Positions 1-64,000 of a stretch of 64,000 bases of DNA are shown here, piece after piece. Source of the DNA: Phycomyces blakesleeanus NRRL 1555(-) (lineage: Eukaryota; Mucoromycota; Mucoromycetes; Mucorales; Phycomycetaceae). The notes beneath the pieces are model-generated. The model was not told the origin of the DNA. It ran no database searches and was given only the letters and a program-made list of their open reading frames with translations. The stretch spans positions 1,288,715 through 1,352,714 of the forward strand of contig NW_017265145.1 in assembly GCF_001638985.1 (NCBI RefSeq). The letters run 5' to 3'. Position 1 is the first letter of the stretch. Every line of letters begins with the position of its first letter. The position numbers and the translations under genes are program-made.

Positions 1-343
1 TGGTCTTCCTTTTACTATAGCAAAGTCAAAAGGTCAAACCCACTGGGGATCGGAGAGTATATGTAAAATCGAAGAGAGGATAAAAGGTGCTTTTTATTGA
101 TAGAAATTGAATTGTCTTATATAGTTTCCTAAACTAATACTGCGCATTATCCGCAGTAAACTATTATACTCTATTTAATTACAAGAGAAGTCCTTTTACT
201 GTGGTTGATGCTCAGAAGATGTTACTGTGGTTAATCTTTACAAGACATTACTGCGGTTCGTTATCTATGAGGTATCTTTGACATACAGAACTGCTGTGGT
301 CAATTATCCCGATTTCTCGGATTCATCAAAATAATGTCCGACA
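1..343 (-). mobile_element. Solo LTR, tRNA-downstream family (TD), cut by window start
   Basis: Near-identical to the 362-bp copies at 6238-6599, 20938-21299 and 62919-63280. The window begins at base 20 of the repeat, so only the outermost 19 bp are missing. In its sense orientation (minus strand here) the LTR has TGTCGG/CGACA inverted ends, a TATATAAG box and an AATAAAA signal. No internal coding region of this family occurs in the window. Its U3 end faces the tRNA-Glu gene at 392-463. Confidence 0.9.
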
Positions 344-367
344 GATTCATCAAAATAATGTCTGACA
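344..367 (-). mobile_element. 24-bp terminal stub of a second TD LTR
   Basis: After the first LTR terminus (GTCCGACA, ending at 343) the last 24 bases of the LTR repeat again and end in GTCTGACA at 367. The simplest reading is that the LTR at 1-343 inserted close to the end of an older copy of the same family. The rest of the older copy would lie beyond the window. The stub ends 24 bp from the 3' end of tRNA-Glu. Confidence 0.7.
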
Positions 368-391
368 CAATAGAGTGTCATGTAAAAGAAA

Positions 392-463
392 TTCCCCAAC
401 GGGGAATTGAACCCCGGCCACGACGGTGAGAGCGTCGGATCCTAGCCACTAGACCATTGAGGA
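392..463 (-). tRNA. tRNA-Glu (CTC)
   Basis: A 72-nt cloverleaf on the minus strand. The acceptor stem TCCTCAA pairs with TTGGGGA (one T-G wobble). The anticodon loop CTCTCAC gives anticodon CTC, and the T-arm is CGGGG-TTCAATT-CCCCG. A-box and B-box sequences are in place. There is no intron and no encoded CCA. The 3' flank reads TTTCTTTTAC, a Pol III terminator. TD-family LTR sequence starts 24 bp further downstream. Confidence 0.95.
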
Positions 464-467
464 ATGC

Positions 468-863
468 ATGGTATTGACACGGTGCATTGTACTTTTTATC
501 AACCACAGTATTTTTCCCTTTTTCAGTCGATTTCAACCTTTTTAATTAGTCACAAGGTCTCAAACCCCCAATTATAATTTTATATTTTAATTTTAATTTT
601 ATTTATATTATTTTTATTTCTTATTCTAAAAATTTGACTTCTCGTCATTTTTATTTTTATTCTTCTCCAATTTTCTGAAGACAAATTTCCCTTCCCTTTA
701 TTCTTTTCTGAAATTAGTTTCTCTCTTTTTTATTTTTCTTACTTTTCTTAGGCACTAAATGTGACGTTTTCCTCTCAACACTACTTTACCAAAATTGTTA
801 ACTGTAGTTTTTCTTTTTTTTTATAACATACTCCCTCCCAATCTTTTCCATTTTCTGTAGTTA
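468..863. other. T-rich spacer without a recognisable gene
   Basis: Low-complexity, pyrimidine-rich sequence between tRNA-Glu and the Ty3-A LTR. I see no coding region, no tRNA and no copy of the tRNA-upstream LTR found at the other three tRNA loci. Confidence 0.6.
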
Positions 864-1256
864 TGTATTGTATTCAATATAATTGTAGATTCAAATAGAG
901 TGCACAGACTAAGACAAAGACATATTGAATAAGCAACCAGTATCAATTATACATTATTTCTCACACTATCATTAAATAAAAAATATACCAATAACAAGAT
1001 CACACACCTTAGTCAATATCACTAATCACTCAAACAAGAGCGTGGGTAATAACTTAACAATATATTATCTATGATATGAGAAAATAGACATCACATGATA
1101 TACTCATATCATTATCTTAAATACACATGCAATGTCTATATAAACTCACATAGCAAATAGCAATAGAAGGGGATCTCTTTTTTTCATTAATAAACAAAGT
1201 CTCACTGTACTTCTCGTCTACACTTTGTTTTTCTTTCTTTTTCTAAAAATATAACA
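864..1256 (+). mobile_element. 5' LTR of decayed Ty3-A element
   Basis: About 393 bp, starting TGTATTGTATTC and ending ATAACA. It aligns along its length with the 403-bp LTR of intact Ty3-C (46147-46549), sharing the CATGATAT region, the TCTATATAAAC TATA box and the CAAAGTCTCAC segment. Many substitutions show it is much older than the Ty3-C LTRs. The matching 3' LTR is absent because the element is truncated at 3494. Confidence 0.88.
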
Positions 1257-1262
1257 TTTTTT

Positions 1263-1270
1263 TATGGTGA
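1263..1270 (+). promoter_or_regulatory. Putative self-priming primer-binding site of Ty3-A
   Basis: TATGGTGA lies just after the LTR. It can pair with TCACTGTA inside the same LTR (1202-1209) over 8 bp including two G-U pairs. No TGG-led match to a tRNA 3' end sits directly at the LTR edge. See the same arrangement in Ty3-B and Ty3-C. Confidence 0.45.
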
Positions 1271-3494
1271 ACTCTTTTTCTTTTACACCCTATAACAAAA
1301 ACACCACCATGTCTTCCGAACACCTCAATGGCAAATCTCCGGTTTTGTTTGCTCAGACCGACTTGAGCAGAATGGATGCTTCTGCCAACACCCAAGCTGA
1401 CACTTCTTTGCAAGCCATTGGTCGCATCTGCAATGTTGTGGCTACCTGCTCCACTGCCCTTGCTGATGCCATTGAGCAGAATCTACTCAAGGAAAGGAAG
1501 AATCAAATCGGGCAAACCATTACAACAATGGAAGGTAACCTGACTATTCTCATCTCAGTGCATGGTCATTTACTGCGTTCCAGCCTACCTTCTGCTGAGC
1601 AAGAAACCCGTCAATCTCATGTTGTGCCCAGGGAACTGCCCATCTTTCAGTGGCATGTAAACAAGTGGGACACCACTCAGAAGGTGTACTCCTCTATTGA
1701 GGAATGCCTTGACAAATTTGAGAATGTACTCCATTTGTACAGTCTGGATCTCAACGTGGACTGGCACCACCTCCTGCCCATTGTTCTATCAAGAGAGCAA
1801 CACTTCTGGTATGACAACTACCTTTGTAGTTCCCCTGAGCTCCCCTGGTCTTTTGCATGTGATGCATTTATTTGTGTCTATAGCATCAACGATCTGGAAT
1901 GCCAGATACAACTCACGCATGAGCTGATGCTTATGAGAATGAGAGCCATAGAGTCTGTAAGCAATTACACAAATAGATACCAACGTGTTTGGCGAGAGGC
2001 CTAGGTGACTGACAACATGCAAACCACTATAGCTTATACTGCCACCCTCCTGCCAGAGTTGGCCCGTCAAGTCTCACTCCTGCAAGTAAACATGCCCAGA
2101 GAAAAACGGGACACTATCCACAAGATGGCCTCTCTGGCTAGGTTAATCTACAACACGGTATTCCCTGCCACTCTACACAACGACTCTGCTCCTAGGACCT
2201 GCACACTTGGTTAAGCACAGGTGTCACACACACCTACTCACCCTTCTTCTGCTCACTCTTCTGGTTTTTCCTGCGAAACTACACCAAGCTGTGAATGCTC
2301 CTCAAGCAAGAAGTGTTTACTTCATGGCAAGAACAATTATGACACTGAGGATTGCCACATCCTCAAGACGGCTCTGGCAACCAAGGGAGGTAACCAGATG
2401 GAGAAAACACCCCACATCAACAAATACGTTGGTTCTACCCCTTGTTGCTAGTGTGATGAAGTTTGGTCTCACAAACATTGCTGTACTTCTGTCTCTGGCT
2501 CCTCCAGTTCTTTGGGTTCTGTGTCTGGCTCTTCTTAGAGATCTGCCCCCATTTTGCCATCTGTTCTGCACATGCTGTTACTAGCGACAACACTCCCTTG
2601 GAGGCCAGCTCCTCTGAAGACGACCAGTTCATGGTCATAGACTTTGAACAGTGCTCCCCATGTAAGTATATGGGCACTCACGTAGATCTCAGTAAATGAT
2701 CTACTCACTCCTATCTCGTTCCTATTTCTTTAGAAGAGGGAAAACTATGGGCACTGGTAGACACCGGGGCCACCATCAGCTCTGTCAACACCAAGCTCTG
2801 TAGCAAGTTTGGGTGGTCAATCATTCCTTGCAAAGGGAAAATCGTGTTGGCCACTAGTAACGCTATTGCTCATAGACTAGAAGTAACAAAACCAATAAAA
2901 GTTTTTTATAACAACAAACACATTACACATTCTTTTGAAGTTTTGGATCTCGCTGAGAATATAGATGTTAGTATTGGTACAGATTTAATGCCAAGCCTTG
3001 GTATTCATTTACTGGGACTAGCAGAGAGTTGGTACGGTTCTAATACACCTCAGACCCCTACACCCATAGCTGAAATAGAAAAGCCCAATAATTCACCAGC
3101 TCGTACACCCACTGAACATTCTCAATTCATGAAGGCTCTACTACCCTTTATTAAAGCAAATGAAGACATACCCATCACTTTATTTTGTATAGTTAAGGAA
3201 TCTATTGTACAACTACCAACGCCCCCAGGTCAAGTAGTCTATAGATGACAATATCCTATTGCTTTACAATTTGTTCCACTGATGGCCAAACATATAAACC
3301 AATGACTTACTAATGGCACCATACAAAGGGCACCCGTCAATACTAAGTGGAACAGCCCACTTACATTCACTCCTAAAAAAGATGAGTTTGGTAATCTCAC
3401 AGGCAAGCGTCCTTGCTTAGATCTCAGAGCCATCAACACTCTGCTATCTGATGACAGATTCCCTCTGCCACTCATCTCTGAACTCTTTCACAGG
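1264..3494 (+). pseudogene. Ty3/gypsy gag-pol pseudogene (Ty3-A), 3' truncated
   Basis: Collinear with the first half of the Ty3-C polyprotein: a Gag start (MSSEHLNGKSPVL), the Gag body, the protease motif (ALVDTGATIS-like at about 2752-2790), the linker (SIGTDLMPSLGIHLLG) and the start of reverse transcriptase. Stops and frame breaks fall at 2002-2004, about 2213, 2449-2451, 2535-2537, 2697-2699, 3246-3248 and 3303-3305. Against Ty3-C, several are CGA-to-TGA or TGG-to-TGA/TAG. The copy ends abruptly in the RT domain (after CTCTTTCACAGG) where a solo LTR begins. RNase H, integrase and chromodomain are gone, so it is not functional. Confidence 0.92.
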
Positions 3495-4037
3495 TGTGGT
3501 ATTTCAGGTACAAAACAATAGAAAAATAAAATATTTGATAATAGAGATGTATAGAAATACTTTGAGACTGTATATAAGTTCTTTTTATTCATAAATAAAA
3601 AGTGTCCCTTTTTATAAGAAAACACAATTTGCTCTTGTCATTACGTCTTAGTTTCTTAAGGCTTTCTTCCTTTACTATATTTGGTTATTAGAGTGTATTT
3701 ACTGCTTAACTAGTGTCGGTGTTACAATTATGACATCAAGTCATAAATCGTACTTCTTTAGCTCTTAGCTATTCTTTTCTCTTTTATACTAGAGCTTTAG
3801 GACTTCCTACTAAATTAGCTCCATATCGATCTGACACAGTTTACCCAGCAGTATGATATAATTATCTTAACAATCTTTAAGATATTATCTACAGTACTAA
3901 CTGTAATAATTATTGGGCTGATTACTTAATCGTTTATATATATTTTATACTGACAAGATGATAGCTACTATGCTATCCCAATATGAATATGTTCTTATAT
4001 GTGATAAATCCAACATCCGAGTGCCTGGATCACCACA
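3495..4037 (-). mobile_element. Solo LTR, family D (copy 1)
   Basis: 543 bp with TGTGGT/ACCACA inverted ends. It is the same length as, and highly similar to, the inverted copy at 58862-59404. In the sense orientation (minus strand here) it has TTATAAAAAGGG and AATAAA. No target duplication is found: the left flank is Ty3-A RT and the right flank a CACTA end. A deletion or recombination after insertion probably removed the rest of Ty3-A. Confidence 0.88.
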
Positions 4038-5643
4038 ATTTTATTCTTTCCAATAAAAATAAAAGTGTAAACCATTACCAACCTAATAAGAATGGGGAAC
4101 CAAATAAATAAAGAACATATTACTGGTCCATAATTTTAAAGACGTCTTTTTTTGCTGCTGATGACTAAACTTCTTAATAATAAACTAGCTTAAAGGTCAC
4201 CTTTACGCTACTTTTAATCTTTATAATATGTTGGTGCCTGACCTTTATGGTTCTATATAAAAAATATCAAAATAGATACGCAGTTTTAAAAAACTTTCTT
4301 TTTATATATCAAGTCAGATAAGTATATCTAAAGTGCTAACAAACCTTACCTGTGGCACTCCCCACCCACAATTCCGCTAGTTGACTCTAGTCATTCCACT
4401 ATCTGTGAAGGTTACCTTCAGCACAAGTGGAAAAAAAATCAACTAATTTAAATATGGAAATTATACTACACTATATCCCATATTTAAACTACCTTATTTT
4501 TTTAATTTTTCCAGTGGCAGATACAATATCCTAATATACTGTATGACAGTCTTAGCACACCACAAATTTCTAGATGCCTTTTGTAATAGCAGAAAATCCT
4601 ATCATTTTTTGTAAACTGGCAAGACTGGTTGGTAATTGAAAATCTTGGTCGTAGATTCTCAGCAGATTGTTGATAAACTCAATCAAGACAGCAGCACCCT
4701 TATCAATAACATAACGTGAAGCAAACAGTACTGTAAAGATGGCTATAAATTGATAGACTTCATTTTCGGGCATATCAGAAGCAGCAAAAGGGTCTGTAAA
4801 AAATTAAAAAAAAATTAAAACTTGATTTTTCTTTTACTCTCTTTTTCTTTTAGTTTTCTTTATGTATCTCACACTGACCTTCACTGTTGAAGTCCTCAAT
4901 CTCAATCTCATTGACTTCATCTTCAACATTGTCATCAAAATCATTGTTGTCTCTGTCATTATCAAACATTGAGGCGGTATCCAAAAAAGGTAAGTTGGCC
5001 TGACTGTCTATTGCTTCCACAGAATTGGAACGAGAGGTCGGAATTAATACAAATATGGAATATAATAGTTTATTAGTTTTTTTTCTGTCTTTAAATAAAA
5101 AATTCTTACCCTCAGTATCTACATCCATGTTTCTCATTGCGGCTGTGTTTCATTAAAAGTTTAAAAATAAACAACATAAATAAAAAATAAAAAATAAAAA
5201 ATTAAAACGATTATTACACAGCAAACAAAAAACCAACACTGAATATATTATACTATTCTCAAATATTCTGGTATCTTCAACTCTAGCTCTCTTATTACGA
5301 TGAGTCTCAGTACACTTTGCAGCATAAGAAGATTTCTGATGACTGTTGTGACATTTAATGCAGTGACAGTCTAAGGTGTGGGTTTGGGTAGATAGAAAAA
5401 TATTGTGTATAGCTTGAATTATAAAATAAAAAAGGAAACAAGTACTACAAATACTTTATTTGATATGATTTTATAGCAAGCCAAAAAAATATAAATTTTT
5501 TATTATCTATCTAAACCAATAGAATATGTTGAAAATACACCCCAACATAAATAAAAAAAACGGCTGAGCTGAAAAAAAAACTCTGAAATTTCCACTACCT
5601 TTCTCGTTACTTAAAGCTATAGTATTTTTTTATTTTTCCAGTG
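4038..5643. mobile_element. Rearranged CACTA element remnant (P0)
   Basis: Two pieces of the P2-type CACTA family. Bases 4038-4516 are a left end in inverted orientation; read on the minus strand it starts CACTGGAAAAAT and matches the P2 left end, including the stretch corresponding to 29090-29215. Bases 4517-5643 are a right-half fragment ending in the same terminus (ATTTTTCCAGTG). The middle and C-terminal transposase regions are missing. An internal deletion plus inversion is the simplest explanation. Confidence 0.7.
4520..5395 (-). pseudogene. TNP2-like transposase pseudogene, N-terminal exons only (P0)
   Basis: Three exon-like blocks on the minus strand match the 5' exons of the P2 transposase. 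Block 5395-5265 encodes a CxCxxC...H cluster (DCHCIKCHNS...), followed by an acidic exon at 5137-4858 (SIFVLIPTSRSNSVEAIDSQ) and an exon at about 4795-4527 (FIAIFTVLFASRYVIDKG...QDFQLPTSL). The spacers have splice-like borders. The catalytic part is absent. P0 keeps a sense CAA codon at the position where both P1 and P2 carry stops, so it documents the ancestral codon. Confidence 0.7.
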
Positions 5644-6070
5644 AAAATAGAAGTAAAGTAATAATATAATAATAATGTAGTAAAGTAAAGTAAAAAATAT
5701 AATAATAGTATAATAATAAAGTCTAATAAAAATGTAATAAAAAGTATTGTAAATAAATATCAGCAATAAAGAAGTGTATAAAATTAGGGAAAAGAAGTAT
5801 AATATTTAGTGGGTGACAGGTGTTTCTGAGGTGACAATATAGATGTATATTTTAATTATTTAAGAAACGGAATGAAATTGGGGGTTTGGGTATAAGGGGT
5901 ATTGGGAACAAGGTTTCCCAAGAAACCTGGGGAGACCACTCCTGTCCCTCAAGACACGTCACTTGGTCGACTCACCATTGACGTCAACGTCCACAAGTCT
6001 GGTACCATCTGTTATGGCTCACTGCCAGGCCAAACTGCTGAAGGAACACATCGTCCAGTGTCTATCACCA
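5644..6070 (-). mobile_element. Truncated LTR, tRNA-upstream family (TU)
   Basis: Matches the U3 half of the LTR at 21464-22068 (opposite orientation) and 60907-61365. Shared blocks include GGGTTTGGGTATAAGGGG and CTTGTCCCTCAAG-like sequence. The outer end (CACCA at 6070, i.e. TGGTG on the minus strand) is 50 bp upstream of tRNA-Arg. The U5 half was replaced by the P0 terminus. An open frame of about 110 codons across this region and the tRNA is fortuitous. Confidence 0.8.
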
Positions 6071-6120
6071 GAAATGGTTTAACAGTGACATTGTCTACAA
6101 CACACGTGCTACCGTTATAT

Positions 6121-6194
6121 GGCTCTGTAGCGAAATGGATTATCGCGTTAGACTTCGAATCTAAAGGTTGTGGGTTCGAGTCCCATCAGAGTCG
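6121..6194 (+). tRNA. tRNA-Arg (TCG)
   Basis: A 74-nt cloverleaf. Acceptor GGCTCTG pairs with CAGAGTC, with discriminator G. The anticodon stem-loop TTAGA-CTTCGAA-TCTAA gives anticodon TCG. The T-arm GTGGG-TTCGAGT-CCCAT contains a consensus B box. A T5 run 3' of the gene is the Pol III terminator. A TU-family LTR ends 50 bp upstream, and a TD-family LTR begins 43 bp downstream. Confidence 0.96.
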
Positions 6195-6237
6195 AGCACA
6201 TTTTTATTGTTGTCAAATTAAATTCGTGTGACAATTG

Positions 6238-6599
6238 TGTCGTTCCTGATCTGGGATGGTCTTCCTTTTACTATAGCGAAGTCAAAAGGTCAAACCCACT
6301 GGGGATCGGAGAGTATATGTAAAATCGAAGAGAGGATAAAAGGTACTTTTTATTGATAGGAATTGAATTGTCTTATATAGTTTTCTAAACTAATACTGCA
6401 CATTATCCGCAGTAAACTACTATACTCTATTTAATTACAAGAGAAGTCCTTTTACTGCGGTTGATGCTCAGAAGATGTTACTGTAGTTAATCTTTACAAA
6501 ATATTACTGCGGTTCGTTATCTATGAGGTATCTTTGACACACAGAACTGCTGCAGTCAATTATCCCGATTTCTCGGATTCATCAAAATAATGTCCGACA
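6238..6599 (-). mobile_element. Solo LTR, tRNA-downstream family (TD)
   Basis: Full-length 362 bp with TGTCG/CGACA ends, near-identical to 20938-21299. It starts 43 bp beyond the 3' end of tRNA-Arg. Unlike the copies at the other three tRNA genes, its U5 end faces the tRNA. No target duplication is evident (flanks ATTG and GGGA), so it may have exchanged flanks by recombination. Confidence 0.92.
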
Positions 6600-6660
6600 G
6601 GGATTCTACTGGGGATTGAGCTGGAGATTCAGCTTGGGATTGAGCTGGCGATTCTTGCGA
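6600..6660. repeat. Short degenerate tandem repeat
   Basis: A run of imperfect units around GGGATTGAGCTGG and GATTC immediately after the LTR. No other copy of this block was noticed in the window. Confidence 0.5.
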
Positions 6661-6689
6661 ATCACAGTGGAATCTCTAGTTCCCTTTTA

Positions 6690-8259
6690 AGTAATATATT
6701 TTAATCACCATTGACTTATTAATATTAGGTTTTATTCATATCCCGCTATATTTATCCATCTGCTATAACCTTATTTTCATTGGTAGGAAAAAAATATAAA
6801 AAGATTTCTATTAGTAAGAATAAAAAAAGAAGTTCTTAAATTGGTAATAAAATATTATTTTAGTTTTTATAATTATTTTAATTAGATAAAATACATTTTA
6901 TTATTGTATATGCTTCAATGGTATTGGTCATTTCAACAGAAACATTCTCTCAAATGGCCCTCATTTATATATATTCTGATTTGTTCACAATTTTAATTAG
7001 GTAAAAAAGTTTCATTTCATAGAAGATTTTTATTTAAAAATACTTTTATTAATTGTTATAAAAAGGACAATTCTTTATTCATTAATTGTATTGGCTAAAT
7101 ATCATTTGAATAATTTCATGTTTTCATATTAAGTATACAATTTATTATACCTACCTGACATGAACTTACGAGTTCTTTCCTTCACGCAGTTTTTCTATGA
7201 CTGAAAGACTTTTGCAACAAATATCTGGTTTTTGTGACATGTGGTAAAGCCGACACAACTTTGTTTAAGTAGACACACATGTTTGGCGCACATTATGCCC
7301 TTGTTTTCTTGAGATAGACATTGTATTTGGATTTATTTCTAAAGATTGTACAGAAAGGTAGATGGCCATTTCATTACATATAAGACGTGAACGTGTTAAT
7401 AGTTGTTTTGTTTTTCTTGTTGAGTTAAATGAAGAACATGACTCATCATTTTAAAGTTGTGTTTCAAAGTTCTAGTTTTAATACAAGCATTAATCTCAAG
7501 ATTAGGACATCAAAGAACTATATTGCTTTACATTAGCTTATATGTTTTTCTTTGCTTGATTATTTCTTACATCATAGTCTGGGTGGGCTTCTCAAGTGTG
7601 TATTCATTTATGTCATTAGGTAGTTCAGAAATGTCCAGTTGTAGAATGCCTGTTACTTTTAGAGTGCTTTTTGGCCCTTCTGCAAAATAATAAGCATTTC
7701 TTATATATTCCTAAGTGTTTCTTTCATATCTTGAAGCAGATAAATTACTGAATCTTCTTAATTATTCATGATAATAATAAAAATCCGGCATCAGGGTTTG
7801 TTATGAACAAAAGAAAGAACAAGAAAGAAAAATTTTCTAAGTCATCATTAGCGTCATATATTTTGTACAAATGTATTGGTTACTCTTTGATATGAAATAT
7901 CAATACAGTAATTTTACAATGATGACAAACACTTCCCTATTCTAATTTTTTAGCGTGTCTTTGAATTGTCTTCACATATTTTATTCAAGTAATAAAAGTT
8001 TGATATTTTCTTTCTCTTTACTTCTGACTTGTAATAGCCATTAATTGCAATAAACACTTACTAAAAATGTAAAGTCTGTAGTTAAAATGCACTTTTGTCT
8101 ATCAGGAGATTTAATTTTCGGTGGTCAATTTGCTTTTTATCAACTTCTTCAAAAAACAGAGACTTTCTTATTTCATTTTGAATTTTTGGTGAATTTTTAA
8201 TTATTATAGACCAAAAAGAAAGTCACTAATTCAAAAATCCCAAGTTTTTTCCCGTAGTG
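6690..8259. mobile_element. Non-coding CACTA relic X1 (left boundary uncertain)
   Basis: Homologous over most of its length to the two halves of element X2 (38175-38796 and 59952-60903). Shared blocks include the TTATATATAT...CTG stretch, TGTTTTTCTTGTT..GTTAA and the AATCC.ACATCAGGGTTT region. The right end reads CCCGTAGTG, i.e. CACTACGGG on the minus strand, a CACTA-type terminus. I find no coding region. The left end is probably truncated. It supplies the empty site that dates the Tc1-2 insertion in X2 (near 7285-7300). Confidence 0.6.
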
Positions 8260-8277
8260 AAAGCTCCTTATTTTTGT

Positions 8278-8602
8278 TGTGCCCGAATTCTTGTCAGCCA
8301 ATCAAGATGACGATTACACAGAATTCTCTTTTGAGAACAATGACCGAAGTGATTTCCTTTTGCTCACAAAAGAATTAGAAAGCACATAGCTTAACAAAAG
8401 TAGAATAGAAATCAAAGCAGACATTTATAATGGCTGAGTAAGTTTAGAAAAGATATAAAAGAGGGTGTTATTTCATTCAATAAAAGTTATCTATCTTTCC
8501 ATCCTCTTTTTATTCTTTTATCTTTGTTTATGATTCCCAGTGGGTTTGACCAATTTTGGCTGTGTTATAGCATTGGAAGAACAACCCAGATCGAAAACGA
8601 CA
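8278..8602 (+). mobile_element. Divergent TD-related LTR (subfamily TD2)
   Basis: 325 bp from TGTGCCCG to AACGACA, with a GATATAAAAGAG TATA region, CAATAAAAG and the TD-like U5 block CCCAGTGGGTTTGACC. It is clearly related to, but diverged from, the 362-bp TD LTRs. Its first 50 bp also match fragments at 8994-9019 and 15344-15377 in inverted orientation, which makes it the empty-site reference for the P1 insertion. Confidence 0.75.
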
Positions 8603-8629
8603 TTTTCTTTCTGTTGGAGGTTTTGCAGT

Positions 8630-8993
8630 TGTCAGAGTTGACATCGGTGTCCAAAATTGGGAATTGCAACCAACTAGTAATAGTTGACTTTTTAGGATAA
8701 AAGATCTTGACTTTGCCGATTGGTCTCTTGTATATGTTTTAGATGTTTAAGATGGTGAATATACTTGTAGAAGATATTACTGGACAACAAGCATCTAAGA
8801 CATATTATTGTAGCTATTCTTTTAGCCAGAAATCAAACATCATTTTGTATAAATAGTCAAGAAATATAATTTATAAAAAGCATCTTTATTCTTATCAAAA
8901 AAACTATTCTTAAAACTTGACAATCCCCAGTGGTATTGATTCTGCAACTTAGTAACAAGTGCCAGAAAAGAAATATCAGATCGAGACTTGACA
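8630..8993 (+). mobile_element. Solo LTR of Ty3-F family
   Basis: 364 bp from TGTCAGAG to CTTGACA, highly similar to the 362-bp LTRs of Ty3-F (15378-15739, 20565-20926). It sits against the TD2 remnant that begins at 8994. The flanks (CAGT and TCAA) do not match, so the left side was probably rearranged after insertion. Confidence 0.88.
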
Positions 8994-9019
8994 TCAAAAG
9001 AGAATTTTGTGTAATCATC
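8994..9019 (-). mobile_element. TD2 LTR fragment, distal piece (split by P1 and Ty3-F)
   Basis: Read on the minus strand, 9019-8994 continues the TD2 LTR whose first bases lie at 20933-20931 and 15377-15344. P1 and Ty3-F inserted into this LTR in separate events and pulled it apart. The missing remainder was lost next to the Ty3-F-type solo LTR. Confidence 0.65.
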
Positions 9020-10694
9020 CACTGCAAAAACTATTGGGAATTATTATAATAATAGGTTTTGATTATCGGGATATTTTGTCACATAAAAATGAATTACTCA
9101 TAAATATTAAGGAAATCATAGTTGACAAGTTATTGAATAAAGTGTCAAAAATAATTGAATATTATCTTATTCCAAAAATAAAAACCAGGAGTTTAGGTAT
9201 AATGTCTGTGTATCAACTGTTCTCGGGGATCAATTATATAGACTATTCCAAATGCAGAACAATGTATTATCTACCACTGATTACACCTGTAATTTGATGT
9301 AGGCCTTGTTTTTGTAATAACAGACATAATAACAGGACACTTCTTTAATGTTTATTGGCTAAATGAATCGAAGAAAAAATTCTCATAGGTGCAAATGCTA
9401 AGCACGAGTTACTCAATTGGATATTGTTTTGTTTTGAAAAATGGTTTTTTATTTGTTTTTATTTTGGATAAAAAAAGCTTTTTTTTTGGCAATAATAAGA
9501 ATTCTATATAGTAATACTATTAAATACACTAATCTGTTATATTGTACTTCTTATAAATTTTGTTTCAGAATTTTTTGAATTAATAAACTCGGATAGTGAG
9601 TATATATGCTTACTGAAGCTATTTGATTAAAGGGAGTAGAAAAATACTTACATACTGTTAGAATAATTTGTTAATAATGGAATAAAACACAGATTTATAT
9701 TATCAAAAGCTACGAGCCGATGCGTCATTCAAGTATATATTACAAAGAAAGGAATATAAAACATATACATACATATTTACTAAAGGAACATGTCTTGTCC
9801 TTGAGTACCGGTCATATAAGAATGTGAAGAACCATTTCAACTATAAAAAAGGAGAGTGAAAATGCTGATATAAAAAAACAAAACAAAACAAAAACAACAC
9901 AATAATAAAATGAATAACATGTACCCTTATATTCTTTAAATGATTTGTTTTTACTGACCATATGTAAATCAAGGGTGAGCTATATTTAAAGTAGATGTTA
10001 GATATTGTTTTTAATACTGGGAAGAAGATGTTAATATAGATATATACGTACATGCCACCAATATGTTTTTGTGTTTTTTTTGTCTGCACCGGTTATATCA
10101 GAGAAATATATGTAATGGCTATTTAAAGTAATTTATAGTTAGTAAAATAATGATATATTTAATAGTAAAGTACCTCTTGTATAATGAAAGACACCTGCAT
10201 CATATGTATATATTAAGGGTGCCTAAAGTGAAACATAGTAGGATTAAAAGAGTGTTATTTTTATTAATATTATTAAAGAGTAGAGAAAAACAGAAAAAGG
10301 TGGGAAAATAAAAAACAGTGTTTGAAAAAGCTGTAGACCCTGAAAAAGTTATTAGACTGTTTCTCTTACTTTGAAAAAAAAATTGTCTACTAATTATAGC
10401 TTTATATGTTTCATAAAACAATTGTTACTTACTATATATCTAAAGAAGTTGTTTTCTAGCTCAATTTTTTTCAAAATAATATATTTCGATCTCCTCGATC
10501 ATTTAAATAAAGAAGTATTTACACACTCATACACTTGCTCAACTTGCTCGCTTAATCATTAACATAATTGTTTAATCACTCAATCACTCTACAATTCTTT
10601 ACGTGTAAAGTACTCTCTTAAAAATTTATTAAAATAGAAATATCAAGCAATATATATCAGAAACTTATTATTTTATTATATAAAAATACAGATA
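9020..10694. other. P1 left arm, no convincing gene
   Basis: Very AT-rich sequence between the left terminus and the accessory gene. Only short open frames of low complexity occur. A small spliced gene cannot be excluded. Confidence 0.5.
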
Positions 10695-11899
10695 ATGGCT
10701 CCAAGAACTAACATCAACCAGAACGCACGTACCAATGGATCAACATCTAGGCCATTGATCAACGCAGTCAACACTGGGCGTATAGAATCGTCAAATCCAA
10801 TGATTGCTCCTAGACCAGAAAATATATCAATTCCAGTGTCAGAGTTTAATGATGTAGTCAGTCTTCTCGCTACACTCAATGACAAAATGACAGCCGTTAG
10901 TTCCAATGTTAGTGAATTGAAAGGTAATTAAACACAAACTATATTGTTTTCCAATAGACTGACTATTTGAACAGTACAATGCCAGGTGGGTGCTCAATCG
11001 ACTGGCATGCAAGCCGTTCTGGATTCTGATATGGATCCTCAGGACATCATAAGCAGCTCAAGACACCCAAAGATCTCAGTAAGCTCAAATACTAAAATTA
11101 TAAAAACAATCTCCCTTTAAACCAAAAATCAATATACCTTTAATAGAGTATTATTCGGGGGCGGTTAAGAGATATTAATCTGAAGACAGATGATTTGGAG
11201 TTGATCAGAGAGAATGATGATAAACCAACTTGGGATGTCAATATTGGTTTGTCTGACGAGTTTAACAAGAATCTTGCAAGTGATTTGATGCTTTACATTC
11301 GTTGTCAACCTGTAGCAGCCATGGTACCACCAAAAGAGCTATGTGGTATAATTGTAAACAGCTATTACAATCGCTTGGCTGCTAGTAAGCTTACTGAAGA
11401 AGACAGACAGACAAACACTACCTCAAACAGAAGAGGAAATAGAAAGACTGCTGTAAGCATTTCTATTTATAATAATTCAATTTTGACAAGTATACTTAAA
11501 ATATTATATATATCGTAGCTTAATAAAAGGAGAAAAAGAACGTACACAAAGCATAAGGATGCCGTCACTGAAAAGTTTAATTGGGATTATAATGGCGTTT
11601 TTTACAGAGATGCAATGTCTGGTGATGAGACAGAAACCGATACTTCTGTTGTTGCATCTCGTCCTGATTGGCGTAGTGATGAGATAATGTTTTATATAAA
11701 ATGGTTTTTCTGTTGTTTGATTCCTGATGTATATATACATTTATAGTTGAATACCGTGTTTGACTTTCTTGATGAGCTTGCCAGAGATGACTTGGGAAAA
11801 AGAGCAACACAGTTGAAGTCGCGGAGTCATGTGTTAGTACACGAGACAATTCCTCATGGTTCGGTCACAAAAATGCCTACATGGTCAAAACGCGTATAA
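10695..11899 (+). CDS. P1 accessory protein, coiled-coil N-terminus, unknown function
   Basis: Not a family I can name. Supported exons are 10695-10923 (starting MAPRTNINQN and ending in a heptad-like stretch VSLLATLNDKMTAV), 10975-11078, 11147-11452, 11519-about 11685, and a last exon from about 11746 to the stop at 11897-11899 (ending TWSKRV). Phases agree across the first three GT-AG introns; the last donor is unclear. Exon 3 has KPTWDVNIG, and exon 4 a basic RRKRTYTKHKDAV block, acidic MSGDETETD and PDWRSDE. The P2 element carries a diverged homologue in the same place and order. A DNA-binding or assembly partner of the transposase (compare En/Spm TnpA) is inference. Confidence 0.65.
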
Positions 11900-12005
11900 T
11901 AAAATTTCTGTCTTTTTAGTTGCACTCTTTATCACATCTCTTTTTATGTCTATGAACTATGTTTTATATTATTATTGTTATTTTAAAAAAAGATAGAGTA
12001 TTTTA

Positions 12006-15000
12006 TTAAGCGTACAGCTTTCTTGGCAGAGGAATAACAACGATTTTTGCCACACCACTACTGGACACATGACTTCCAATTGCAATTGGCGACAAGATGC
12101 GGTGAACAGGCAGAATGTTGTTGTAGTCATACTTCAGAAATTCTGGCTCATACAACTCGATGCCCTGCTTGGTTCTAGGTTGATGGCGAGGAATTTTGTA
12201 CCACTCAACGAAGGCAAATACGTGTTGGGGGTTGTGACAAGGGGAAAGGTTGGTGTGCATGAGGTTTGGTGTAAAATCGTGCAAGAACAAGTACTTAATA
12301 CGACCAGCATATCTTTCCTCAGAGTCTCCACTTTTTTCAATAAATTTCACTTGTATATGCGATCCTCTCATGACCAAGCCTTCTCCACCTGTGTAAACTT
12401 GTCCAAGAAGATTGATGGACAAAATCTTCTGGATTCGGTCATTCACAAACCAACAATTCCTGATTGTTGTCTTGGCACTGCAAAGAGAATCGTTGTCATA
12501 CTCAATTTTATAGAAATCGAGCAGACAATCATACTCGGATTTTCTCATTGTTGTTGGTGGCTTCAAACACAATGGTAGAGCAGAAAGAGGTAGAGGTTCG
12601 TTGCCAAATGTTTGCTTTGAAGGCTTTTCAGCAGATTGTAGGAACGTTGGCAAGTGAAAGTATGACAGTATCAAAGTATGTGGCGAAAGTGCAGGATTAT
12701 AGATTTTATGGCCAGACAGCTTGAGAAAGAGAGAGAGGAGTAAAGGACTGGTAACATTTCTGAGATGCGCTTGACAAAAGTCACCATTGTAAGAACTCTC
12801 AAGAAATCTTTTCATGTAGGTATTCTCGAACCCACTCTTCTGGTTTGCCTCAAACCCTTTCAATACACCATTATAGCGCTCAAAGCTAAATAGCCAAAAT
12901 CCATAAATTGGCCCAAAGTTCTCAATCGTTTCTTTTAGATGGAGATGGAGATGCATGTTTTGCGTGAATACATCTGGTTTATAAAAGTCTTCACAACCAA
13001 CACAAAACTCCTCCAAACTTTCGTGAGCTTTTTTGATCCCATTTTTGGTGATACTTGGCTTCGTCAATTCTCTGCATGCATCGACAAAATAGATTCAATT
13101 GTCAAGCAGATCATCTCACAGGCGTCTATTGACCAGAACAGGAGAGTATATTAGGCATTATGATTTCTACTCATATGCCTTCATAAACAGAAATTTCTTT
13201 CCAATCTTTATCTTCAGAGTCGTATACCCTACAGGGAGTACCATTCTATTAGCCTCTTCCTGCATCTCTACAAAATCTTTGTCATCAAGCAAATTGTTTG
13301 CAATCCAAATATCCATCATTCGTTTTGCAGTCCCGAGAAAAAGGTTGTGCATGGGATCGATAATGGTGGCACGCACTGGCTCAAAGTACACAAGTCGATG
13401 AAGCTCAGACCAACAAACACCATTCTCAATCTCCAATTGCTTTCTCTCTATCAATGTCTTTGCATTCTTCCACAGGTTTGCATGTCTGCGATTTTCTTCT
13501 TTTGTGCGGCCTACCCATTCCAAAAACTTAAGCCCAAAATAGTTTACAGCAGTGGTCCCATCAACACGAGCAAACTGACAATTGCATTTGTAGCATGCAC
13601 ATGTGCTGTTGTGAGATGTAAACCCACACGTCTTTCTTGCAGCAGGGATGTCGCATGCAACCATCAACAGAGCAGCACGCACCAGAGCACCTGAGCAGTT
13701 ATATGTATCAATTGTGATACCTTTATACAATAGCATAAGTTCATCAACAAGAGGACGCAAATAGTTATTGATCTCGTCGGTGCTTGCTTCTTTAGGTCCA
13801 GGCATCAATCCAACAAGAATGACATTTTCTGCCTTGTTCCGCTCTTCTCTCGGCAGATTATTAATTGTCAGGTATATCGCACCACAAGAATATGTTACTC
13901 CATCAAATGGTTGAAACCAATCAATGTTCAGTGTCAATAGTAATGATCGTTCCTTCGAAACAAACTGGACACCATCCTCATCCACTAATTCGTTCCACAT
14001 CTTTCCATCATATACATCGAATAAAGTACTGTTGACTTTTGGTTTACGATTCCATCTGTTGATTATACTCTCAAAAGAAAGACGTGTAAACATTTTTTTC
14101 AAGGTAGTTGTCAACGAGTTATAAACAAATGTGCACTTTGGAATCATGGCGTTCTTCATACTAGACTTGTAGAGATCATTCTTACAATGCGTCTTACTAC
14201 CAACTCTTTTGAAATTGCAGGATGTATGTGTGTTGTTGCTGTAATTGTACAATGTGTGACAATTACTGCATGCTACATATTTTGATACGCCGTTTGTCAA
14301 GTCATTGTATCCTGTCATTTTCCTCAAACCCAGAATGCTTGTGGGAAGTCAGAAATCCTCTCCATAATGTTCGAGGATTGTATTTATGAATGTAATCAAA
14401 ATTACTGCGCCTTTATCCACAATGAAGCTAGAAATAAATATCACAGTGAAAACCGCAATTACTCAATGCCAAATATTCTCTGGAAGGTTTTCTGTAGACT
14501 CTGTAAGTTATCATAAAATAATATTAATTTTTTGTTTCTTTAATTCAAATCTTTTTTCTTCAATCATAGTTTATTTTTAATATTTACCCTGTTCTTGCTC
14601 TCTGTTCTGTTCTTCTTGCTCAAATTCATCCGACGACTCATATTCAGACTCATACTCTGAGGTATACTCCTCTGTTTCAAAAAGAGATTCTTCCACTGAA
14701 AGAGGTAAGTGGGTATTGACATACTGCTCTGGTGAGGGTGCACCAATAGAGTAATTATCATCTATTGGTACCGAGTTTAAATAGAGTGCGCATTGGGTAT
14801 AAAAAATAAAATACTATTACATTCAATATGTTCTTCAATTTGATCTATGTCCATATCAGCTTCACCAGTGTTTACTTCGGCTGTCAAAACTATTTGTTCT
14901 AATGGATTAGAATACATCATATAAATAAATGAAAAATTGATAACTTAATTTACCATTAATGGTTTTATCCATATTCCTGTCATTATCATTCTGGGCATGA

Positions 15001-15101
15001 CGCTTGGCAGTTCTTTTATCTGTCATGGTGTATCCAAGAGGATTGCGATTGCATCTTGTGCATTTGCAACGAACTTCATTAGGATTGGCAATGGAAAACA
15101 T
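12006..15101 (-). pseudogene. P1 TNP2-like transposase, several stops
   Basis: Multi-exon gene convergent with the accessory gene. The N-terminal exon (15101 downward) encodes a CKCTRC...H cluster. An exon at about 14510-14390 has the segment VIAVFTVIF. The main block (14327-13167) has a CSNCHTLY zinc-like motif, the core PFDGVTYSCGAIYLTINN, then GLMPGPKE, TCGFTSHNSTCACYKC and IIDPMHNLFLGTAKRMMD. The C-terminal block (13067-12006) has the DUF4218-like MHLHLHLKETI..FGPIYGFWLFSFERYNG. Stops interrupt at about 14485 (WH-stop-VIAV), about 14357 (DF-stop-LP) and four times at 13166-13080. A transposase of the Transposase_21/TNP2 type is the best call; this copy is probably inactive. Confidence 0.82.
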
Positions 15102-15377
15102 TTTTTCACTTAATTTTTTTTAATAATAAAGGAAGTGTGTAACAGCCGTTGCTTATTATAATTGTCTTTATTATTTTGAAAAAATTCTCTCAGGGACTCT
15201 GATATATATTAGGCCAATGATATGTCTTTAAATATATTCTCGCTGCTAAACACAGGAAATGACCTGGGTTGTAATTTTTTGGCTACTATTATCGATAATT
15301 CCAGGTAAGTGGAATTCAATTATTTTAAGGTGTTTTTGCAGTGATCATCTTGATTGGTTGACGAGAATTTGGGCATG
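15102..15377. other. P1 right arm plus TD2 LTR fragment
   Basis: 15102-15343 is the AT-rich right arm of P1, with no gene. 15344-15377 is a piece of the TD2 LTR in inverted orientation (the matching start of the copy at 8278), continued by ACA at 20931-20933 on the other side of Ty3-F. Confidence 0.65.
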
Positions 15378-15739
15378 TGTCAGAGTTGACATCGGTGAAT
15401 AAAATCGGTAGTTCTAAGCAACCAGTAAGAGTTGACTTTTTAGGATAAAAGATCTTGACTTTGTCGATTGGTCTTTCATATATGTTTTAGATGTTTAAGA
15501 TAGTGAATATACTTATAGAAGATATTACTGGACAACAGGCATCTAAGACATATTATCGTAGCTATTCTTTTAGCCAAAAATCAATTATCATTTTGTATAA
15601 ATAGTCAAGAAATATATTTAATAAAAAGCATCTTTATTCTAATCTAAAAACTATTTATAAACTTGACGATTCCCAGTGATATTGATTCTGCAACTTAGTT
15701 ACAAGTGCCAGAAAAGAAATACTAGATCGAGACTTGACA
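15378..15739 (+). repeat. 5' LTR of Ty3-F
   Basis: 362 bp from TGTCAGAG to CTTGACA. It contains TGTATAAATAGTC as a TATA region and AATAAAAAGC. It matches the 3' LTR at 20565-20926 and the solo copy at 8630-8993. Confidence 0.93.
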
Positions 15740-15741
15740 AT

Positions 15742-15753
15742 TGGTAGCTGAAT
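15742..15753 (+). promoter_or_regulatory. Primer-binding site of Ty3-F
   Basis: TGGTAGC begins 2 bp after the LTR end. This is the expected start of a site complementary to a tRNA 3' end (GCTACCA). It contrasts with Ty3-A, B and C, which lack a TGG at the LTR edge. The specific tRNA is not identified. Confidence 0.6.
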
Positions 15754-16987
15754 GACCGTTTCTTCTGACCCATCCAAGATCAGCACCCAGTTTTCCGTTG
15801 CTGATAGAAAAAAGTATGAGATTGAAGAAAGAGTTCAGGCCTTGCTTCCTGCCAATCTACAGACTACTTTTGCTGCCTCTCGTACTGTTCTGTTTCTTCC
15901 TGTTGAAGAACGCATCTGTTCCACCCCCGCAAGAGAAGATTTTTGGGATAATCAAGCCCGCCAAATCGTTGCCAAGCTTTTGGGTGTCCCTGTACCTACA
16001 CCCCCTGTCACAGATCCCACTATCCACGTACCTGTCTCCAGTTCTTTACCTGCTCCCACTATGAGTAACCAACCCATCTCTGCTGCTCCTACTGTTCCTG
16101 TTGCTGCTGCCTCTGCCACAACCGCTCCTGTGGCTGTGTCCATGCCCAATTTGATTGCGGCATTCACTGCGGCACTCCATAACACCCAGACTCCAGCCCC
16201 ATCCACCCCAGCCCCGGCCCCTGCCCATGTGTTGTTACCCTCTTCCGTCTGGATAGAACGTCCTGAGTTCTATTGTGGTGATCGTTCTGCCAATGCTATT
16301 GACAGCTGGGTTCGTTCTGTGGAACGTTGTGCCGACCTCTACCACATGGACTACAGTAGTTGGACTTCGTATGCCATCACCCTTCTACGTGATCGTGCTG
16401 ACGTTTGGTGGTGTTGTTTGGAAGATACTGGCTCTACTACCTCGGACTGGCATTCATTTACTTGGTTGCTCGATGATAACTTCCGCCCCGTCCATTCTAC
16501 ACAAAATGCCCATGATCGCATTCGTTCCTTACGCCAGACTGGCTCTATTGAAACATATATTGATACATTCCAGAATCTCCGCATGGATATTCCATCCATG
16601 ACAGAAGATAAAGCTCTTGACCGATTCACCAATGGCCTGTGCCCCAAAACTCGCAGTCAAGTCCATTTCCGGGAACCTCTGGATGTTGCTGATGCTGCTC
16701 GCACTGCCCTGGCATTTGAGAATGGCCACCATCCTATCCCTGCTCCTCGCCCTGAACTGGTCCCACAGTATGCTCGCAATGACAGTCCCACGCCCATGGA
16801 CCTTGATGCTATGGAGGGGAGGGGGTCCATGCAGACCAATTACCGAGGATGCTCAGGACAATGTAGTGGCCGATTCTCCGCTCCATGCTCTGATATGCAA
16901 CCAAACTAATAAGGAAGCCGAGATAGCCATGAGTGTTTCTGGTGTGGCCAGGTGAGCCATCTCAAACGTTTCTGTCTGGACCATATT
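15752..16987 (+). pseudogene. Gag of Ty3-F (capsid intact, frame break before the zinc knuckle)
   Basis: An open frame of 385 codons (15752-16909) starts MTVSSDPSKI. After a Pro/Ala-rich stretch (residues about 90-165) comes a retrotransposon Gag domain: RPEFYCGDRSANAIDSWV, DRADVWW, DWHSFTWLLDDNFRP, SIETYIDTFQNLRMDIPS. The CCHC zinc knuckle CFWCGQVSHLKRFC (about 16934-16975) lies in another frame just downstream, so a frameshift or nonsense change separates capsid from nucleocapsid. Gag normally forms the virus-like particle in the cytoplasm. Confidence 0.85.
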
Positions 16988-17157
16988 GCCGCAATCTGCC
17001 AACTGGATGAAGGACATGCCAAAGCACAAGGCCGCAATAATGTGTCATTCCATATAACTGAGCTAAGAGGGGACCAGTTGCGTGAGGCTCAAGACCCTCA
17101 GACCAGGGATGTAAAGATTATAATAGTGTTAGCTATGAAGAATTTGATAATAAAACT

Positions 17158-20100
17158 TTGTCTTACCAGTATTTTGATGTCCCAACTACTGTCAATGAAG
17201 ATCTGATGCATCTAGAACAACTCAACTCAACAATCAACACAGACCTACCACTCTATGAAGCTACATATAAGGGGAAGTGCATATCAGTATTAATTGACAG
17301 TGGCGCAAGCGCAAACTATGTGACACCAGAAATAGCAAGACTTACCAGTATTGTGGAAAAGGTGGAAGATTGACAAGTTAAGACAGCTGGTGGCCACCAG
17401 ATTCCAATCACTCAGAAGGTCAACATGCCGATATCCCTTAATGGTTACACTAATGTGATCAAAGCGTACATATTTCCAATGAAGTTCGACTTAATCTTGG
17501 AAAGAATCTGGTTACAGAAAGCTCAGCCGATTCCCAACTGGTTTAATGACAGCTGGAAACTTTACAAAGATAACAAAGAATACACTATACAGCCACACAA
17601 TGCACAGACCACCACAAACCATTTGAACTACATCGTGTCACACAAGCAAGCAAGGAAACTGATAAAGAAACAACAAGCTGAGAGTTTCTTACTGTTTATC
17701 AAAGAAGACAAAATAGAACACACAACCGACAAACCAGAATGGAATAACCTAGCAAAGGAATTTCCAGATGTATTCAAGGATGAGCTTCCTGGAGTACTGC
17801 CAGACTGTGATGTACAGCATGTAATTAACATCGAAGATGCAAGACCAATTAGCCAACCGCCATTCAAGATGAGCCCCTTGGAGTTGAATGAGCTCAAGCA
17901 GCAACTCAAAGAACTTCTTGATCTCGGTTTAATCTGCCCAAGTGCATCACCATGGGGTGCCCCAGTACTGTTCGTAAAGAAAAAAGATGGTGCCATGTAA
18001 ATGTGTATTGATTACCATGCCCTTAACAAAGTAACTGTTTGCAACAATTACCCATTACCACGAATCGATGAATGCTTGGAAAGACTCCATGGATCCGCCC
18101 ATTTCACCAGCCTTGACCTTAAAAGTGGCTATCATCAAGTGAAAATCTACCCCAGTGATGTCCCAAAGTCTGCATTTAACACTCGTTATGGCCAATACGA
18201 ATTCCTTGTTCTCCCTTTTGAATTGACCAATGCACCCCCGACTTTCCAAAGCTTGATGAACCGAGTATTGGGTGACTGCCTTGATAAGTTTGCATTGGTG
18301 TACCTCAACGACATCCTCATATTTAGTAAGACTGAAGAAGATCATTAACGTTATGTATGCCATGTCCTACAAAGGTTGCAAGAGGAGAAGCTTGTGGCCA
18401 ATTTGAAGAAGTGCGAGTTCAACAAGAAAGAACTCATTTTTGTTGGATTCCAAATCACAGCACAAGGTATTCTACCTGCACCTGGAAAAGTGAAGGCTGT
18501 TAAAGATTGGCCGGTTCCCACAAACATACAGGAGGTACACCAGTTCTGTGGTCTTGCACAACATTACAGACGATTTATCCCAGGATATGCAAGCATGGCC
18601 TTGCCATTAATGGATCTGACCAAGGGTACTGGCGCCAAGCAACAACCTATTGTATGGACAAAAGACTGCCAGGAGAGTTTTGAACTCATCAAGAAACGGC
18701 TTACTGCTCCCCCAGTATTGCAAGCTCCAGATGTGCTCAGACCATACCAGATAGAAACCGATGCCTTGGACTTCAGTGTAGGCGCAGTATTACTACAAGA
18801 AGGCGAAGATGGGCTGTGGCACCCTCTAGCATACGAGTCAAAGAAGTTTTCCTCGGCAGAAAGATCATACCCAGTACAGGAATGAGAGCTACTTGGAATA
18901 GTACATGCACTCCGAACCTGATGTTGCTTAATTGATGGCAGACCCTACACTGTGTTCTCCGACCACCTGCCATTGAAGTATTTCCGTTCACAGGTGACCT
19001 CCACACCCCGCCTTATCTGTTGGATTGCAGAATTAAAGCTATATGTGCCAGATATTCAGTACAAGCCAGGCAAGGAGAATGATGTACCTGATGCCTTATC
19101 CCACATGGGAGGTCCAGACAGTCAAAGTTTTACAGAATCTATCAAGCCAGATTACCTGTACGCCACGTTACTGACACATCCCACAGATTGGCCAAACTAC
19201 TACACTTTCCAGCCAGACCAAGTCCCAATTGATGCCCAGGCTATTGTAGAGAAAAATAGATATCATTTTGTGGTGAAGAACCAACAAGTATTCCGCAAAG
19301 TAATGATAGGCAATGGAGACGTTTGCAAAGTACCATTCCTCCCATTTGCACAATGAGCAGACAAGGTCCAAACGTATCACCAAGGATTCGGACGCTCAGG
19401 GTTTACTACTATGGTTGATTTGCTAAAGTCCCACCACTGGTGGCCCACCCTCTGCAATGATATCAAAGAATGGCTAAGCGCATGCCCAGAATGCCTATTA
19501 AATACAAGAAAAGATGGTCAGCACCACGACGAGATGCACCCACTGAAAATACCCACAGCTTTCCAAAGATGGCACTTGGACTTCATTGGTAGACTACCCA
19601 TGACCCTGAAAGGAAACCAATGGATCCTTGTGACCGTTGACTACACCACTAATTGGCCCATTGCCCGTGCTGTCCCCGTTGCATCTGCCAAAATGGTTGC
19701 TGATTTCATTTATGAAGAAATTGTTATGCATTTAGGTTGCCCAGCAGAGATCCTCACTGACCGTAGTAAAAATTTCACTAGCAAGCTTGTGTCAGCTTAT
19801 CTCAGCCATATTCAGTCAAACCACCACCTCACCTCTGCATTCCATCCAAGAACGAATGGCAAGTGCAAGCGTCTCAATGGAACTCTTAAGCAAATGCTAC
19901 GCAAGTACACAAATGGTGCTTTACATTGCTGGGATAACTTCTTATCTGCTGCACTTTGGGCCTGTTGCATCCGCACTCATGCCACCACCAGATACAGTCC
20001 ATTTTTTCTCACATATGGCCGCCATCCCATTCTACCTGGTGACCCTCAACAGTCGTATATCAATAAAAACGTCTCTGAGGACCCTCGTGCTGTTGCTGAC

Positions 20101-20598
20101 AAAACCACTGATCAACTGGAGAACGTCGGTAGGGCCCGTGAAGCTGCTGAACTATGTATGACTGTTATGAGCAATAAAGACAAAGAAAAATGTGATGCCA
20201 TCATCAAGAAAGTGTTGTTCAAGATTGGTGACCATGTCAAACTCATGCACAAAGGATGTTTTGGTCTGGAACTGCGATTCAAGGGTCCATTTGTAGTCAT
20301 GAACAAGAACGAGGCTTATGGTACTTATCAATTGAAAACTATGGAAGGTAAACCTCTCACATCCTGGGTTCATATTGACCATTTGTACAAGACACATGGT
20401 GATGCCCCTCAAGACACATGGTATAACCCAAATGCCTCTTGCTCTGCCTGGCGCACTGCTATGCGACTCTTGGACTTGGAGATTCCGAATGACACGGTCG
20501 ATCCTGTGGCTTCACCAGATGATGTTGGTGCTTGTGGACGATCACAAAGCCAGGAGGGGGGTAATGTCAGAGTTGATATCAGTGAACAAAATCAGTAG
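17158..20598 (+). pseudogene. Pol of Ty3-F with six stops and mutated active sites
   Basis: In order: protease LIDSGASANYV (about 17290), reverse transcriptase (17900-18350), RNase H (QIETDALDFSVGAVLL, about 18750), integrase zinc domain (HHWW...CPECL, 19430-19500) and integrase core (WHLDFIGRLP, LTDRSKNF, NGKCKRLNG). In-frame stops are at 17371, 17998, 18346, 18883, 18919 and 19354. The RT active site reads YLNDIL where YLDDIL is expected, and the integrase core has K where the catalytic E should be (NGKCKR); both fit G-to-A changes. Non-functional even apart from the stops. Confidence 0.9.
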
Positions 20599-20926
20599 TT
20601 ATAAGCAACTAGTAAGAGTTGACTTTTTAGGATAAAAGATCTTGACTTTGCCAATTGGTCTTTCATATATGTTTTAGATGTTTAAGATGGTGAATATACT
20701 TGTAGAAGATATTACTAGACAACAGGCATCTAAGACATATTATCATAGCTATTCTTTTAGCCAGAAATCAATTATCATTTTGTATAAATAGTCAAGAAAT
20801 ATATTTAATAAAAAGCATTTTTATTCTTATCTAAAAACTATTCATAAACTTGATGATCCCCAGTGGTATTGATTCTGCGACTTAGTTACAAGTGCCAGAA
20901 AAGAAATACCAGATCGAGACTTGACA
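20565..20926 (+). repeat. 3' LTR of Ty3-F
   Basis: 362 bp, preceded by the polypurine tract and followed by the CATG target duplication. It differs from the 5' LTR at several positions. Confidence 0.93.
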
Positions 20927-20937
20927 CATGACACGAT

Positions 20938-21299
20938 TGTCGTTCCTGATCTGGGATGGTCTTCCTTTTACTATAGCAAAGTCAAAAGGTCAAACCCACT
21001 GGGGATCGGAGAGTATATGTAAAATCGAAGAGAGGATAAAAGGTCCTTTTTATTGATAGGAATTGAATTGTCTTATATAGTTTTCTAAACTAATACTGCG
21101 CATTATCCGCAGTAAACTATTATACTCTATTTAATTACAAGAGAAGTCCTTTTACTGCGGTTGATGCTCAGAAGATGTTACTGTGGTTAATCTTTACAAG
21201 ACATTACTGCGGTTCGTTATCTATGAGGTATCTTTGACATACAGAACTGCTGCAGTCAATTATCCCGATTTCTCGGATTCATCAAAATAATGTCCGACA
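20938..21299 (-). mobile_element. Solo LTR, tRNA-downstream family (TD), with target duplication
   Basis: Full-length 362 bp flanked by CGAT (20934-20937 and 21300-21303); the repeat could also be read as 5-bp ACGAT. Its U3 end is 42 bp from the 3' end of tRNA-Gly. It inserted directly beside the older TD2 LTR that ends at 20933. Confidence 0.94.
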
Positions 21300-21341
21300 C
21301 GATCAATCTGACTGAGTACCCCCAATAATCAAAAAACGTAT

Positions 21342-21412
21342 TGCGCGGACCGGGAATCGAACCCGGGCCCTTCGCGTGGCAGGCGAAGATTATACCACTT
21401 AACCATCCGCGC
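21342..21412 (-). tRNA. tRNA-Gly (GCC)
   Basis: A 71-nt cloverleaf on the minus strand. Acceptor GCGCGGA pairs with TCCGCGC, with discriminator A. The anticodon stem-loop TTCGC-CTGCCAC-GCGAA gives anticodon GCC. The T-arm GGTTCGATTCC is the B box. A T6 run follows the 3' end. A TD LTR lies 42 bp downstream and a TU LTR starts 51 bp upstream. Confidence 0.97.
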
Positions 21413-22068
21413 TTTATGATTTTATCATAAATGTTGTAGCCAAGTGTGGCTGTGGTTAGTCTCTGGTGCGGGATACCGGACGGTGGATTCCTTTGGTGGT
21501 TTGGTCCGGCGGTGAGCTGTGACGGGTGGTACCGGACTCGTGGACGTTGACGTCGACCGAGTGACGTGTCTCGAGGGACAAGAGTGGTCCCCCAGGTGTC
21601 TTGGGAAATCTTGCTCCCGATGCCCCTATACCCAAACCCCCTAATATAATCCCGTTCCTTAAAATTAAAATACCCATCTACATTGTCACCTCAGAAATAT
21701 CTGTCACCCACTAAAAACATTATACCTCTTTCCCCTAATTTTATACACTTCTTTATCACTGACATTTATTTCACACTATTTTTTATTATATTTTATTAGA
21801 TTCTATTATTATATTATTACTTTACTTCTATTCTACCTCACTATATTTTTACTTTATCTTTATTCAATTATTATATTTTTACTATATTTTTATTTTACTC
21901 TCTCTATAATTTTCTATTCTACTTCTACTATCAACACCAGTTATATATAGTAAAAATTTTCACTTGACTTCCTTTTCTTTTCCTCAAAAATTATTTTAAT
22001 CAAACATTTTTGTTTATAAAAAGAACAATCTTTTCAATTAATAAAATTATCATTCTATTCTTGATCTT

Positions 22069-22600
22069 TGTTGTAAATGAGTATTGACTACTGCTGTAAT
22101 TGAGAATAAGTCTGAAGGAAATAATATAAGGCCTCAGCTATTCCAATCAAAGGTGTCTACCGATTACTTTATTATTTAACACACAGGTTTAGCATGCATG
22201 ATAGTGATTATATTTCATATGATGATATCACCATAATATGGGATACATCAGTGAATTATTATAAGCATAATTATAACTCATAAACACATTTACTTTCGAT
22301 GTTAATACTTCATTGGGACTACACACATTTATATAATTAATCATACATTAATTATCCCAAGATCACGTTGCTCTGATTAAGGCTCAGATAGGATCGATTA
22401 CCTGACCCCAGTCATATAATTTTCCCAATCCAAAACAATATAAATAGCAGTAGTAGTTCAGTGTAGGAACCTGGTCAAACTTTGATACAAAATCTTTCTC
22501 AATAAACAAAACCTACACAAGTTCTCACGAATCTTCGTTCCTAATTTCAAATCTTGAATTCTTCCTCTTAAAAACTTCTTCAACTTCAACCACCACAACA
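22069..22600 (+). repeat. 5' LTR of Ty3-B
   Basis: 532 bp, TGTTG...CAACA. TATA region AATATAAATAGC near 22437. It contains TCACGAA (22525-22531), complementary to the sequence just after the LTR. Confidence 0.95.
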
Positions 22601-22606
22601 TTTTTT

Positions 22607-22613
22607 TTCGTGA
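22607..22613 (+). promoter_or_regulatory. Putative self-priming primer-binding site of Ty3-B
   Basis: TTCGTGA, 6 nt after the LTR, is complementary to TCACGAA at 22525-22531 in the LTR. There is no TGG-led tRNA match. Tf1/sushi-type chromoviruses are known to prime from their own mRNA, and this element has a chromodomain. Confidence 0.5.
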
Positions 22614-22619
22614 ACTACT

Positions 22620-25600
22620 ATGAACCCCTCTGCTGAGAACTACCCCGCCGCCATCATCCCTGCTCATGATGAGGATGCCATGTCCGTCATGACTGAGGAG
22701 GACCTCATCGCCAGTCTGAGTGACAACATCTCCTTTGCCAGCTCCACCCCTGGACAATTTGTGGCTCCCTCTCCCCTTCGTCCCTTGGTAGCGAATGCTG
22801 CTACAACAGTCTTGTCTTTGTCAGAGAAACTTAGACTAGAACTTCAACAGCATGTAGAGGCTGTCAGCGCTGCTCACGCTATGAACGATGAGCAAGCAGC
22901 TGAATTAGCCCTTAATAAGGTCAGACGCGTCAAAGAAATGATAGATATAGAAATAGCATGCAGTCAGTACCTTTCGCCTTCTGTGAAAGTTGTAGAGAAG
23001 AGCAGTCGCACTGGAGGGTTGACTCTTAATAGAAGAGATCTTCCTAAGTTCCAGTTGGCAGACGATGTGATTAGATCCTTCCCGAATGAAGAGGTCTTTC
23101 ACTCAGTAGACCACTTCCTTCGCACCTTCCAAAAGGTTATTGAGTCGTCCCTTCAGGACATTGAACTAGTTTGGAAGAGATTTTTACCGCTCTGCTTGCC
23201 TCATAGTGACGATGGATGGGTAGAGATGGATTTGAAGAAGTGTGTAGATTGGAATGCGGCCAAGATCTGCTTTACAGCAAGACATGGATCGCGCTTGGTG
23301 ACATCCCGTTCGGTAAAAGAGGTATTTACCATGGTAATGCTTCCTTCTGAGTCGATTGGAGATTACTCCAAGAAGTTCCTTCAGGCTGTGTATGATGCCG
23401 GCCTCCCCAAAAACGATGCTCGTGTTGCCGACCGCTTCCTCGCTTCCTTGACTAGGCAAGTACAGACACTCTTGCGGCTCACCATGACCAGATTGGACTT
23501 CAATGGCGAGACCAAAAGAGATTGGACTGTGGAGCAGTTGACGCAGATTGGCAGAGACATCCTTGGCGACGACAATCGCATGTATGCCGAAGCTACCCAG
23601 CTCATTCCTGGTGCCAACATGCACACTGAGAGGAGAATGGAGAAGAAGAGAATGGAGGCGTATCCTCGCAAGAAGGTGCACTCCAGCAACAACCAGCAGC
23701 ACCGAATCAGTAAGCCGGAGCGTTCCTTCTTCTGCTCGCACCATGGTAAGAATACTACACATGAGTCGAGCAAATGCTTCACCCTGGCCAACAACAAGGC
23801 CAAAGTAGCTGCCCCCACCAAGCGCAACCCCTGCAGGCGGTGTGGAGAAAACTACTTCCGTGGCCACGTCTGTAAGGACAGTGAGCCAGTCCTGATGGTC
23901 TCGCAGGTCCCTGCCAAGGAGAAGTCTGAGCAAGTGCTCAAGGCGATCCAAGACAGTGTCGACTTGGAACTCGAAGACATGTCTTTCGACTGTAAGTACC
24001 TACTTGACAAAATTGAGAGAAGGGTTAAAGCCAATGATGCATTTAATCTAACCACTCCTATTATTGTAGAGAACCACAAACTACTTGGAATGATTGACAC
24101 TGGCAGTGCACGCACTTTCATTAGTTTACAATGTTTGAATGAAAATTTAAATATAAATAAAATAAATTCATCAAATGGTTCCTTCACTTTCTTGTCAAAG
24201 AATAGTGGTACTAAGCGATTGGGAAAAACTGATCCTTTAAATTTTAAATATGTGAATGGAATTACGTTTAAGCATGCACCCGAGGTGTTAGAGTTTAATA
24301 CAGGATTTAATTTTGATATTCTTCTTGGAAGAGATATCTTAACAAAAATGAACATCGGATTGATTAATGTTGCATACGATATCGAAGGAGAATATATTCA
24401 TTCAGATAACGCTAAAGACTATGCCGCTGTGTATGAGAATCTAAATATCGATAAAGAGAAAAAGTTTGAACCGGATAATTCGCCAGCTGGTACGGAAATA
24501 CAGCGAGCAGAATTTATTCAGTCAATTCAGGCCTCACTGGATGAAAATAAGAAAATCCCAGTCGAGTCCTCTTGTCCTTTATCAGAATCTCTAATTAGAT
24601 TACCCACAAAAGAAGGCGCCACAGCTTATAGACGTCAATATCCTATTCCCCATGCTCTACGACCAACACTTGATAAACAAGTAAAAGAATGGCTTGAGAC
24701 AGGCACGATTGTCAAGTCCAAGACCAATACTTCCTTCAACAGTCCTATGTTGCTTGTGCCTAAAAGAAACAAAGCTGGAGAGATTGTGAGTCACCGAGTT
24801 TGTCTAGATGTGCGATTATTGAATCAGATCCTACCTCCCACATTCAACTATCCAATTCCTAAAATCCAAACGATATTCCAGAATTTGAGTGGAAAGAAAT
24901 TTTTCACCACATTGGATTTATCGAATGCCTACCATCGTTTCAAAGTTGCACCTGAAGATGTTCATAAATTAACATTCACTCATTTAGATGGGCAACAATA
25001 TAGCTTCATTAAAGGCTGCTTTGGCTTGAAGATGCTTACATCACAATTTCAACATGTCATGGCAACTTTGTTTGATAAAATTGACTGTGTGCAGAATTTT
25101 GTTGATGATTGTATTGTGGCTAGCGAAACATTTGAGCAGCATGTTAAGGATGTAAAAATAGTGATTGATAGATTGACATCGGCGAAGTTGATTCTAAACT
25201 CTGATAAATGTGTCTGGTTTCAACATTCAGTGCGATTGCTTGGTTTTGTCGTCAATGAGACAGGCACCAAGGTTGATAAGCGAAAGTTGACAAACGTTGA
25301 TAAATGGCCTATTCCTAAAACTGCGAAACAAATTCAGCAATTTATGGGTTTGATTAATTACTTCAGAGACTATATTCCCATGATCTCGAAGGTGGCTGAA
25401 CCTATTTCACGATTAAGTCATGCCAACAATGTAGCTGAGCTATGGACAGATGAGCAGACAAGAAGCTTTAAAGCATTAAAGGACATACTGCATCAGGATT
25501 TAATTCTTCATTACGCAGATATGTCACGTGAAATGTATGTGGCCACAGATGCTTCCCTTTATGGAGTAGCCTGCCTGCTTTTTCAGCGCGACGATCAAGG

Positions 25601-27525
25601 GCGTGATAAGTATATTAGTTTTGTGTCAACTTCCCTGAGCCCATCCCAACGGCGATGGAGCACCACCAAAAGAGAATTGTATGCAGTCGTTTTGGCGCTT
25701 GATAAATTCCGTCCATTTCTATGGGGCCGACAGTTCACCATTTTTACTGATCATAAAGCACTCACTTATCTTCACACACAAAAAATTGCTAATCCCATGA
25801 TAATTGGCTGGATTGAGACACTTCTTGACTTTGATTTTAAGGTGGTCCATATTCCTGGTTTGTTGAATAAACTACCAGACTTGTTGAGTCGCTTGTATCC
25901 TCCAGAGGATAGTTACAAGCTGGTGGAGGATGATGGATTGAGAAAAATCAGAACAAAACACTTGCAATCTAAAGATAGAGTTATTATTCGTAAGAAAAAG
26001 TACAGTAAGGACAAAGTGCTAAATGTACTTGCTACACAACTCATCGAAAATGTATCAGAGACTTCCGACTATATGTCGCCTCCTGAAGAAAAGCGAAATG
26101 GCTTGTTAAAAGAAGCACATTCGTTTGGTCACTTTGGTAGTCAAGCTATGGTGAATGATCTTCACTCTCAAGGATTACATTGGACTAATATATATGAAGA
26201 AGCAAAGGAGATTATTCGTTCTTGCTCTGAATGTCAGAAGCACAACATCAGCAAAAGAGGATATCACCCATTGACCAATGTTGTAGCTTTCCGACCATTT
26301 GATCATGTTGCAATTGACTTATGCGGTGAATTCCCAGTATCAGAGGATGGTCACACGTATATGCTAGTGTTAGTTAGTTGATGTTTGTTCCAAGTATATC
26401 ATCTTGAGACCATTACCAAACAAAAACTCGACAACAATAGCTAAGGCATTGATAAAAATATTTGGAGATTATGGTTTTCCCAAAGTAATGCAAAGTGACA
26501 ATGGGTTGGAATTTAGAAATTCTTTAATGGCAAGCCTATCGAAAGAGCTTGGTATTGATCGAAGATATTCAACGGCATATCATCCACAAGGAAATGGTAT
26601 TGCTGAAGCCAGTGTGAAAGTTGCAGAGAATACTGTACGGAAAATGATGAGAGCGAACAGCAATGACTGGTGTCACTATTTACCAACTGTTCAGCTATGC
26701 ATAAACAGACATATTCCTCAAAAGACACTGAGTGCACCCTTTTCACTAATGTATGCTCGCAGAGTTAATGTACCTGATGAGTATGGTGATAAAGCAAAAT
26801 TCTCTCTTCCCAAAAACACGGTAACAATTGATGAATTGGAGAAGCAGATTGAATATATGGATAAAATAATATTCCCTGCCATAAACGAAAGAGTCTTGCG
26901 GATCAACGAAGAGTTAAAAAAGAAATACGATCACAAGAACATCTTAATAGACATCCCCAAAGGAACACACGTAATGGTCAGATTACCACATCGTCCAAAT
27001 AAATTGGCACCAATCTATGAAGGTCCTTATACAGTGGTTCGAAGAAATAAAGGAGGATCGTATGAACTAAAGGATGAGCAAGGAGAATTGTTGCACCGAA
27101 ATTACACACCCTCAGAACTCAAGATGGTTACCATCGATGAATCTACAATTGAGAATGAGCTCTACGAAGTTGAAGACATTCGCGATCATCGTGGTGCTGC
27201 TGGTGAAAGAGAATATCTGGTAAAATGGGTTGGTTATGGTGAACGGGCAAACACATGGCAAATGGCTAACGATTTTACCAATCCCACAATAATACAAAAG
27301 TATTGGAAGAAGGTCAGAGAAATCGAACGTTTAGAGAATGAGAGAGCCACGGAATTAGTGAATAAGAGTGCAGCCTCATTAAAGAAAACAGTTCAAATTC
27401 CAAGACATGATGGTAAAATAAAAAGGAATCGCATTGAAGAGTACAATGGAAGTAAGCTTCCTACCGCACTGAGTAGAGAAGAAAGAATGTCCAAAAGAAG
27501 AGCAACAAAAAAATTGATAAAATAA
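22620..27525 (+). pseudogene. Ty3-B Gag-Pol polyprotein broken by a 4-bp duplication in integrase
   Basis: The first frame (22620-26381, 1253 codons) starts MNPSAENYPA. It has Gag with two Cys/His clusters (CSHHGKNTTHESSKC about residue 371, CRRCGENYFRGHVC about 406), protease MIDTGSARTF (about 491), RT with FVDDC (about 828), RNase H ATDASLYGVACL (about 976) and the integrase HHCC domain (about 1165-1210). The tandem repeat TAGTTAGT at 26371-26378 shifts the frame just after the first core motif (AIDLCGEF). The rest (to 27525) keeps SDNGLEF, NGIAEAS and a chromodomain (YEVEDIRDHRG...EYLVKWVGYG). All other catalytic residues look intact. A sequencing or assembly error at the repeat is possible. 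Confidence 0.92.
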
Positions 27526-27702
27526 ACACGTAATCCACGGAGCTGAGTTTACAGTGCAGATCTCTTGAAGTATAAAAAAAAAAAAAAATTATGAGCGTAA
27601 TTGACCCAAATGAAATTGAGCAATTCGACAAATTAATAAATAGTTAAGATGAGATGTTTTGCCGAATCAACAAAAGGTATTGTTGAATCTGGTGGAGGAT
27701 AA

Positions 27703-28234
27703 TGTTGTAAATGAGTATTGACTACTGCTGTAATTGAGAATAAGTCTGAAGGAAATAATATAAGGCCTCAGCTATTCCAATCAAAGGTGTCTACCGATTA
27801 CTTTATTATTTAACACACAGGTTTAGCATGCATGATAGTGATTATATTTCATATGATGATATCACCATAATATGGGATACATCAGTGAATTATTATAAGC
27901 ATAATTATAACTCATAAACACATTTACTTTCGATGTTAATACTTCATTGGGACTACACACATTTATATAATTAATCATACATTAATTATCCCAAGATCAC
28001 GTTGCTCTGATTAAGGCTCAGATAGGATCGATTACCTGACCCCAGTCATATAATTTTCCCAATCCAAAACAATATAAATAGCAGTAGTAGTTCAGTGTAG
28101 GAACCTGGTCAAACTTTGATACAAAATCTTTCTCAATAAACAAAACCTACACAAGTTCTCACGAATCTTCGTTCCTAATTTCAAATCTTGAATTCTTCCT
28201 CTTAAAAACTTCTTCAACTTCAACCACCACAACA
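27703..28234 (+). repeat. 3' LTR of Ty3-B
   Basis: 532 bp, identical to the 5' LTR by eye. Followed by target duplication ATCTT. Confidence 0.95.
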
Positions 28235-28560
28235 ATCTTATTTATTTTTGTCCGTTATTATCATTATTCTTCATTCATATACATGGTCCTTGTTCTTTGG
28301 AGTGTTGTCTATCGATTTTGATATATTTTGTTTCTCTGTTTTCTCTTTTCTGTCTTTCTCAGAATTTGTTGTTGTCACAATTTCCATTTTAATCTTCTCC
28401 CTATTTTTTCTACCTGTCTGTCACCAATTCTTACCTGTCAAATTACCTATTCTTTTCTATTCTTATTGTATTCTTTTTTCTTGTATTTCATAATTCATAT
28501 TACATTTATTTGCCAAGTGATATTATTACAATTCACAACAAACAAACACATCACATGTCA

Positions 28561-28705
28561 GTTTTAGACATGAGATGTTATAAAAATAGTCAGCATTTAA
28601 CAAAATTTTGGTTGTCTGGCAGTGCAGTGACATTGCAGAATTCTTTATAATTCTAGAAAGAATATATTCTATTATTATTCTTTTTTATTTTCCAACAGCG
28701 GCCAA
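28561..28705. other. Short spacer between TU LTR and P2
   Basis: AT-rich, with an imperfect palindrome around TTTTCCA...TGGAAAA at the P2 boundary. No gene seen. Confidence 0.4.
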
Positions 28706-30709
28706 CACTGGAAAAAAGTAGAAAAATACTGACGTGTATATATGGGCAAATGGTACTGGAATAACATTATATATCATAGTTGATATTTTTTCCCACTACA
28801 TTTTAAGGTCATCTAGCACTATATGTGCGAGACTTACAAACACTACAGTATATGTAAATGGAGGGTTCTGCAAGTAAGGTTTGGTAGCACTTTTGATATA
28901 CTTATTATGCTTAATAAATAAATAAAAATATTTAAAACTACAGATTTATCTTAGTATTCTTGACACAGGACAGGAAAGATCAAAGATGGATTATATCATG
29001 TATATTGCTCTAATGGTTTATCTGTACTACATCTCATCTTTACTGACCATCTTTACTGACCACCTATACTAACAGTTCTTTAAAATCTCTAATCATCAAC
29101 AACAAAAAATACGTCTTTAAAATTATGAACCAGTTATATATTCTTTATTTATTTTGTTTCCCGTTCTTATTAGGTTGGTAATAGTTTATACTTTTATTTT
29201 TATTGGAAAGAATAGAATGTTTCTAGGTTTCAAATCTAATAAAACTATTCTATATCCCCAGCTACTTCTTGCTTGGCCAGTTTGTTATATTTGAGATAAA
29301 AAATTTTCTACAAAAAACAAATACCTGAATAAAATGAGGTGCTTGTTAACTTTTTTAGGGGTAAAAGCAGTACTCTTTGAGAATAGATAAAACATCAGTG
29401 ATAGGAGTGCGTACATGTTTTATACTGCAACTTTTATACACTAATTAATACTTACATTGGAAGTACCCAGTACAAATAGACAAAGAAATAAAACATTTAC
29501 AGTAAAGCATGAGATTATGATTTCTTTGACTATAAAACAATAGGAAAGAATTAATTTTTGTGAATTGCATAATAGAATAATTGATTTACATACCAAAGGC
29601 AAAGGATTTCTTTGCAGCCCAAAATATAATATGTAAAGTGATAATATCGTCTCTAGTAGAGGATATATATTAATATATAGTATAAATAGTATTATTGTAT
29701 GTATAGAAGCAAATAAAAGGCTTATCATTGCAGGCTGGTAGCACGGGATGGAGGTTCTTGAGGCATGTCACTTTTGTAAGAGAGATGTTCATCTATAATA
29801 GAAATATATTTAATGAGATAAATATTAAAAAGAAATAGATTAAAATAAAATAAACTATTACCGTATCAATATCCATGTTTGATTGTAGAGAGTATTTTTG
29901 GCAATGTGGTCTATATTAAAGAAAGAAAAAAGTCAGAATGATTGTATGGAATGATGACATAAAATATATCTACTAACCCTGACTAATCTGGATGACTTTT
30001 TTGAAGATGACACATCAGAATGAGATGAAGAGTAAGTTTCTATGACATTAAAATATATAGTTATTTTTTAGTTATATATAAAGAATTATATATTTCTTTT
30101 AAAACAAAGAAAGTGCCTTACCAGAGAACCTTGCAAGTGTAAAGAGTGAAGAAAGAGAAACAGAGAGAATACCTATGACAGACAAAAAAATTAATTCTTT
30201 TGTTCTTTGTAAAGAAGTATTTTGAACCAAAAACAATCTTATCAGAAAAAATTGCAAATATAACAAGAATTGAAAAGAGAGAGAAAAGAGGGAAATAACA
30301 AAAAATAAATAAAAAAGTAAAAAAAAAAATCTTAAAAAAAAAGAAAAAAGTGTGTTTAAAACAAAAGACTAAAATGGTTTTATCAAGTCCCAAAGCAATA
30401 TGAAAACCGATTTACATCTCAGTTATTACAAGAAGTATTAATAGAGATCCATATATCAAATATATTTTGAATATATATATTAACTATACCTTTCATATAA
30501 TATACTTTCCCTTGCTCTTACTCTCTTGCTACTTACTACATTTATACTCCCAAATCAACACACTTGTTCTAATAATTCAAATATGTAAACTTGATACGAT
30601 TTATTTTTAATTTAACTTAAATAAATTTAATTGTAGAGTGATAGCAATAATAATAATATAATCTGAAACTAATCATTATAATCTTTCATTTTATTATATT
30701 CCATAGACA
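28706..30709. other. P2 left arm, no convincing gene
   Basis: AT-rich, with stretches matching the inverted P0 end (about 28740-29215). Short minus-strand segments around 29740-30120 have splice-like borders but are too short to call. Confidence 0.45.
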
Positions 30710-31947
30710 ATGACTAACACAAGATGTAAACGTGCAATTGCCCTTCGTTCTGTTGAGATTACCAATCAGCAGCTTATGGAAATACTTTCTACTGTAAGAG
30801 TGGATATGTCTACCATAAAAGAACAGATCAGCAATGCTGAGCAAACTCTGACCAGCATGTATGGCCGAATTGGTGCTCTTGCCACCACCAGCACCAACAC
30901 CATCAGTGCCATAGATAGTTTGGCCAGAGTTCCCCTTGCTGCTCCTGTGAGAGTTGAACTCACTATTGCTGCACCTGTTGTCATCTCCAACCATGAGTCT
31001 ACCTGTGAAAAATCTAATGCAGTTTATATGAGTAACATATTATAAAATATTTTATCAATTCATTTTCTCATAATTTATTTATCAGGCACATATTCACAAC
31101 CTTATGTGAAAACCCAAGATTAGCTTGAGAACGCCAGAAAATATCCTGGCCAACAACGTCAAGCCCAGATGGGATACAAATGTTGCTTTCAACAAATCTC
31201 CCAACAGGGAGATAGCCGAGCAACTTCTTTCTAACCTTGAGTACAGGTTTGGTTCCTCTAGTATGAGATGGAGTGACCTCCAAAAAAGGTTGCATACCAA
31301 CTTCACTAGTAGAACCCGTCGTGAGAGAATGTCTGATGATGAGATAGCAGAAACAAATGCTCTTACACAAAGAGCAGCCCGTGCAGATAATGTGAGTATT
31401 ATGCTAATATATATAGTTTGTAGTTGAAAATTAAAATTAAAAGTAACAAATTAACAAAACTTATTAATAGAATGAGTGTCACTATGTACTGATATACAAA
31501 GACAATAAGGAGGCCATTGATCTTTTAATGCTCAGAGACTGTGCCAACACTCTCCAAAAAGCAGTAATGTCAGATGGAGAGTCTGCCGATGAAATGGACA
31601 AGGATGGCATAAAACATGTCATTTATATTGTACAACCAGACTGGAGAAGCAATGAGATAGATTAATTTAAAGTAATACTTTTGTATTTGTGTATTATTAT
31701 ATTGAGTGAATTATTAACAAATATATTTCAATGCAACTGTTTCATTGCACTTGTTGACACTTATACTGTCCAGGCCATGGGGTCAAGTACAAATCAAAGG
31801 ATCTGTAGAATCACTGCTAGTGGGTCTAACTCAGCAGTCCCAGATAATGTTAGCCCCAATTTTTCTCAGTGGGCTCTTAGAGACAGGCTCGAAATAAAAA
31901 AAAATGTTTCTCTCTTTTTATCTACATATTACTTTTTACATACATAA
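30710..31947 (+). pseudogene. P2 accessory protein homologue, probably damaged
   Basis: Diverged counterpart of the P1 accessory gene. Exon 1 (from 30710, MTNTRCKRAIALRS) is followed by a heptad-rich coiled-coil stretch (MEILSTVRVDMSTIKEQISN). Exon 2 (to 31392) has KPRWDTNVAFNK, matching KPTWDVNIG in P1. Exon 3 (about 31471-31660) has MSDGESADEM and PDWRSNE, matching MSGDETETD and PDWRSDE. A last exon (about 31774) carries SPNFSQWALRD near the C-terminus. A stop follows PDWRSNEID and another lies at the start of exon 2, so splicing or integrity is in doubt. Function unknown. Confidence 0.55.
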
Positions 31948-31949
31948 TA

Positions 31950-32504
31950 AGGGTGGACAATAAGAATTTTTTAAAAAATTCACTTCTTCTTTAAGTAAAT
32001 GTATTTGTTAAAAAAATAAAACTCAGAAATTTGGAATTTTTTAAAAGGATCCACTTTTTTGTGAGTTTTTTTTTAAAAAAAAGATTTTTTTTACCAAAAA
32101 GAGATGAAGAAGTTCAAGGCATTGCATCTCATAATTTTTTTTCAAAAATTTGCTAAAGATAACTGTGGTGATACACTATGCATATTCTAATTGTCAATTA
32201 ATTAAGTACATAACTATAACGTAGTTACTCTGGAAGAGGCTTAGTATAGATTATATTTGATAGTCATATTGATACACAATTTTATATTTAATCAACAAAC
32301 AATTCAGTTTGGCAGATTTTTGGTTATCTTTTATTTAATAAAATAACAAGTAAAATTGACTCTCGTGTTTTTAATTTATTTTACCACAATAACCATTTTT
32401 TTACTACTTTTTCATTCTTTTTGACTTTTTTTTCTGCAATGTTATTGGATTAGAAGAAATTAAAAAATGGAATTTTTTTGAGAAAAATTCCTATTGTCCA
32501 CCCT
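31950..32504. mobile_element. 555-bp TA-flanked MITE in P2
   Basis: Inverted ends AGGGTGGACAATARGAATTTTT (22 bp, one mismatch), flanked by TA on both sides (31948-31949, 32505-32506). It contains no coding sequence. P1 has only about 105 bp between its two genes, and removing this block leaves a similar spacing in P2. TA target plus terminal repeats suggest a Tc1/mariner-type non-autonomous element. Confidence 0.75.
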
Positions 32505-32585
32505 TAATACTATTAATATATATAGGGAATTTGTTCTGTTTTTTTTTGTATAAGAAAAGGAAAGTCAAGTGGGAGTTTTTTTATT

Positions 32586-35500
32586 TTAAGTATAAAGCTT
32601 TTTTGGCAAAGCAATTACTAGAATCTTACTAACATTTCTACTTGTAGTAATCCTGGCTGTAGCAATCTCTAAAAGAATGTGGTGCACAGGTACAATGCAA
32701 TGACAACTATTGGAGGAGAAGGTGGGGAGACAAAACTCAAGACCGTCATCCTCACGCGATCTATCAGAGGAAGTATTAAACCACTTGATATATGTGAATA
32801 CATGTTGATGATCATGAACCATGCGAGTCAGGTGGAGATTGTTGTTAGAAGGGTGTGTAAAGGAGTGTGTGAAGAGATACTGTATTTGTTCAGCATAGGC
32901 TAGAGTATTTCTACCATCACTATCAACAAATATTATGTGAACAAGAGAACCACAACCAGCTGAACCGTTTTTATCACGGTACTGTTTACCAAGTATGTTA
33001 ATAAACTTCAACTTTGTGATTTCATTGTCAACAAAGGAGTTTGTGAGCATGACATATTGGTAACTGACACGTTTAGGAAGATCATAGAATGTTTTATAGT
33101 GCTGAAGCAGATGGGCATAGTCGGTTTCATCCATCAGTGATGATTTTTTTAGCTGAAGAAGAAAAGTCAAAGGAGGGAGAGGTTCGTTACCCTTTGGAGG
33201 AAGATGTGGGTTGGACAATGCAAGTAAGAATGATTGCAATCGGAATGGATGGGAGGAGAGGGTAATGACTGTGGTGGTAGGTATGACTTTCGGAGAAAGC
33301 TTTGAGAAAATGTTGAAAAAGAGGACATAGCTAGAACTTTTCAGAACAGCATTGACATAGTCATCCTTGAATGCGTTTTGAATAAAACTTCTCATATATG
33401 TTGCCTCAAAACTATCTTTTTCATTTGTCTTGATATGCTTCAACAGGCCATTATATCTCTCAAATCCAAAGAGCCAGTAACCATACACAGGTCCAAAATC
33501 ACGAATGGTCTCGCAAAGATGGAGGTGCAGGTGTATGTTGCAGGTGAGGATGGTGGGAGTGTAGAGTTTGGTAGCCTTTTTGCAAAACATTTCCAGATAG
33601 TCATGGGCGCTTTTCACTTTATCAAATGCGATGCTTGGCTTGATAAGATAGCAGCATGCACGGACGAAATTCATTCAGTTGTTGTACATTTCAAATAGTA
33701 GAACACTATGAAGCAAAACAAAATAATATACCAGTACCCAGGATTTCCAGTCGTCAGCTTTCATATAAGGAAAGCCTTTTCCAATCTTCGATATCAGCTT
33801 TGTATAATCCCTTGGAAGGACCATTGTCTCTGCAATTTTTTCCATGGTAGCAAACTCTTTGGCTCCAATTGTTTTCTTATCGACCCACTGGTCCATCATT
33901 CTCTTTGGCGTCCCCAGAAATAAACTATGCATGGGATCAATGATCGTTCCACGTACTAGATCAAAGTATCCAAGGCGTTGCAACTGCAACCATTTAACAC
34001 CATATTCGACCTCCAGCTGGTGCCTTTCTGAGGGTGTACTTGTACTCTTCCACTCCTCAGCATGCAACCTGTTCCCTACACCACTACAAATAATCCAAAG
34101 AGAGTAATCGAATCTACTGAAGTCCACCTGATTTGTGTTGGGCAATCTGAGAAACTGGGTTGTATACTTGTAGCATGCACATGTACTATTGTGGGCTGTA
34201 AATCCACTTGTTTTCCTAGCAGCAGAGATGTCACGCAACCATCAGCAAGGCAGTACAGACATTAGCACCAGAAGGACACTCATAGGTTGGGACTCGCATT
34301 CCAATATACAACTGTTTTATCTTGTCTACCATAAGCTTGAGATAGTTATCTATCTCCTCGCATCTTGGCTCCTTGGGACCAGGCATCAGACCAACCAGAA
34401 TTGTGTTCTCAGGCTTGAACTGTAACTCTCAGGCCAGATTATTTACAACTAAGTAAATTGCACCAGAAGAGTAACTAACTCCATTGAACAGCTGGAACCA
34501 GTCTATGTTGAGTATCAACATCAATGAGTGAGGACAAGCAACGAACAAGATGCCACTTGCATCCTTCAGCTTTTTCCACATTGCTTTATTATATATGTCG
34601 CACATAGTATTGACAATCTTAAGCTCTGTGTTCCAGTGACAGATTTGCTCTTCAAAACCAGGACGAAGGAAAAGAACAGACAAAGCTTGCTTGAGGGACT
34701 GGTACAAGTATGCTTGCTTTAATACCAGTGCATTTGAAGTTGCCTCTTTCATCAACTCACAACCACAAGGAGAGTGTGCACCAACATTTGTGAAAACACA
34801 ATGGGGAGGTACAGACATGTTTTCTTCATAGATGCAATGGCAGTTTGGACATGACACAAATTGCTTAATGTCTTTGGTGATAGACAAAAAGGTAGTCATT
34901 TTATGTAGCCCAGCCAGACTTTTGGGAAGTTAGAAATCTTGTCCATAAATCTTCAAGAGCTCGTTGATGAACTCAATCAAGACAACAGAACTCTTATTGA
35001 CCACATAACGAGATGCAAACAATACTGTGAAAATAGCAATAAATCTGTGCACTGGATTCTCGAGCATACCAGAAGCAGCAAAAGGGTCTTTTTTTTAAAA
35101 AAAATTAACACATATTTTTTTTTAGTTTTTTTTTATATATTTAAAACTGACCTTCATTGTTAAACTCTTCAACATAAATCTTGGCAGTGTCTTCTTTGCT
35201 ATTGTCATTACTGTCATTGTCATCGGTCATATTAGACTCATTACCATTGTAGTTATTACCAACAAAGACGTCATTATCAAATATCGAGACAGTATCCAAA
35301 ATAGGTGAGTTGGCCTGACCATCTATTGCTTCCACAGAATCGGATTGATATGTTGGGATTAGTACAAATATGGAATATAATAGTTTATTATTAGTTTTTC
35401 TTCTGCTTTTCAAATAAAAAATGTCTTACTTTCAGTATCTACTCCCATGCTTCTCTTTTCAGCTATGTTTTTTAAAATAATAAAAAATAAAAATAAAAGC

Positions 35501-35692
35501 GATTATTACTTAGTAGACAGATAACAGCACTAAATAAATTATACAACTCTTGAATATCTCAGTACCTTCAAATCTAACTCTTTTATTATGACGCTGAACA
35601 GTATATCTCAATACTTGGGAAACTCCTTGATCATTATTATTGCATCTGGTGCAGTGGCAATCAGTGTTGTACATTTGAATAGAAGGAAACAT
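32586..35692 (-). pseudogene. P2 TNP2-like transposase, decayed
   Basis: Same exon plan as P1. Exon 1 (from 35692) encodes CHCTRC...H; an acidic exon (35413-35141) follows, then an exon at about 35085-34933 (FIAIFTVLFASRYVVNKS). The main block runs 34899-33675: CPNCHCIYEE, LFNGVSYSSGAIYLVVNN, GLMPGPKEP, TSGFTAHNSTCACYKY, IIDPMHSLFLGTPKRMMD. The DUF4218-like block is 33674-32586: NIHLHLHLCETIRDFGPVYG, WLFGFERYNG. Breaks include DF-stop-LP at about 34931 (sense CAA in P0), a TGA at about 34430 where P1 has an arginine, and a frame change near 34240. Probably inactive. Confidence 0.8.
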
Positions 35693-35939
35693 AGTGTATG
35701 TATTTTGAATTATAAAATAAAAAAGGAAACAAGAGTGTTACAAATATTTGATTTGATACGGTTTTATAGTAAACCAAAATATATTTTTTATTTTTTATTT
35801 TTTTTTATTTAAGTCAATAGAATACATCAAAACTACATCCCAAGTTGATGAAAAACAACTGCTATGAAAAAAAATCATGACATATCCACTATGATCCGAC
35901 TATCTAGACAATATGTTAATTGTTCTTATTTTTCCAGTG

Positions 35940-36660
35940 AGAACCAAGACCAGAACCACCAGGACTACCAGGACCAGAACCACTGAAGCCAGAACTAGAC
36001 CCACCAAAACTGGGGCCAGCAGAGAGACAGATATCCACCAAGTGGATCTTTATGGTCTTGAACTCCTCAATGAGCTCGGAGAGAGCATCCTCAACGAAGG
36101 AGTTCTTGGATGCAGAGCCTTGGGCAGAGAAGGGAACAAACTCAGAGACCAAGCAAGCAGCAGACCAACAATATTTTTCTTCAACCGCCTCCACCTTGAA
36201 AGCTTGATGGACCAACTCATCCCAGAAACAGGGCAGACTAGTCTTCTCTACCTGGTAGGCAATCTCCGGGCAGAGAGCTCACAGCAGAATGCGAATCTTC
36301 TGGGTCTCATTGGACAAGGCAATCAGACCAAAGAGCTACTAGAGGTTGAGGGCCACCTCACTGACACCCTGACCAGGACCTTGCCGCGTTTCTTCAATCT
36401 CTGTCCACCAGACGCCCTCCATCTGCTTAGAGGCAAATTGTTTTTTGAATTCAGTGGAGAACATGTCCCAGGTAGCAACCTTGGTCTTGTGTATAGCCCA
36501 CCATTTGGCCGTCATGCCACGGAAATGGGTGACAGCCACCAAGATGGTCTCCTTGTTGGTCATCCCAACACTTTTCTTCAGACGGTTCATGTGCAGGATC
36601 CAGGAGAGTGATTTGCTGCTCGGGCCACTAACAAAGATCTTGGGAGCTGAGAGATATTTA
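35940..36660 (-). pseudogene. Ty3/gypsy gag fragment (element E)
   Basis: On the minus strand, a retrotransposon Gag core is recognisable: SLSWILHMNRLKKSVGM, HFRGMTAKWWAIHKTK, TWDMFSTEFKKQFASKQ, then EIAYQVEKTSLP and FVEDALSELIEEFKT. Stops follow VALNL and interrupt the middle. It ends in a Gly/Ser-rich stretch where CACTA P2 begins, so pol is missing. The plus-strand open frame of 232 codons across it is an antisense shadow. Confidence 0.75.
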
Positions 36661-36789
36661 GATATATTTGTTAATCTATGTTTCTGAGAAACAGGGGAAC
36701 CGGGGATGAAGGCATTTTTTACAGCACGGTGTTGAGTAAGTTGAATGTTGAATAGATAGATAGAAAATTCCTTGGCACAACCTCCAATT

Positions 36790-37658
36790 TGACATATAAT
36801 GTGTTAGGTTTATTATAGATTGTAACAGATCACTTGGCAAATAAAATACAATGATTATTAAATAGAACAGAAGACAACTACAGTAAAAGGCGGCAAGCAG
36901 CAATAGTTGACAGGTAAGAAAAGAGAGAACAACTGATAGAATCATTATTAAAAGCAAGAGAGAGAGAGATGTATAAAAAGAGAACAGCAAAACAGAAAAG
37001 TAATAACCAACGAGGAGACCAAAACCAACAAACAATCTTTCTAAAACCAAAGAACTGATATGTTATGTCGCAAGATAGTATAAACCACAAAGAGAAGAAA
37101 ACAAGAAAAAGATACTGAATTAGATAATTTTATTGAGTTGAATTTGCTTCTCTTTTTATAGTCGACAAGATTTAGAATTGATAATAGAAGTTTGGAAAAA
37201 ATAAAGATAGTAAAAATAGAATGATGAATAATCAATATGGCAAGAATAAAATATATGAATAAAGATATGGTAAAAATATAATAATAAAAGTACTGATATT
37301 GCACGGAGATATTGGCAAGATGAATTGTGTGCATTGTAGAAGAGGAATGTTACTAGCATGGGTGACCATAATTTCGAATGAATACAATGTGAATGAATAT
37401 GTTAACAAGGGAAAAGGAAAAAGTATTGTGTGTAGAAGGAACAGGGAATGGAAACAAAATTTTTTCTGTGCATAGAAAAATTCTCCTCTTACCACTGATG
37501 GCACAGCACCACATCAACAAACCATTAACGTCAGCCTCTCATAACCAGGATGACACGTCACGACAAACCACTGGAAAAGCCCACCGAGCAGATTGACCTT
37601 CTGGTACTGGACATCACAACATGGCCAACAGCCAGACCTGCCCACAACACACGTGACA
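36790..37658 (-). mobile_element. 5' LTR of element E
   Basis: About 869 bp read on the minus strand: start TGTCACGTG, TATA region CTATAAAAAGAG, end CACATTATATGTCA. The last 60 bp resemble the end of the TU LTRs (CCAAGTGAT..TGTTACAAT), so E and TU are related families. A candidate primer-binding site TGGAGGTTGTGCC lies at 36775-36787. Exact ends are tentative. Confidence 0.6.
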
Positions 37659-38955
37659 GTATTGACGCGTGATATATTTGTTTGTTGTGAATTGTAACAG
37701 TATCACTTGGCAAATAAATGTAAGGTAAATTACGAAATACAAGAAGAAGAATACAGCAAGAATCAAAAGAAATAGATAATTTGACAGGTAAGAATTGGTG
37801 ACAGACAGGTAGAAAAAATAGAGAGAAGATAAAAATGGAAATTGTGACAACTACAAAGTTTGAGAAAAACAGAAAAGAGAAAACAGAGAAACGAAATATA
37901 TTAAGATCGACAGACAACTCTCCAAAGAACAAGAACACTGTGTATGAATGAAGAATAATGCTAATAACGGACAAAATAAAATAAGATCAAGGATAGAATG
38001 ATGATTTTTTTTGATTGAAAAGGTTGTTCTTTTTATAAACAAAAATGTTTAGTTAAAATAATTTTTTGAGGGAAAGAAAAGAAAGTCAAGTAAAACATTT
38101 TACTATATGTAACTGGTATTGATAGTAGAAGTGGAATAGAAAAATATAAAGAGGATAATATAAAAGTATAGTAACACTATGATAAGAAAAGTTGTTACTA
38201 TTTGGGTCACTTTAGGGATATTTTTTCGTTTAGACCCCTGTTTTGACCTTTTACTTTTATGGAGCAAAATGTATCTCTGCTCTCTTAAGAATGTAGAGTT
38301 TTATTCACATATCAATAAACTTTTTGATAGGTTATAGTCGTTTTTTTATTGGTACTTATATATGAGAGCATTTTTAGACTTCACTTTTATTAGGCATTAT
38401 GCTTCATCCAAAGTATATGTTTTTAATTTATTGGTCATTTAACTAACCCTATTTATACAATTGGCTCTTATTTATATATATTTCTGTTTATCCATAGTTT
38501 TATTTGGGTCATAAACATATTTGTATCAAAAAATTTTATAAAAAAGAATTTTATTAATTGCCATAACAAAAACAGTTTATCATATATAAATTTTACTGGC
38601 TAGATATTATTTTATTTATTACATACTTCTTTGATAAAATATACTATTCTATAGTATGTATCAGATATAATTACAAGCTACTGTTGTCTTTTATGGTTTC
38701 TCTATAATTGACTAGATTTAACAAAAATAACTAGTGCTTACAACATCTGATAAAGTCTATCCCACTTTGATTAAATAGGCACATGTGTTTGGTATACAGT
38801 GAGAGGCAAAAAGAATTGCCTTTTTTAAGATCCCAATTGTTTTTCAAAATATATATATTTTTCATGCTTAAAGAAAAGAAGCAAATACAGCACTTACAGC
38901 TCCCAAACTACTTTACACTAAGGCGGAGAAAATGGTAACATGTTACCACTTTGGT

Positions 38956-39000
38956 AACATAACTGCCATTTTTTACTTAATAAAAAATGGCAGTTATGAC
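38956..39000. repeat. Hairpin-forming inverted repeat in P4 left end
   Basis: TAACTGCCATTTTTTA and TAAAAAATGGCAGTTA form a near-perfect inverted repeat a few bases apart. The arm matches the subterminal repeat unit of the element and could be a transposase-binding site. Confidence 0.7.
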
Positions 39001-39109
39001 TCTGTATAAGGCCAAAACAGGCACTGTTACCATTTTTTACTATGTAAAAAATGACAGTTATTTATTATGTAAAAAGCCAAAACAGGCACTGTTACCATTT
39101 TTTCAAAAA

Positions 39110-40079
39110 AAAATCAAGCATCCTTCCTTTCTTCTATTACATTCTTTCTTTTGTTCTATTGCTTTCAATTCTAGCACAATCTCTTGTTTTTCCTTTGAAG
39201 CTTTAACAGAATGGTCTGTTTTTTATTATACAGTATTGAATTGGGTTTAATTGAATTGAATCTTTATTTCATTGCATATTTTATTAAATGAAAATAATAA
39301 TAATAGTAATAATGAAAAAACAATTCCATCGGCCACTCGCAATAAAAAATGGTTCTGTTTAGCTACTGCAAAACGTATGCAGTAAAACACTACTATTCAA
39401 ATTGTATTTCATATACTTTGAGTATTCTAATATATCTTAGATAGCACTTATTATTTTTTACTGATTTCTACAAATATACCAATATTAGAGAAAAAACTTA
39501 AAATAAATAAATAGATATAATATTATTATAATGCTTACCTTTATATAATATACTTACTTGTTCAGTAAAATAAGCATTTACTCTAAGAATATATATATTA
39601 AAGAATGTATTAATATGTGAGATCTATATATAAGAAAAGCAATAAAACATAAGCACTATAGAAAGTCATTATCATAGAAGAAGAAAAACTTGAGCAAAGA
39701 TTCAAGTCATGTAACATGAAGCTAATTTGAATCTGATTCATACAACCGGAATGAGCATCGTGTTAGAAAGCTCAAAGTGTTTATTCTACTCAATATACTT
39801 ACATATAATAGAACGAATCCCAAGTATAATATATCAGTACAAAAATATTACTATTAATTTTTTTCTCAAAAAAAAAGGCTATATACTATTTCCTTTTAAA
39901 TTTGAATGTAACAGAATTGTAGATGCTGTACATTAGCTTCAAATTCTTGTAATCACAACATTAGCAATCATATGAAAGAGGTCAATAAATTGTTTATATG
40001 AAAGAAAAAAGGAATAAAAAACATAAAAAGAAAAATGGCGAGATAAGAAAAAAAATGCATTAAAGACAGACTAAAAAAA
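39110..40079. other. P4 left arm, no convincing gene
   Basis: AT-rich. Short open frames at 38987-39250 and 39727-39936 are low-complexity or lack any recognisable motif. Confidence 0.5.
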
Positions 40080-40359
40080 TCAAACTCGGCCAATCACAGC
40101 AGCCAAACTATGATCTTTGGCTTCTTTTGTGAGCAGGCTCGACACTTGCTGTGAGTGGAGAAGACCTACATAAAAGAGTAAGAAGTTTATATTAGTTTTG
40201 TATTAACAGCACATGAGAAAAAGCAGCAATGGTAACTTACAGCACATCTGCCATTATGGGCGACTCAACATCACCAGTTTCTGACATATCAAGAGAAGAA
40301 AGCAAAGAATCACTTATGTCTTGCTGTGTCTATAGCATAATAAAAGGAAACGATGTTAA

Positions 40360-41060
40360 TTAAAGTTTACAATATATAGCTTTGTTAATTGATAAACTTA
40401 TTTTGTTCTTCTCTGCCATTCTTCTCTTGTGCATCTGGTTGTCGCTCTTGAAGCTTTCCCGAAGAAGGCTTCTTGCACACCACATTCTTTTACATTGGTG
40501 GATGTGCAATCCACCATTCTTTGCCAACCTCTCCAAATGTATCATATAATATTCCCTGTTTTTCTCTGGGATATTCTTCCATTCTTTTGAGGCCACAGGA
40601 TAGCCTTTGTCAATGATATCATGCTTTACCATATGGTCTAATGTTTTGAGATACAGTCTTTTTACTATCAAATCATAGTCTGAAAGAGGGACTGATGGGG
40701 GCAAAGGCTGCCCTTGTGAAACTTCTTTGCAGCGTGCCTTCCAGTCCTGTTCGTAAAGAATCTGAAGCAACAGATTGTATTTTTGTGCTTCGTTTTTTCC
40801 TTTGAACTTGCCGCCAGTATTGATTACTCACTTACCGAGCTGATCAGGGTACTCTGTGAGCTGGGCTCTTTTTACAGACTTGGCAATGTGCTCAAGAGCT
40901 ACAAAAAATGTATCACAATATTAATAAAGTGAATAAACATCTAAGCACAGAATATATATGACTTACAACTCTGCTCAATAATGCTTTGTTGCATTGTAGT
41001 TAGATCTTCTGCACTGACTGCTGGCGCAAATTGATTGCTGAATTGCACTATAGAAAATAA
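40360..41060 (-). CDS. P4 small multi-exon gene of unknown function
   Basis: Not recognised. On the minus strand, an upstream block (about 41050-40970, QFSNQFAPAVSAEDLTTMQQ) leads through a GT-AG intron to an exon (about 40900-40835, EHIAKSVKRAQLTEYPDQLG). A long exon from about 40795 to 40360 follows (LLQILYEQDWKARCKEVSQ, PLSDYDLIVKRLYLKTLDHM, ending ESFKSDNQMHKRRMAEKNK, basic). It lies just beyond the C-terminal end of the minus-strand transposase and is transcribed in the same direction. It could be an accessory protein or a further C-terminal exon block. Exon borders are tentative. Confidence 0.45.
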
Positions 41061-41452
41061 TGTGCAAGGATTTCCAAAAAAAACTGCACATCTGCAAAAT
41101 CTTTGCACATATTTAAAACTCCTGTTAGCCTTTCTAAATTTAGAGTAATTTAAACCCTTTTTAGAAGCTCTGTGCTGGTAATCATAATTTTTTTGGTTGT
41201 TTAACTCAGACAGCCATTTTAAATGAGAAAAGAAAGAGGACTGTTATTTTTTGTTTGCAAGTTTGATTAAAGTCAAGAACACAGCCAATCAATTAGATAT
41301 ACTATAAATTTGGTTTTTCTGGTGCTGAAAAATTTTAAATCAAATGGTAATAGCAACAGATTTTGCTATTGTTTTGGGTGATTTTTTTTAAAGAAATTAA
41401 ATGTTTATATATGTATTAAAAGAATAGGGAAAAAAAACAAAGAAAAAAAAAC

Positions 41453-44400
41453 CTATTGGTTGTATTTTGGGGAAGACCAGATAATGTGCCAAATGGCCTC
41501 GTTGTTTGGGTTGTGGACGAGGCCAGCAATCCCCTTGATAGACTTCACATCCACCACCTTCACCACACCAGGTGCCAGGCTATCCCACGCAGGGAAAAGA
41601 TCCTGGTTCACACATTGAACATCAGAAAGACAGTCGATGGTCGCAAAGAGTCTGGTCACTCTGTTGACAGTTTGGGAGAAGAATTTAAGAATAAATCCCT
41701 ACCTTTCAAAAATATAAATGAGTTATGATTAATAAAATTTAATAATATAGAATACAACTAGTGCTACTTACTCCCTGGCATCGTCGAGCACAGCAAGATT
41801 GTTTGCTCAACCATGCCTGTTGTCAACAGAGGACCGGACTCTATAGACCACCAAGTCTTTCCACATCTTGTTGGCGCAAACCACTTCATCGTTTTCCTCA
41901 AAGGAAACAATGCCTTCTCTTGCCCAGAAAGGCACCAAACTGCGGATCAAGTCCTGGCACTCTATGCCAATGGCGGCAGCCAACTCAGCCAGAGAGCTTC
42001 CAGTTGGCCTGGACCAAAGTTGAGGACCAGCAACATCGTTACTTGCAACTTCGAAGTTGCTGGTCCTTCTGTCATTTGTGACACAAATGACAGGTTGGCA
42101 ACCAAGACAGTGATTGATTTCTGCCTTTCTGAGCAAGAGATTCTCCATGTTCTTTCCTGGTTTCTTTCTCGACTTGATTGCCACGCTGTAGACACCAATT
42201 GTCCTTTTGATTGGCCTACAACTGTATGCCTGAAGAGGGCCCATCTCCCACATCATATAGTCAAAATGAACCAGCATATGCTGGTTTATCACAAAAACTG
42301 TAGGCTTCAGCCTCTTTTCTTTGATCTCACAATGGAGGGAGGCATGCCAGTGACCAATGGCCCTATAAAGATGATTGAAACACTGATCAGCATATATCCG
42401 ATTGACTTACTCCTCTGCTTCTTGGATATTGGCAGCAGTGATCCTCCACTGCTGGGCAATTCTGCATGCAGTAACAATTTTCATTACTGCTGCTTTCGTA
42501 CGATCAAAAACGAAATGATTGATGACAATTGTTGGAACAACAAACAAGAGGAAGTCTATCCAATCAACAGTCTTCCTCTTGCCGTTTAATTCCTTTAAGG
42601 ATCTCCACATTCCTGTGAAATTGGCTGGTATATTGGCCCTGGATGCGCAAATTGCTATGTTGATATCTTCCAGACTGACATCCAGGGCAAATGGGTATCT
42701 GTGGTGTTTCAACCGGTCTTGCAAGTGAATGCCATGTGCATTTCTTCCACTGTCATTGATTGTGGGGCAGAATTTTCCTCCAAGTGCAACGTAGAGCTGC
42801 TGGCCTGTACCATGACCTAGAAGGTGCATCTCATCCAGTCCGAAGAAAGCAGTACTGGTCATTGTGGGCAAGTCCTTGAAGATGTTGGGCCCTTTGATGC
42901 CATACATCTAAAACGGTATCAATATTTATTTTGTTTAACAGTTTACAACTTACGCCTCCAATGGACTGGTGCAAACTCTCTTCTGTTCTCAACAGTGACA
43001 GTCCGTCTCTTTCCACAATACAAGTTGTGCTTGAATCTCTTGCACCATACGAGATGCAAGCTCTTTATCCGTGATGGGCATTGTGATGTGCCAGGTTCAT
43101 CAAGTCAGAGACGGCTGAAGTATTTTCAGTCGCCATGACAAGATGAACCTTGGCAATCACCAGTCCAGAATCAGTCTGAAACTGCAGGTCATTTGCCCCC
43201 AAGTTTCTCAGGTCATCAAGAACTAGCTCCAAAAACGAAGCAATATCTTTTGGATGGTTAGGTCCTGGTATGATAGCCAACTGCATCATGTTACCTGTCT
43301 TGTATCTAAGTAGTTCGTATTAGTAACTTTATCTAAATTAATTTTTTTTAAATACCTTTCTTTAGGATAGATATTCAGATTAATAACATAAATAACAGAG
43401 GATGACATTTTGGCATTTTTAAATGGGTTGAACTGGTCAACAAACATGGACACCTAAATGTCATCCTGACCAACCACTCCACAATCAAGTAACCGTCCAA
43501 CTACGTCTCCATCGAAGATGTCTTCACATATATCTTCACATCTGCCAGCCAAACACCTTGTACCATAGGTCATCTTGGCCCATTCCTCAGGGTGGGCGAG
43601 TTTGAACCACAGTTGCTCTAAGAGAGGCACGATCTGAAAGGTCTGTGCAGGCTTTACACTCACTCTCTCCACTTTGTATCTGTCCTCACCGCAATGAGGA
43701 CATGTCTCATCCTTGTCAATGAAGTCTCCTTCTTCTACTGTTGAGAACCAGCAGCATCCATTTATGCACATATCGTATGCAATGGACTTCACTGGGTACT
43801 TCTCCTTCAACAAGGTATTTACCCTGTAGTATGACAGAAGTGAATCCACTTTAGCTAAAATGGTGGTAAGTGCATGTGATATAAAAAGAGTATACTAATT
43901 ATAAACTTACTGAATCTAAGTTCTGCCATGTACTTGTTGACAATTTTTATGCATTTATCATAGTCTTCATGAGAGATGTTGTTCTCAAAAAACATGGAAA
44001 ACAATTCCAGACTGACAGCCTGTGCACGACTGTTGGACACGTGTGTGGGAACAAAATGTTCATAATCAGTGACATGGTCTACTGGAGCATTGTACACTCT
44101 GTAAGGGTTACGGACACGCAAATATCCATAGTCATTGTCTGATATATTTAGGGTTTTACAGTTAGATACAATTATATTTAATACTAATGTTTTTTAGTTG
44201 TTTATTTCTTACCAGATATATAGTCGATGTTTTCATTGATTTCCTTAACAGACTTGACTTGAACATCATTGGTGTCCATACTCTCTGCTTCATTGTGATT
44301 GCTATTGCCTGCAGCCAAGAACTTGTCAAAGTCCATAGGGGCAGTAGTAGCAACCTTGTTCCTGTTGTTGGATTTTTCACAGGCTTGGGCAATAATACAG

Positions 44401-44501
44401 TCTTCAATCCGATTTGAGCATTTAACAAAAAACGAATCATCAAGCATATAACCACTTGTTCTGGTCTCAGAGGCATTGTTAAGTAAATCTTTGATATTCA
44501 T
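41453..44501 (-). pseudogene. TNP2-like transposase a of P4, near intact but with stops
   Basis: Exons in order on the minus strand: 44501-44208 (start MNIKDLLNN), 44121-43907 (ending KYMAELRFS), 43850-43454 with a zinc-ribbon-like C..C..C pair (DMCINGCCW, CPHCGEDRY), about 43330-42950 (LAIIPGPNHPKDIASFL, then LVMATENTSAVSDLMNLAHHN), 42907-42400 (STAFFGLDEMHLLGHG, TVDWIDFLLFVVPT), 42362-about 41770 (INQHMLVHFDYMMWEMGPLQ, SCRPIKRTIG) and about 41700-41453 (GIAGLVHNPNNE, IIWSSPKYNQ). Introns of 40-90 bp have GTAAGT-like donors. Stops at 43065-43067 (after HNAHHG) and 41807-41809 interrupt an otherwise well-preserved frame. It resembles Transposase_21/TNP2 of Plavaka-like elements. Confidence 0.78.
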
Positions 44502-44740
44502 TTTGGTTTATGTTTGTATGTTAAAAGAAGTAGGGGTGTAAGGTTGCGAAAAATGTTTACGAGATGAGAATATTTTTGTATTATATTGGCACATTGGTAG
44601 TGAAAATAACAAGTGCGCTAATTGTCTTAAAAATGTTTTTCAAAGGGATTTTGATTGTTTGTTTTTAAATTAATTTTTACTCATTTTTCTTCAAGTCACT
44701 TCGCCCCTTTCATTTTATTCTCCAAGTATATTTTTTACCA

Positions 44741-45290
44741 TAGCAACACACAAAATTACACAAATACTTGAATGTCTGGCATACTTAGAAGATTCTAATG
44801 CTTCACTAAGAACTAAAGTTGCTTTATTGGAAGATAGGCTCGAATTCTTGACCAACAATTGCGAGACAGAACTAGCTCTGTCAACTAGAGACAATGCTCA
44901 GACTATGATGATGTTATTGCCTGCAACTGGGAACTGTGACATCAAACGCCCTTCACCCCATGGGAAGCCAGAAGGTTGGAATCAGTCAACAAAATGCTTC
45001 AAGGGGGTGTTGGCCACACACTTTACTGGAGGCGACCTCGACAATGCTGAATTGATGTATAAGTCAGTGGGCAAGCTTGCTTGAGAGCTAGTCCACTACT
45101 CATTTTTCAAGTATAGTGGCAGAAATATTGCTATACCATCATGGGTTAGTCTGGCAGATGACCAAAAGACAATAATGAGCAGCAGCCTCGAAGAGAATGC
45201 AGCCCTGAAAAACATTGCTCTTCACAGATTCAAAAATTCTTGGGGAGCATTGCTCATACTCTCTCATAAGTAGAGAACTGCCAAATATCA
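44741..45290 (+). pseudogene. P4 plus-strand coiled-coil protein fragment
   Basis: Unknown family. The reading begins ILECLAYLEDSNASLRTKV (leucine-zipper-like), continues ALLEDRLEFLTNNCETELAL, GKPEGWNQSTKCFKG and, after a TGA at 45082-45084, ELVHYSFFKYSGRNIAIPSW to a stop at about 45271. It lies 240 bp from the start of transposase a and diverges from it. An N-terminal coiled coil followed by a K-P-x-W-like motif is reminiscent of the P1/P2 accessory proteins, but similarity is weak. Confidence 0.4.
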
Positions 45291-46146
45291 TAGAAGATCT
45301 TATTAACAAGTAAGGTACTTATAAAGTCATTTATATGTTTAATCACAACTAATAAAAATCAACTGTTTTGTTTTGTTTTGTTTATTAGAGTAGGTAATAC
45401 TAACTTTTATATTTTTAATCTATAGAAACCTAATAAAAATATCATTTTAAAAAATAACTTTATGAAATACAATATAATTTGTTTATTGCCCTGTATACTT
45501 CTTCTATTATTTTGTAAGTTTTTTTTGTGGTTGTTTTTTGTAGTTTTTTTTAAAAAAAAATATTTCAGAGATCAAAAATAAAAAATAAAAATAAAAACAA
45601 ATTCGCCCATGACGTATTACATATTTTTGACCAATGAGTGAATAGATAAATTTACTCAAACAAGGTCTAGTTCATCTTAATACATGTATTTTACTGGCTG
45701 GAGAGAGTTGTACAACACTAAATAAAGTTCAAAGTCCTGGTATTCCACGGATCCGATTTGCTAAGAGATGTAGCACCAACAGAGTTATGCTTGATTTTTA
45801 TTGGTTCATTGAGAATGTGCAGTTTTGCACATAATAGCTCGAAATGTGCACTACAGAATTACAAATTGTGCCATTTCCTACAGTGTTGCCTTTGAAGCTC
45901 GCGTAATGCTTGCTTGATTTCAGCAAGATCAACCTCAATCTTTTGAATTGAGTTGAGGAGAGTTGTGTTAATATTGGACATGTTTAAGTTTTTTTTAGCT
46001 ATAAGCAGTGAGTTGAAAAGAAAAGATGATAGTTTAGATAAGTAGAATAAGAGCTATTTGAGTTTGAGAAAGGCAATGATTTATTATAAGCAATTGATAG
46101 CTATTTATATGAAAAAGATACAGACAGACGTACAAACAAAACATAT
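45290..46146. other. P4 interior left of Ty3-C
   Basis: Mostly AT-rich and non-coding. A short minus-strand frame (about 45980-45860) starts MSNINTTLLNSIQKIEVDLA with heptad spacing, possibly the first exon of a coiled-coil protein cut off by the Ty3-C insertion upstream. The target duplication CATAT of Ty3-C is at 46142-46146. Confidence 0.4.
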
Positions 46147-46549
46147 TGTTGTATCCAACATAATCGTAGATTTAAATTAAAAGTACAGACACTCAATAAA
46201 TACGTACATTGAGTTACCGACAACTAGTAACGATACTAAAAGATATACCTTCCCTTATACAAGGAAATTACGTAAAGAACATACTAAGACAAATACTAAG
46301 ACTCTAGTCAATAACACTAAAAACATAAGAACTAAATCATAGAAGATAATGGTAGAGAAACAGACATTACATGATATCATCATATCACCACCAAGCTAAA
46401 TACAATGTCTATATAAACGCACAATACTAATAGCAATAGAACAGCATCTCTTTTCTGATTCTTGCACTTCTTCTAATAAAACAAAGTCTCACCGTACTCT
46501 CGTCTGCACTCGTTTTATTTTATATCTTATTTTTACCTCATACATAACA
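46147..46549 (+). repeat. 5' LTR of Ty3-C
   Basis: 403 bp, TGTTGTATCC...CATAACA. TATA region TCTATATAAACG at about 46409. It includes TCACCGTA (46489-46496), complementary to the presumed primer-binding site. Confidence 0.96.
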
Positions 46550-46554
46550 TTTTT

Positions 46555-46562
46555 TACGGTGA
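46555..46562 (+). promoter_or_regulatory. Putative self-priming primer-binding site of Ty3-C
   Basis: TACGGTGA, 5 nt after the LTR, is the exact complement of TCACCGTA at 46489-46496 in the LTR. The LTR edge is followed by a T run rather than TGG. The primed strand would be the element's own RNA, as established for Tf1 of fission yeast. Confidence 0.55.
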
Positions 46563-46599
46563 ACTCTTTTTTTTCATTGAAAAACAACCTCTACCAAAC

Positions 46600-49500
46600 A
46601 TGTCCTCTGAACAAACAACAAGTAACTCTCCGGTCCTGACTGCCCAGAGCGATCTGAGCATGATGGAAGCCCCTGTCAACAACCAAGTCATCAACCATGC
46701 GGACCGCACCCTGCAAGCAATAGACCGCCTCAGGGAAATGCTGGCCACTTGTTCCTCGGCACTGGCAGATGCAATCGAACATAATATGCCTGAGGAGAAC
46801 AAGAACTCCATTCGCCAAACCATTGCAGCGACAGAAGGCGACCTGGTCATGCTGATCTCGGCCCATGGTCATCTAGTGCGCTCAAGTCCGGTTCAAGCTG
46901 AGCAAACCGCTCCTCAGTCTCGTCTGGTACCCCGCGAGCTTCCAGTATTTCAGTGGCAAGGCAACGAGTGGGACCACACACAAAAGGTCTATGCATCTAT
47001 CGAAGAATGCCTGGACAAGTTTGAGGATGTGCTGCACTCGTACAGCATGGACCTCAACGTCGACTGGCACCGCCTCCTCCCAATTGTATTGTCACGCGAG
47101 CAAAGATCCTGGTTTGACAACTACTTGCGCAGTTCCCCAGAACTCCCCTGGTCCTTTGCTCGGGATGCCTTCATCAAGGCATATGGAATCAATGACCTTG
47201 AGAGACGCGTTCAGCTCACACATGAGCTGATGCTCATGCGTATGCGAACCACAGAGTCCGTCAGCAACTATACGGACAGATATCAGAGGGTACGCCGCGA
47301 AGCTGATGTAGCCGATAATATGCAGGCTGCCATTGCCTACACTTCCACGCTGCTACCAGAGCTTGCACGCCAGGTCTCTCTCCTTCAGGTCAACATGCCC
47401 AGAGAAAAGCGTGACACAATTGACAAAGCTGCGTCTCTGGCCAGGTCTATTTACAGCACAGTATTCCTAACCGCCCGTAGCAATGAGCCCGTGGCCAGGG
47501 CACACACCTTGGGTTCTGAGCAGGTGTCCCGCACATCTTCTTCGTCTTCTGCTGGGCGCTCATCTGGTTCATCAAGGGAGAACGCTCAAAGCCGTGAGCG
47601 TTCAACTCACAAGAGATGCTCCCTACATGGTAAAGGTAACCATGACACTGAGGATTGTCGCATCCTCAAGAATGCACTTGCCACCAAGGGCGGCAATCGG
47701 GTGGAGAAGGCACCCCACGCCAACAAGTACGTTGGTTCGGCTCCCTGTCGTTGGTGCGGCGAAGTTTGGTCTCACAAACACCGCTGTTCTTCGGTCTCTG
47801 GTTCCTCCAGCTCTTCTGGTTCTGCGTCTGGCTCTCCCCGGGGTTCTGCTCCCCACTTCGCCGTCCGCTCCATCCACACTGTCACCAACGACAGTACTCC
47901 CTCAGATGCCAGCTCATCTGAGGACGACCAGTCCATGGTCATGGACTTTGAACAGTGCTCCACATGTAAGTATACAAGCACTCACACAGATCACAATAAA
48001 CGATCTACTCACTCCTATCTTGTTCCTATCTCTTTAGAGGAGGAGAAACTGTGGGCATTGGTGGACACAGGGGCTACTATCAGTTCCGTCAGCACCAAGA
48101 TCTGTAGCAAGTTGGGCTGGCCCACAATTCCGCGCAACGGAAAAATTGTGTTGGCCACTAACAACGCTATAGCTCATAGACTAGGAGTAACAAAACCAAT
48201 AAAAGTTTTTTATAACAACAAGCATATTATACATTCATTTGAAGTTTTGGATCTTGCTGAGAACATAGATGTTAGCATTGGTACAGATTTAATGCCAAGT
48301 CTAGGTATTCATTTACTTGGACTAGCAGAGAGTTGGTACGGTTCTAATACACCTCAGACTCCAACACCCATAGCAGAAATAGAAAAACCCAATAATGCAC
48401 CAGCTGGCACACCCACTGAACACTCTCAATTCATGAAGGCTCTACTACCCTTTATTAAAGCAAATGAAGCCATACCCATCACTTCATTTTGTACAGTTAA
48501 GGAATCTATTGTACGACTACCAACACCTCCAGGCCAAGTAGTCTATAGACGACAGTATCCTATAGCTTTACAACTTGTTCCACTGATGGCCAAACATATA
48601 AACCAATGGCTTACTGATGGCACCATACAAAGGGCACCCGTCAATACTAAGTGGAACAGCCCACTTACATTCGCTCCTAAAAAAGATGAGTTTGGTAATC
48701 CCACAGGCAAGCGTCCTTGCTTAGATCCCAGAGCCATCAACACTCTGCTACCTGACGACAGATTCCCTCTGCCACTCATCTCTGAACTCTTTCACAGGCT
48801 ACGAGGTGCAACAATCTTCACTACGCTAGACCTCAAGAGTGCCTTTCATCGATTCAAAATTTATGAAGACGATAGACACAAGACTACATTCACGTTTGAA
48901 GGCAATCAGTATATGTTTCGAGGATGTCCCTTTGGTCTCAAGCCATTGTCGTCCAAGTTTCAGCGAGTAGTCAATTTGATTTATCACGATACTCCATACG
49001 TCACTGCATTTGTCGACGACATCGTAGTTTTTTCCACTAACATGTCTGACCATGTTAAACACGTCCAAACGGCTATTCAAAAGCTCACGGATGTCAATCT
49101 CATTCTCAATCCGCAGAAATGTCACTTTGCACAAACTTCTGTATCGTTACTGGGTTTTACTGTAAGCACTAGAGGTATTGATCTTGATGCTCGCAAGGTT
49201 CACAATGCTACCATGTGGCCACAACCCAAGTCTGGCAAAGACATTCAACGCTTCATGGGTCTCGTCAACTATTTTCGTGAGCACATTCCCAACTTGTCGC
49301 AACTGTCTTCTCCTCTGGACAAACTACGCAATGCTGACTCACTACACGGGTTATGGACAGAAGAACAAACGCAAGCTTTTTCCAAGCTCAAAATTGCACT
49401 TACACACGCACCAGTACTAAGCCACCCTGACACAACCCAACCATTTCTGGTTGCCACAGACGCCTCCAACACAGGTATAGGCGCCGTGCTCTATCAGATT

Positions 49501-51258
49501 ATAGACAACCAATATCGCTACATTGGTTTTATGGCACGGTCACTTTCCAAATCTGAACGCAACTATCCTGTCACCAAACGCGAACTTTTGGGCATCGTTT
49601 ATGCTTTGGCTAAATTCCATAAGTTCTTGTGGGGTAACAAGTTCACGTTGTACACGGATCACAAGGCTCTCACGTACCTTCACACGCAAGAAATTGCCAA
49701 CCCTATGATGATAAACTGGCTTGATGTACTCTGCGACTATACTTATGACATAGTCCACCGCCCTGGCATTGACAATGTATTGCCGGATGTTTTATCGCGC
49801 CTTTTCACCTCGGAAAAACCGCTGGGGGAGGGTAAAACCGTAGAAATCTCTACGAAACATCCAACAAAGGACAGAAAACACAAAACACATGCCATTCAAC
49901 GCATGCATAGCACAAGTGACATGATAACACCACCGGTCAAAGACAGACAGAATCTGCTCGACCAAGCACATCTACTTGGCCACTTTGGCACAGATGCCAT
50001 AGTAAATGCTATACACAGTGACGGACTACACTGGACTAATCTCAAGCAAGAGGCAACAGAAACAGTAAAGCGCTGCTTGAATTGCCAACGGTTCAATGTC
50101 TCAAAACACGGCTATCATCCGCTGAAGCCTATTACAGCCAGTCAACCAGGTGAACACTGGGCCATAGACTTAGCTGGCCCATACACCACCTCGCACAATG
50201 GCAATCATTACATGCTAGTAATGGTTGACATCTTTTCCCGATTCTGCATACTCCGCGCAATTCCAGATAAGACATCTTTAACAATTGCAAAACAACTCAT
50301 TCAAATCTTTTGCGACTTCGGCCTACCCAAGGTTTTACAGTCAGATAATGGTACCGAGTTTGTCAACGAACTCGTCAAGACTTTCACAAATACAGCAGGA
50401 ATTGATCATCGGCTTGTAACACCCTATCATCCGCGAGCAAATGGAGTTGCTGAAAAATGGGTACACACAGCCAAGGAAGTCATCAACAAGAGAACACAGG
50501 GAGCAAAGCGAGACTGGGACATATACATCCCAAGCACACAGCTAGCCATAAATAGCAAACATGCTAAGCTACATGGCACACGCCCATTCACTCTAATGTT
50601 TGCAAGACAACCAAACGATTTTGCTGATTACAGAAAAACAGAGAGCACGCACAACGCTCCTAACAGTCTACCAGATATGAAAAAAAGAATTGAACAAATG
50701 GAGACTGTCGTATTCCCAGCAATCTGCGAACGCATCAAAGCTACACAAGCTGCTGATAAAGGAAAACACGACAAAGACCATAAAATAATAATGGAGTTCC
50801 CGAACGACAGCAACGTGATGATAAAGAACATATTAAGAAAGTCTAAGATGGACCCAAGATATGAAGGACCATTCACAGTCAAGGGCAGAACAAAGGGAGG
50901 CAGCTACATTTTGCAAGACGAAACGGGAGCACTTCTATCACGAAACATCCCACCTTCGCAGATAAAGCTGATCTCACAAGATACTGTTATATCTCCAGAT
51001 AGCTTTTACGAGATACAGGCTATCATTGATCATCGTCAAGAAAAAGGCGACTACCTTTACAGAGTGCGCTGGAAAAACTATGCACCAGATCAAGACACTT
51101 GGGAGCCCACAAGCAATTTCAACGATCTGAGCATAATTGACAAATATTGGCAAAGACGAGGTCCAGAGAAACCCACCAATAAATCTACAATTATACATAA
51201 CAAGCGTACACATCCAATACAAGAGCCTACACGCTTTAGCAAACGTACACGCAAATAA
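46600..51258 (+). CDS. Ty3-C Gag-Pol polyprotein with chromodomain, intact
   Basis: 1552 residues in one frame. Gag is about 1-400 with two Cys/His clusters (CSLHGKGNHDTEDC about 340, CRWCGEVWSHKHRC about 383). Aspartic protease ALVDTGATIS is at about 486. RT shows TTLDLKSAFHRFKI (about 741) and FVDDIVVF (about 804). RNase H ATDASNTGIGAVL is at about 952. The integrase zinc domain is about 1124-1167 (HLLGHFG...CLNCQ). The integrase core has D in AIDLAGPY (about 1190), D in SDNGTEF (about 1249) and E in NGVAEKW (about 1284). A chromodomain (YEIQAIIDHRQ...YRVRWKNY..DTWEP) is at about 1469-1520. All catalytic residues are present. Gag and Pol share one frame with no shift. The first ATG is 46600, 51 bp after the LTR. 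The chromodomain probably guides integration to heterochromatin. Confidence 0.97.
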   Translation: MSSEQTTSNSPVLTAQSDLSMMEAPVNNQVINHADRTLQAIDRLREMLATCSSALADAIEHNMPEENKNSIRQTIAATEGDLVMLISAHGHLVRSSPVQAEQTAPQSRLVPRELPVFQWQGNEWDHTQKVYASIEECLDKFEDVLHSYSMDLNVDWHRLLPIVLSREQRSWFDNYLRSSPELPWSFARDAFIKAYGINDLERRVQLTHELMLMRMRTTESVSNYTDRYQRVRREADVADNMQAAIAYTSTLLPELARQVSLLQVNMPREKRDTIDKAASLARSIYSTVFLTARSNEPVARAHTLGSEQVSRTSSSSSAGRSSGSSRENAQSRERSTHKRCSLHGKGNHDTEDCRILKNALATKGGNRVEKAPHANKYVGSAPCRWCGEVWSHKHRCSSVSGSSSSSGSASGSPRGSAPHFAVRSIHTVTNDSTPSDASSSEDDQSMVMDFEQCSTCKYTSTHTDHNKRSTHSYLVPISLEEEKLWALVDTGATISSVSTKICSKLGWPTIPRNGKIVLATNNAIAHRLGVTKPIKVFYNNKHIIHSFEVLDLAENIDVSIGTDLMPSLGIHLLGLAESWYGSNTPQTPTPIAEIEKPNNAPAGTPTEHSQFMKALLPFIKANEAIPITSFCTVKESIVRLPTPPGQVVYRRQYPIALQLVPLMAKHINQWLTDGTIQRAPVNTKWNSPLTFAPKKDEFGNPTGKRPCLDPRAINTLLPDDRFPLPLISELFHRLRGATIFTTLDLKSAFHRFKIYEDDRHKTTFTFEGNQYMFRGCPFGLKPLSSKFQRVVNLIYHDTPYVTAFVDDIVVFSTNMSDHVKHVQTAIQKLTDVNLILNPQKCHFAQTSVSLLGFTVSTRGIDLDARKVHNATMWPQPKSGKDIQRFMGLVNYFREHIPNLSQLSSPLDKLRNADSLHGLWTEEQTQAFSKLKIALTHAPVLSHPDTTQPFLVATDASNTGIGAVLYQIIDNQYRYIGFMARSLSKSERNYPVTKRELLGIVYALAKFHKFLWGNKFTLYTDHKALTYLHTQEIANPMMINWLDVLCDYTYDIVHRPGIDNVLPDVLSRLFTSEKPLGEGKTVEISTKHPTKDRKHKTHAIQRMHSTSDMITPPVKDRQNLLDQAHLLGHFGTDAIVNAIHSDGLHWTNLKQEATETVKRCLNCQRFNVSKHGYHPLKPITASQPGEHWAIDLAGPYTTSHNGNHYMLVMVDIFSRFCILRAIPDKTSLTIAKQLIQIFCDFGLPKVLQSDNGTEFVNELVKTFTNTAGIDHRLVTPYHPRANGVAEKWVHTAKEVINKRTQGAKRDWDIYIPSTQLAINSKHAKLHGTRPFTLMFARQPNDFADYRKTESTHNAPNSLPDMKKRIEQMETVVFPAICERIKATQAADKGKHDKDHKIIMEFPNDSNVMIKNILRKSKMDPRYEGPFTVKGRTKGGSYILQDETGALLSRNIPPSQIKLISQDTVISPDSFYEIQAIIDHRQEKGDYLYRVRWKNYAPDQDTWEPTSNFNDLSIIDKYWQRRGPEKPTNKSTIIHNKRTHPIQEPTRFSKRTRK

Positions 51259-51331
51259 ACAACAGCAACATTGCAGACACATATACCTCCGCATGCAATT
51301 CAAACGGTTGTACCAACCTGGAGGGGGGTAA

Positions 51332-51734
51332 TGTTGTATCCAACATAATCGTAGATTTAAATTAAAAGTACAGACACTCAATAAATACGTACATTGAGTT
51401 ACCGACAACTAGTAACGATACTAAAAGATATACCTTCCCTTATACAAGGAAATTACGTAAAGAACATACTAAGACAAATACTAAGACTCTAGTCAATAAC
51501 ACTAAAAACATAAGAACTAAATCATAGAAGATAATGATAGAGAAACAGACATTACATGATATCATCATATCACCACCAAGCTAAATACAATGTCTATATA
51601 AACGCACAATACTAATAGCAATAGAACAGCATCTCTTTTCTGATTCTTGCACTTCTTCTAATAAAACAAAGTCTCACCGTACTCTCGTCTGCACTCGTTT
51701 TATTTTATATCTTATTTTTACCTCATACATAACA
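51332..51734 (+). repeat. 3' LTR of Ty3-C
   Basis: 403 bp, one difference from the 5' LTR. Followed by target duplication CATAT at 51735-51739. Confidence 0.96.
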
Positions 51735-51739
51735 CATAT

Positions 51740-53012
51740 AAAAGAAGGGATACTTATGCACTTGTATACACCTGTCTGCACCTGTCTGCAGTAGCTCATG
51801 TGAACATGATACAGTCTTTTTGTGTTGACACAACAAAAGTGTAAGAAATATAAAGATAAAATGAATTAGACATTAAATCAATATTATATGTATAAATGTT
51901 CATACTTTGCACCATCTACATATTAAACGTTTTAAAGTATATGATAAAATAATATAACTCTATACATATTGCAGATATAGCATAAAAATTGGTTAAAGTT
52001 CTCAATGACAAAACTCTGTACCAGTTAAAATTATAACTTTAAATATACTCTACAGTAGCTATATAACATCTGAACATCATATAGTTAATTAGCCACTTTT
52101 TATCAACATTAAAGTAAATGTTATGATACTCAAGTCCATATCATACTTATTATTATTATCGACTAAAACGCGTTTTGATTGATGCTGTCATTGAAGGTAA
52201 AAATAATTTTAACTGTCATTACTATTATTTACCAAGGGGCATTTTTGACTGAAACCATACATTTTTGAAAAAGGTATGCTTTAACTCACATTGGCACTTT
52301 CAATTAACACCTCTTTTGATCAGTAGTGCTTATCTTGATGATGTCAGTAAAAGAGTATCAGACTATAGCCCTCATTAGCTATATCTATTTCTTTATGTTT
52401 TATACATAAACAAGAAAGTAATGCTATTAGCTAAATATATATTCACTATCTCAAAAATACTATTAGTACAACACAGATAATATAAATATGTCTTTTCTAC
52501 CAATGTGTTTAGATAGTACTACTTTTTTTAAACTGTTAATTATTAGAAGGCTGTTTTTCTTTGCCTTTGGTATTAGAGAGTAATTAATAATTTATTTAAA
52601 AAAAAACATAAATTATTTGGTCGTTAATTATCCTAAATATACATATACCTCTTTATAAAGCCCAAAGAATATCTAATTGCTCACAAGTAAAGAGTATGTG
52701 TCTGTTTCATCAGTGCTCTTTTAATGGTACCCCTTTGTCAACCAAGAAGTATTTTAACTTACATCATAATTATTAATGAAGAAGAATCTTTCCAATCACA
52801 GGAATTATTTACTGACAGGTGTTTCACCTAGCATTGACATTACTGTAATCATTGCTATATCATCACTATGAGAGAGAAAAAGAAAAAGAGCCGCAAGCAT
52901 TTTGGTTAAAAAATAAAGAGTATATAAAGATGTCTTTTACATTTAATGAATAGCACCAAAATCCTCTTCGCAGTTTTATTTTATATATTACATACGTATC
53001 AACCCAACCAAT
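51740..53012. other. P4 interior right of Ty3-C, no gene seen
   Basis: AT-rich sequence with frequent stops in all frames, leading up to the zinc-finger exon of transposase b. Probably the upstream region of that gene. Confidence 0.5.
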
Positions 53013-53564
53013 ATGTCTTCTTCCAACGCCAGCCAGCAGAGAGATAGAATATCTACACAGCAATACCAATGTGATCAATGTGTCTTGTTTTTTGATAACT
53101 ATCAGAAGCTGCAAAACCACAAGAGAATTCACAGAGGAGATTCAGCAACAATGACTGAAATTGACCAGTCTATTCTGGATGATGTTGACATGTACCATGA
53201 CGAAAATGATATTAGTAATGAAGATGAATCTGTTAGCAATTCAGGTAATGAAAAGAGCTGTAATTGTATTATTTATTTTCCAATTACTAAATAATGTATT
53301 ACAGAATATACTATGGAGTCTATGGAGCTTGATAATACTATTTCATATAAGTGCGCATGTAATTTTGAGGATAGTGAGGGTGAAGCTCACATTTATGACA
53401 GCAGCCAAATCAGTACAAATACTTTTACTAAGGCCGAGTTGATGAGTATTCATCTGTCTCAATTGATGCTACAGCATAGAATTGCTAGAGCAGCATATAG
53501 AGACATTGTTCAATTTATAAACACTGTCATCTGAGACCATGACAATATAATGATGGGTAAAATA

Positions 53565-54909
53565 CAGTACCGAAAAGAAATGTTTCGCCCATTTTGACAT
53601 CTGCCATGGATGGTAAAGAAGATATCACAACTTCAAATCCCTTTCTAAAGATGTACAATACGTATTGAAATATAATACTTGGAACAATAAAAGTGAAAGA
53701 CATATATATTAATAATGTAAAAAAAAGATACAGTTTTAATAGCAGATTTACTTAAATTTCTTTCTCTTAAGTAAGGCCAATCGATTTGGCATATTCAAGC
53801 AGCATCTTCTACAAGTTTTTGCTGATATTTTGTTCTACTCTTCCAACAAAGCAGCCTTCAGCTCATTCAGAGAATTTGGTCTGGGGCGTCTTGCTCTGAT
53901 TCTGTGATCAATGATTCCCCATATATTCTCAATGGGGCTAAGGTCAGGGCTGTTGGGTGGCCATTGCAAAACATCAATACCATGTTTTTTCTTGAACTTT
54001 CCTGCAACTTTTGATTTATGCGCCTTGGCATTAGCTTCCTGGAACTTGTAGCTACCGCTGCTAGGTACAGGAAGAGCATGCAAGAATGGAAGAAAATGGT
54101 CTCGAAGAACTTCTACATATCTTGGACCGTCCATGTTTTCATCTACAAAAACAAGTGGACTAAGTCCTCCTGACCAGATACACCCCCAGACCATAACCAA
54201 TCCACCATTTCCTTGCATCTTTGGGACAAAGTGATCCATATCAAACCTCTTACCAGTTTTGCGCCAGAGTTTTCTGCTTGAATTTTTCTTATACAGCACA
54301 AATGACAACTCGTCACTCCAGATAGCCGTTTCCCACTGTTTATTCCAGTCTTTCACGGTTTTGTACCAAGCTCGGCATTTGGCAATGTGTGCCTTGGTAA
54401 GAAAAGGCTTTGACATAGGTTTACGGCAAAAATAGTCCATGCTGTGCAAAGCTTTACGCATGGTAACCTTGCTGACATTCTATCCCGTGTCAGCACTAGC
54501 ATCATCAACAAGATCATCTAACATTGACCACCTGTCTTTTTTGAGATTCGAGACAATACGTCTTTTGTCTCTAGGTGTGAGGATCTGTGGTCTTCCAGAA
54601 GACTTTCTGTTATCGGCAGTTCCTCTTTCTTTATATCTCTTTAAAAAATATCAAACCGTTGATTTGGGTACATTCAGCTTGGCTGAAATGCTGGCAACAT
54701 TATTTCCAGCAAGTTGAAGACCAAGGATCTTTTCTTTTGTCAAATCTGAAAGCACATTATAGGGCCCATGAGAGTTATTCTTTTGTGTGTTTGGCATTAT
54801 GGTAGATTTGTTAATTAGTTTTTTAAGACGTTGAAAAATATAAAATATAGGTTATAAAGCAAAGGTGCAAATAGCGCGCCAGGGTGCAAAACATTTCTTT
54901 CTCAGACTG
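53565..54909 (-). mobile_element. Tc1/mariner transposon Tc1-1
   Basis: 1345 bp with TA on both sides (53563-53564, 54910-54911). Inverted ends begin CAGTACCGAAAAGAAATGTT at the left and CAGTCTGAGAAAGAAATGTT at the right (minus strand). It carries one transposase gene on the minus strand and interrupts transposase b of P4. Confidence 0.9.
53835..54797 (-). pseudogene. Tc1/mariner DD34E-type transposase of Tc1-1
   Basis: Minus strand, starting MPNTQKNNSHG. A helix-turn-helix region follows (SISAKLNVPKSTV, stop at 54655-54657, YFLKRYKERG; then KSSGRPQILTPRD). A second stop lies at 54481-54483. The catalytic domain has WSDELSF with the first Asp, LVMVWGCIWSGG, and SPDLSPIENIWG holding the third acidic position. 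The second catalytic site reads FQEANAKAH where this family usually has Q-x-D-N-A-P-x-H, so the second Asp is an Ala. With two stops and a lost catalytic residue it cannot be active. Confidence 0.88.
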
Positions 54910-57137
54910 TATTATATTTTCTGTTACCTTGTACTTTAATTCCAGATCACTAACATATAGTGATATTGTTTGTTTTTTTAAAACCTGGGGCTAAGATCAA
55001 TCATGGCGAAACTGTTGATGCTTTGCTCAAGTCAAAGTCAAGTGTCAAAGGCCATGAGTATGATGTCTGCTCTAGTGGTTGTCAATTGTATGGCATTAAT
55101 GACGACCAGGAATCTTGTGTTGACTGCGGCAAACTGCGATACAAGACTGATCCCAATCAAAGTCAGGCACCAGCTGCCAGTATGAAACTTATGTCAGTCA
55201 GGGATATGCTTTCTCAAATGTTGACAGATCTAGCCACAAGAGAACTCCTCTATTACAGAGCAAACCGGGAATCTGTAGCTGGTCAGCTAACCAACATTTT
55301 TGATGGTGACAATTACAAGCAGTTGGTGCAGCAGGGCCTGTTCTCTAATCCCAATGATATTGCCATTGGGCTTTATACCAATGGGTTTGTCAATCAAAAG
55401 AAAGGCAAAAACTCATATAATATCATCCATTGCATAATATTCAACCTAGACCCATCCATCAGATAATTAATTAATTTATTACTATTTATTATTAATATTA
55501 CATTTTTTTTAAAAAAAAAGTTACTAATAAAATACTTAGATATACCAACAAATATCTTTTGCAACTCGCAATCTTGCCTGGTCCCAAGAAGCTGACTCAT
55601 TTGGACTCCTTTCTTATACCCATCATCAATGAATTGTGAGATCTTGAGGCACATGGCTTGGTTGTCAAGCACAATGGAGTGGAGCATTGCAGATCCAAGG
55701 TCTATCTGCTGCTTACTTCTGACGATATTCCAGCTGTAGCTGATATGGCCCACATTGGTTCTCATACAAGTTTATTTGGTTGCCGTTTTTGTGAGACCAA
55801 AGGCAAATGCCCTACTAACAGACGGCATGGCATGTACTTTGATGACATTTCCACCCAGTTAAGACCTTTGGAAGACTTCAAAGTAGGCAACCCTGTAAGT
55901 ATACAAATGTTCAATTAGCCATCTTTTTTTCATACTAAATAACTGCTTGTAATAGTCGAAGAACATATACCAGCCAAGCATATATGCCCAACTCTCAACC
56001 TTCTCCGGATCATCATTTTTTGTATTAGATGAACTTCATTTAATTGCAAGAGGGATTAGAAAGCTTGTATATGACCTGATTACTGTCACCCTCACAAAGG
56101 AAATCAAATTTTATTATACCCATCCAGACAATACCCTCAATACCACCAAATAATCTTTTCATATACCAAGAGCAGACCTTGTAACAAATGGAAACTGTAT
56201 CACCAGCTCACAAAAATATATACCCACCTCATTTCAAGGCAGTTTTGACAACGTATTTGCCAAGATCGACGGTACTCACACAGTTGACTGGCTTGACTTT
56301 CTCTTATACCTTGTCCCCACTTTGGTCGTGCCTTATTTACCAAATAGGGCTGTCAAAACAGCCCTATTATCTCTTGTGAAAGGTTGCGTGCTTACCTTGC
56401 AATGGACATTGACATCAGAATTGCTTGACAAGATGGAGTCGTAAGTTATTATACTTCTCATATATTATCATTACAAATAGCTGATTATTACCATTTTTTA
56501 AATATTAATAATAGATACTTCAAGCACTGACACTCGTTTTTATACCAACAAGTTCAGAATAATACCCTGTCTCATAGTGTTTCCGACCAGTGCAACATTA
56601 CCTGGTCCATATACCCTATATCATCAAGCAGCAAGGCCCCCTGCAATGCTACTCCACTTGCTCAATGGAGAGAGTAATTGGCGTCTTCTCCAAATTGATA
56701 AAGTCCAAATCAAAGGGTGGCCGAAATGCCAGTTTTCTCGTCAAGCAATTTGCAATTCACAATTATACCAACATGGCAATCAGCATCTGTGATGAAATCA
56801 ACCTCATTCGGCCAAAGCCATATGGAAGAGAAAGCTACATGGACCTTCCTAATGATCCTAGTAGTGCGCAGTTATGGGAGCCATTTCATCAGTTTGTTAA
56901 TTTGAACAATGATTTGGTGGAAGGTGTAGGCGGCCCTAGTGTGAAGGAAGCTTTATTGAAATACTACCGGAGAACAACAGGCTTGACTGGCCATGAGTTT
57001 GGTGACTCTGTTGTTGTTGTAGCTGCACGTCTGTGGATGGACTTGACTGTATATTCCTCATGTATGTACCAAAGAAAGAAAAACAAGACCAGCCGTGGCA
57101 ACCATTACGTGATGTTTACTTGCCTCTATAGAAAGTA

Positions 57138-57860
57138 AGTATAATATCTTTCGATATACAATCAAAAGTTGCTTACATTCTATTTATTTAATTTTTTAAC
57201 AACCATAATATAATTGTTCACACCTGGCTCGTCGGTACAGTACAGTTCTACTTTTAGCATGTAGATTTCCATGGCTTCCCACACTTTCTTGCTTTTGTGG
57301 AGGTCATGAAGGAACATGACGTGGCTGGCCATGACTCATCAGTACCTATTGTCAAACAATAGTCACAAAGCACCTGTACACTAGGCTACCAAACGCAACC
57401 AACTTATGCAACTATAAGTGAAAATGACATTTGTCATCAAGTTGGTCTGGTCCAATACCCACCAAATGGAAACCAGTTTTATATAATTGTGCCCTATTAT
57501 ATCTTTAACAACAACATGCGCATTACTAAAGGCAATCTTTTTATTCTGTAATCCTTTTTATTTTTATCTTATTTTTCTATATGCTCTATATCCTTATATC
57601 TTTTATATTTCTTATATCCTCCTTGTATCTTATATTCTTTTTTTAATTTTCTCTATTTCTTATGTTTTTTTAATCTCTATATGCCCCGTCTTTCTTTTCT
57701 TCTTTATATACTCCAGTTTTTTTTCTATTCTCTATACATTTTATGCTTTTCTCTCCATTCTCTATATGCTCTATACGCCATTACGCAATTTAAATAAAAT
57801 CAAATTGCCAATTCATCAAGATAAAAAGAATATCTAAAAAAAGAACATAGTTTAAAAATA
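57138..57860. other. P4 right arm, tail of transposase b and spacer
   Basis: 57200-57480 may hold a last, degraded exon. 57487-57837 is a T-rich stretch whose open frame encodes only hydrophobic low-complexity sequence. No gene supported. Confidence 0.45.
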
Positions 57861-58175
57861 AAAAAATGGCAGTTATGTTACCATTTCGTTCACACATTCC
57901 AAAAATTATTAATCTTAATAATTGTTGACATCTTTGATATTCAATAAAACATATATTTCCATACTCAAAGTAGTCATTACAACTTACAAACATTTTTTAC
58001 AGTATTGAAAATATTGTACAGCAACAAAAAAAGTGTTTTTATGTTACTTTTTTAAATTGCTACCAATGACATTACCATCTTACAACAAACAGCAGAGATT
58101 TTATTGGGTTTCAACCAAAAAAATGGCAGTTATGTGCCTACTTTCAGCCCAACTGCCATTCATCCCACCGTAGTA
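57861..58175. repeat. P4 right subterminal repeats
   Basis: Contains TGGCAGTTATG twice (about 57868, 58117) and AACTGCCATT near the end (58150), mirroring the left end at 38930-39100. Such clustered subterminal motifs are typical transposase-binding arrays in CACTA elements. Confidence 0.65.
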
Positions 58176-58209
58176 TTAGACTAAAGTTGAAAGTACTTAT
58201 TCTTATTAA

Positions 58210-59856
58210 TTTATAGAAGAGTCTTTATTTTAGTATTTGGTATTATGATCATTTGCATCTATTACAGCTTGACATCTTCTGTTCATGCTTTGGACCAAAC
58301 TCTGCAAATACTTCTGGGGCATTAACATTCATTCCCTTATTATGACATGTCTCAAATGATAAATGCTATACGGGCTGTATCTGTTCATACATACTCTAAA
58401 CTTGAGATATGTCCAGAGATGCTCAATTGGATTCAAGTCTGGACTTTGAGGTGGTCAGCTGCCCAAAAGTTTCACCTTGTTTTTTTCTTTCATTATCTTG
58501 TTAGCGCACTCACATAGCAGCTAGTGTTATCTTCTTGCAGTCAAAATCTTCTCCAGCTATCTTTCTCTTTGAATGCCTTTAAAGAAGAGAGGTAGGCTCT
58601 TTCCAAGGTTGTGACGTACTTCTTGGAATTGATATTTCCAGGCACAACATCTAAAATTTGGACAGCCTTTCTATAGAAGCACTTTCAGACCATAATAGAG
58701 TCACCTCCAAACTTCACAATTGATGAGACGAAGTTGGGCTTAAAGCCCTTGCCATTTGGCCTGAGAAAACACCAGTGCCCATCACTTCCGTGGAGCTGGA
58801 TCTTTGACTCATCAGATCAGATGATGGAATTCCAATCTGTTGTTTTCCAGTGCAGATGTTTTGTGGTGATCCAGACACTCGGGTGTTGGATTTATCACAT
58901 ATAAGAACATATTCATATTGAGATAGTGTAGTAGCTATCATCTTGTTAGTATAAAATATATATAAATGATTAAGTAATCAGCCCAATAATTATTACAGTT
59001 AGTACTGTAGATAATATCTTAAAGATTGTTAAGATAATTATATCATATTACTGGGTAAACTGTGTCAGATCAATATGGAGCTAATTTAGTAGGAAGTCCT
59101 AAAGCTTTAGTATAAAAGAGAAAAGAATAGCTAAGAGCTAAAGAAGTACAATTTATGACTTGATGTCATAATTGTAACACCGACACTAGTTAAATAGTAA
59201 ATACACTCTAATAACCAAATATAGTAAAGGAAGAAAGCCTTAAGAAACTAAGACGTAATAACAAGAGCAAATTGTGTTTTCTTATAAAAAGGGACACTTT
59301 TTATTTATGAATAAAGACAACTTATATACAGTCTCAAAGTACTTCTATACATCTCTATTATCAAATATTTTATTTTTCTATTGTTTTGTACCTGAAATAC
59401 CACATGTTTCTTAGCGCATTGCAATCACTTTTTATGATTGATTTCCAAAATCTTTGGTTTCAGAATCATCTTTTGAGAGTATATTCCAGCCTTGTGAAAA
59501 AACTTTCTCAAAGTCTTTACAGGAACTGGTGTGGACAAGGTTCTAGCAATAGTACTCATTGGCTGTGTTGGATCATGATTAATCTGAAGCATAATTTCTC
59601 TTTTGTCTCTCTCATTTAATTTTAAAGATCTGCCAGGTCGTGGTACAGCCATATGTGAGCCAGTTTTTTTGTAGCTCTGAAGAACACACTTTACTATGTC
59701 TTTGCTTATGCCTACTTTTTTGGTAATATCAACCTGACTAGTATCATTCTTAACACTCTTATAAACAATAATCGCATGAGTTGTATTATATATGTTTTTA
59801 TATCTATTGATAGAAATTTTAGTAATCTTTTTTGTACATTCAGTTTGATTGTTCAT
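58210..59856 (-). pseudogene. Tc1/mariner transposase of Tc1-2, split by a solo LTR
   Basis: The N-terminal part (59856-59425) starts MNNQTECTKKITKISI with helix-turn-helix-like segments (DITKKVGISKDIVKCVLQSY) and GRSLKLNERDKREIM. LTR D2 interrupts after KILEINHK. The catalytic part (58856 downward) has WNSII-stop-SDES with the first Asp, SIMVWKCFYRKAV, LQEDNTSCY with the second Asp, and a degraded third motif around 58400-58440. Several stops. Inactive. Confidence 0.82.
58862..59404 (+). mobile_element. Solo LTR, family D (copy 2), with target duplication
   Basis: 543 bp, TGTGGTGATCC to AATACCACA, flanked by TGTTT on both sides (58857-58861, 59405-59409). TTATAAAAAGGG and AATAAA give the plus orientation. 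It is the reverse of the copy at 3495-4037. It inserted in the Tc1-2 transposase. Confidence 0.94.
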
Positions 59857-59951
59857 TTCATAAAATGTTAATTTAAAAGAAAAAGAGAGACTATTACATT
59901 TGCTGTTTTCGGCATTTTAAAAAAAGACAATTCTTTTTATCCCTCACTGTA

Positions 59952-60903
59952 CATCAAGTCCTTGTCTTCTTGAAAGAAGAATATCCAATTTGCATTTGAT
60001 TCTATAGCTTGTAAAGAAGAAAGAACGTTCAGATCAATAGTGATAAGATATATACAAATGTTAATAGTTTCTTTGTTTTTCTTGTTTAGTTAAAACCAAA
60101 GATTCAGACTCATTATTCTAAAGTTTTATTACAAAATTATACTTTTAATGCTAGGAATAGGTCTTAGAATTAGGGTACAAGATATTTATATAGTTTTATA
60201 TTAGTTTATATGTTTTTTTTATTTTCATGTTTCTTATATCTTAGCATAAAATTTTCTCCTAACATGCTTATTCATTTATGTTGTTAAGTATTTTGACAAT
60301 CTCCAGTTATAAAATTGTTTGTTTCTTTTGAAGTACTTCATAGCCTCTCTGAAAAGCAAGAAGTATATCTTGCATATCTTGAAGCAAATGATTTACATTA
60401 TTGTCTGCATTATTAATAATAATAAAAAATCCAACATCAGGGTTTATTATGAAAAAAAAGAAGAATGAAAAAAAAATCTTCAAGTTATCATTAGCATCAT
60501 ATATTTTGTATAAATGTATTGCTACTCTTTGATATGAAATATCAATATAGTAATTTTATAATGACAACATGAAGTTATCTATTCTAAATTTTTAGTGTGT
60601 CTTTAAATTATCTTAACAGATTTTATTCAAGTAATAAAAGTTTAGATATTTTCTTCTCTTTTTACTTCTGACTTTTAATAGTACTCAATTGCAATCTATA
60701 TTCTTTATAAATGTAATATCTGTAGTTAAAATGAATGTCTCTCTCTACTGAGATCTAATTTTAGGTAGTCAATTCACTTTTTATCAATCATTTCAAAAAA
60801 CAGAGATTTTCTTGTTTCAACTTGGATTTTTGGTGATTTCTTGATTATTATAGATCATAAATGAAGTCGCAAATTGAAAAAACCGCCTCTATTTGTTGTA
60901 GTA
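59952..60903. mobile_element. Right part of CACTA relic X2
   Basis: Non-coding, homologous to 7300-8259 of X1. No gene seen. Confidence 0.65.
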
Positions 60904-61365
60904 TAAAAATATAGTAATTGAATAAAGATAAAATAAAAATATAGTGGGGTAGAATAGAGATAAAATAATAATATAATAATGATATAGTGAAGTAAAGTAA
61001 AAAATATAATAATAGTATAATAATGAAATCTAATGAAAATATAATAAAAAATATTGTAAATAAATATTGACAATAAAGAAGTGTATAAAATTAGGGGAAA
61101 GAAATATAACTTTTAGTGGATAACAGACATTTCTGAAGTGACAATATAGATGGGTATTTTAATTATTTAAGGGATGGAATAAAATTAGAGGTTTGAGTAT
61201 AAGGGGTATCAGAAACAAGATTTCCCAAGAAATCTGAGGGACCACTCTTGTCCCTCAAGGCACGTCACTTGGTTGACTCACTATCAACATTAACACCCAC
61301 AAGTCCGGTACCACCCGTCATGGCTCACCATCAGATCAAATCACCAAAGGAACCCACCATCCAGT

Positions 61366-62624
61366 CACTATAAGAAAAAAATTGCTAGATTTTCTTAAAA
61401 AACCTGGCAAACCTGGCAACTTTTTTAATCTCCTATAGGTTTTACCATGTTTAGGTTGTTTGCAGCTTAATTAGGCATATAAATACTGATATTGAAATAA
61501 AAGTTTATTACAGAAGACTCTTAAAGCTATATTAAAAGTTAAGAACTCATAATTCTTATTATTGGTCTGGTGAAACCATTGATAATTGAATATTATGCTG
61601 CCCTTTTTTAAGAAAATAAAACACTTTTATAAGGCATGCTGTGACGTATAAACATTTATAAATGGAATCAATGCAATCAATGCAATCAATGCAATCCAAG
61701 TAGTAAAAAACGACTTTGCAGAATTTATTATGTTTTTATACTGATATTCAGTTATTGTACTAAGGCTTAGATTTTTCTCTTTTCAAAAGTAAACAACAAG
61801 TGCTTTTTAACTACACTAACATTTTTTCTTTTTCTTTAATCAAGAGCATAAAATCAATGGTACATTTAGTAATTCTTATACTAAATAATATTGTTATAGA
61901 ATAATGCTGCTATGTATATATGAATATTGAGGTAAATATATCAATGTTAATAGATTTTAATGGTAAATTACTAATCAAACTTCATTTTGATAATAATTAG
62001 GCTTGAATCTTCTAAGCTATTAAAGGTATAAATGCCCAAAATGAAAGTATGAGTAAAGTGTAGAAATCATTAAATATAAAGATTTGTATTATTTTATACT
62101 CATTTAATACCAATTGTATTCTATTCAAAATAAATTCTTTCAGAATGCAAATACTAATTTTTTTCTTTCTTTCTTCTTTTTATTTATGTATAGATTAAAC
62201 GTCTTTCAGTTACTGTTATAGTTTTTTGGCTTACTTTATATAAAGTATCTTTCAATTAGTTAGAAATATTGCTACAACTTCTACAACTTGTATGCATATT
62301 GTACTTTGTTAACCCCAATATTTTCAATGTGAAAATAAATGAAAATGAATTTTTTTTAATAAATTTGAGTGTTTGTAACCCTCTAATAAGAATACTGATC
62401 CCTAGATATACATTAAAATCATTATAATAATAAAAAGCTATCTGCAAATGTTATTGGTTAAAATAAGACCTGAACCTCATTATTCAACATATCTGATTTT
62501 CTTAAATAGGTGAAACTGATTGCTATATACTGAAACTCTATTGGCTCAGAAGAATGTTGCCAGGTGGCACTTTTTAACGATTTTTGCCAGGTCAGTAGTT
62601 TAATACCTGCCATTTCTTATAGCG
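61366..62624. mobile_element. 1.26-kb non-autonomous CACTA element
   Basis: Ends CACTATAAGAAA (left) and CGCTATAAGAAA (right, minus strand), with AGT/GGT as an imperfect 3-bp target duplication (or exact GT). Each end has two copies of ACCTGGCAA-type subterminal repeats in inverted arrangement (61400-61420; about 62555 and 62585). There is no coding sequence. The related TU LTR at 5644-6070 is uninterrupted (GTCCAGTGTCTATC) and confirms the insertion point. Confidence 0.82.
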
Positions 62625-62689
62625 GGTGTCTATCACCAGAAACTAACCAACGGCAAATTACTTTGCATTAGTTTTGATAGTATAGCCGT

Positions 62690-62762
62690 GCTTCCTTAGC
62701 GCAGTTGGCAGCGCGTTAGTCTCATAATCTGAAGGTCGCCAGTTCGATCCTGGCAGGGAGCA
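62690..62762 (+). tRNA. tRNA-Met (CAT), elongator type
   Basis: A 73-nt cloverleaf. Acceptor GCTTCCT pairs with AGGGAGC, with discriminator A. The anticodon loop is CTCATAA, and the T-arm GCCAG-TTCGATC-CTGGC has the elongator TTCG rather than the initiator form. A T4 run lies just 3'. A TU LTR ends 51 bp upstream and a TD LTR begins 40 bp downstream. Confidence 0.96.
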
Positions 62763-62802
62763 TGCTTTTGCTTGTAGCGTTTTGTGTATGTATTCATCAG
62801 AT

Positions 62803-63436
62803 TGTCTGACATTATTTTGATGAATCCGTAAATTCTGAAGATGGTTAACTGCAGTATAATGACTCTTCTTTTATTTAAATATAATATAATAGCTACTGCG
62901 GATAATGTGCAGTATTAGTGTCGGACATTATTTTGATGAATCCGAGAAATCGGGATAATTGACCGCAGCAGTTCTGTATGTCAAAGATACCTCATAGATA
63001 ACGAACCTCAGTAATGTCTTGTAAAGATTAACCACAGTAACATCTTCTGAGCATCAACCGCAGTAAAAGGACTTCTCTTGTAATTAAATAGAGTATAATA
63101 GTTTACTGCGGATAATGCGCAGTATTAGTTTAGAAAACTATATAAGACAATTCAATTCCTATCAATAAAAAGGACCTTTGATCCTCTCTTCGATTTTACA
63201 TATACTCTCCGATCCCCAGTGGGTTTGACCTTTTGACTTTGCTATAGTAAAAGGAAGACCATCCCAGATCAGGAACGACATTAGTTTAGAAAACTATATA
63301 AGACAATTCAATTCCTATCAATAAAAAATATCTTTTATCCTCTCTTTGATTTTATATATACTTCTTGATCCCCAGTGAGTTTGACCTTTTGACTTTGTTA
63401 TAGTAAAAGAAAGACAAACCCAGATCGGGAACAACA
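62803..63436 (+). mobile_element. TD-family LTR (outer copy), split by a younger TD LTR
   Basis: 62803-62918 and 63285-63436 join into one diverged TD LTR (TGTCTGACATT...GAACAACA). It starts 40 bp after tRNA-Met. It is interrupted by the full-length copy at 62919-63280. Confidence 0.88.
62919..63280 (+). mobile_element. TD-family LTR (inner copy) nested in the outer copy
   Basis: 362 bp, TGTCGGACA to GAACGACA, with TTAG on both sides (62915-62918, 63281-63284; also readable as 5-bp ATTAG). The outer copy provides the empty site. TATATAAG and AATAAAAAG confirm the orientation. Confidence 0.94.
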
Positions 63437-63651
63437 TATTCTTGTGTTGTGCTTAATTTTGGTGATACAAGTTCTAGTGACTTGTTTCTACAAAAGAAGC
63501 AGGAATTGGAATGACTATTCATCAGTTTGTAATATTACTAGACATTACTTGAGTATAGTCAATGCTGAATAATCATTTCAAAAAGTATATAAGATAACCC
63601 AAATCAAAATAATAAAAATCATTTTTATTATTCTCTTTTTTGTTTGCTTAC
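63437..63651 (+). mobile_element. Probable LTR fragment of another family
   Basis: Contains AGTATATAAGATAACCC followed by AATAATAAAAATC, a TATA and poly(A)-signal arrangement like the TD LTRs, and is cut at 63652 by a Ty3-C-type LTR. The family is not identified. Confidence 0.35.
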
Positions 63652-64000
63652 TGTTATGTATTAGATAAAAATAAGATATAAAATAAAATAAGTGTAGACA
63701 AGAGTATGGTGAGACTTTGTTTTATTAGAAGAAGTAAAAGAATCAGAAAGGAGATGCTGTTCTATTGCTATTAGTATTGTGCATTTATATAGATATTGTA
63801 TTTAGCTTGGTGATGATATGATGGTATCACGTAATGTCTGTTTCTCTACCATTATCTTCTATGATTTAGTTCTTATGTTTTTAGTGTTATTGACTTGAGT
63901 CTTAGTATTTGTCTTAGTATGTTCTTTACGTAGTTTTCTTATATAAGGGAAGATATATCTTTTAGTATCCTTACTAGTTGTTAGTAACTCAATATACGTA
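63652..64000 (-). mobile_element. Ty3-A/C-family LTR, cut by window end
   Basis: Matches the Ty3-C LTR in reverse (TGTTATGTA... on the plus strand) with many substitutions. The sequence left of 63652 is not Ty3-C interior, so this is either a solo LTR or the 3' LTR of a minus-strand element lying beyond the window. Confidence 0.88.

Follow-up and report, generated by a model that had tools for sequence, protein, structure and literature searches.

A Ty3/gypsy LTR retrotransposon family located past the 3' ends of tRNA genes in Phycomyces blakesleeanus, probably steered there by the Pol III machinery

The accessible part of a 2018 review knows landing of retrotransposons downstream of tRNA genes only from social amoebae. 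In the available text of two papers, copies of the Ty3/gypsy LTR element Skipper-2 from several dictyostelid species lie 7-136 bp from tRNA genes on the downstream side, whereas Skipper-1, the sister subgroup, is not found at these genes; a diverged chromodomain of group II is retained in Skipper-2, and in many Skipper elements a polypyrimidine tract replaces the primer site (PMC5006619, PMC5911963). Two Dictyostelium elements are placed on either side, TRE3 at 40-150 bp downstream of tRNA genes and TRE5 at 44-54 bp upstream in opposite orientation (accessible text of PMC5911963). The initial annotation of the DNA studied here had named TRE3 as a known case of downstream targeting; TRE3 is indeed a downstream element, but it is of the non-LTR class, and on the accessible description the closest analogue is Skipper-2 (PMC5006619). 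The same annotation considered a downstream LTR window notable for a fungus. Such a window is seen, although Ty3 elements of Rhizopus oryzae 99-880 were already described in 2009 as 'often co-localizing with tRNA genes' (PMC2699053, in the part available). Among the literature matches listed, which cover subscription journals thinly, none described fungal LTR elements on the downstream side of tRNA genes.

The window, a stretch of 64,000 nucleotides from P. blakesleeanus NRRL 1555(-), carries four tRNA genes, and every copy of the LTR family TD listed by the window repeat search adjoins one of them, as had been claimed (Table 1). The tRNA-to-LTR gaps, given earlier as 24, 43, 42 and 40 bp for Glu, Arg, Gly and Met, were recounted from the sequence as 23, 42, 42 and 39 bp, in agreement within one base. 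Two LTRs occupy each of the Glu and Met sites, a young one nested within an older related one. The solo LTR at tRNA-Gly is flanked by the duplication CGAT (ATCG on the LTR strand); no target duplication was found at the LTR beside tRNA-Arg.

Table 1. Features of the window, with positions, strands and sources of the calls
Feature	Position	Strand	Basis
Young TD LTR, cut by window start, nested in older LTR; U3 end toward tRNA-Glu	1..343	-	repeat search, sequence
Older related LTR, U3-terminal remnant, 23 bp from tRNA-Glu 3' end	344..367	-	sequence, U3 pattern match
tRNA-Glu(CTC) gene	391..464	-	ARAGORN, Rfam agrees
5'-flank family common to L019 (Ser) and L067 (Cys), ends ~41-50 bp upstream of tRNA-Glu; limits approximate	505..903	.	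flank comparison
D7, a 5'-flank family, reaching to 45 bp upstream of tRNA-Arg	5646..6074	+	flank comparison
tRNA-Arg(TCG) gene	6120..6195	+	ARAGORN, Rfam agrees
Solo TD LTR, U5 end toward tRNA-Arg, 42 bp past 3' end	6238..6599	-	repeat search, sequence
Solo D2 LTR	8630..8993	+	repeat search
D2 Ty3/gypsy element, LTRs 15378-15739 and 20565-20926, duplication CATG, interrupted frames	15378..20926	+	repeat search, Pfam
Solo TD LTR, 42 bp past tRNA-Gly	20938..21299	-	repeat search, sequence
tRNA-Gly(GCC) gene	21342..21412	-	ARAGORN, Rfam agrees
5'-flank family of D7 type ahead of tRNA-Gly, with approximate limits	21459..22046	-	repeat search, flank comparison
D3 element with chromodomain (control); outer end approximate	22069..28094	+	repeat search, Pfam
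D4 element with chromodomain (control); outer end approximate	46144..51734	+	repeat search, Pfam
tRNA-Met(CAT) gene	62689..62763	+	ARAGORN, Rfam agrees
U3 part of older TD-related LTR, 39 bp beyond tRNA-Met; resumes at 63280-63436	62803..62918	+	repeat search, U3 pattern match
Young TD LTR inside older one, 4-bp duplication TTAG both sides	62919..63280	+	repeat search, sequence
Older TD-related LTR, U5 part (tRNA-Met site)	63280..63436	+	repeat search

TD is an LTR of 362 bp with the termini TGTCGG..CGACA, accompanied by related forms of 311 and 267 bp, and the full element of ~5.4 kb belongs to Ty3/gypsy. It has the traits of that group (Metaviridae): a pair of LTRs ending in TG..CA, short target duplications, and sequences at the primer-site and polypurine positions, namely ATTGGTAG after one LTR and GGGGGTGA before the other. 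The Pfam domain order RVT_1, RT_RNaseH, H2C2, rve (L072, 2473-5055, minus strand) is the Ty3/gypsy order of reverse transcriptase, RNase H and integrase. By sequence, the nearest solved structure is that of Ty3 (7q5b, E 8e-92), and the pol matches protein P0042 from Rhizopus delemar RA 99-880 at 56% identity. No chromodomain (PF00385) was matched in the whole frame at E 0.001 or, with the limit relaxed to E 10, in the final 191 residues. The predicted model of the integrase is middling (pTM 0.41, fold matches with TM-scores near 0.3), and the tail beyond its GPY/F region is of low confidence. In five full-length or tandem elements the paired LTRs are 0, 0, 0, 1 and 3 substitutions apart, and the elements with identical pairs are therefore young. 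A search for relatives in viral contigs found none.

We compared TD with tRNA genes across the genome. A pattern search allowing up to 2 mismatches gave 269 TD U3 ends, and flanks were examined for 53 of them, drawn from the 100 exact U3 ends listed and all on contigs C1-C6. In this sample a tRNA gene was present in the examined stretch for 48 of the 53 ends and lay within 200 bp for 37, a proximity with a chance of ~5e-63 even when all 2452 loose tRNA candidates are counted as genes; the finding that most copies are far from tRNA genes, which the initial annotation had named as speaking against its reading, was thus not made. The LTR was on the 3' side of the tRNA in all 48 cases, 46 by script and two (L032 and L062) by individual placement, the script having scored these two as overlaps because their U5 end is lacking. 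Sixty-three tRNA genes scored blind to TD gave the same picture: an exact U3 end (of 133 listed) was found within 700 bp of 17 of them, always on the 3' side. No TD LTR stood on the 5' side, either among the 53 examined ends (0/53, and hence no Ty3-type upstream start-site placement) or in the tRNA-based scoring (0/17).

At 62 of the 63 tRNA genes of TD loci the nearest LTR edge could be located. Its median distance is 39 bp; 59 edges fall 11-108 bp past the tRNA, and the remaining three are 361-727 bp away. A T-run precedes the LTR in all 62, in line with the earlier statement that TD lies just past the Pol III terminator. The loci involve 20 tRNA kinds, and 29 of 60 two-ended LTRs carry perfect 4-bp target duplications; none of the 60 has a 5-bp duplication. 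Since the 4-bp duplications differ in sequence, the copies are separate insertions. The claim that an LTR family uses a downstream Pol III window is thus supported in the sampled data, where the pattern is one-sided, mostly 11-108 bp from the tRNA, and made of independent insertions. A suggested preference for the U3 end to face the tRNA, seen in three of four cases in the window, did not hold up: over 62 tRNA genes the U3 end faces the tRNA 27 times and the U5 end 35 times (binomial p 0.37), so the ratio in the window is put down to chance.

Some TD copies are without a called tRNA. No tRNA lies near L045 or L064. The copies L057 and L078, judged by their shared flanks to be copies of one insertion, lie ~30 bp past a short A-box- and B-box-like stretch read by eye. 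This stretch is not a tRNA by Rfam, is missed by a one-mismatch B-box scan and shows no clear cloverleaf; ARAGORN reports it in L078 only with the threshold set to 60%, where it also makes 11 other calls. That the tRNA-less copies had targeted other Pol III genes was rejected, as an Rfam search of 8 loci at E 0.1 found no such gene. In L064, a sub-cut-off mir-1 match in Rfam on both strands was taken for a palindrome.

The proximity of four LTR families was compared using 40 LTRs per family and the same 63 scored tRNA genes; for D3 and D4 these are the 40 best by score, each 97-100% identical to the query. Within 200 bp were 9 of 40 TD LTRs (Fisher 2.6e-5) and 7 of 40 D2 LTRs (Fisher 3.1e-4), against none of the 80 from D3 and D4, and none of these 80 was within 500 bp either. 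The control families are represented within 1-1.5 kb of tRNA genes by a single place each for D3 and D4, and the window has a D3 LTR 0.66 kb ahead of tRNA-Gly as well as a D4-like LTR 0.89 kb past tRNA-Met. If the TD insertion between the two is subtracted, the D2 element of the window would earlier have stood ~49 bp from tRNA-Gly, on its 3' side. Pfam found a chromodomain in D3 and D4; neither the TD frame nor that of the D2 integrase gave a match. The related D2 lineage, for which no chromodomain was detected, likely uses the same downstream route; the correlation between chromodomain and targeting consists of only four points, one per family, and the D2 frames are interrupted.

The 5' flanks of tRNA genes are occupied by other families, whose ends lie 44-53 bp from the tRNA in 51 of 53 motif matches (63 flanks; motifs picked by eye, so that the counts are descriptive). 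Their frames point away from the tRNA in L069, L039, L020 and L003, and some code for LINE-type proteins. The L069 frame has an APE-type domain (PF14529), the letters read stopping short of the RT and tail; the L020 frame has no Pfam match, and no LINE-type ORF was seen in D7 flanks. That D7 is the 5' end of a LINE was considered and rejected, because a LINE ORF2 start with fitting polarity and order lies ~2.1 kb away at only 2 of 40 D7 places; one more place has it at 4.0 kb, and four have the ORF2 start on the other side.

That most examined TD LTRs lie just past tRNA ends and none in front suggests that the integrase is likely steered there by the tRNA transcription machinery. Taken together, we consider it highly probable that TD is the LTR of a Ty3/gypsy retrotransposon repeatedly inserted 3' of tRNA genes, with its integrase likely tethered by bound Pol III machinery. 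Insertion took place mostly 11-108 bp past the tRNA end, beyond the T-run. The most probable tether would be either B-box-bound TFIIIC or the polymerase at termination; the guiding contact may be made by the integrase itself, with a Pol III factor as its putative partner, through a short tail behind the GPY/F region that would replace the chromodomain. The copies examined show both orientations, solo LTRs and nested re-insertion at the same loci. A Ty3-like contact with TFIIIB, the intasome reaching round to the 3' side, is unlikely. Ty3 is the nearest solved relative, but TFIIIB is positioned upstream of the tRNA gene, where no examined TD copy lies. Attraction of the integrase to a physical feature such as nucleosome-free DNA, terminator DNA or an R-loop, instead of a Pol III protein, would fit both the position of all 62 measured edges past the T-run and the target duplications without common sequence. 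Pol III factors keep the 5' side of tRNA genes open as well, but none of the examined TD copies lies there, and Pol III proteins are used or contacted by Ty3, Ty1 and TRE5 (PMC5911963, accessible text), so that we regard this explanation as quite unlikely.

TD might also insert anywhere and survive only beside tRNA genes, as low-harm havens. The flanks of tRNA genes are known as a safe place for elements (PMC5006619, in the part available), and further repeats are also near the tRNA genes of the window. However, the D3 and D4 LTRs compared, 97-100% identical to the query, are absent within 500 bp of the scored genes, young TD elements with identical LTR pairs are already beside tRNA genes, and survival leaves the empty 5' side unexplained, though other families are common there; we hold this account to be very unlikely, and selection after insertion could still sharpen the TD pattern. 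Multiplication of a single tRNA and LTR cassette is barely credible as a general explanation. L024 and L025 do have the same tRNA-Lys and LTR flanks, and L057 and L078 are alike on both flanks, but the 20 tRNA kinds and the variable distances speak against it, and at most sites it is contradicted by target duplications that vary from one site to the next; it was rejected on the duplications and tRNA kinds.

The probable tethered insertion of TD by the Pol III machinery can be set against the known systems. Ty3 of Saccharomyces cerevisiae, whose integrase is directed at Pol III genes, shares with TD the Ty3/gypsy lineage and tRNA genes as target. Ty3 inserts at the start site of transcription, whereas TD is found only past the 3' end. 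One Ty3-type group offers start-site (Ty3) and downstream (TD, D2) targeting for comparison, and the contact from integrase to Pol III could be mapped by comparing the integrase tails. The Ty3 elements of Rhizopus oryzae resemble TD in their Mucorales host and tRNA-gene co-localisation, for which neither side nor distance nor family is given (PMC2699053, in the part available). TRE3, like TD, is downstream of tRNA genes; TRE3 and TRE5 differ from TD as non-LTR elements with another integration chemistry, TD having LTRs and an integrase (accessible text of PMC5911963). The upstream families are similar to TRE5 in ending mostly 44-53 bp upstream, and in opposite orientation for the four loci whose frames were read. 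Whether tRNA genes serve as two-sided pads, with chromodomain-less Ty3-type elements just beyond the terminator, their integrase having switched its contact from TFIIIB to TFIIIC or Pol III, and LINE-type elements at a fixed site ~47 bp upstream, so that the Dictyostelium layout of TRE5, TRE3 and Skipper-2 has been reinvented, is a proposal we regard as evenly poised. Finally, Skipper-2, as far as its accessible description goes, is like TD a Ty3/gypsy LTR element downstream of tRNA genes; it has amoebae as hosts and a chromodomain, in contrast to TD, which has no chromodomain match and has ATTGGTAG after its LTR. TD, as an LTR family without such a match, separates targeting on the downstream side from the diverged chromodomain under suspicion in Skipper-2.

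Each of the four tRNA genes in the window has adjoining copies of TD, the LTR of a Ty3/gypsy element, at distances from the tRNA 3′ end, counted from the sequence, of 23 (Glu), 42 (Arg), 42 (Gly) and 39 (Met) bases. The initial annotation had proposed from these cases that TD inserts downstream of Pol III genes, and the genome-wide samples agree on the side. Searching the 53.5-Mb assembly (60 contigs), in which the window occupies C12:1288715-1352714, for the TD U3 end with up to two mismatches retrieved 269 matches (127 forward, 142 reverse), and none for the reversed control pattern. We examined the flanks of the first 53 (all on contigs C1-C6) of 100 exact U3 ends listed by contig order, a sampling that is blind to tRNA genes. 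A tRNA gene was present in the fetched stretch of 48 of the 53; the LTR was called on the 3′ side by script in 46 of these, and the two called as overlapping, with the U5 end not found (L032 and L062), were both placed on the tRNA 3′ side by BLAST. None of the 53 sampled ends had TD on the tRNA 5′ side. Among the 46 script-called LTRs, 37 lie within 200 bp of the tRNA, eight at 309-794 bp and one, from the middle of a tandem element, at 5047 bp; at L042, L059 and L075 a closer LTR intervenes. The five ends without a tRNA in the fetched stretch (L045, L051, L057, L064 and L078) include an inner LTR, L051, whose element has its other LTR, L052, 32 bp from a tRNA-Trp, and two with shared flanks, L057 and L078, hence a single, duplicated insertion. 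In a second set, the best 30 DNA matches to TD (cut out from 40 scored of 279 candidates), a tRNA was found no more than 1.5 kb away for 24, the LTR always lying 3′ of it, and the other six include inner LTRs of full-length elements.

L057 and L078 also share a stretch resembling a tRNA (1111-1182 and 1045-1116, respectively), in which motifs similar to the A and B boxes, seen by eye, and a T-run are present but neither Rfam nor ARAGORN with default settings called a tRNA; TD lies about 30 bp beyond it, and one copy is at a contig start. TD-type U3 ends at near-equal distance from three contig starts (C6:1435, C8:1631 and C14:1680) point to a shared subtelomeric unit, the flank having been read at C6 only.

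Viewed from the tRNA genes, 63 scored of 2452 candidates and picked on tRNA score alone, 17 of 63 have a listed exact U3 end within 700 bp, all 17 on the 3′ side; this fraction is a lower bound, since only 133 exact U3 ends were listed and inexact ends were left out. The geometry was measured on 63 distinct tRNA genes from the TD loci and the window, a TD-selected set whose occupancy is therefore uninformative. The nearest LTR edge was located at 62 of them (median 39 bp), 11-108 bp beyond the tRNA in 59 and 361-727 bp in three. A run of at least four Ts precedes the LTR in all 62, its first T at median position 5, and the LTR end facing the tRNA is U3 in 27 and U5 in 35. No TD match was found within 700 bp upstream of any of the 63.

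Perfect 4-bp direct duplications of varying sequence were found at 29 of the 60 LTRs with both ends, and 5-bp duplications at none of the 60. Among the 31 LTRs without a 4-bp duplication, 17 (manual count) adjoin the primer-site sequence ATTGGTAG or the polypurine sequence GGGGGTGA, as expected for a position inside full-length elements; the other 14, including the tRNA-Arg copy of the window, have neither alongside. LTR pairs differ by no substitution on C9, C5 (outer LTRs) and C36 (neighbouring LTRs), by one on C2 and by three on C22, so that part of the TD copies are recent; the middle LTR on C5 has two differences from each outer one. Altogether, in the copies examined, TD insertion is one-sided, short-range, sequence-independent, repeated, partly recent and found at many kinds of tRNA gene.

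TD was compared with D2, a second Ty3/gypsy family, and with the chromodomain families D3 and D4 as controls, using the best-scored 40 LTRs each of 279 (TD), 216 (D2), 523 (D3) and 180 (D4) candidates and the 63 tRNA genes chosen by tRNA score. Within 200 bp of these genes lie 9/40 TD and 7/40 D2 LTRs and 0/40 each of D3 and D4 (Fisher, TD versus D3+D4, 2.6e-5; D2 versus D3+D4, 3.1e-4); out to 1.5 kb, a single place was counted for D3, one for D4 and nine for D2, these nine all on the 3′ side. At tRNA-Gly, once the TD LTR and the 4-bp duplication are subtracted, D2 inserted first, about 49 bp past the gene, and TD then between them; a D3 LTR starts 0.66 kb upstream of the same gene. The 40 scored D3 LTRs of the genome are 99-100% identical, and D3 is a recent expansion.

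Coordinates of repeat families and other elements in the window
Feature	Position	Strand	Remarks
Upstream repeat families	5646-6074, 21459-22046, 505-903		tRNA 5′ flanks, examples
Full D2 element	15378-20926		duplication CATG
D3 element	22069-28094		pol in two overlapping frames, split within integrase
D4-like LTR (93%)	63652-64000	minus	0.89 kb past tRNA-Met, cut by window end
D4-like frame	1255-2004		resembles start of D4 polyprotein, hence a decayed D4-type element upstream of tRNA-Glu
tnp2/DUF4218-type transposase gene	12006-14348		apparently broken up; Transposase_21 match
tnp2/DUF4218-type transposase gene	32586-34929		apparently broken up
Tc1/mariner-type transposase fragments	53835-54479, 59425-59916		DDE_3, HTH_Tnp_Tc3_2

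In L072, the frame of the TD copy is 860 residues long and encodes RT (read in part), RNase H, and zinc-binding and core integrase domains; no chromodomain was matched in it, nor in its last 191 residues at E up to 10. The D2 integrase, 51% identical to that of TD over 406 aligned positions, has no chromodomain match either, and the PF00385 chromodomain is present in D3 and D4. In an AlphaFold model (25 sequences, mean pLDDT 73.5, pTM 0.41), the TD integrase ends in a strand-rich region, which we take to be GPY/F, and a low-confidence tail. The GPY/F label is also in use in text of PMC5006619. A fold search, with TM-scores of about 0.3 throughout, placed foamy-virus intasomes on top; ninth came 7q5b, in which the Ty3 intasome sits on a tRNA gene bound by TFIIIB. 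Among solved structures, 7q5b has the best sequence match (E 8e-92). TD pol residues 330-860 have 169 relatives; those named among the 120 listed are from Mucorales (Mucor saturninus with 80% identity, Lichtheimia, Circinella, Rhizopus, Absidia, Parasitella and Choanephora), except for one Leuconostoc MAG entry, taken for contamination. The host is accordingly likely to be a member of the Mucorales.

We infer that the TD integrase is tethered. TFIIIB occupies the upstream side of a tRNA gene; TFIIIC, bound at the B box, and the polymerase as it terminates cover the downstream side. According to passages in PMC5911963 and PMC7175516, Ty3 uses TFIIIB, aided by TFIIIC, and Ty1 uses Pol III. An element confined to the downstream side would most simply read TFIIIC or Pol III. 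As the partner, TFIIIC receives about half of our confidence, and the rest is shared by Pol III, TFIIIB acting at a distance, or DNA features.

Other families occupy the upstream side. The proximal segment is common to another flank in 51 of 63 tRNA 5′ flanks, with 424 alignments in the same orientation (pairs counted both ways) and none in the opposite one. Eight family ends, picked by eye, gave 53 matches in 52 of the 63 flanks, 51 of them 44-53 bp from the tRNA and one in opposite orientation. D7, a family of such flanks that is present in the window, has a scored tRNA within 200 bp at 11 of 40 scored places, in all 11 on the 5′ side and same strand; no LINE-type coding frame was seen in D7 flanks. 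At L069, L039, L020 and L003 the frames of the upstream element point away from the tRNA, and L069 contains a non-LTR-element endonuclease domain (PF14529, E 8.5e-14); the L020 frame has no Pfam match of its own. Searching the genome with the latter gave 142 places, of which 90 score well and span the initial portion of the frame; these form our LINE set (52 partial or weak ones omitted). For twelve of the 90, a mark (a listed TD U3 end or a scored tRNA) is no more than 3.5 kb away, in every case 5′ of the LINE frame, and the other 78 have no mark within that distance in the TD-end and tRNA lists, which are incomplete. The 12 LINE-D2 pairs within 3.5 kb all have the same polarity. LINE ORF2 starts also follow one another head-to-tail, 4.4-6.4 kb apart, at C24:46132-65547 (series G000) and on C10, C44, C1, C17 and C22, some series terminating at a D2 LTR, a pattern consistent with LINEs having inserted time after time at a single fixed position next to a tRNA gene.

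For Mucorales, an association with tRNA genes was already on record: the Rhizopus genome paper of 2009 has a passage on Ty3 elements 'often co-localizing with tRNA genes' (PMC2699053). In dictyostelids, Skipper-2 is a known case of LTR elements inserted 3′ of tRNA genes, as stated in PMC5006619, and a passage of a 2018 review confines downstream insertion to dictyostelids (PMC5911963); among the papers listed by our literature search, none describes a fungal LTR family in this position. The present analysis adds the side, the distance, the missing chromodomain match and the two-sided layout. The Dictyostelium non-LTR element TRE5 is described in the same review as inserting about 44-54 bp upstream of tRNA genes in opposite orientation, and the upstream families, putatively classed as LINE-type from the endonuclease domain and frames, have that same layout.
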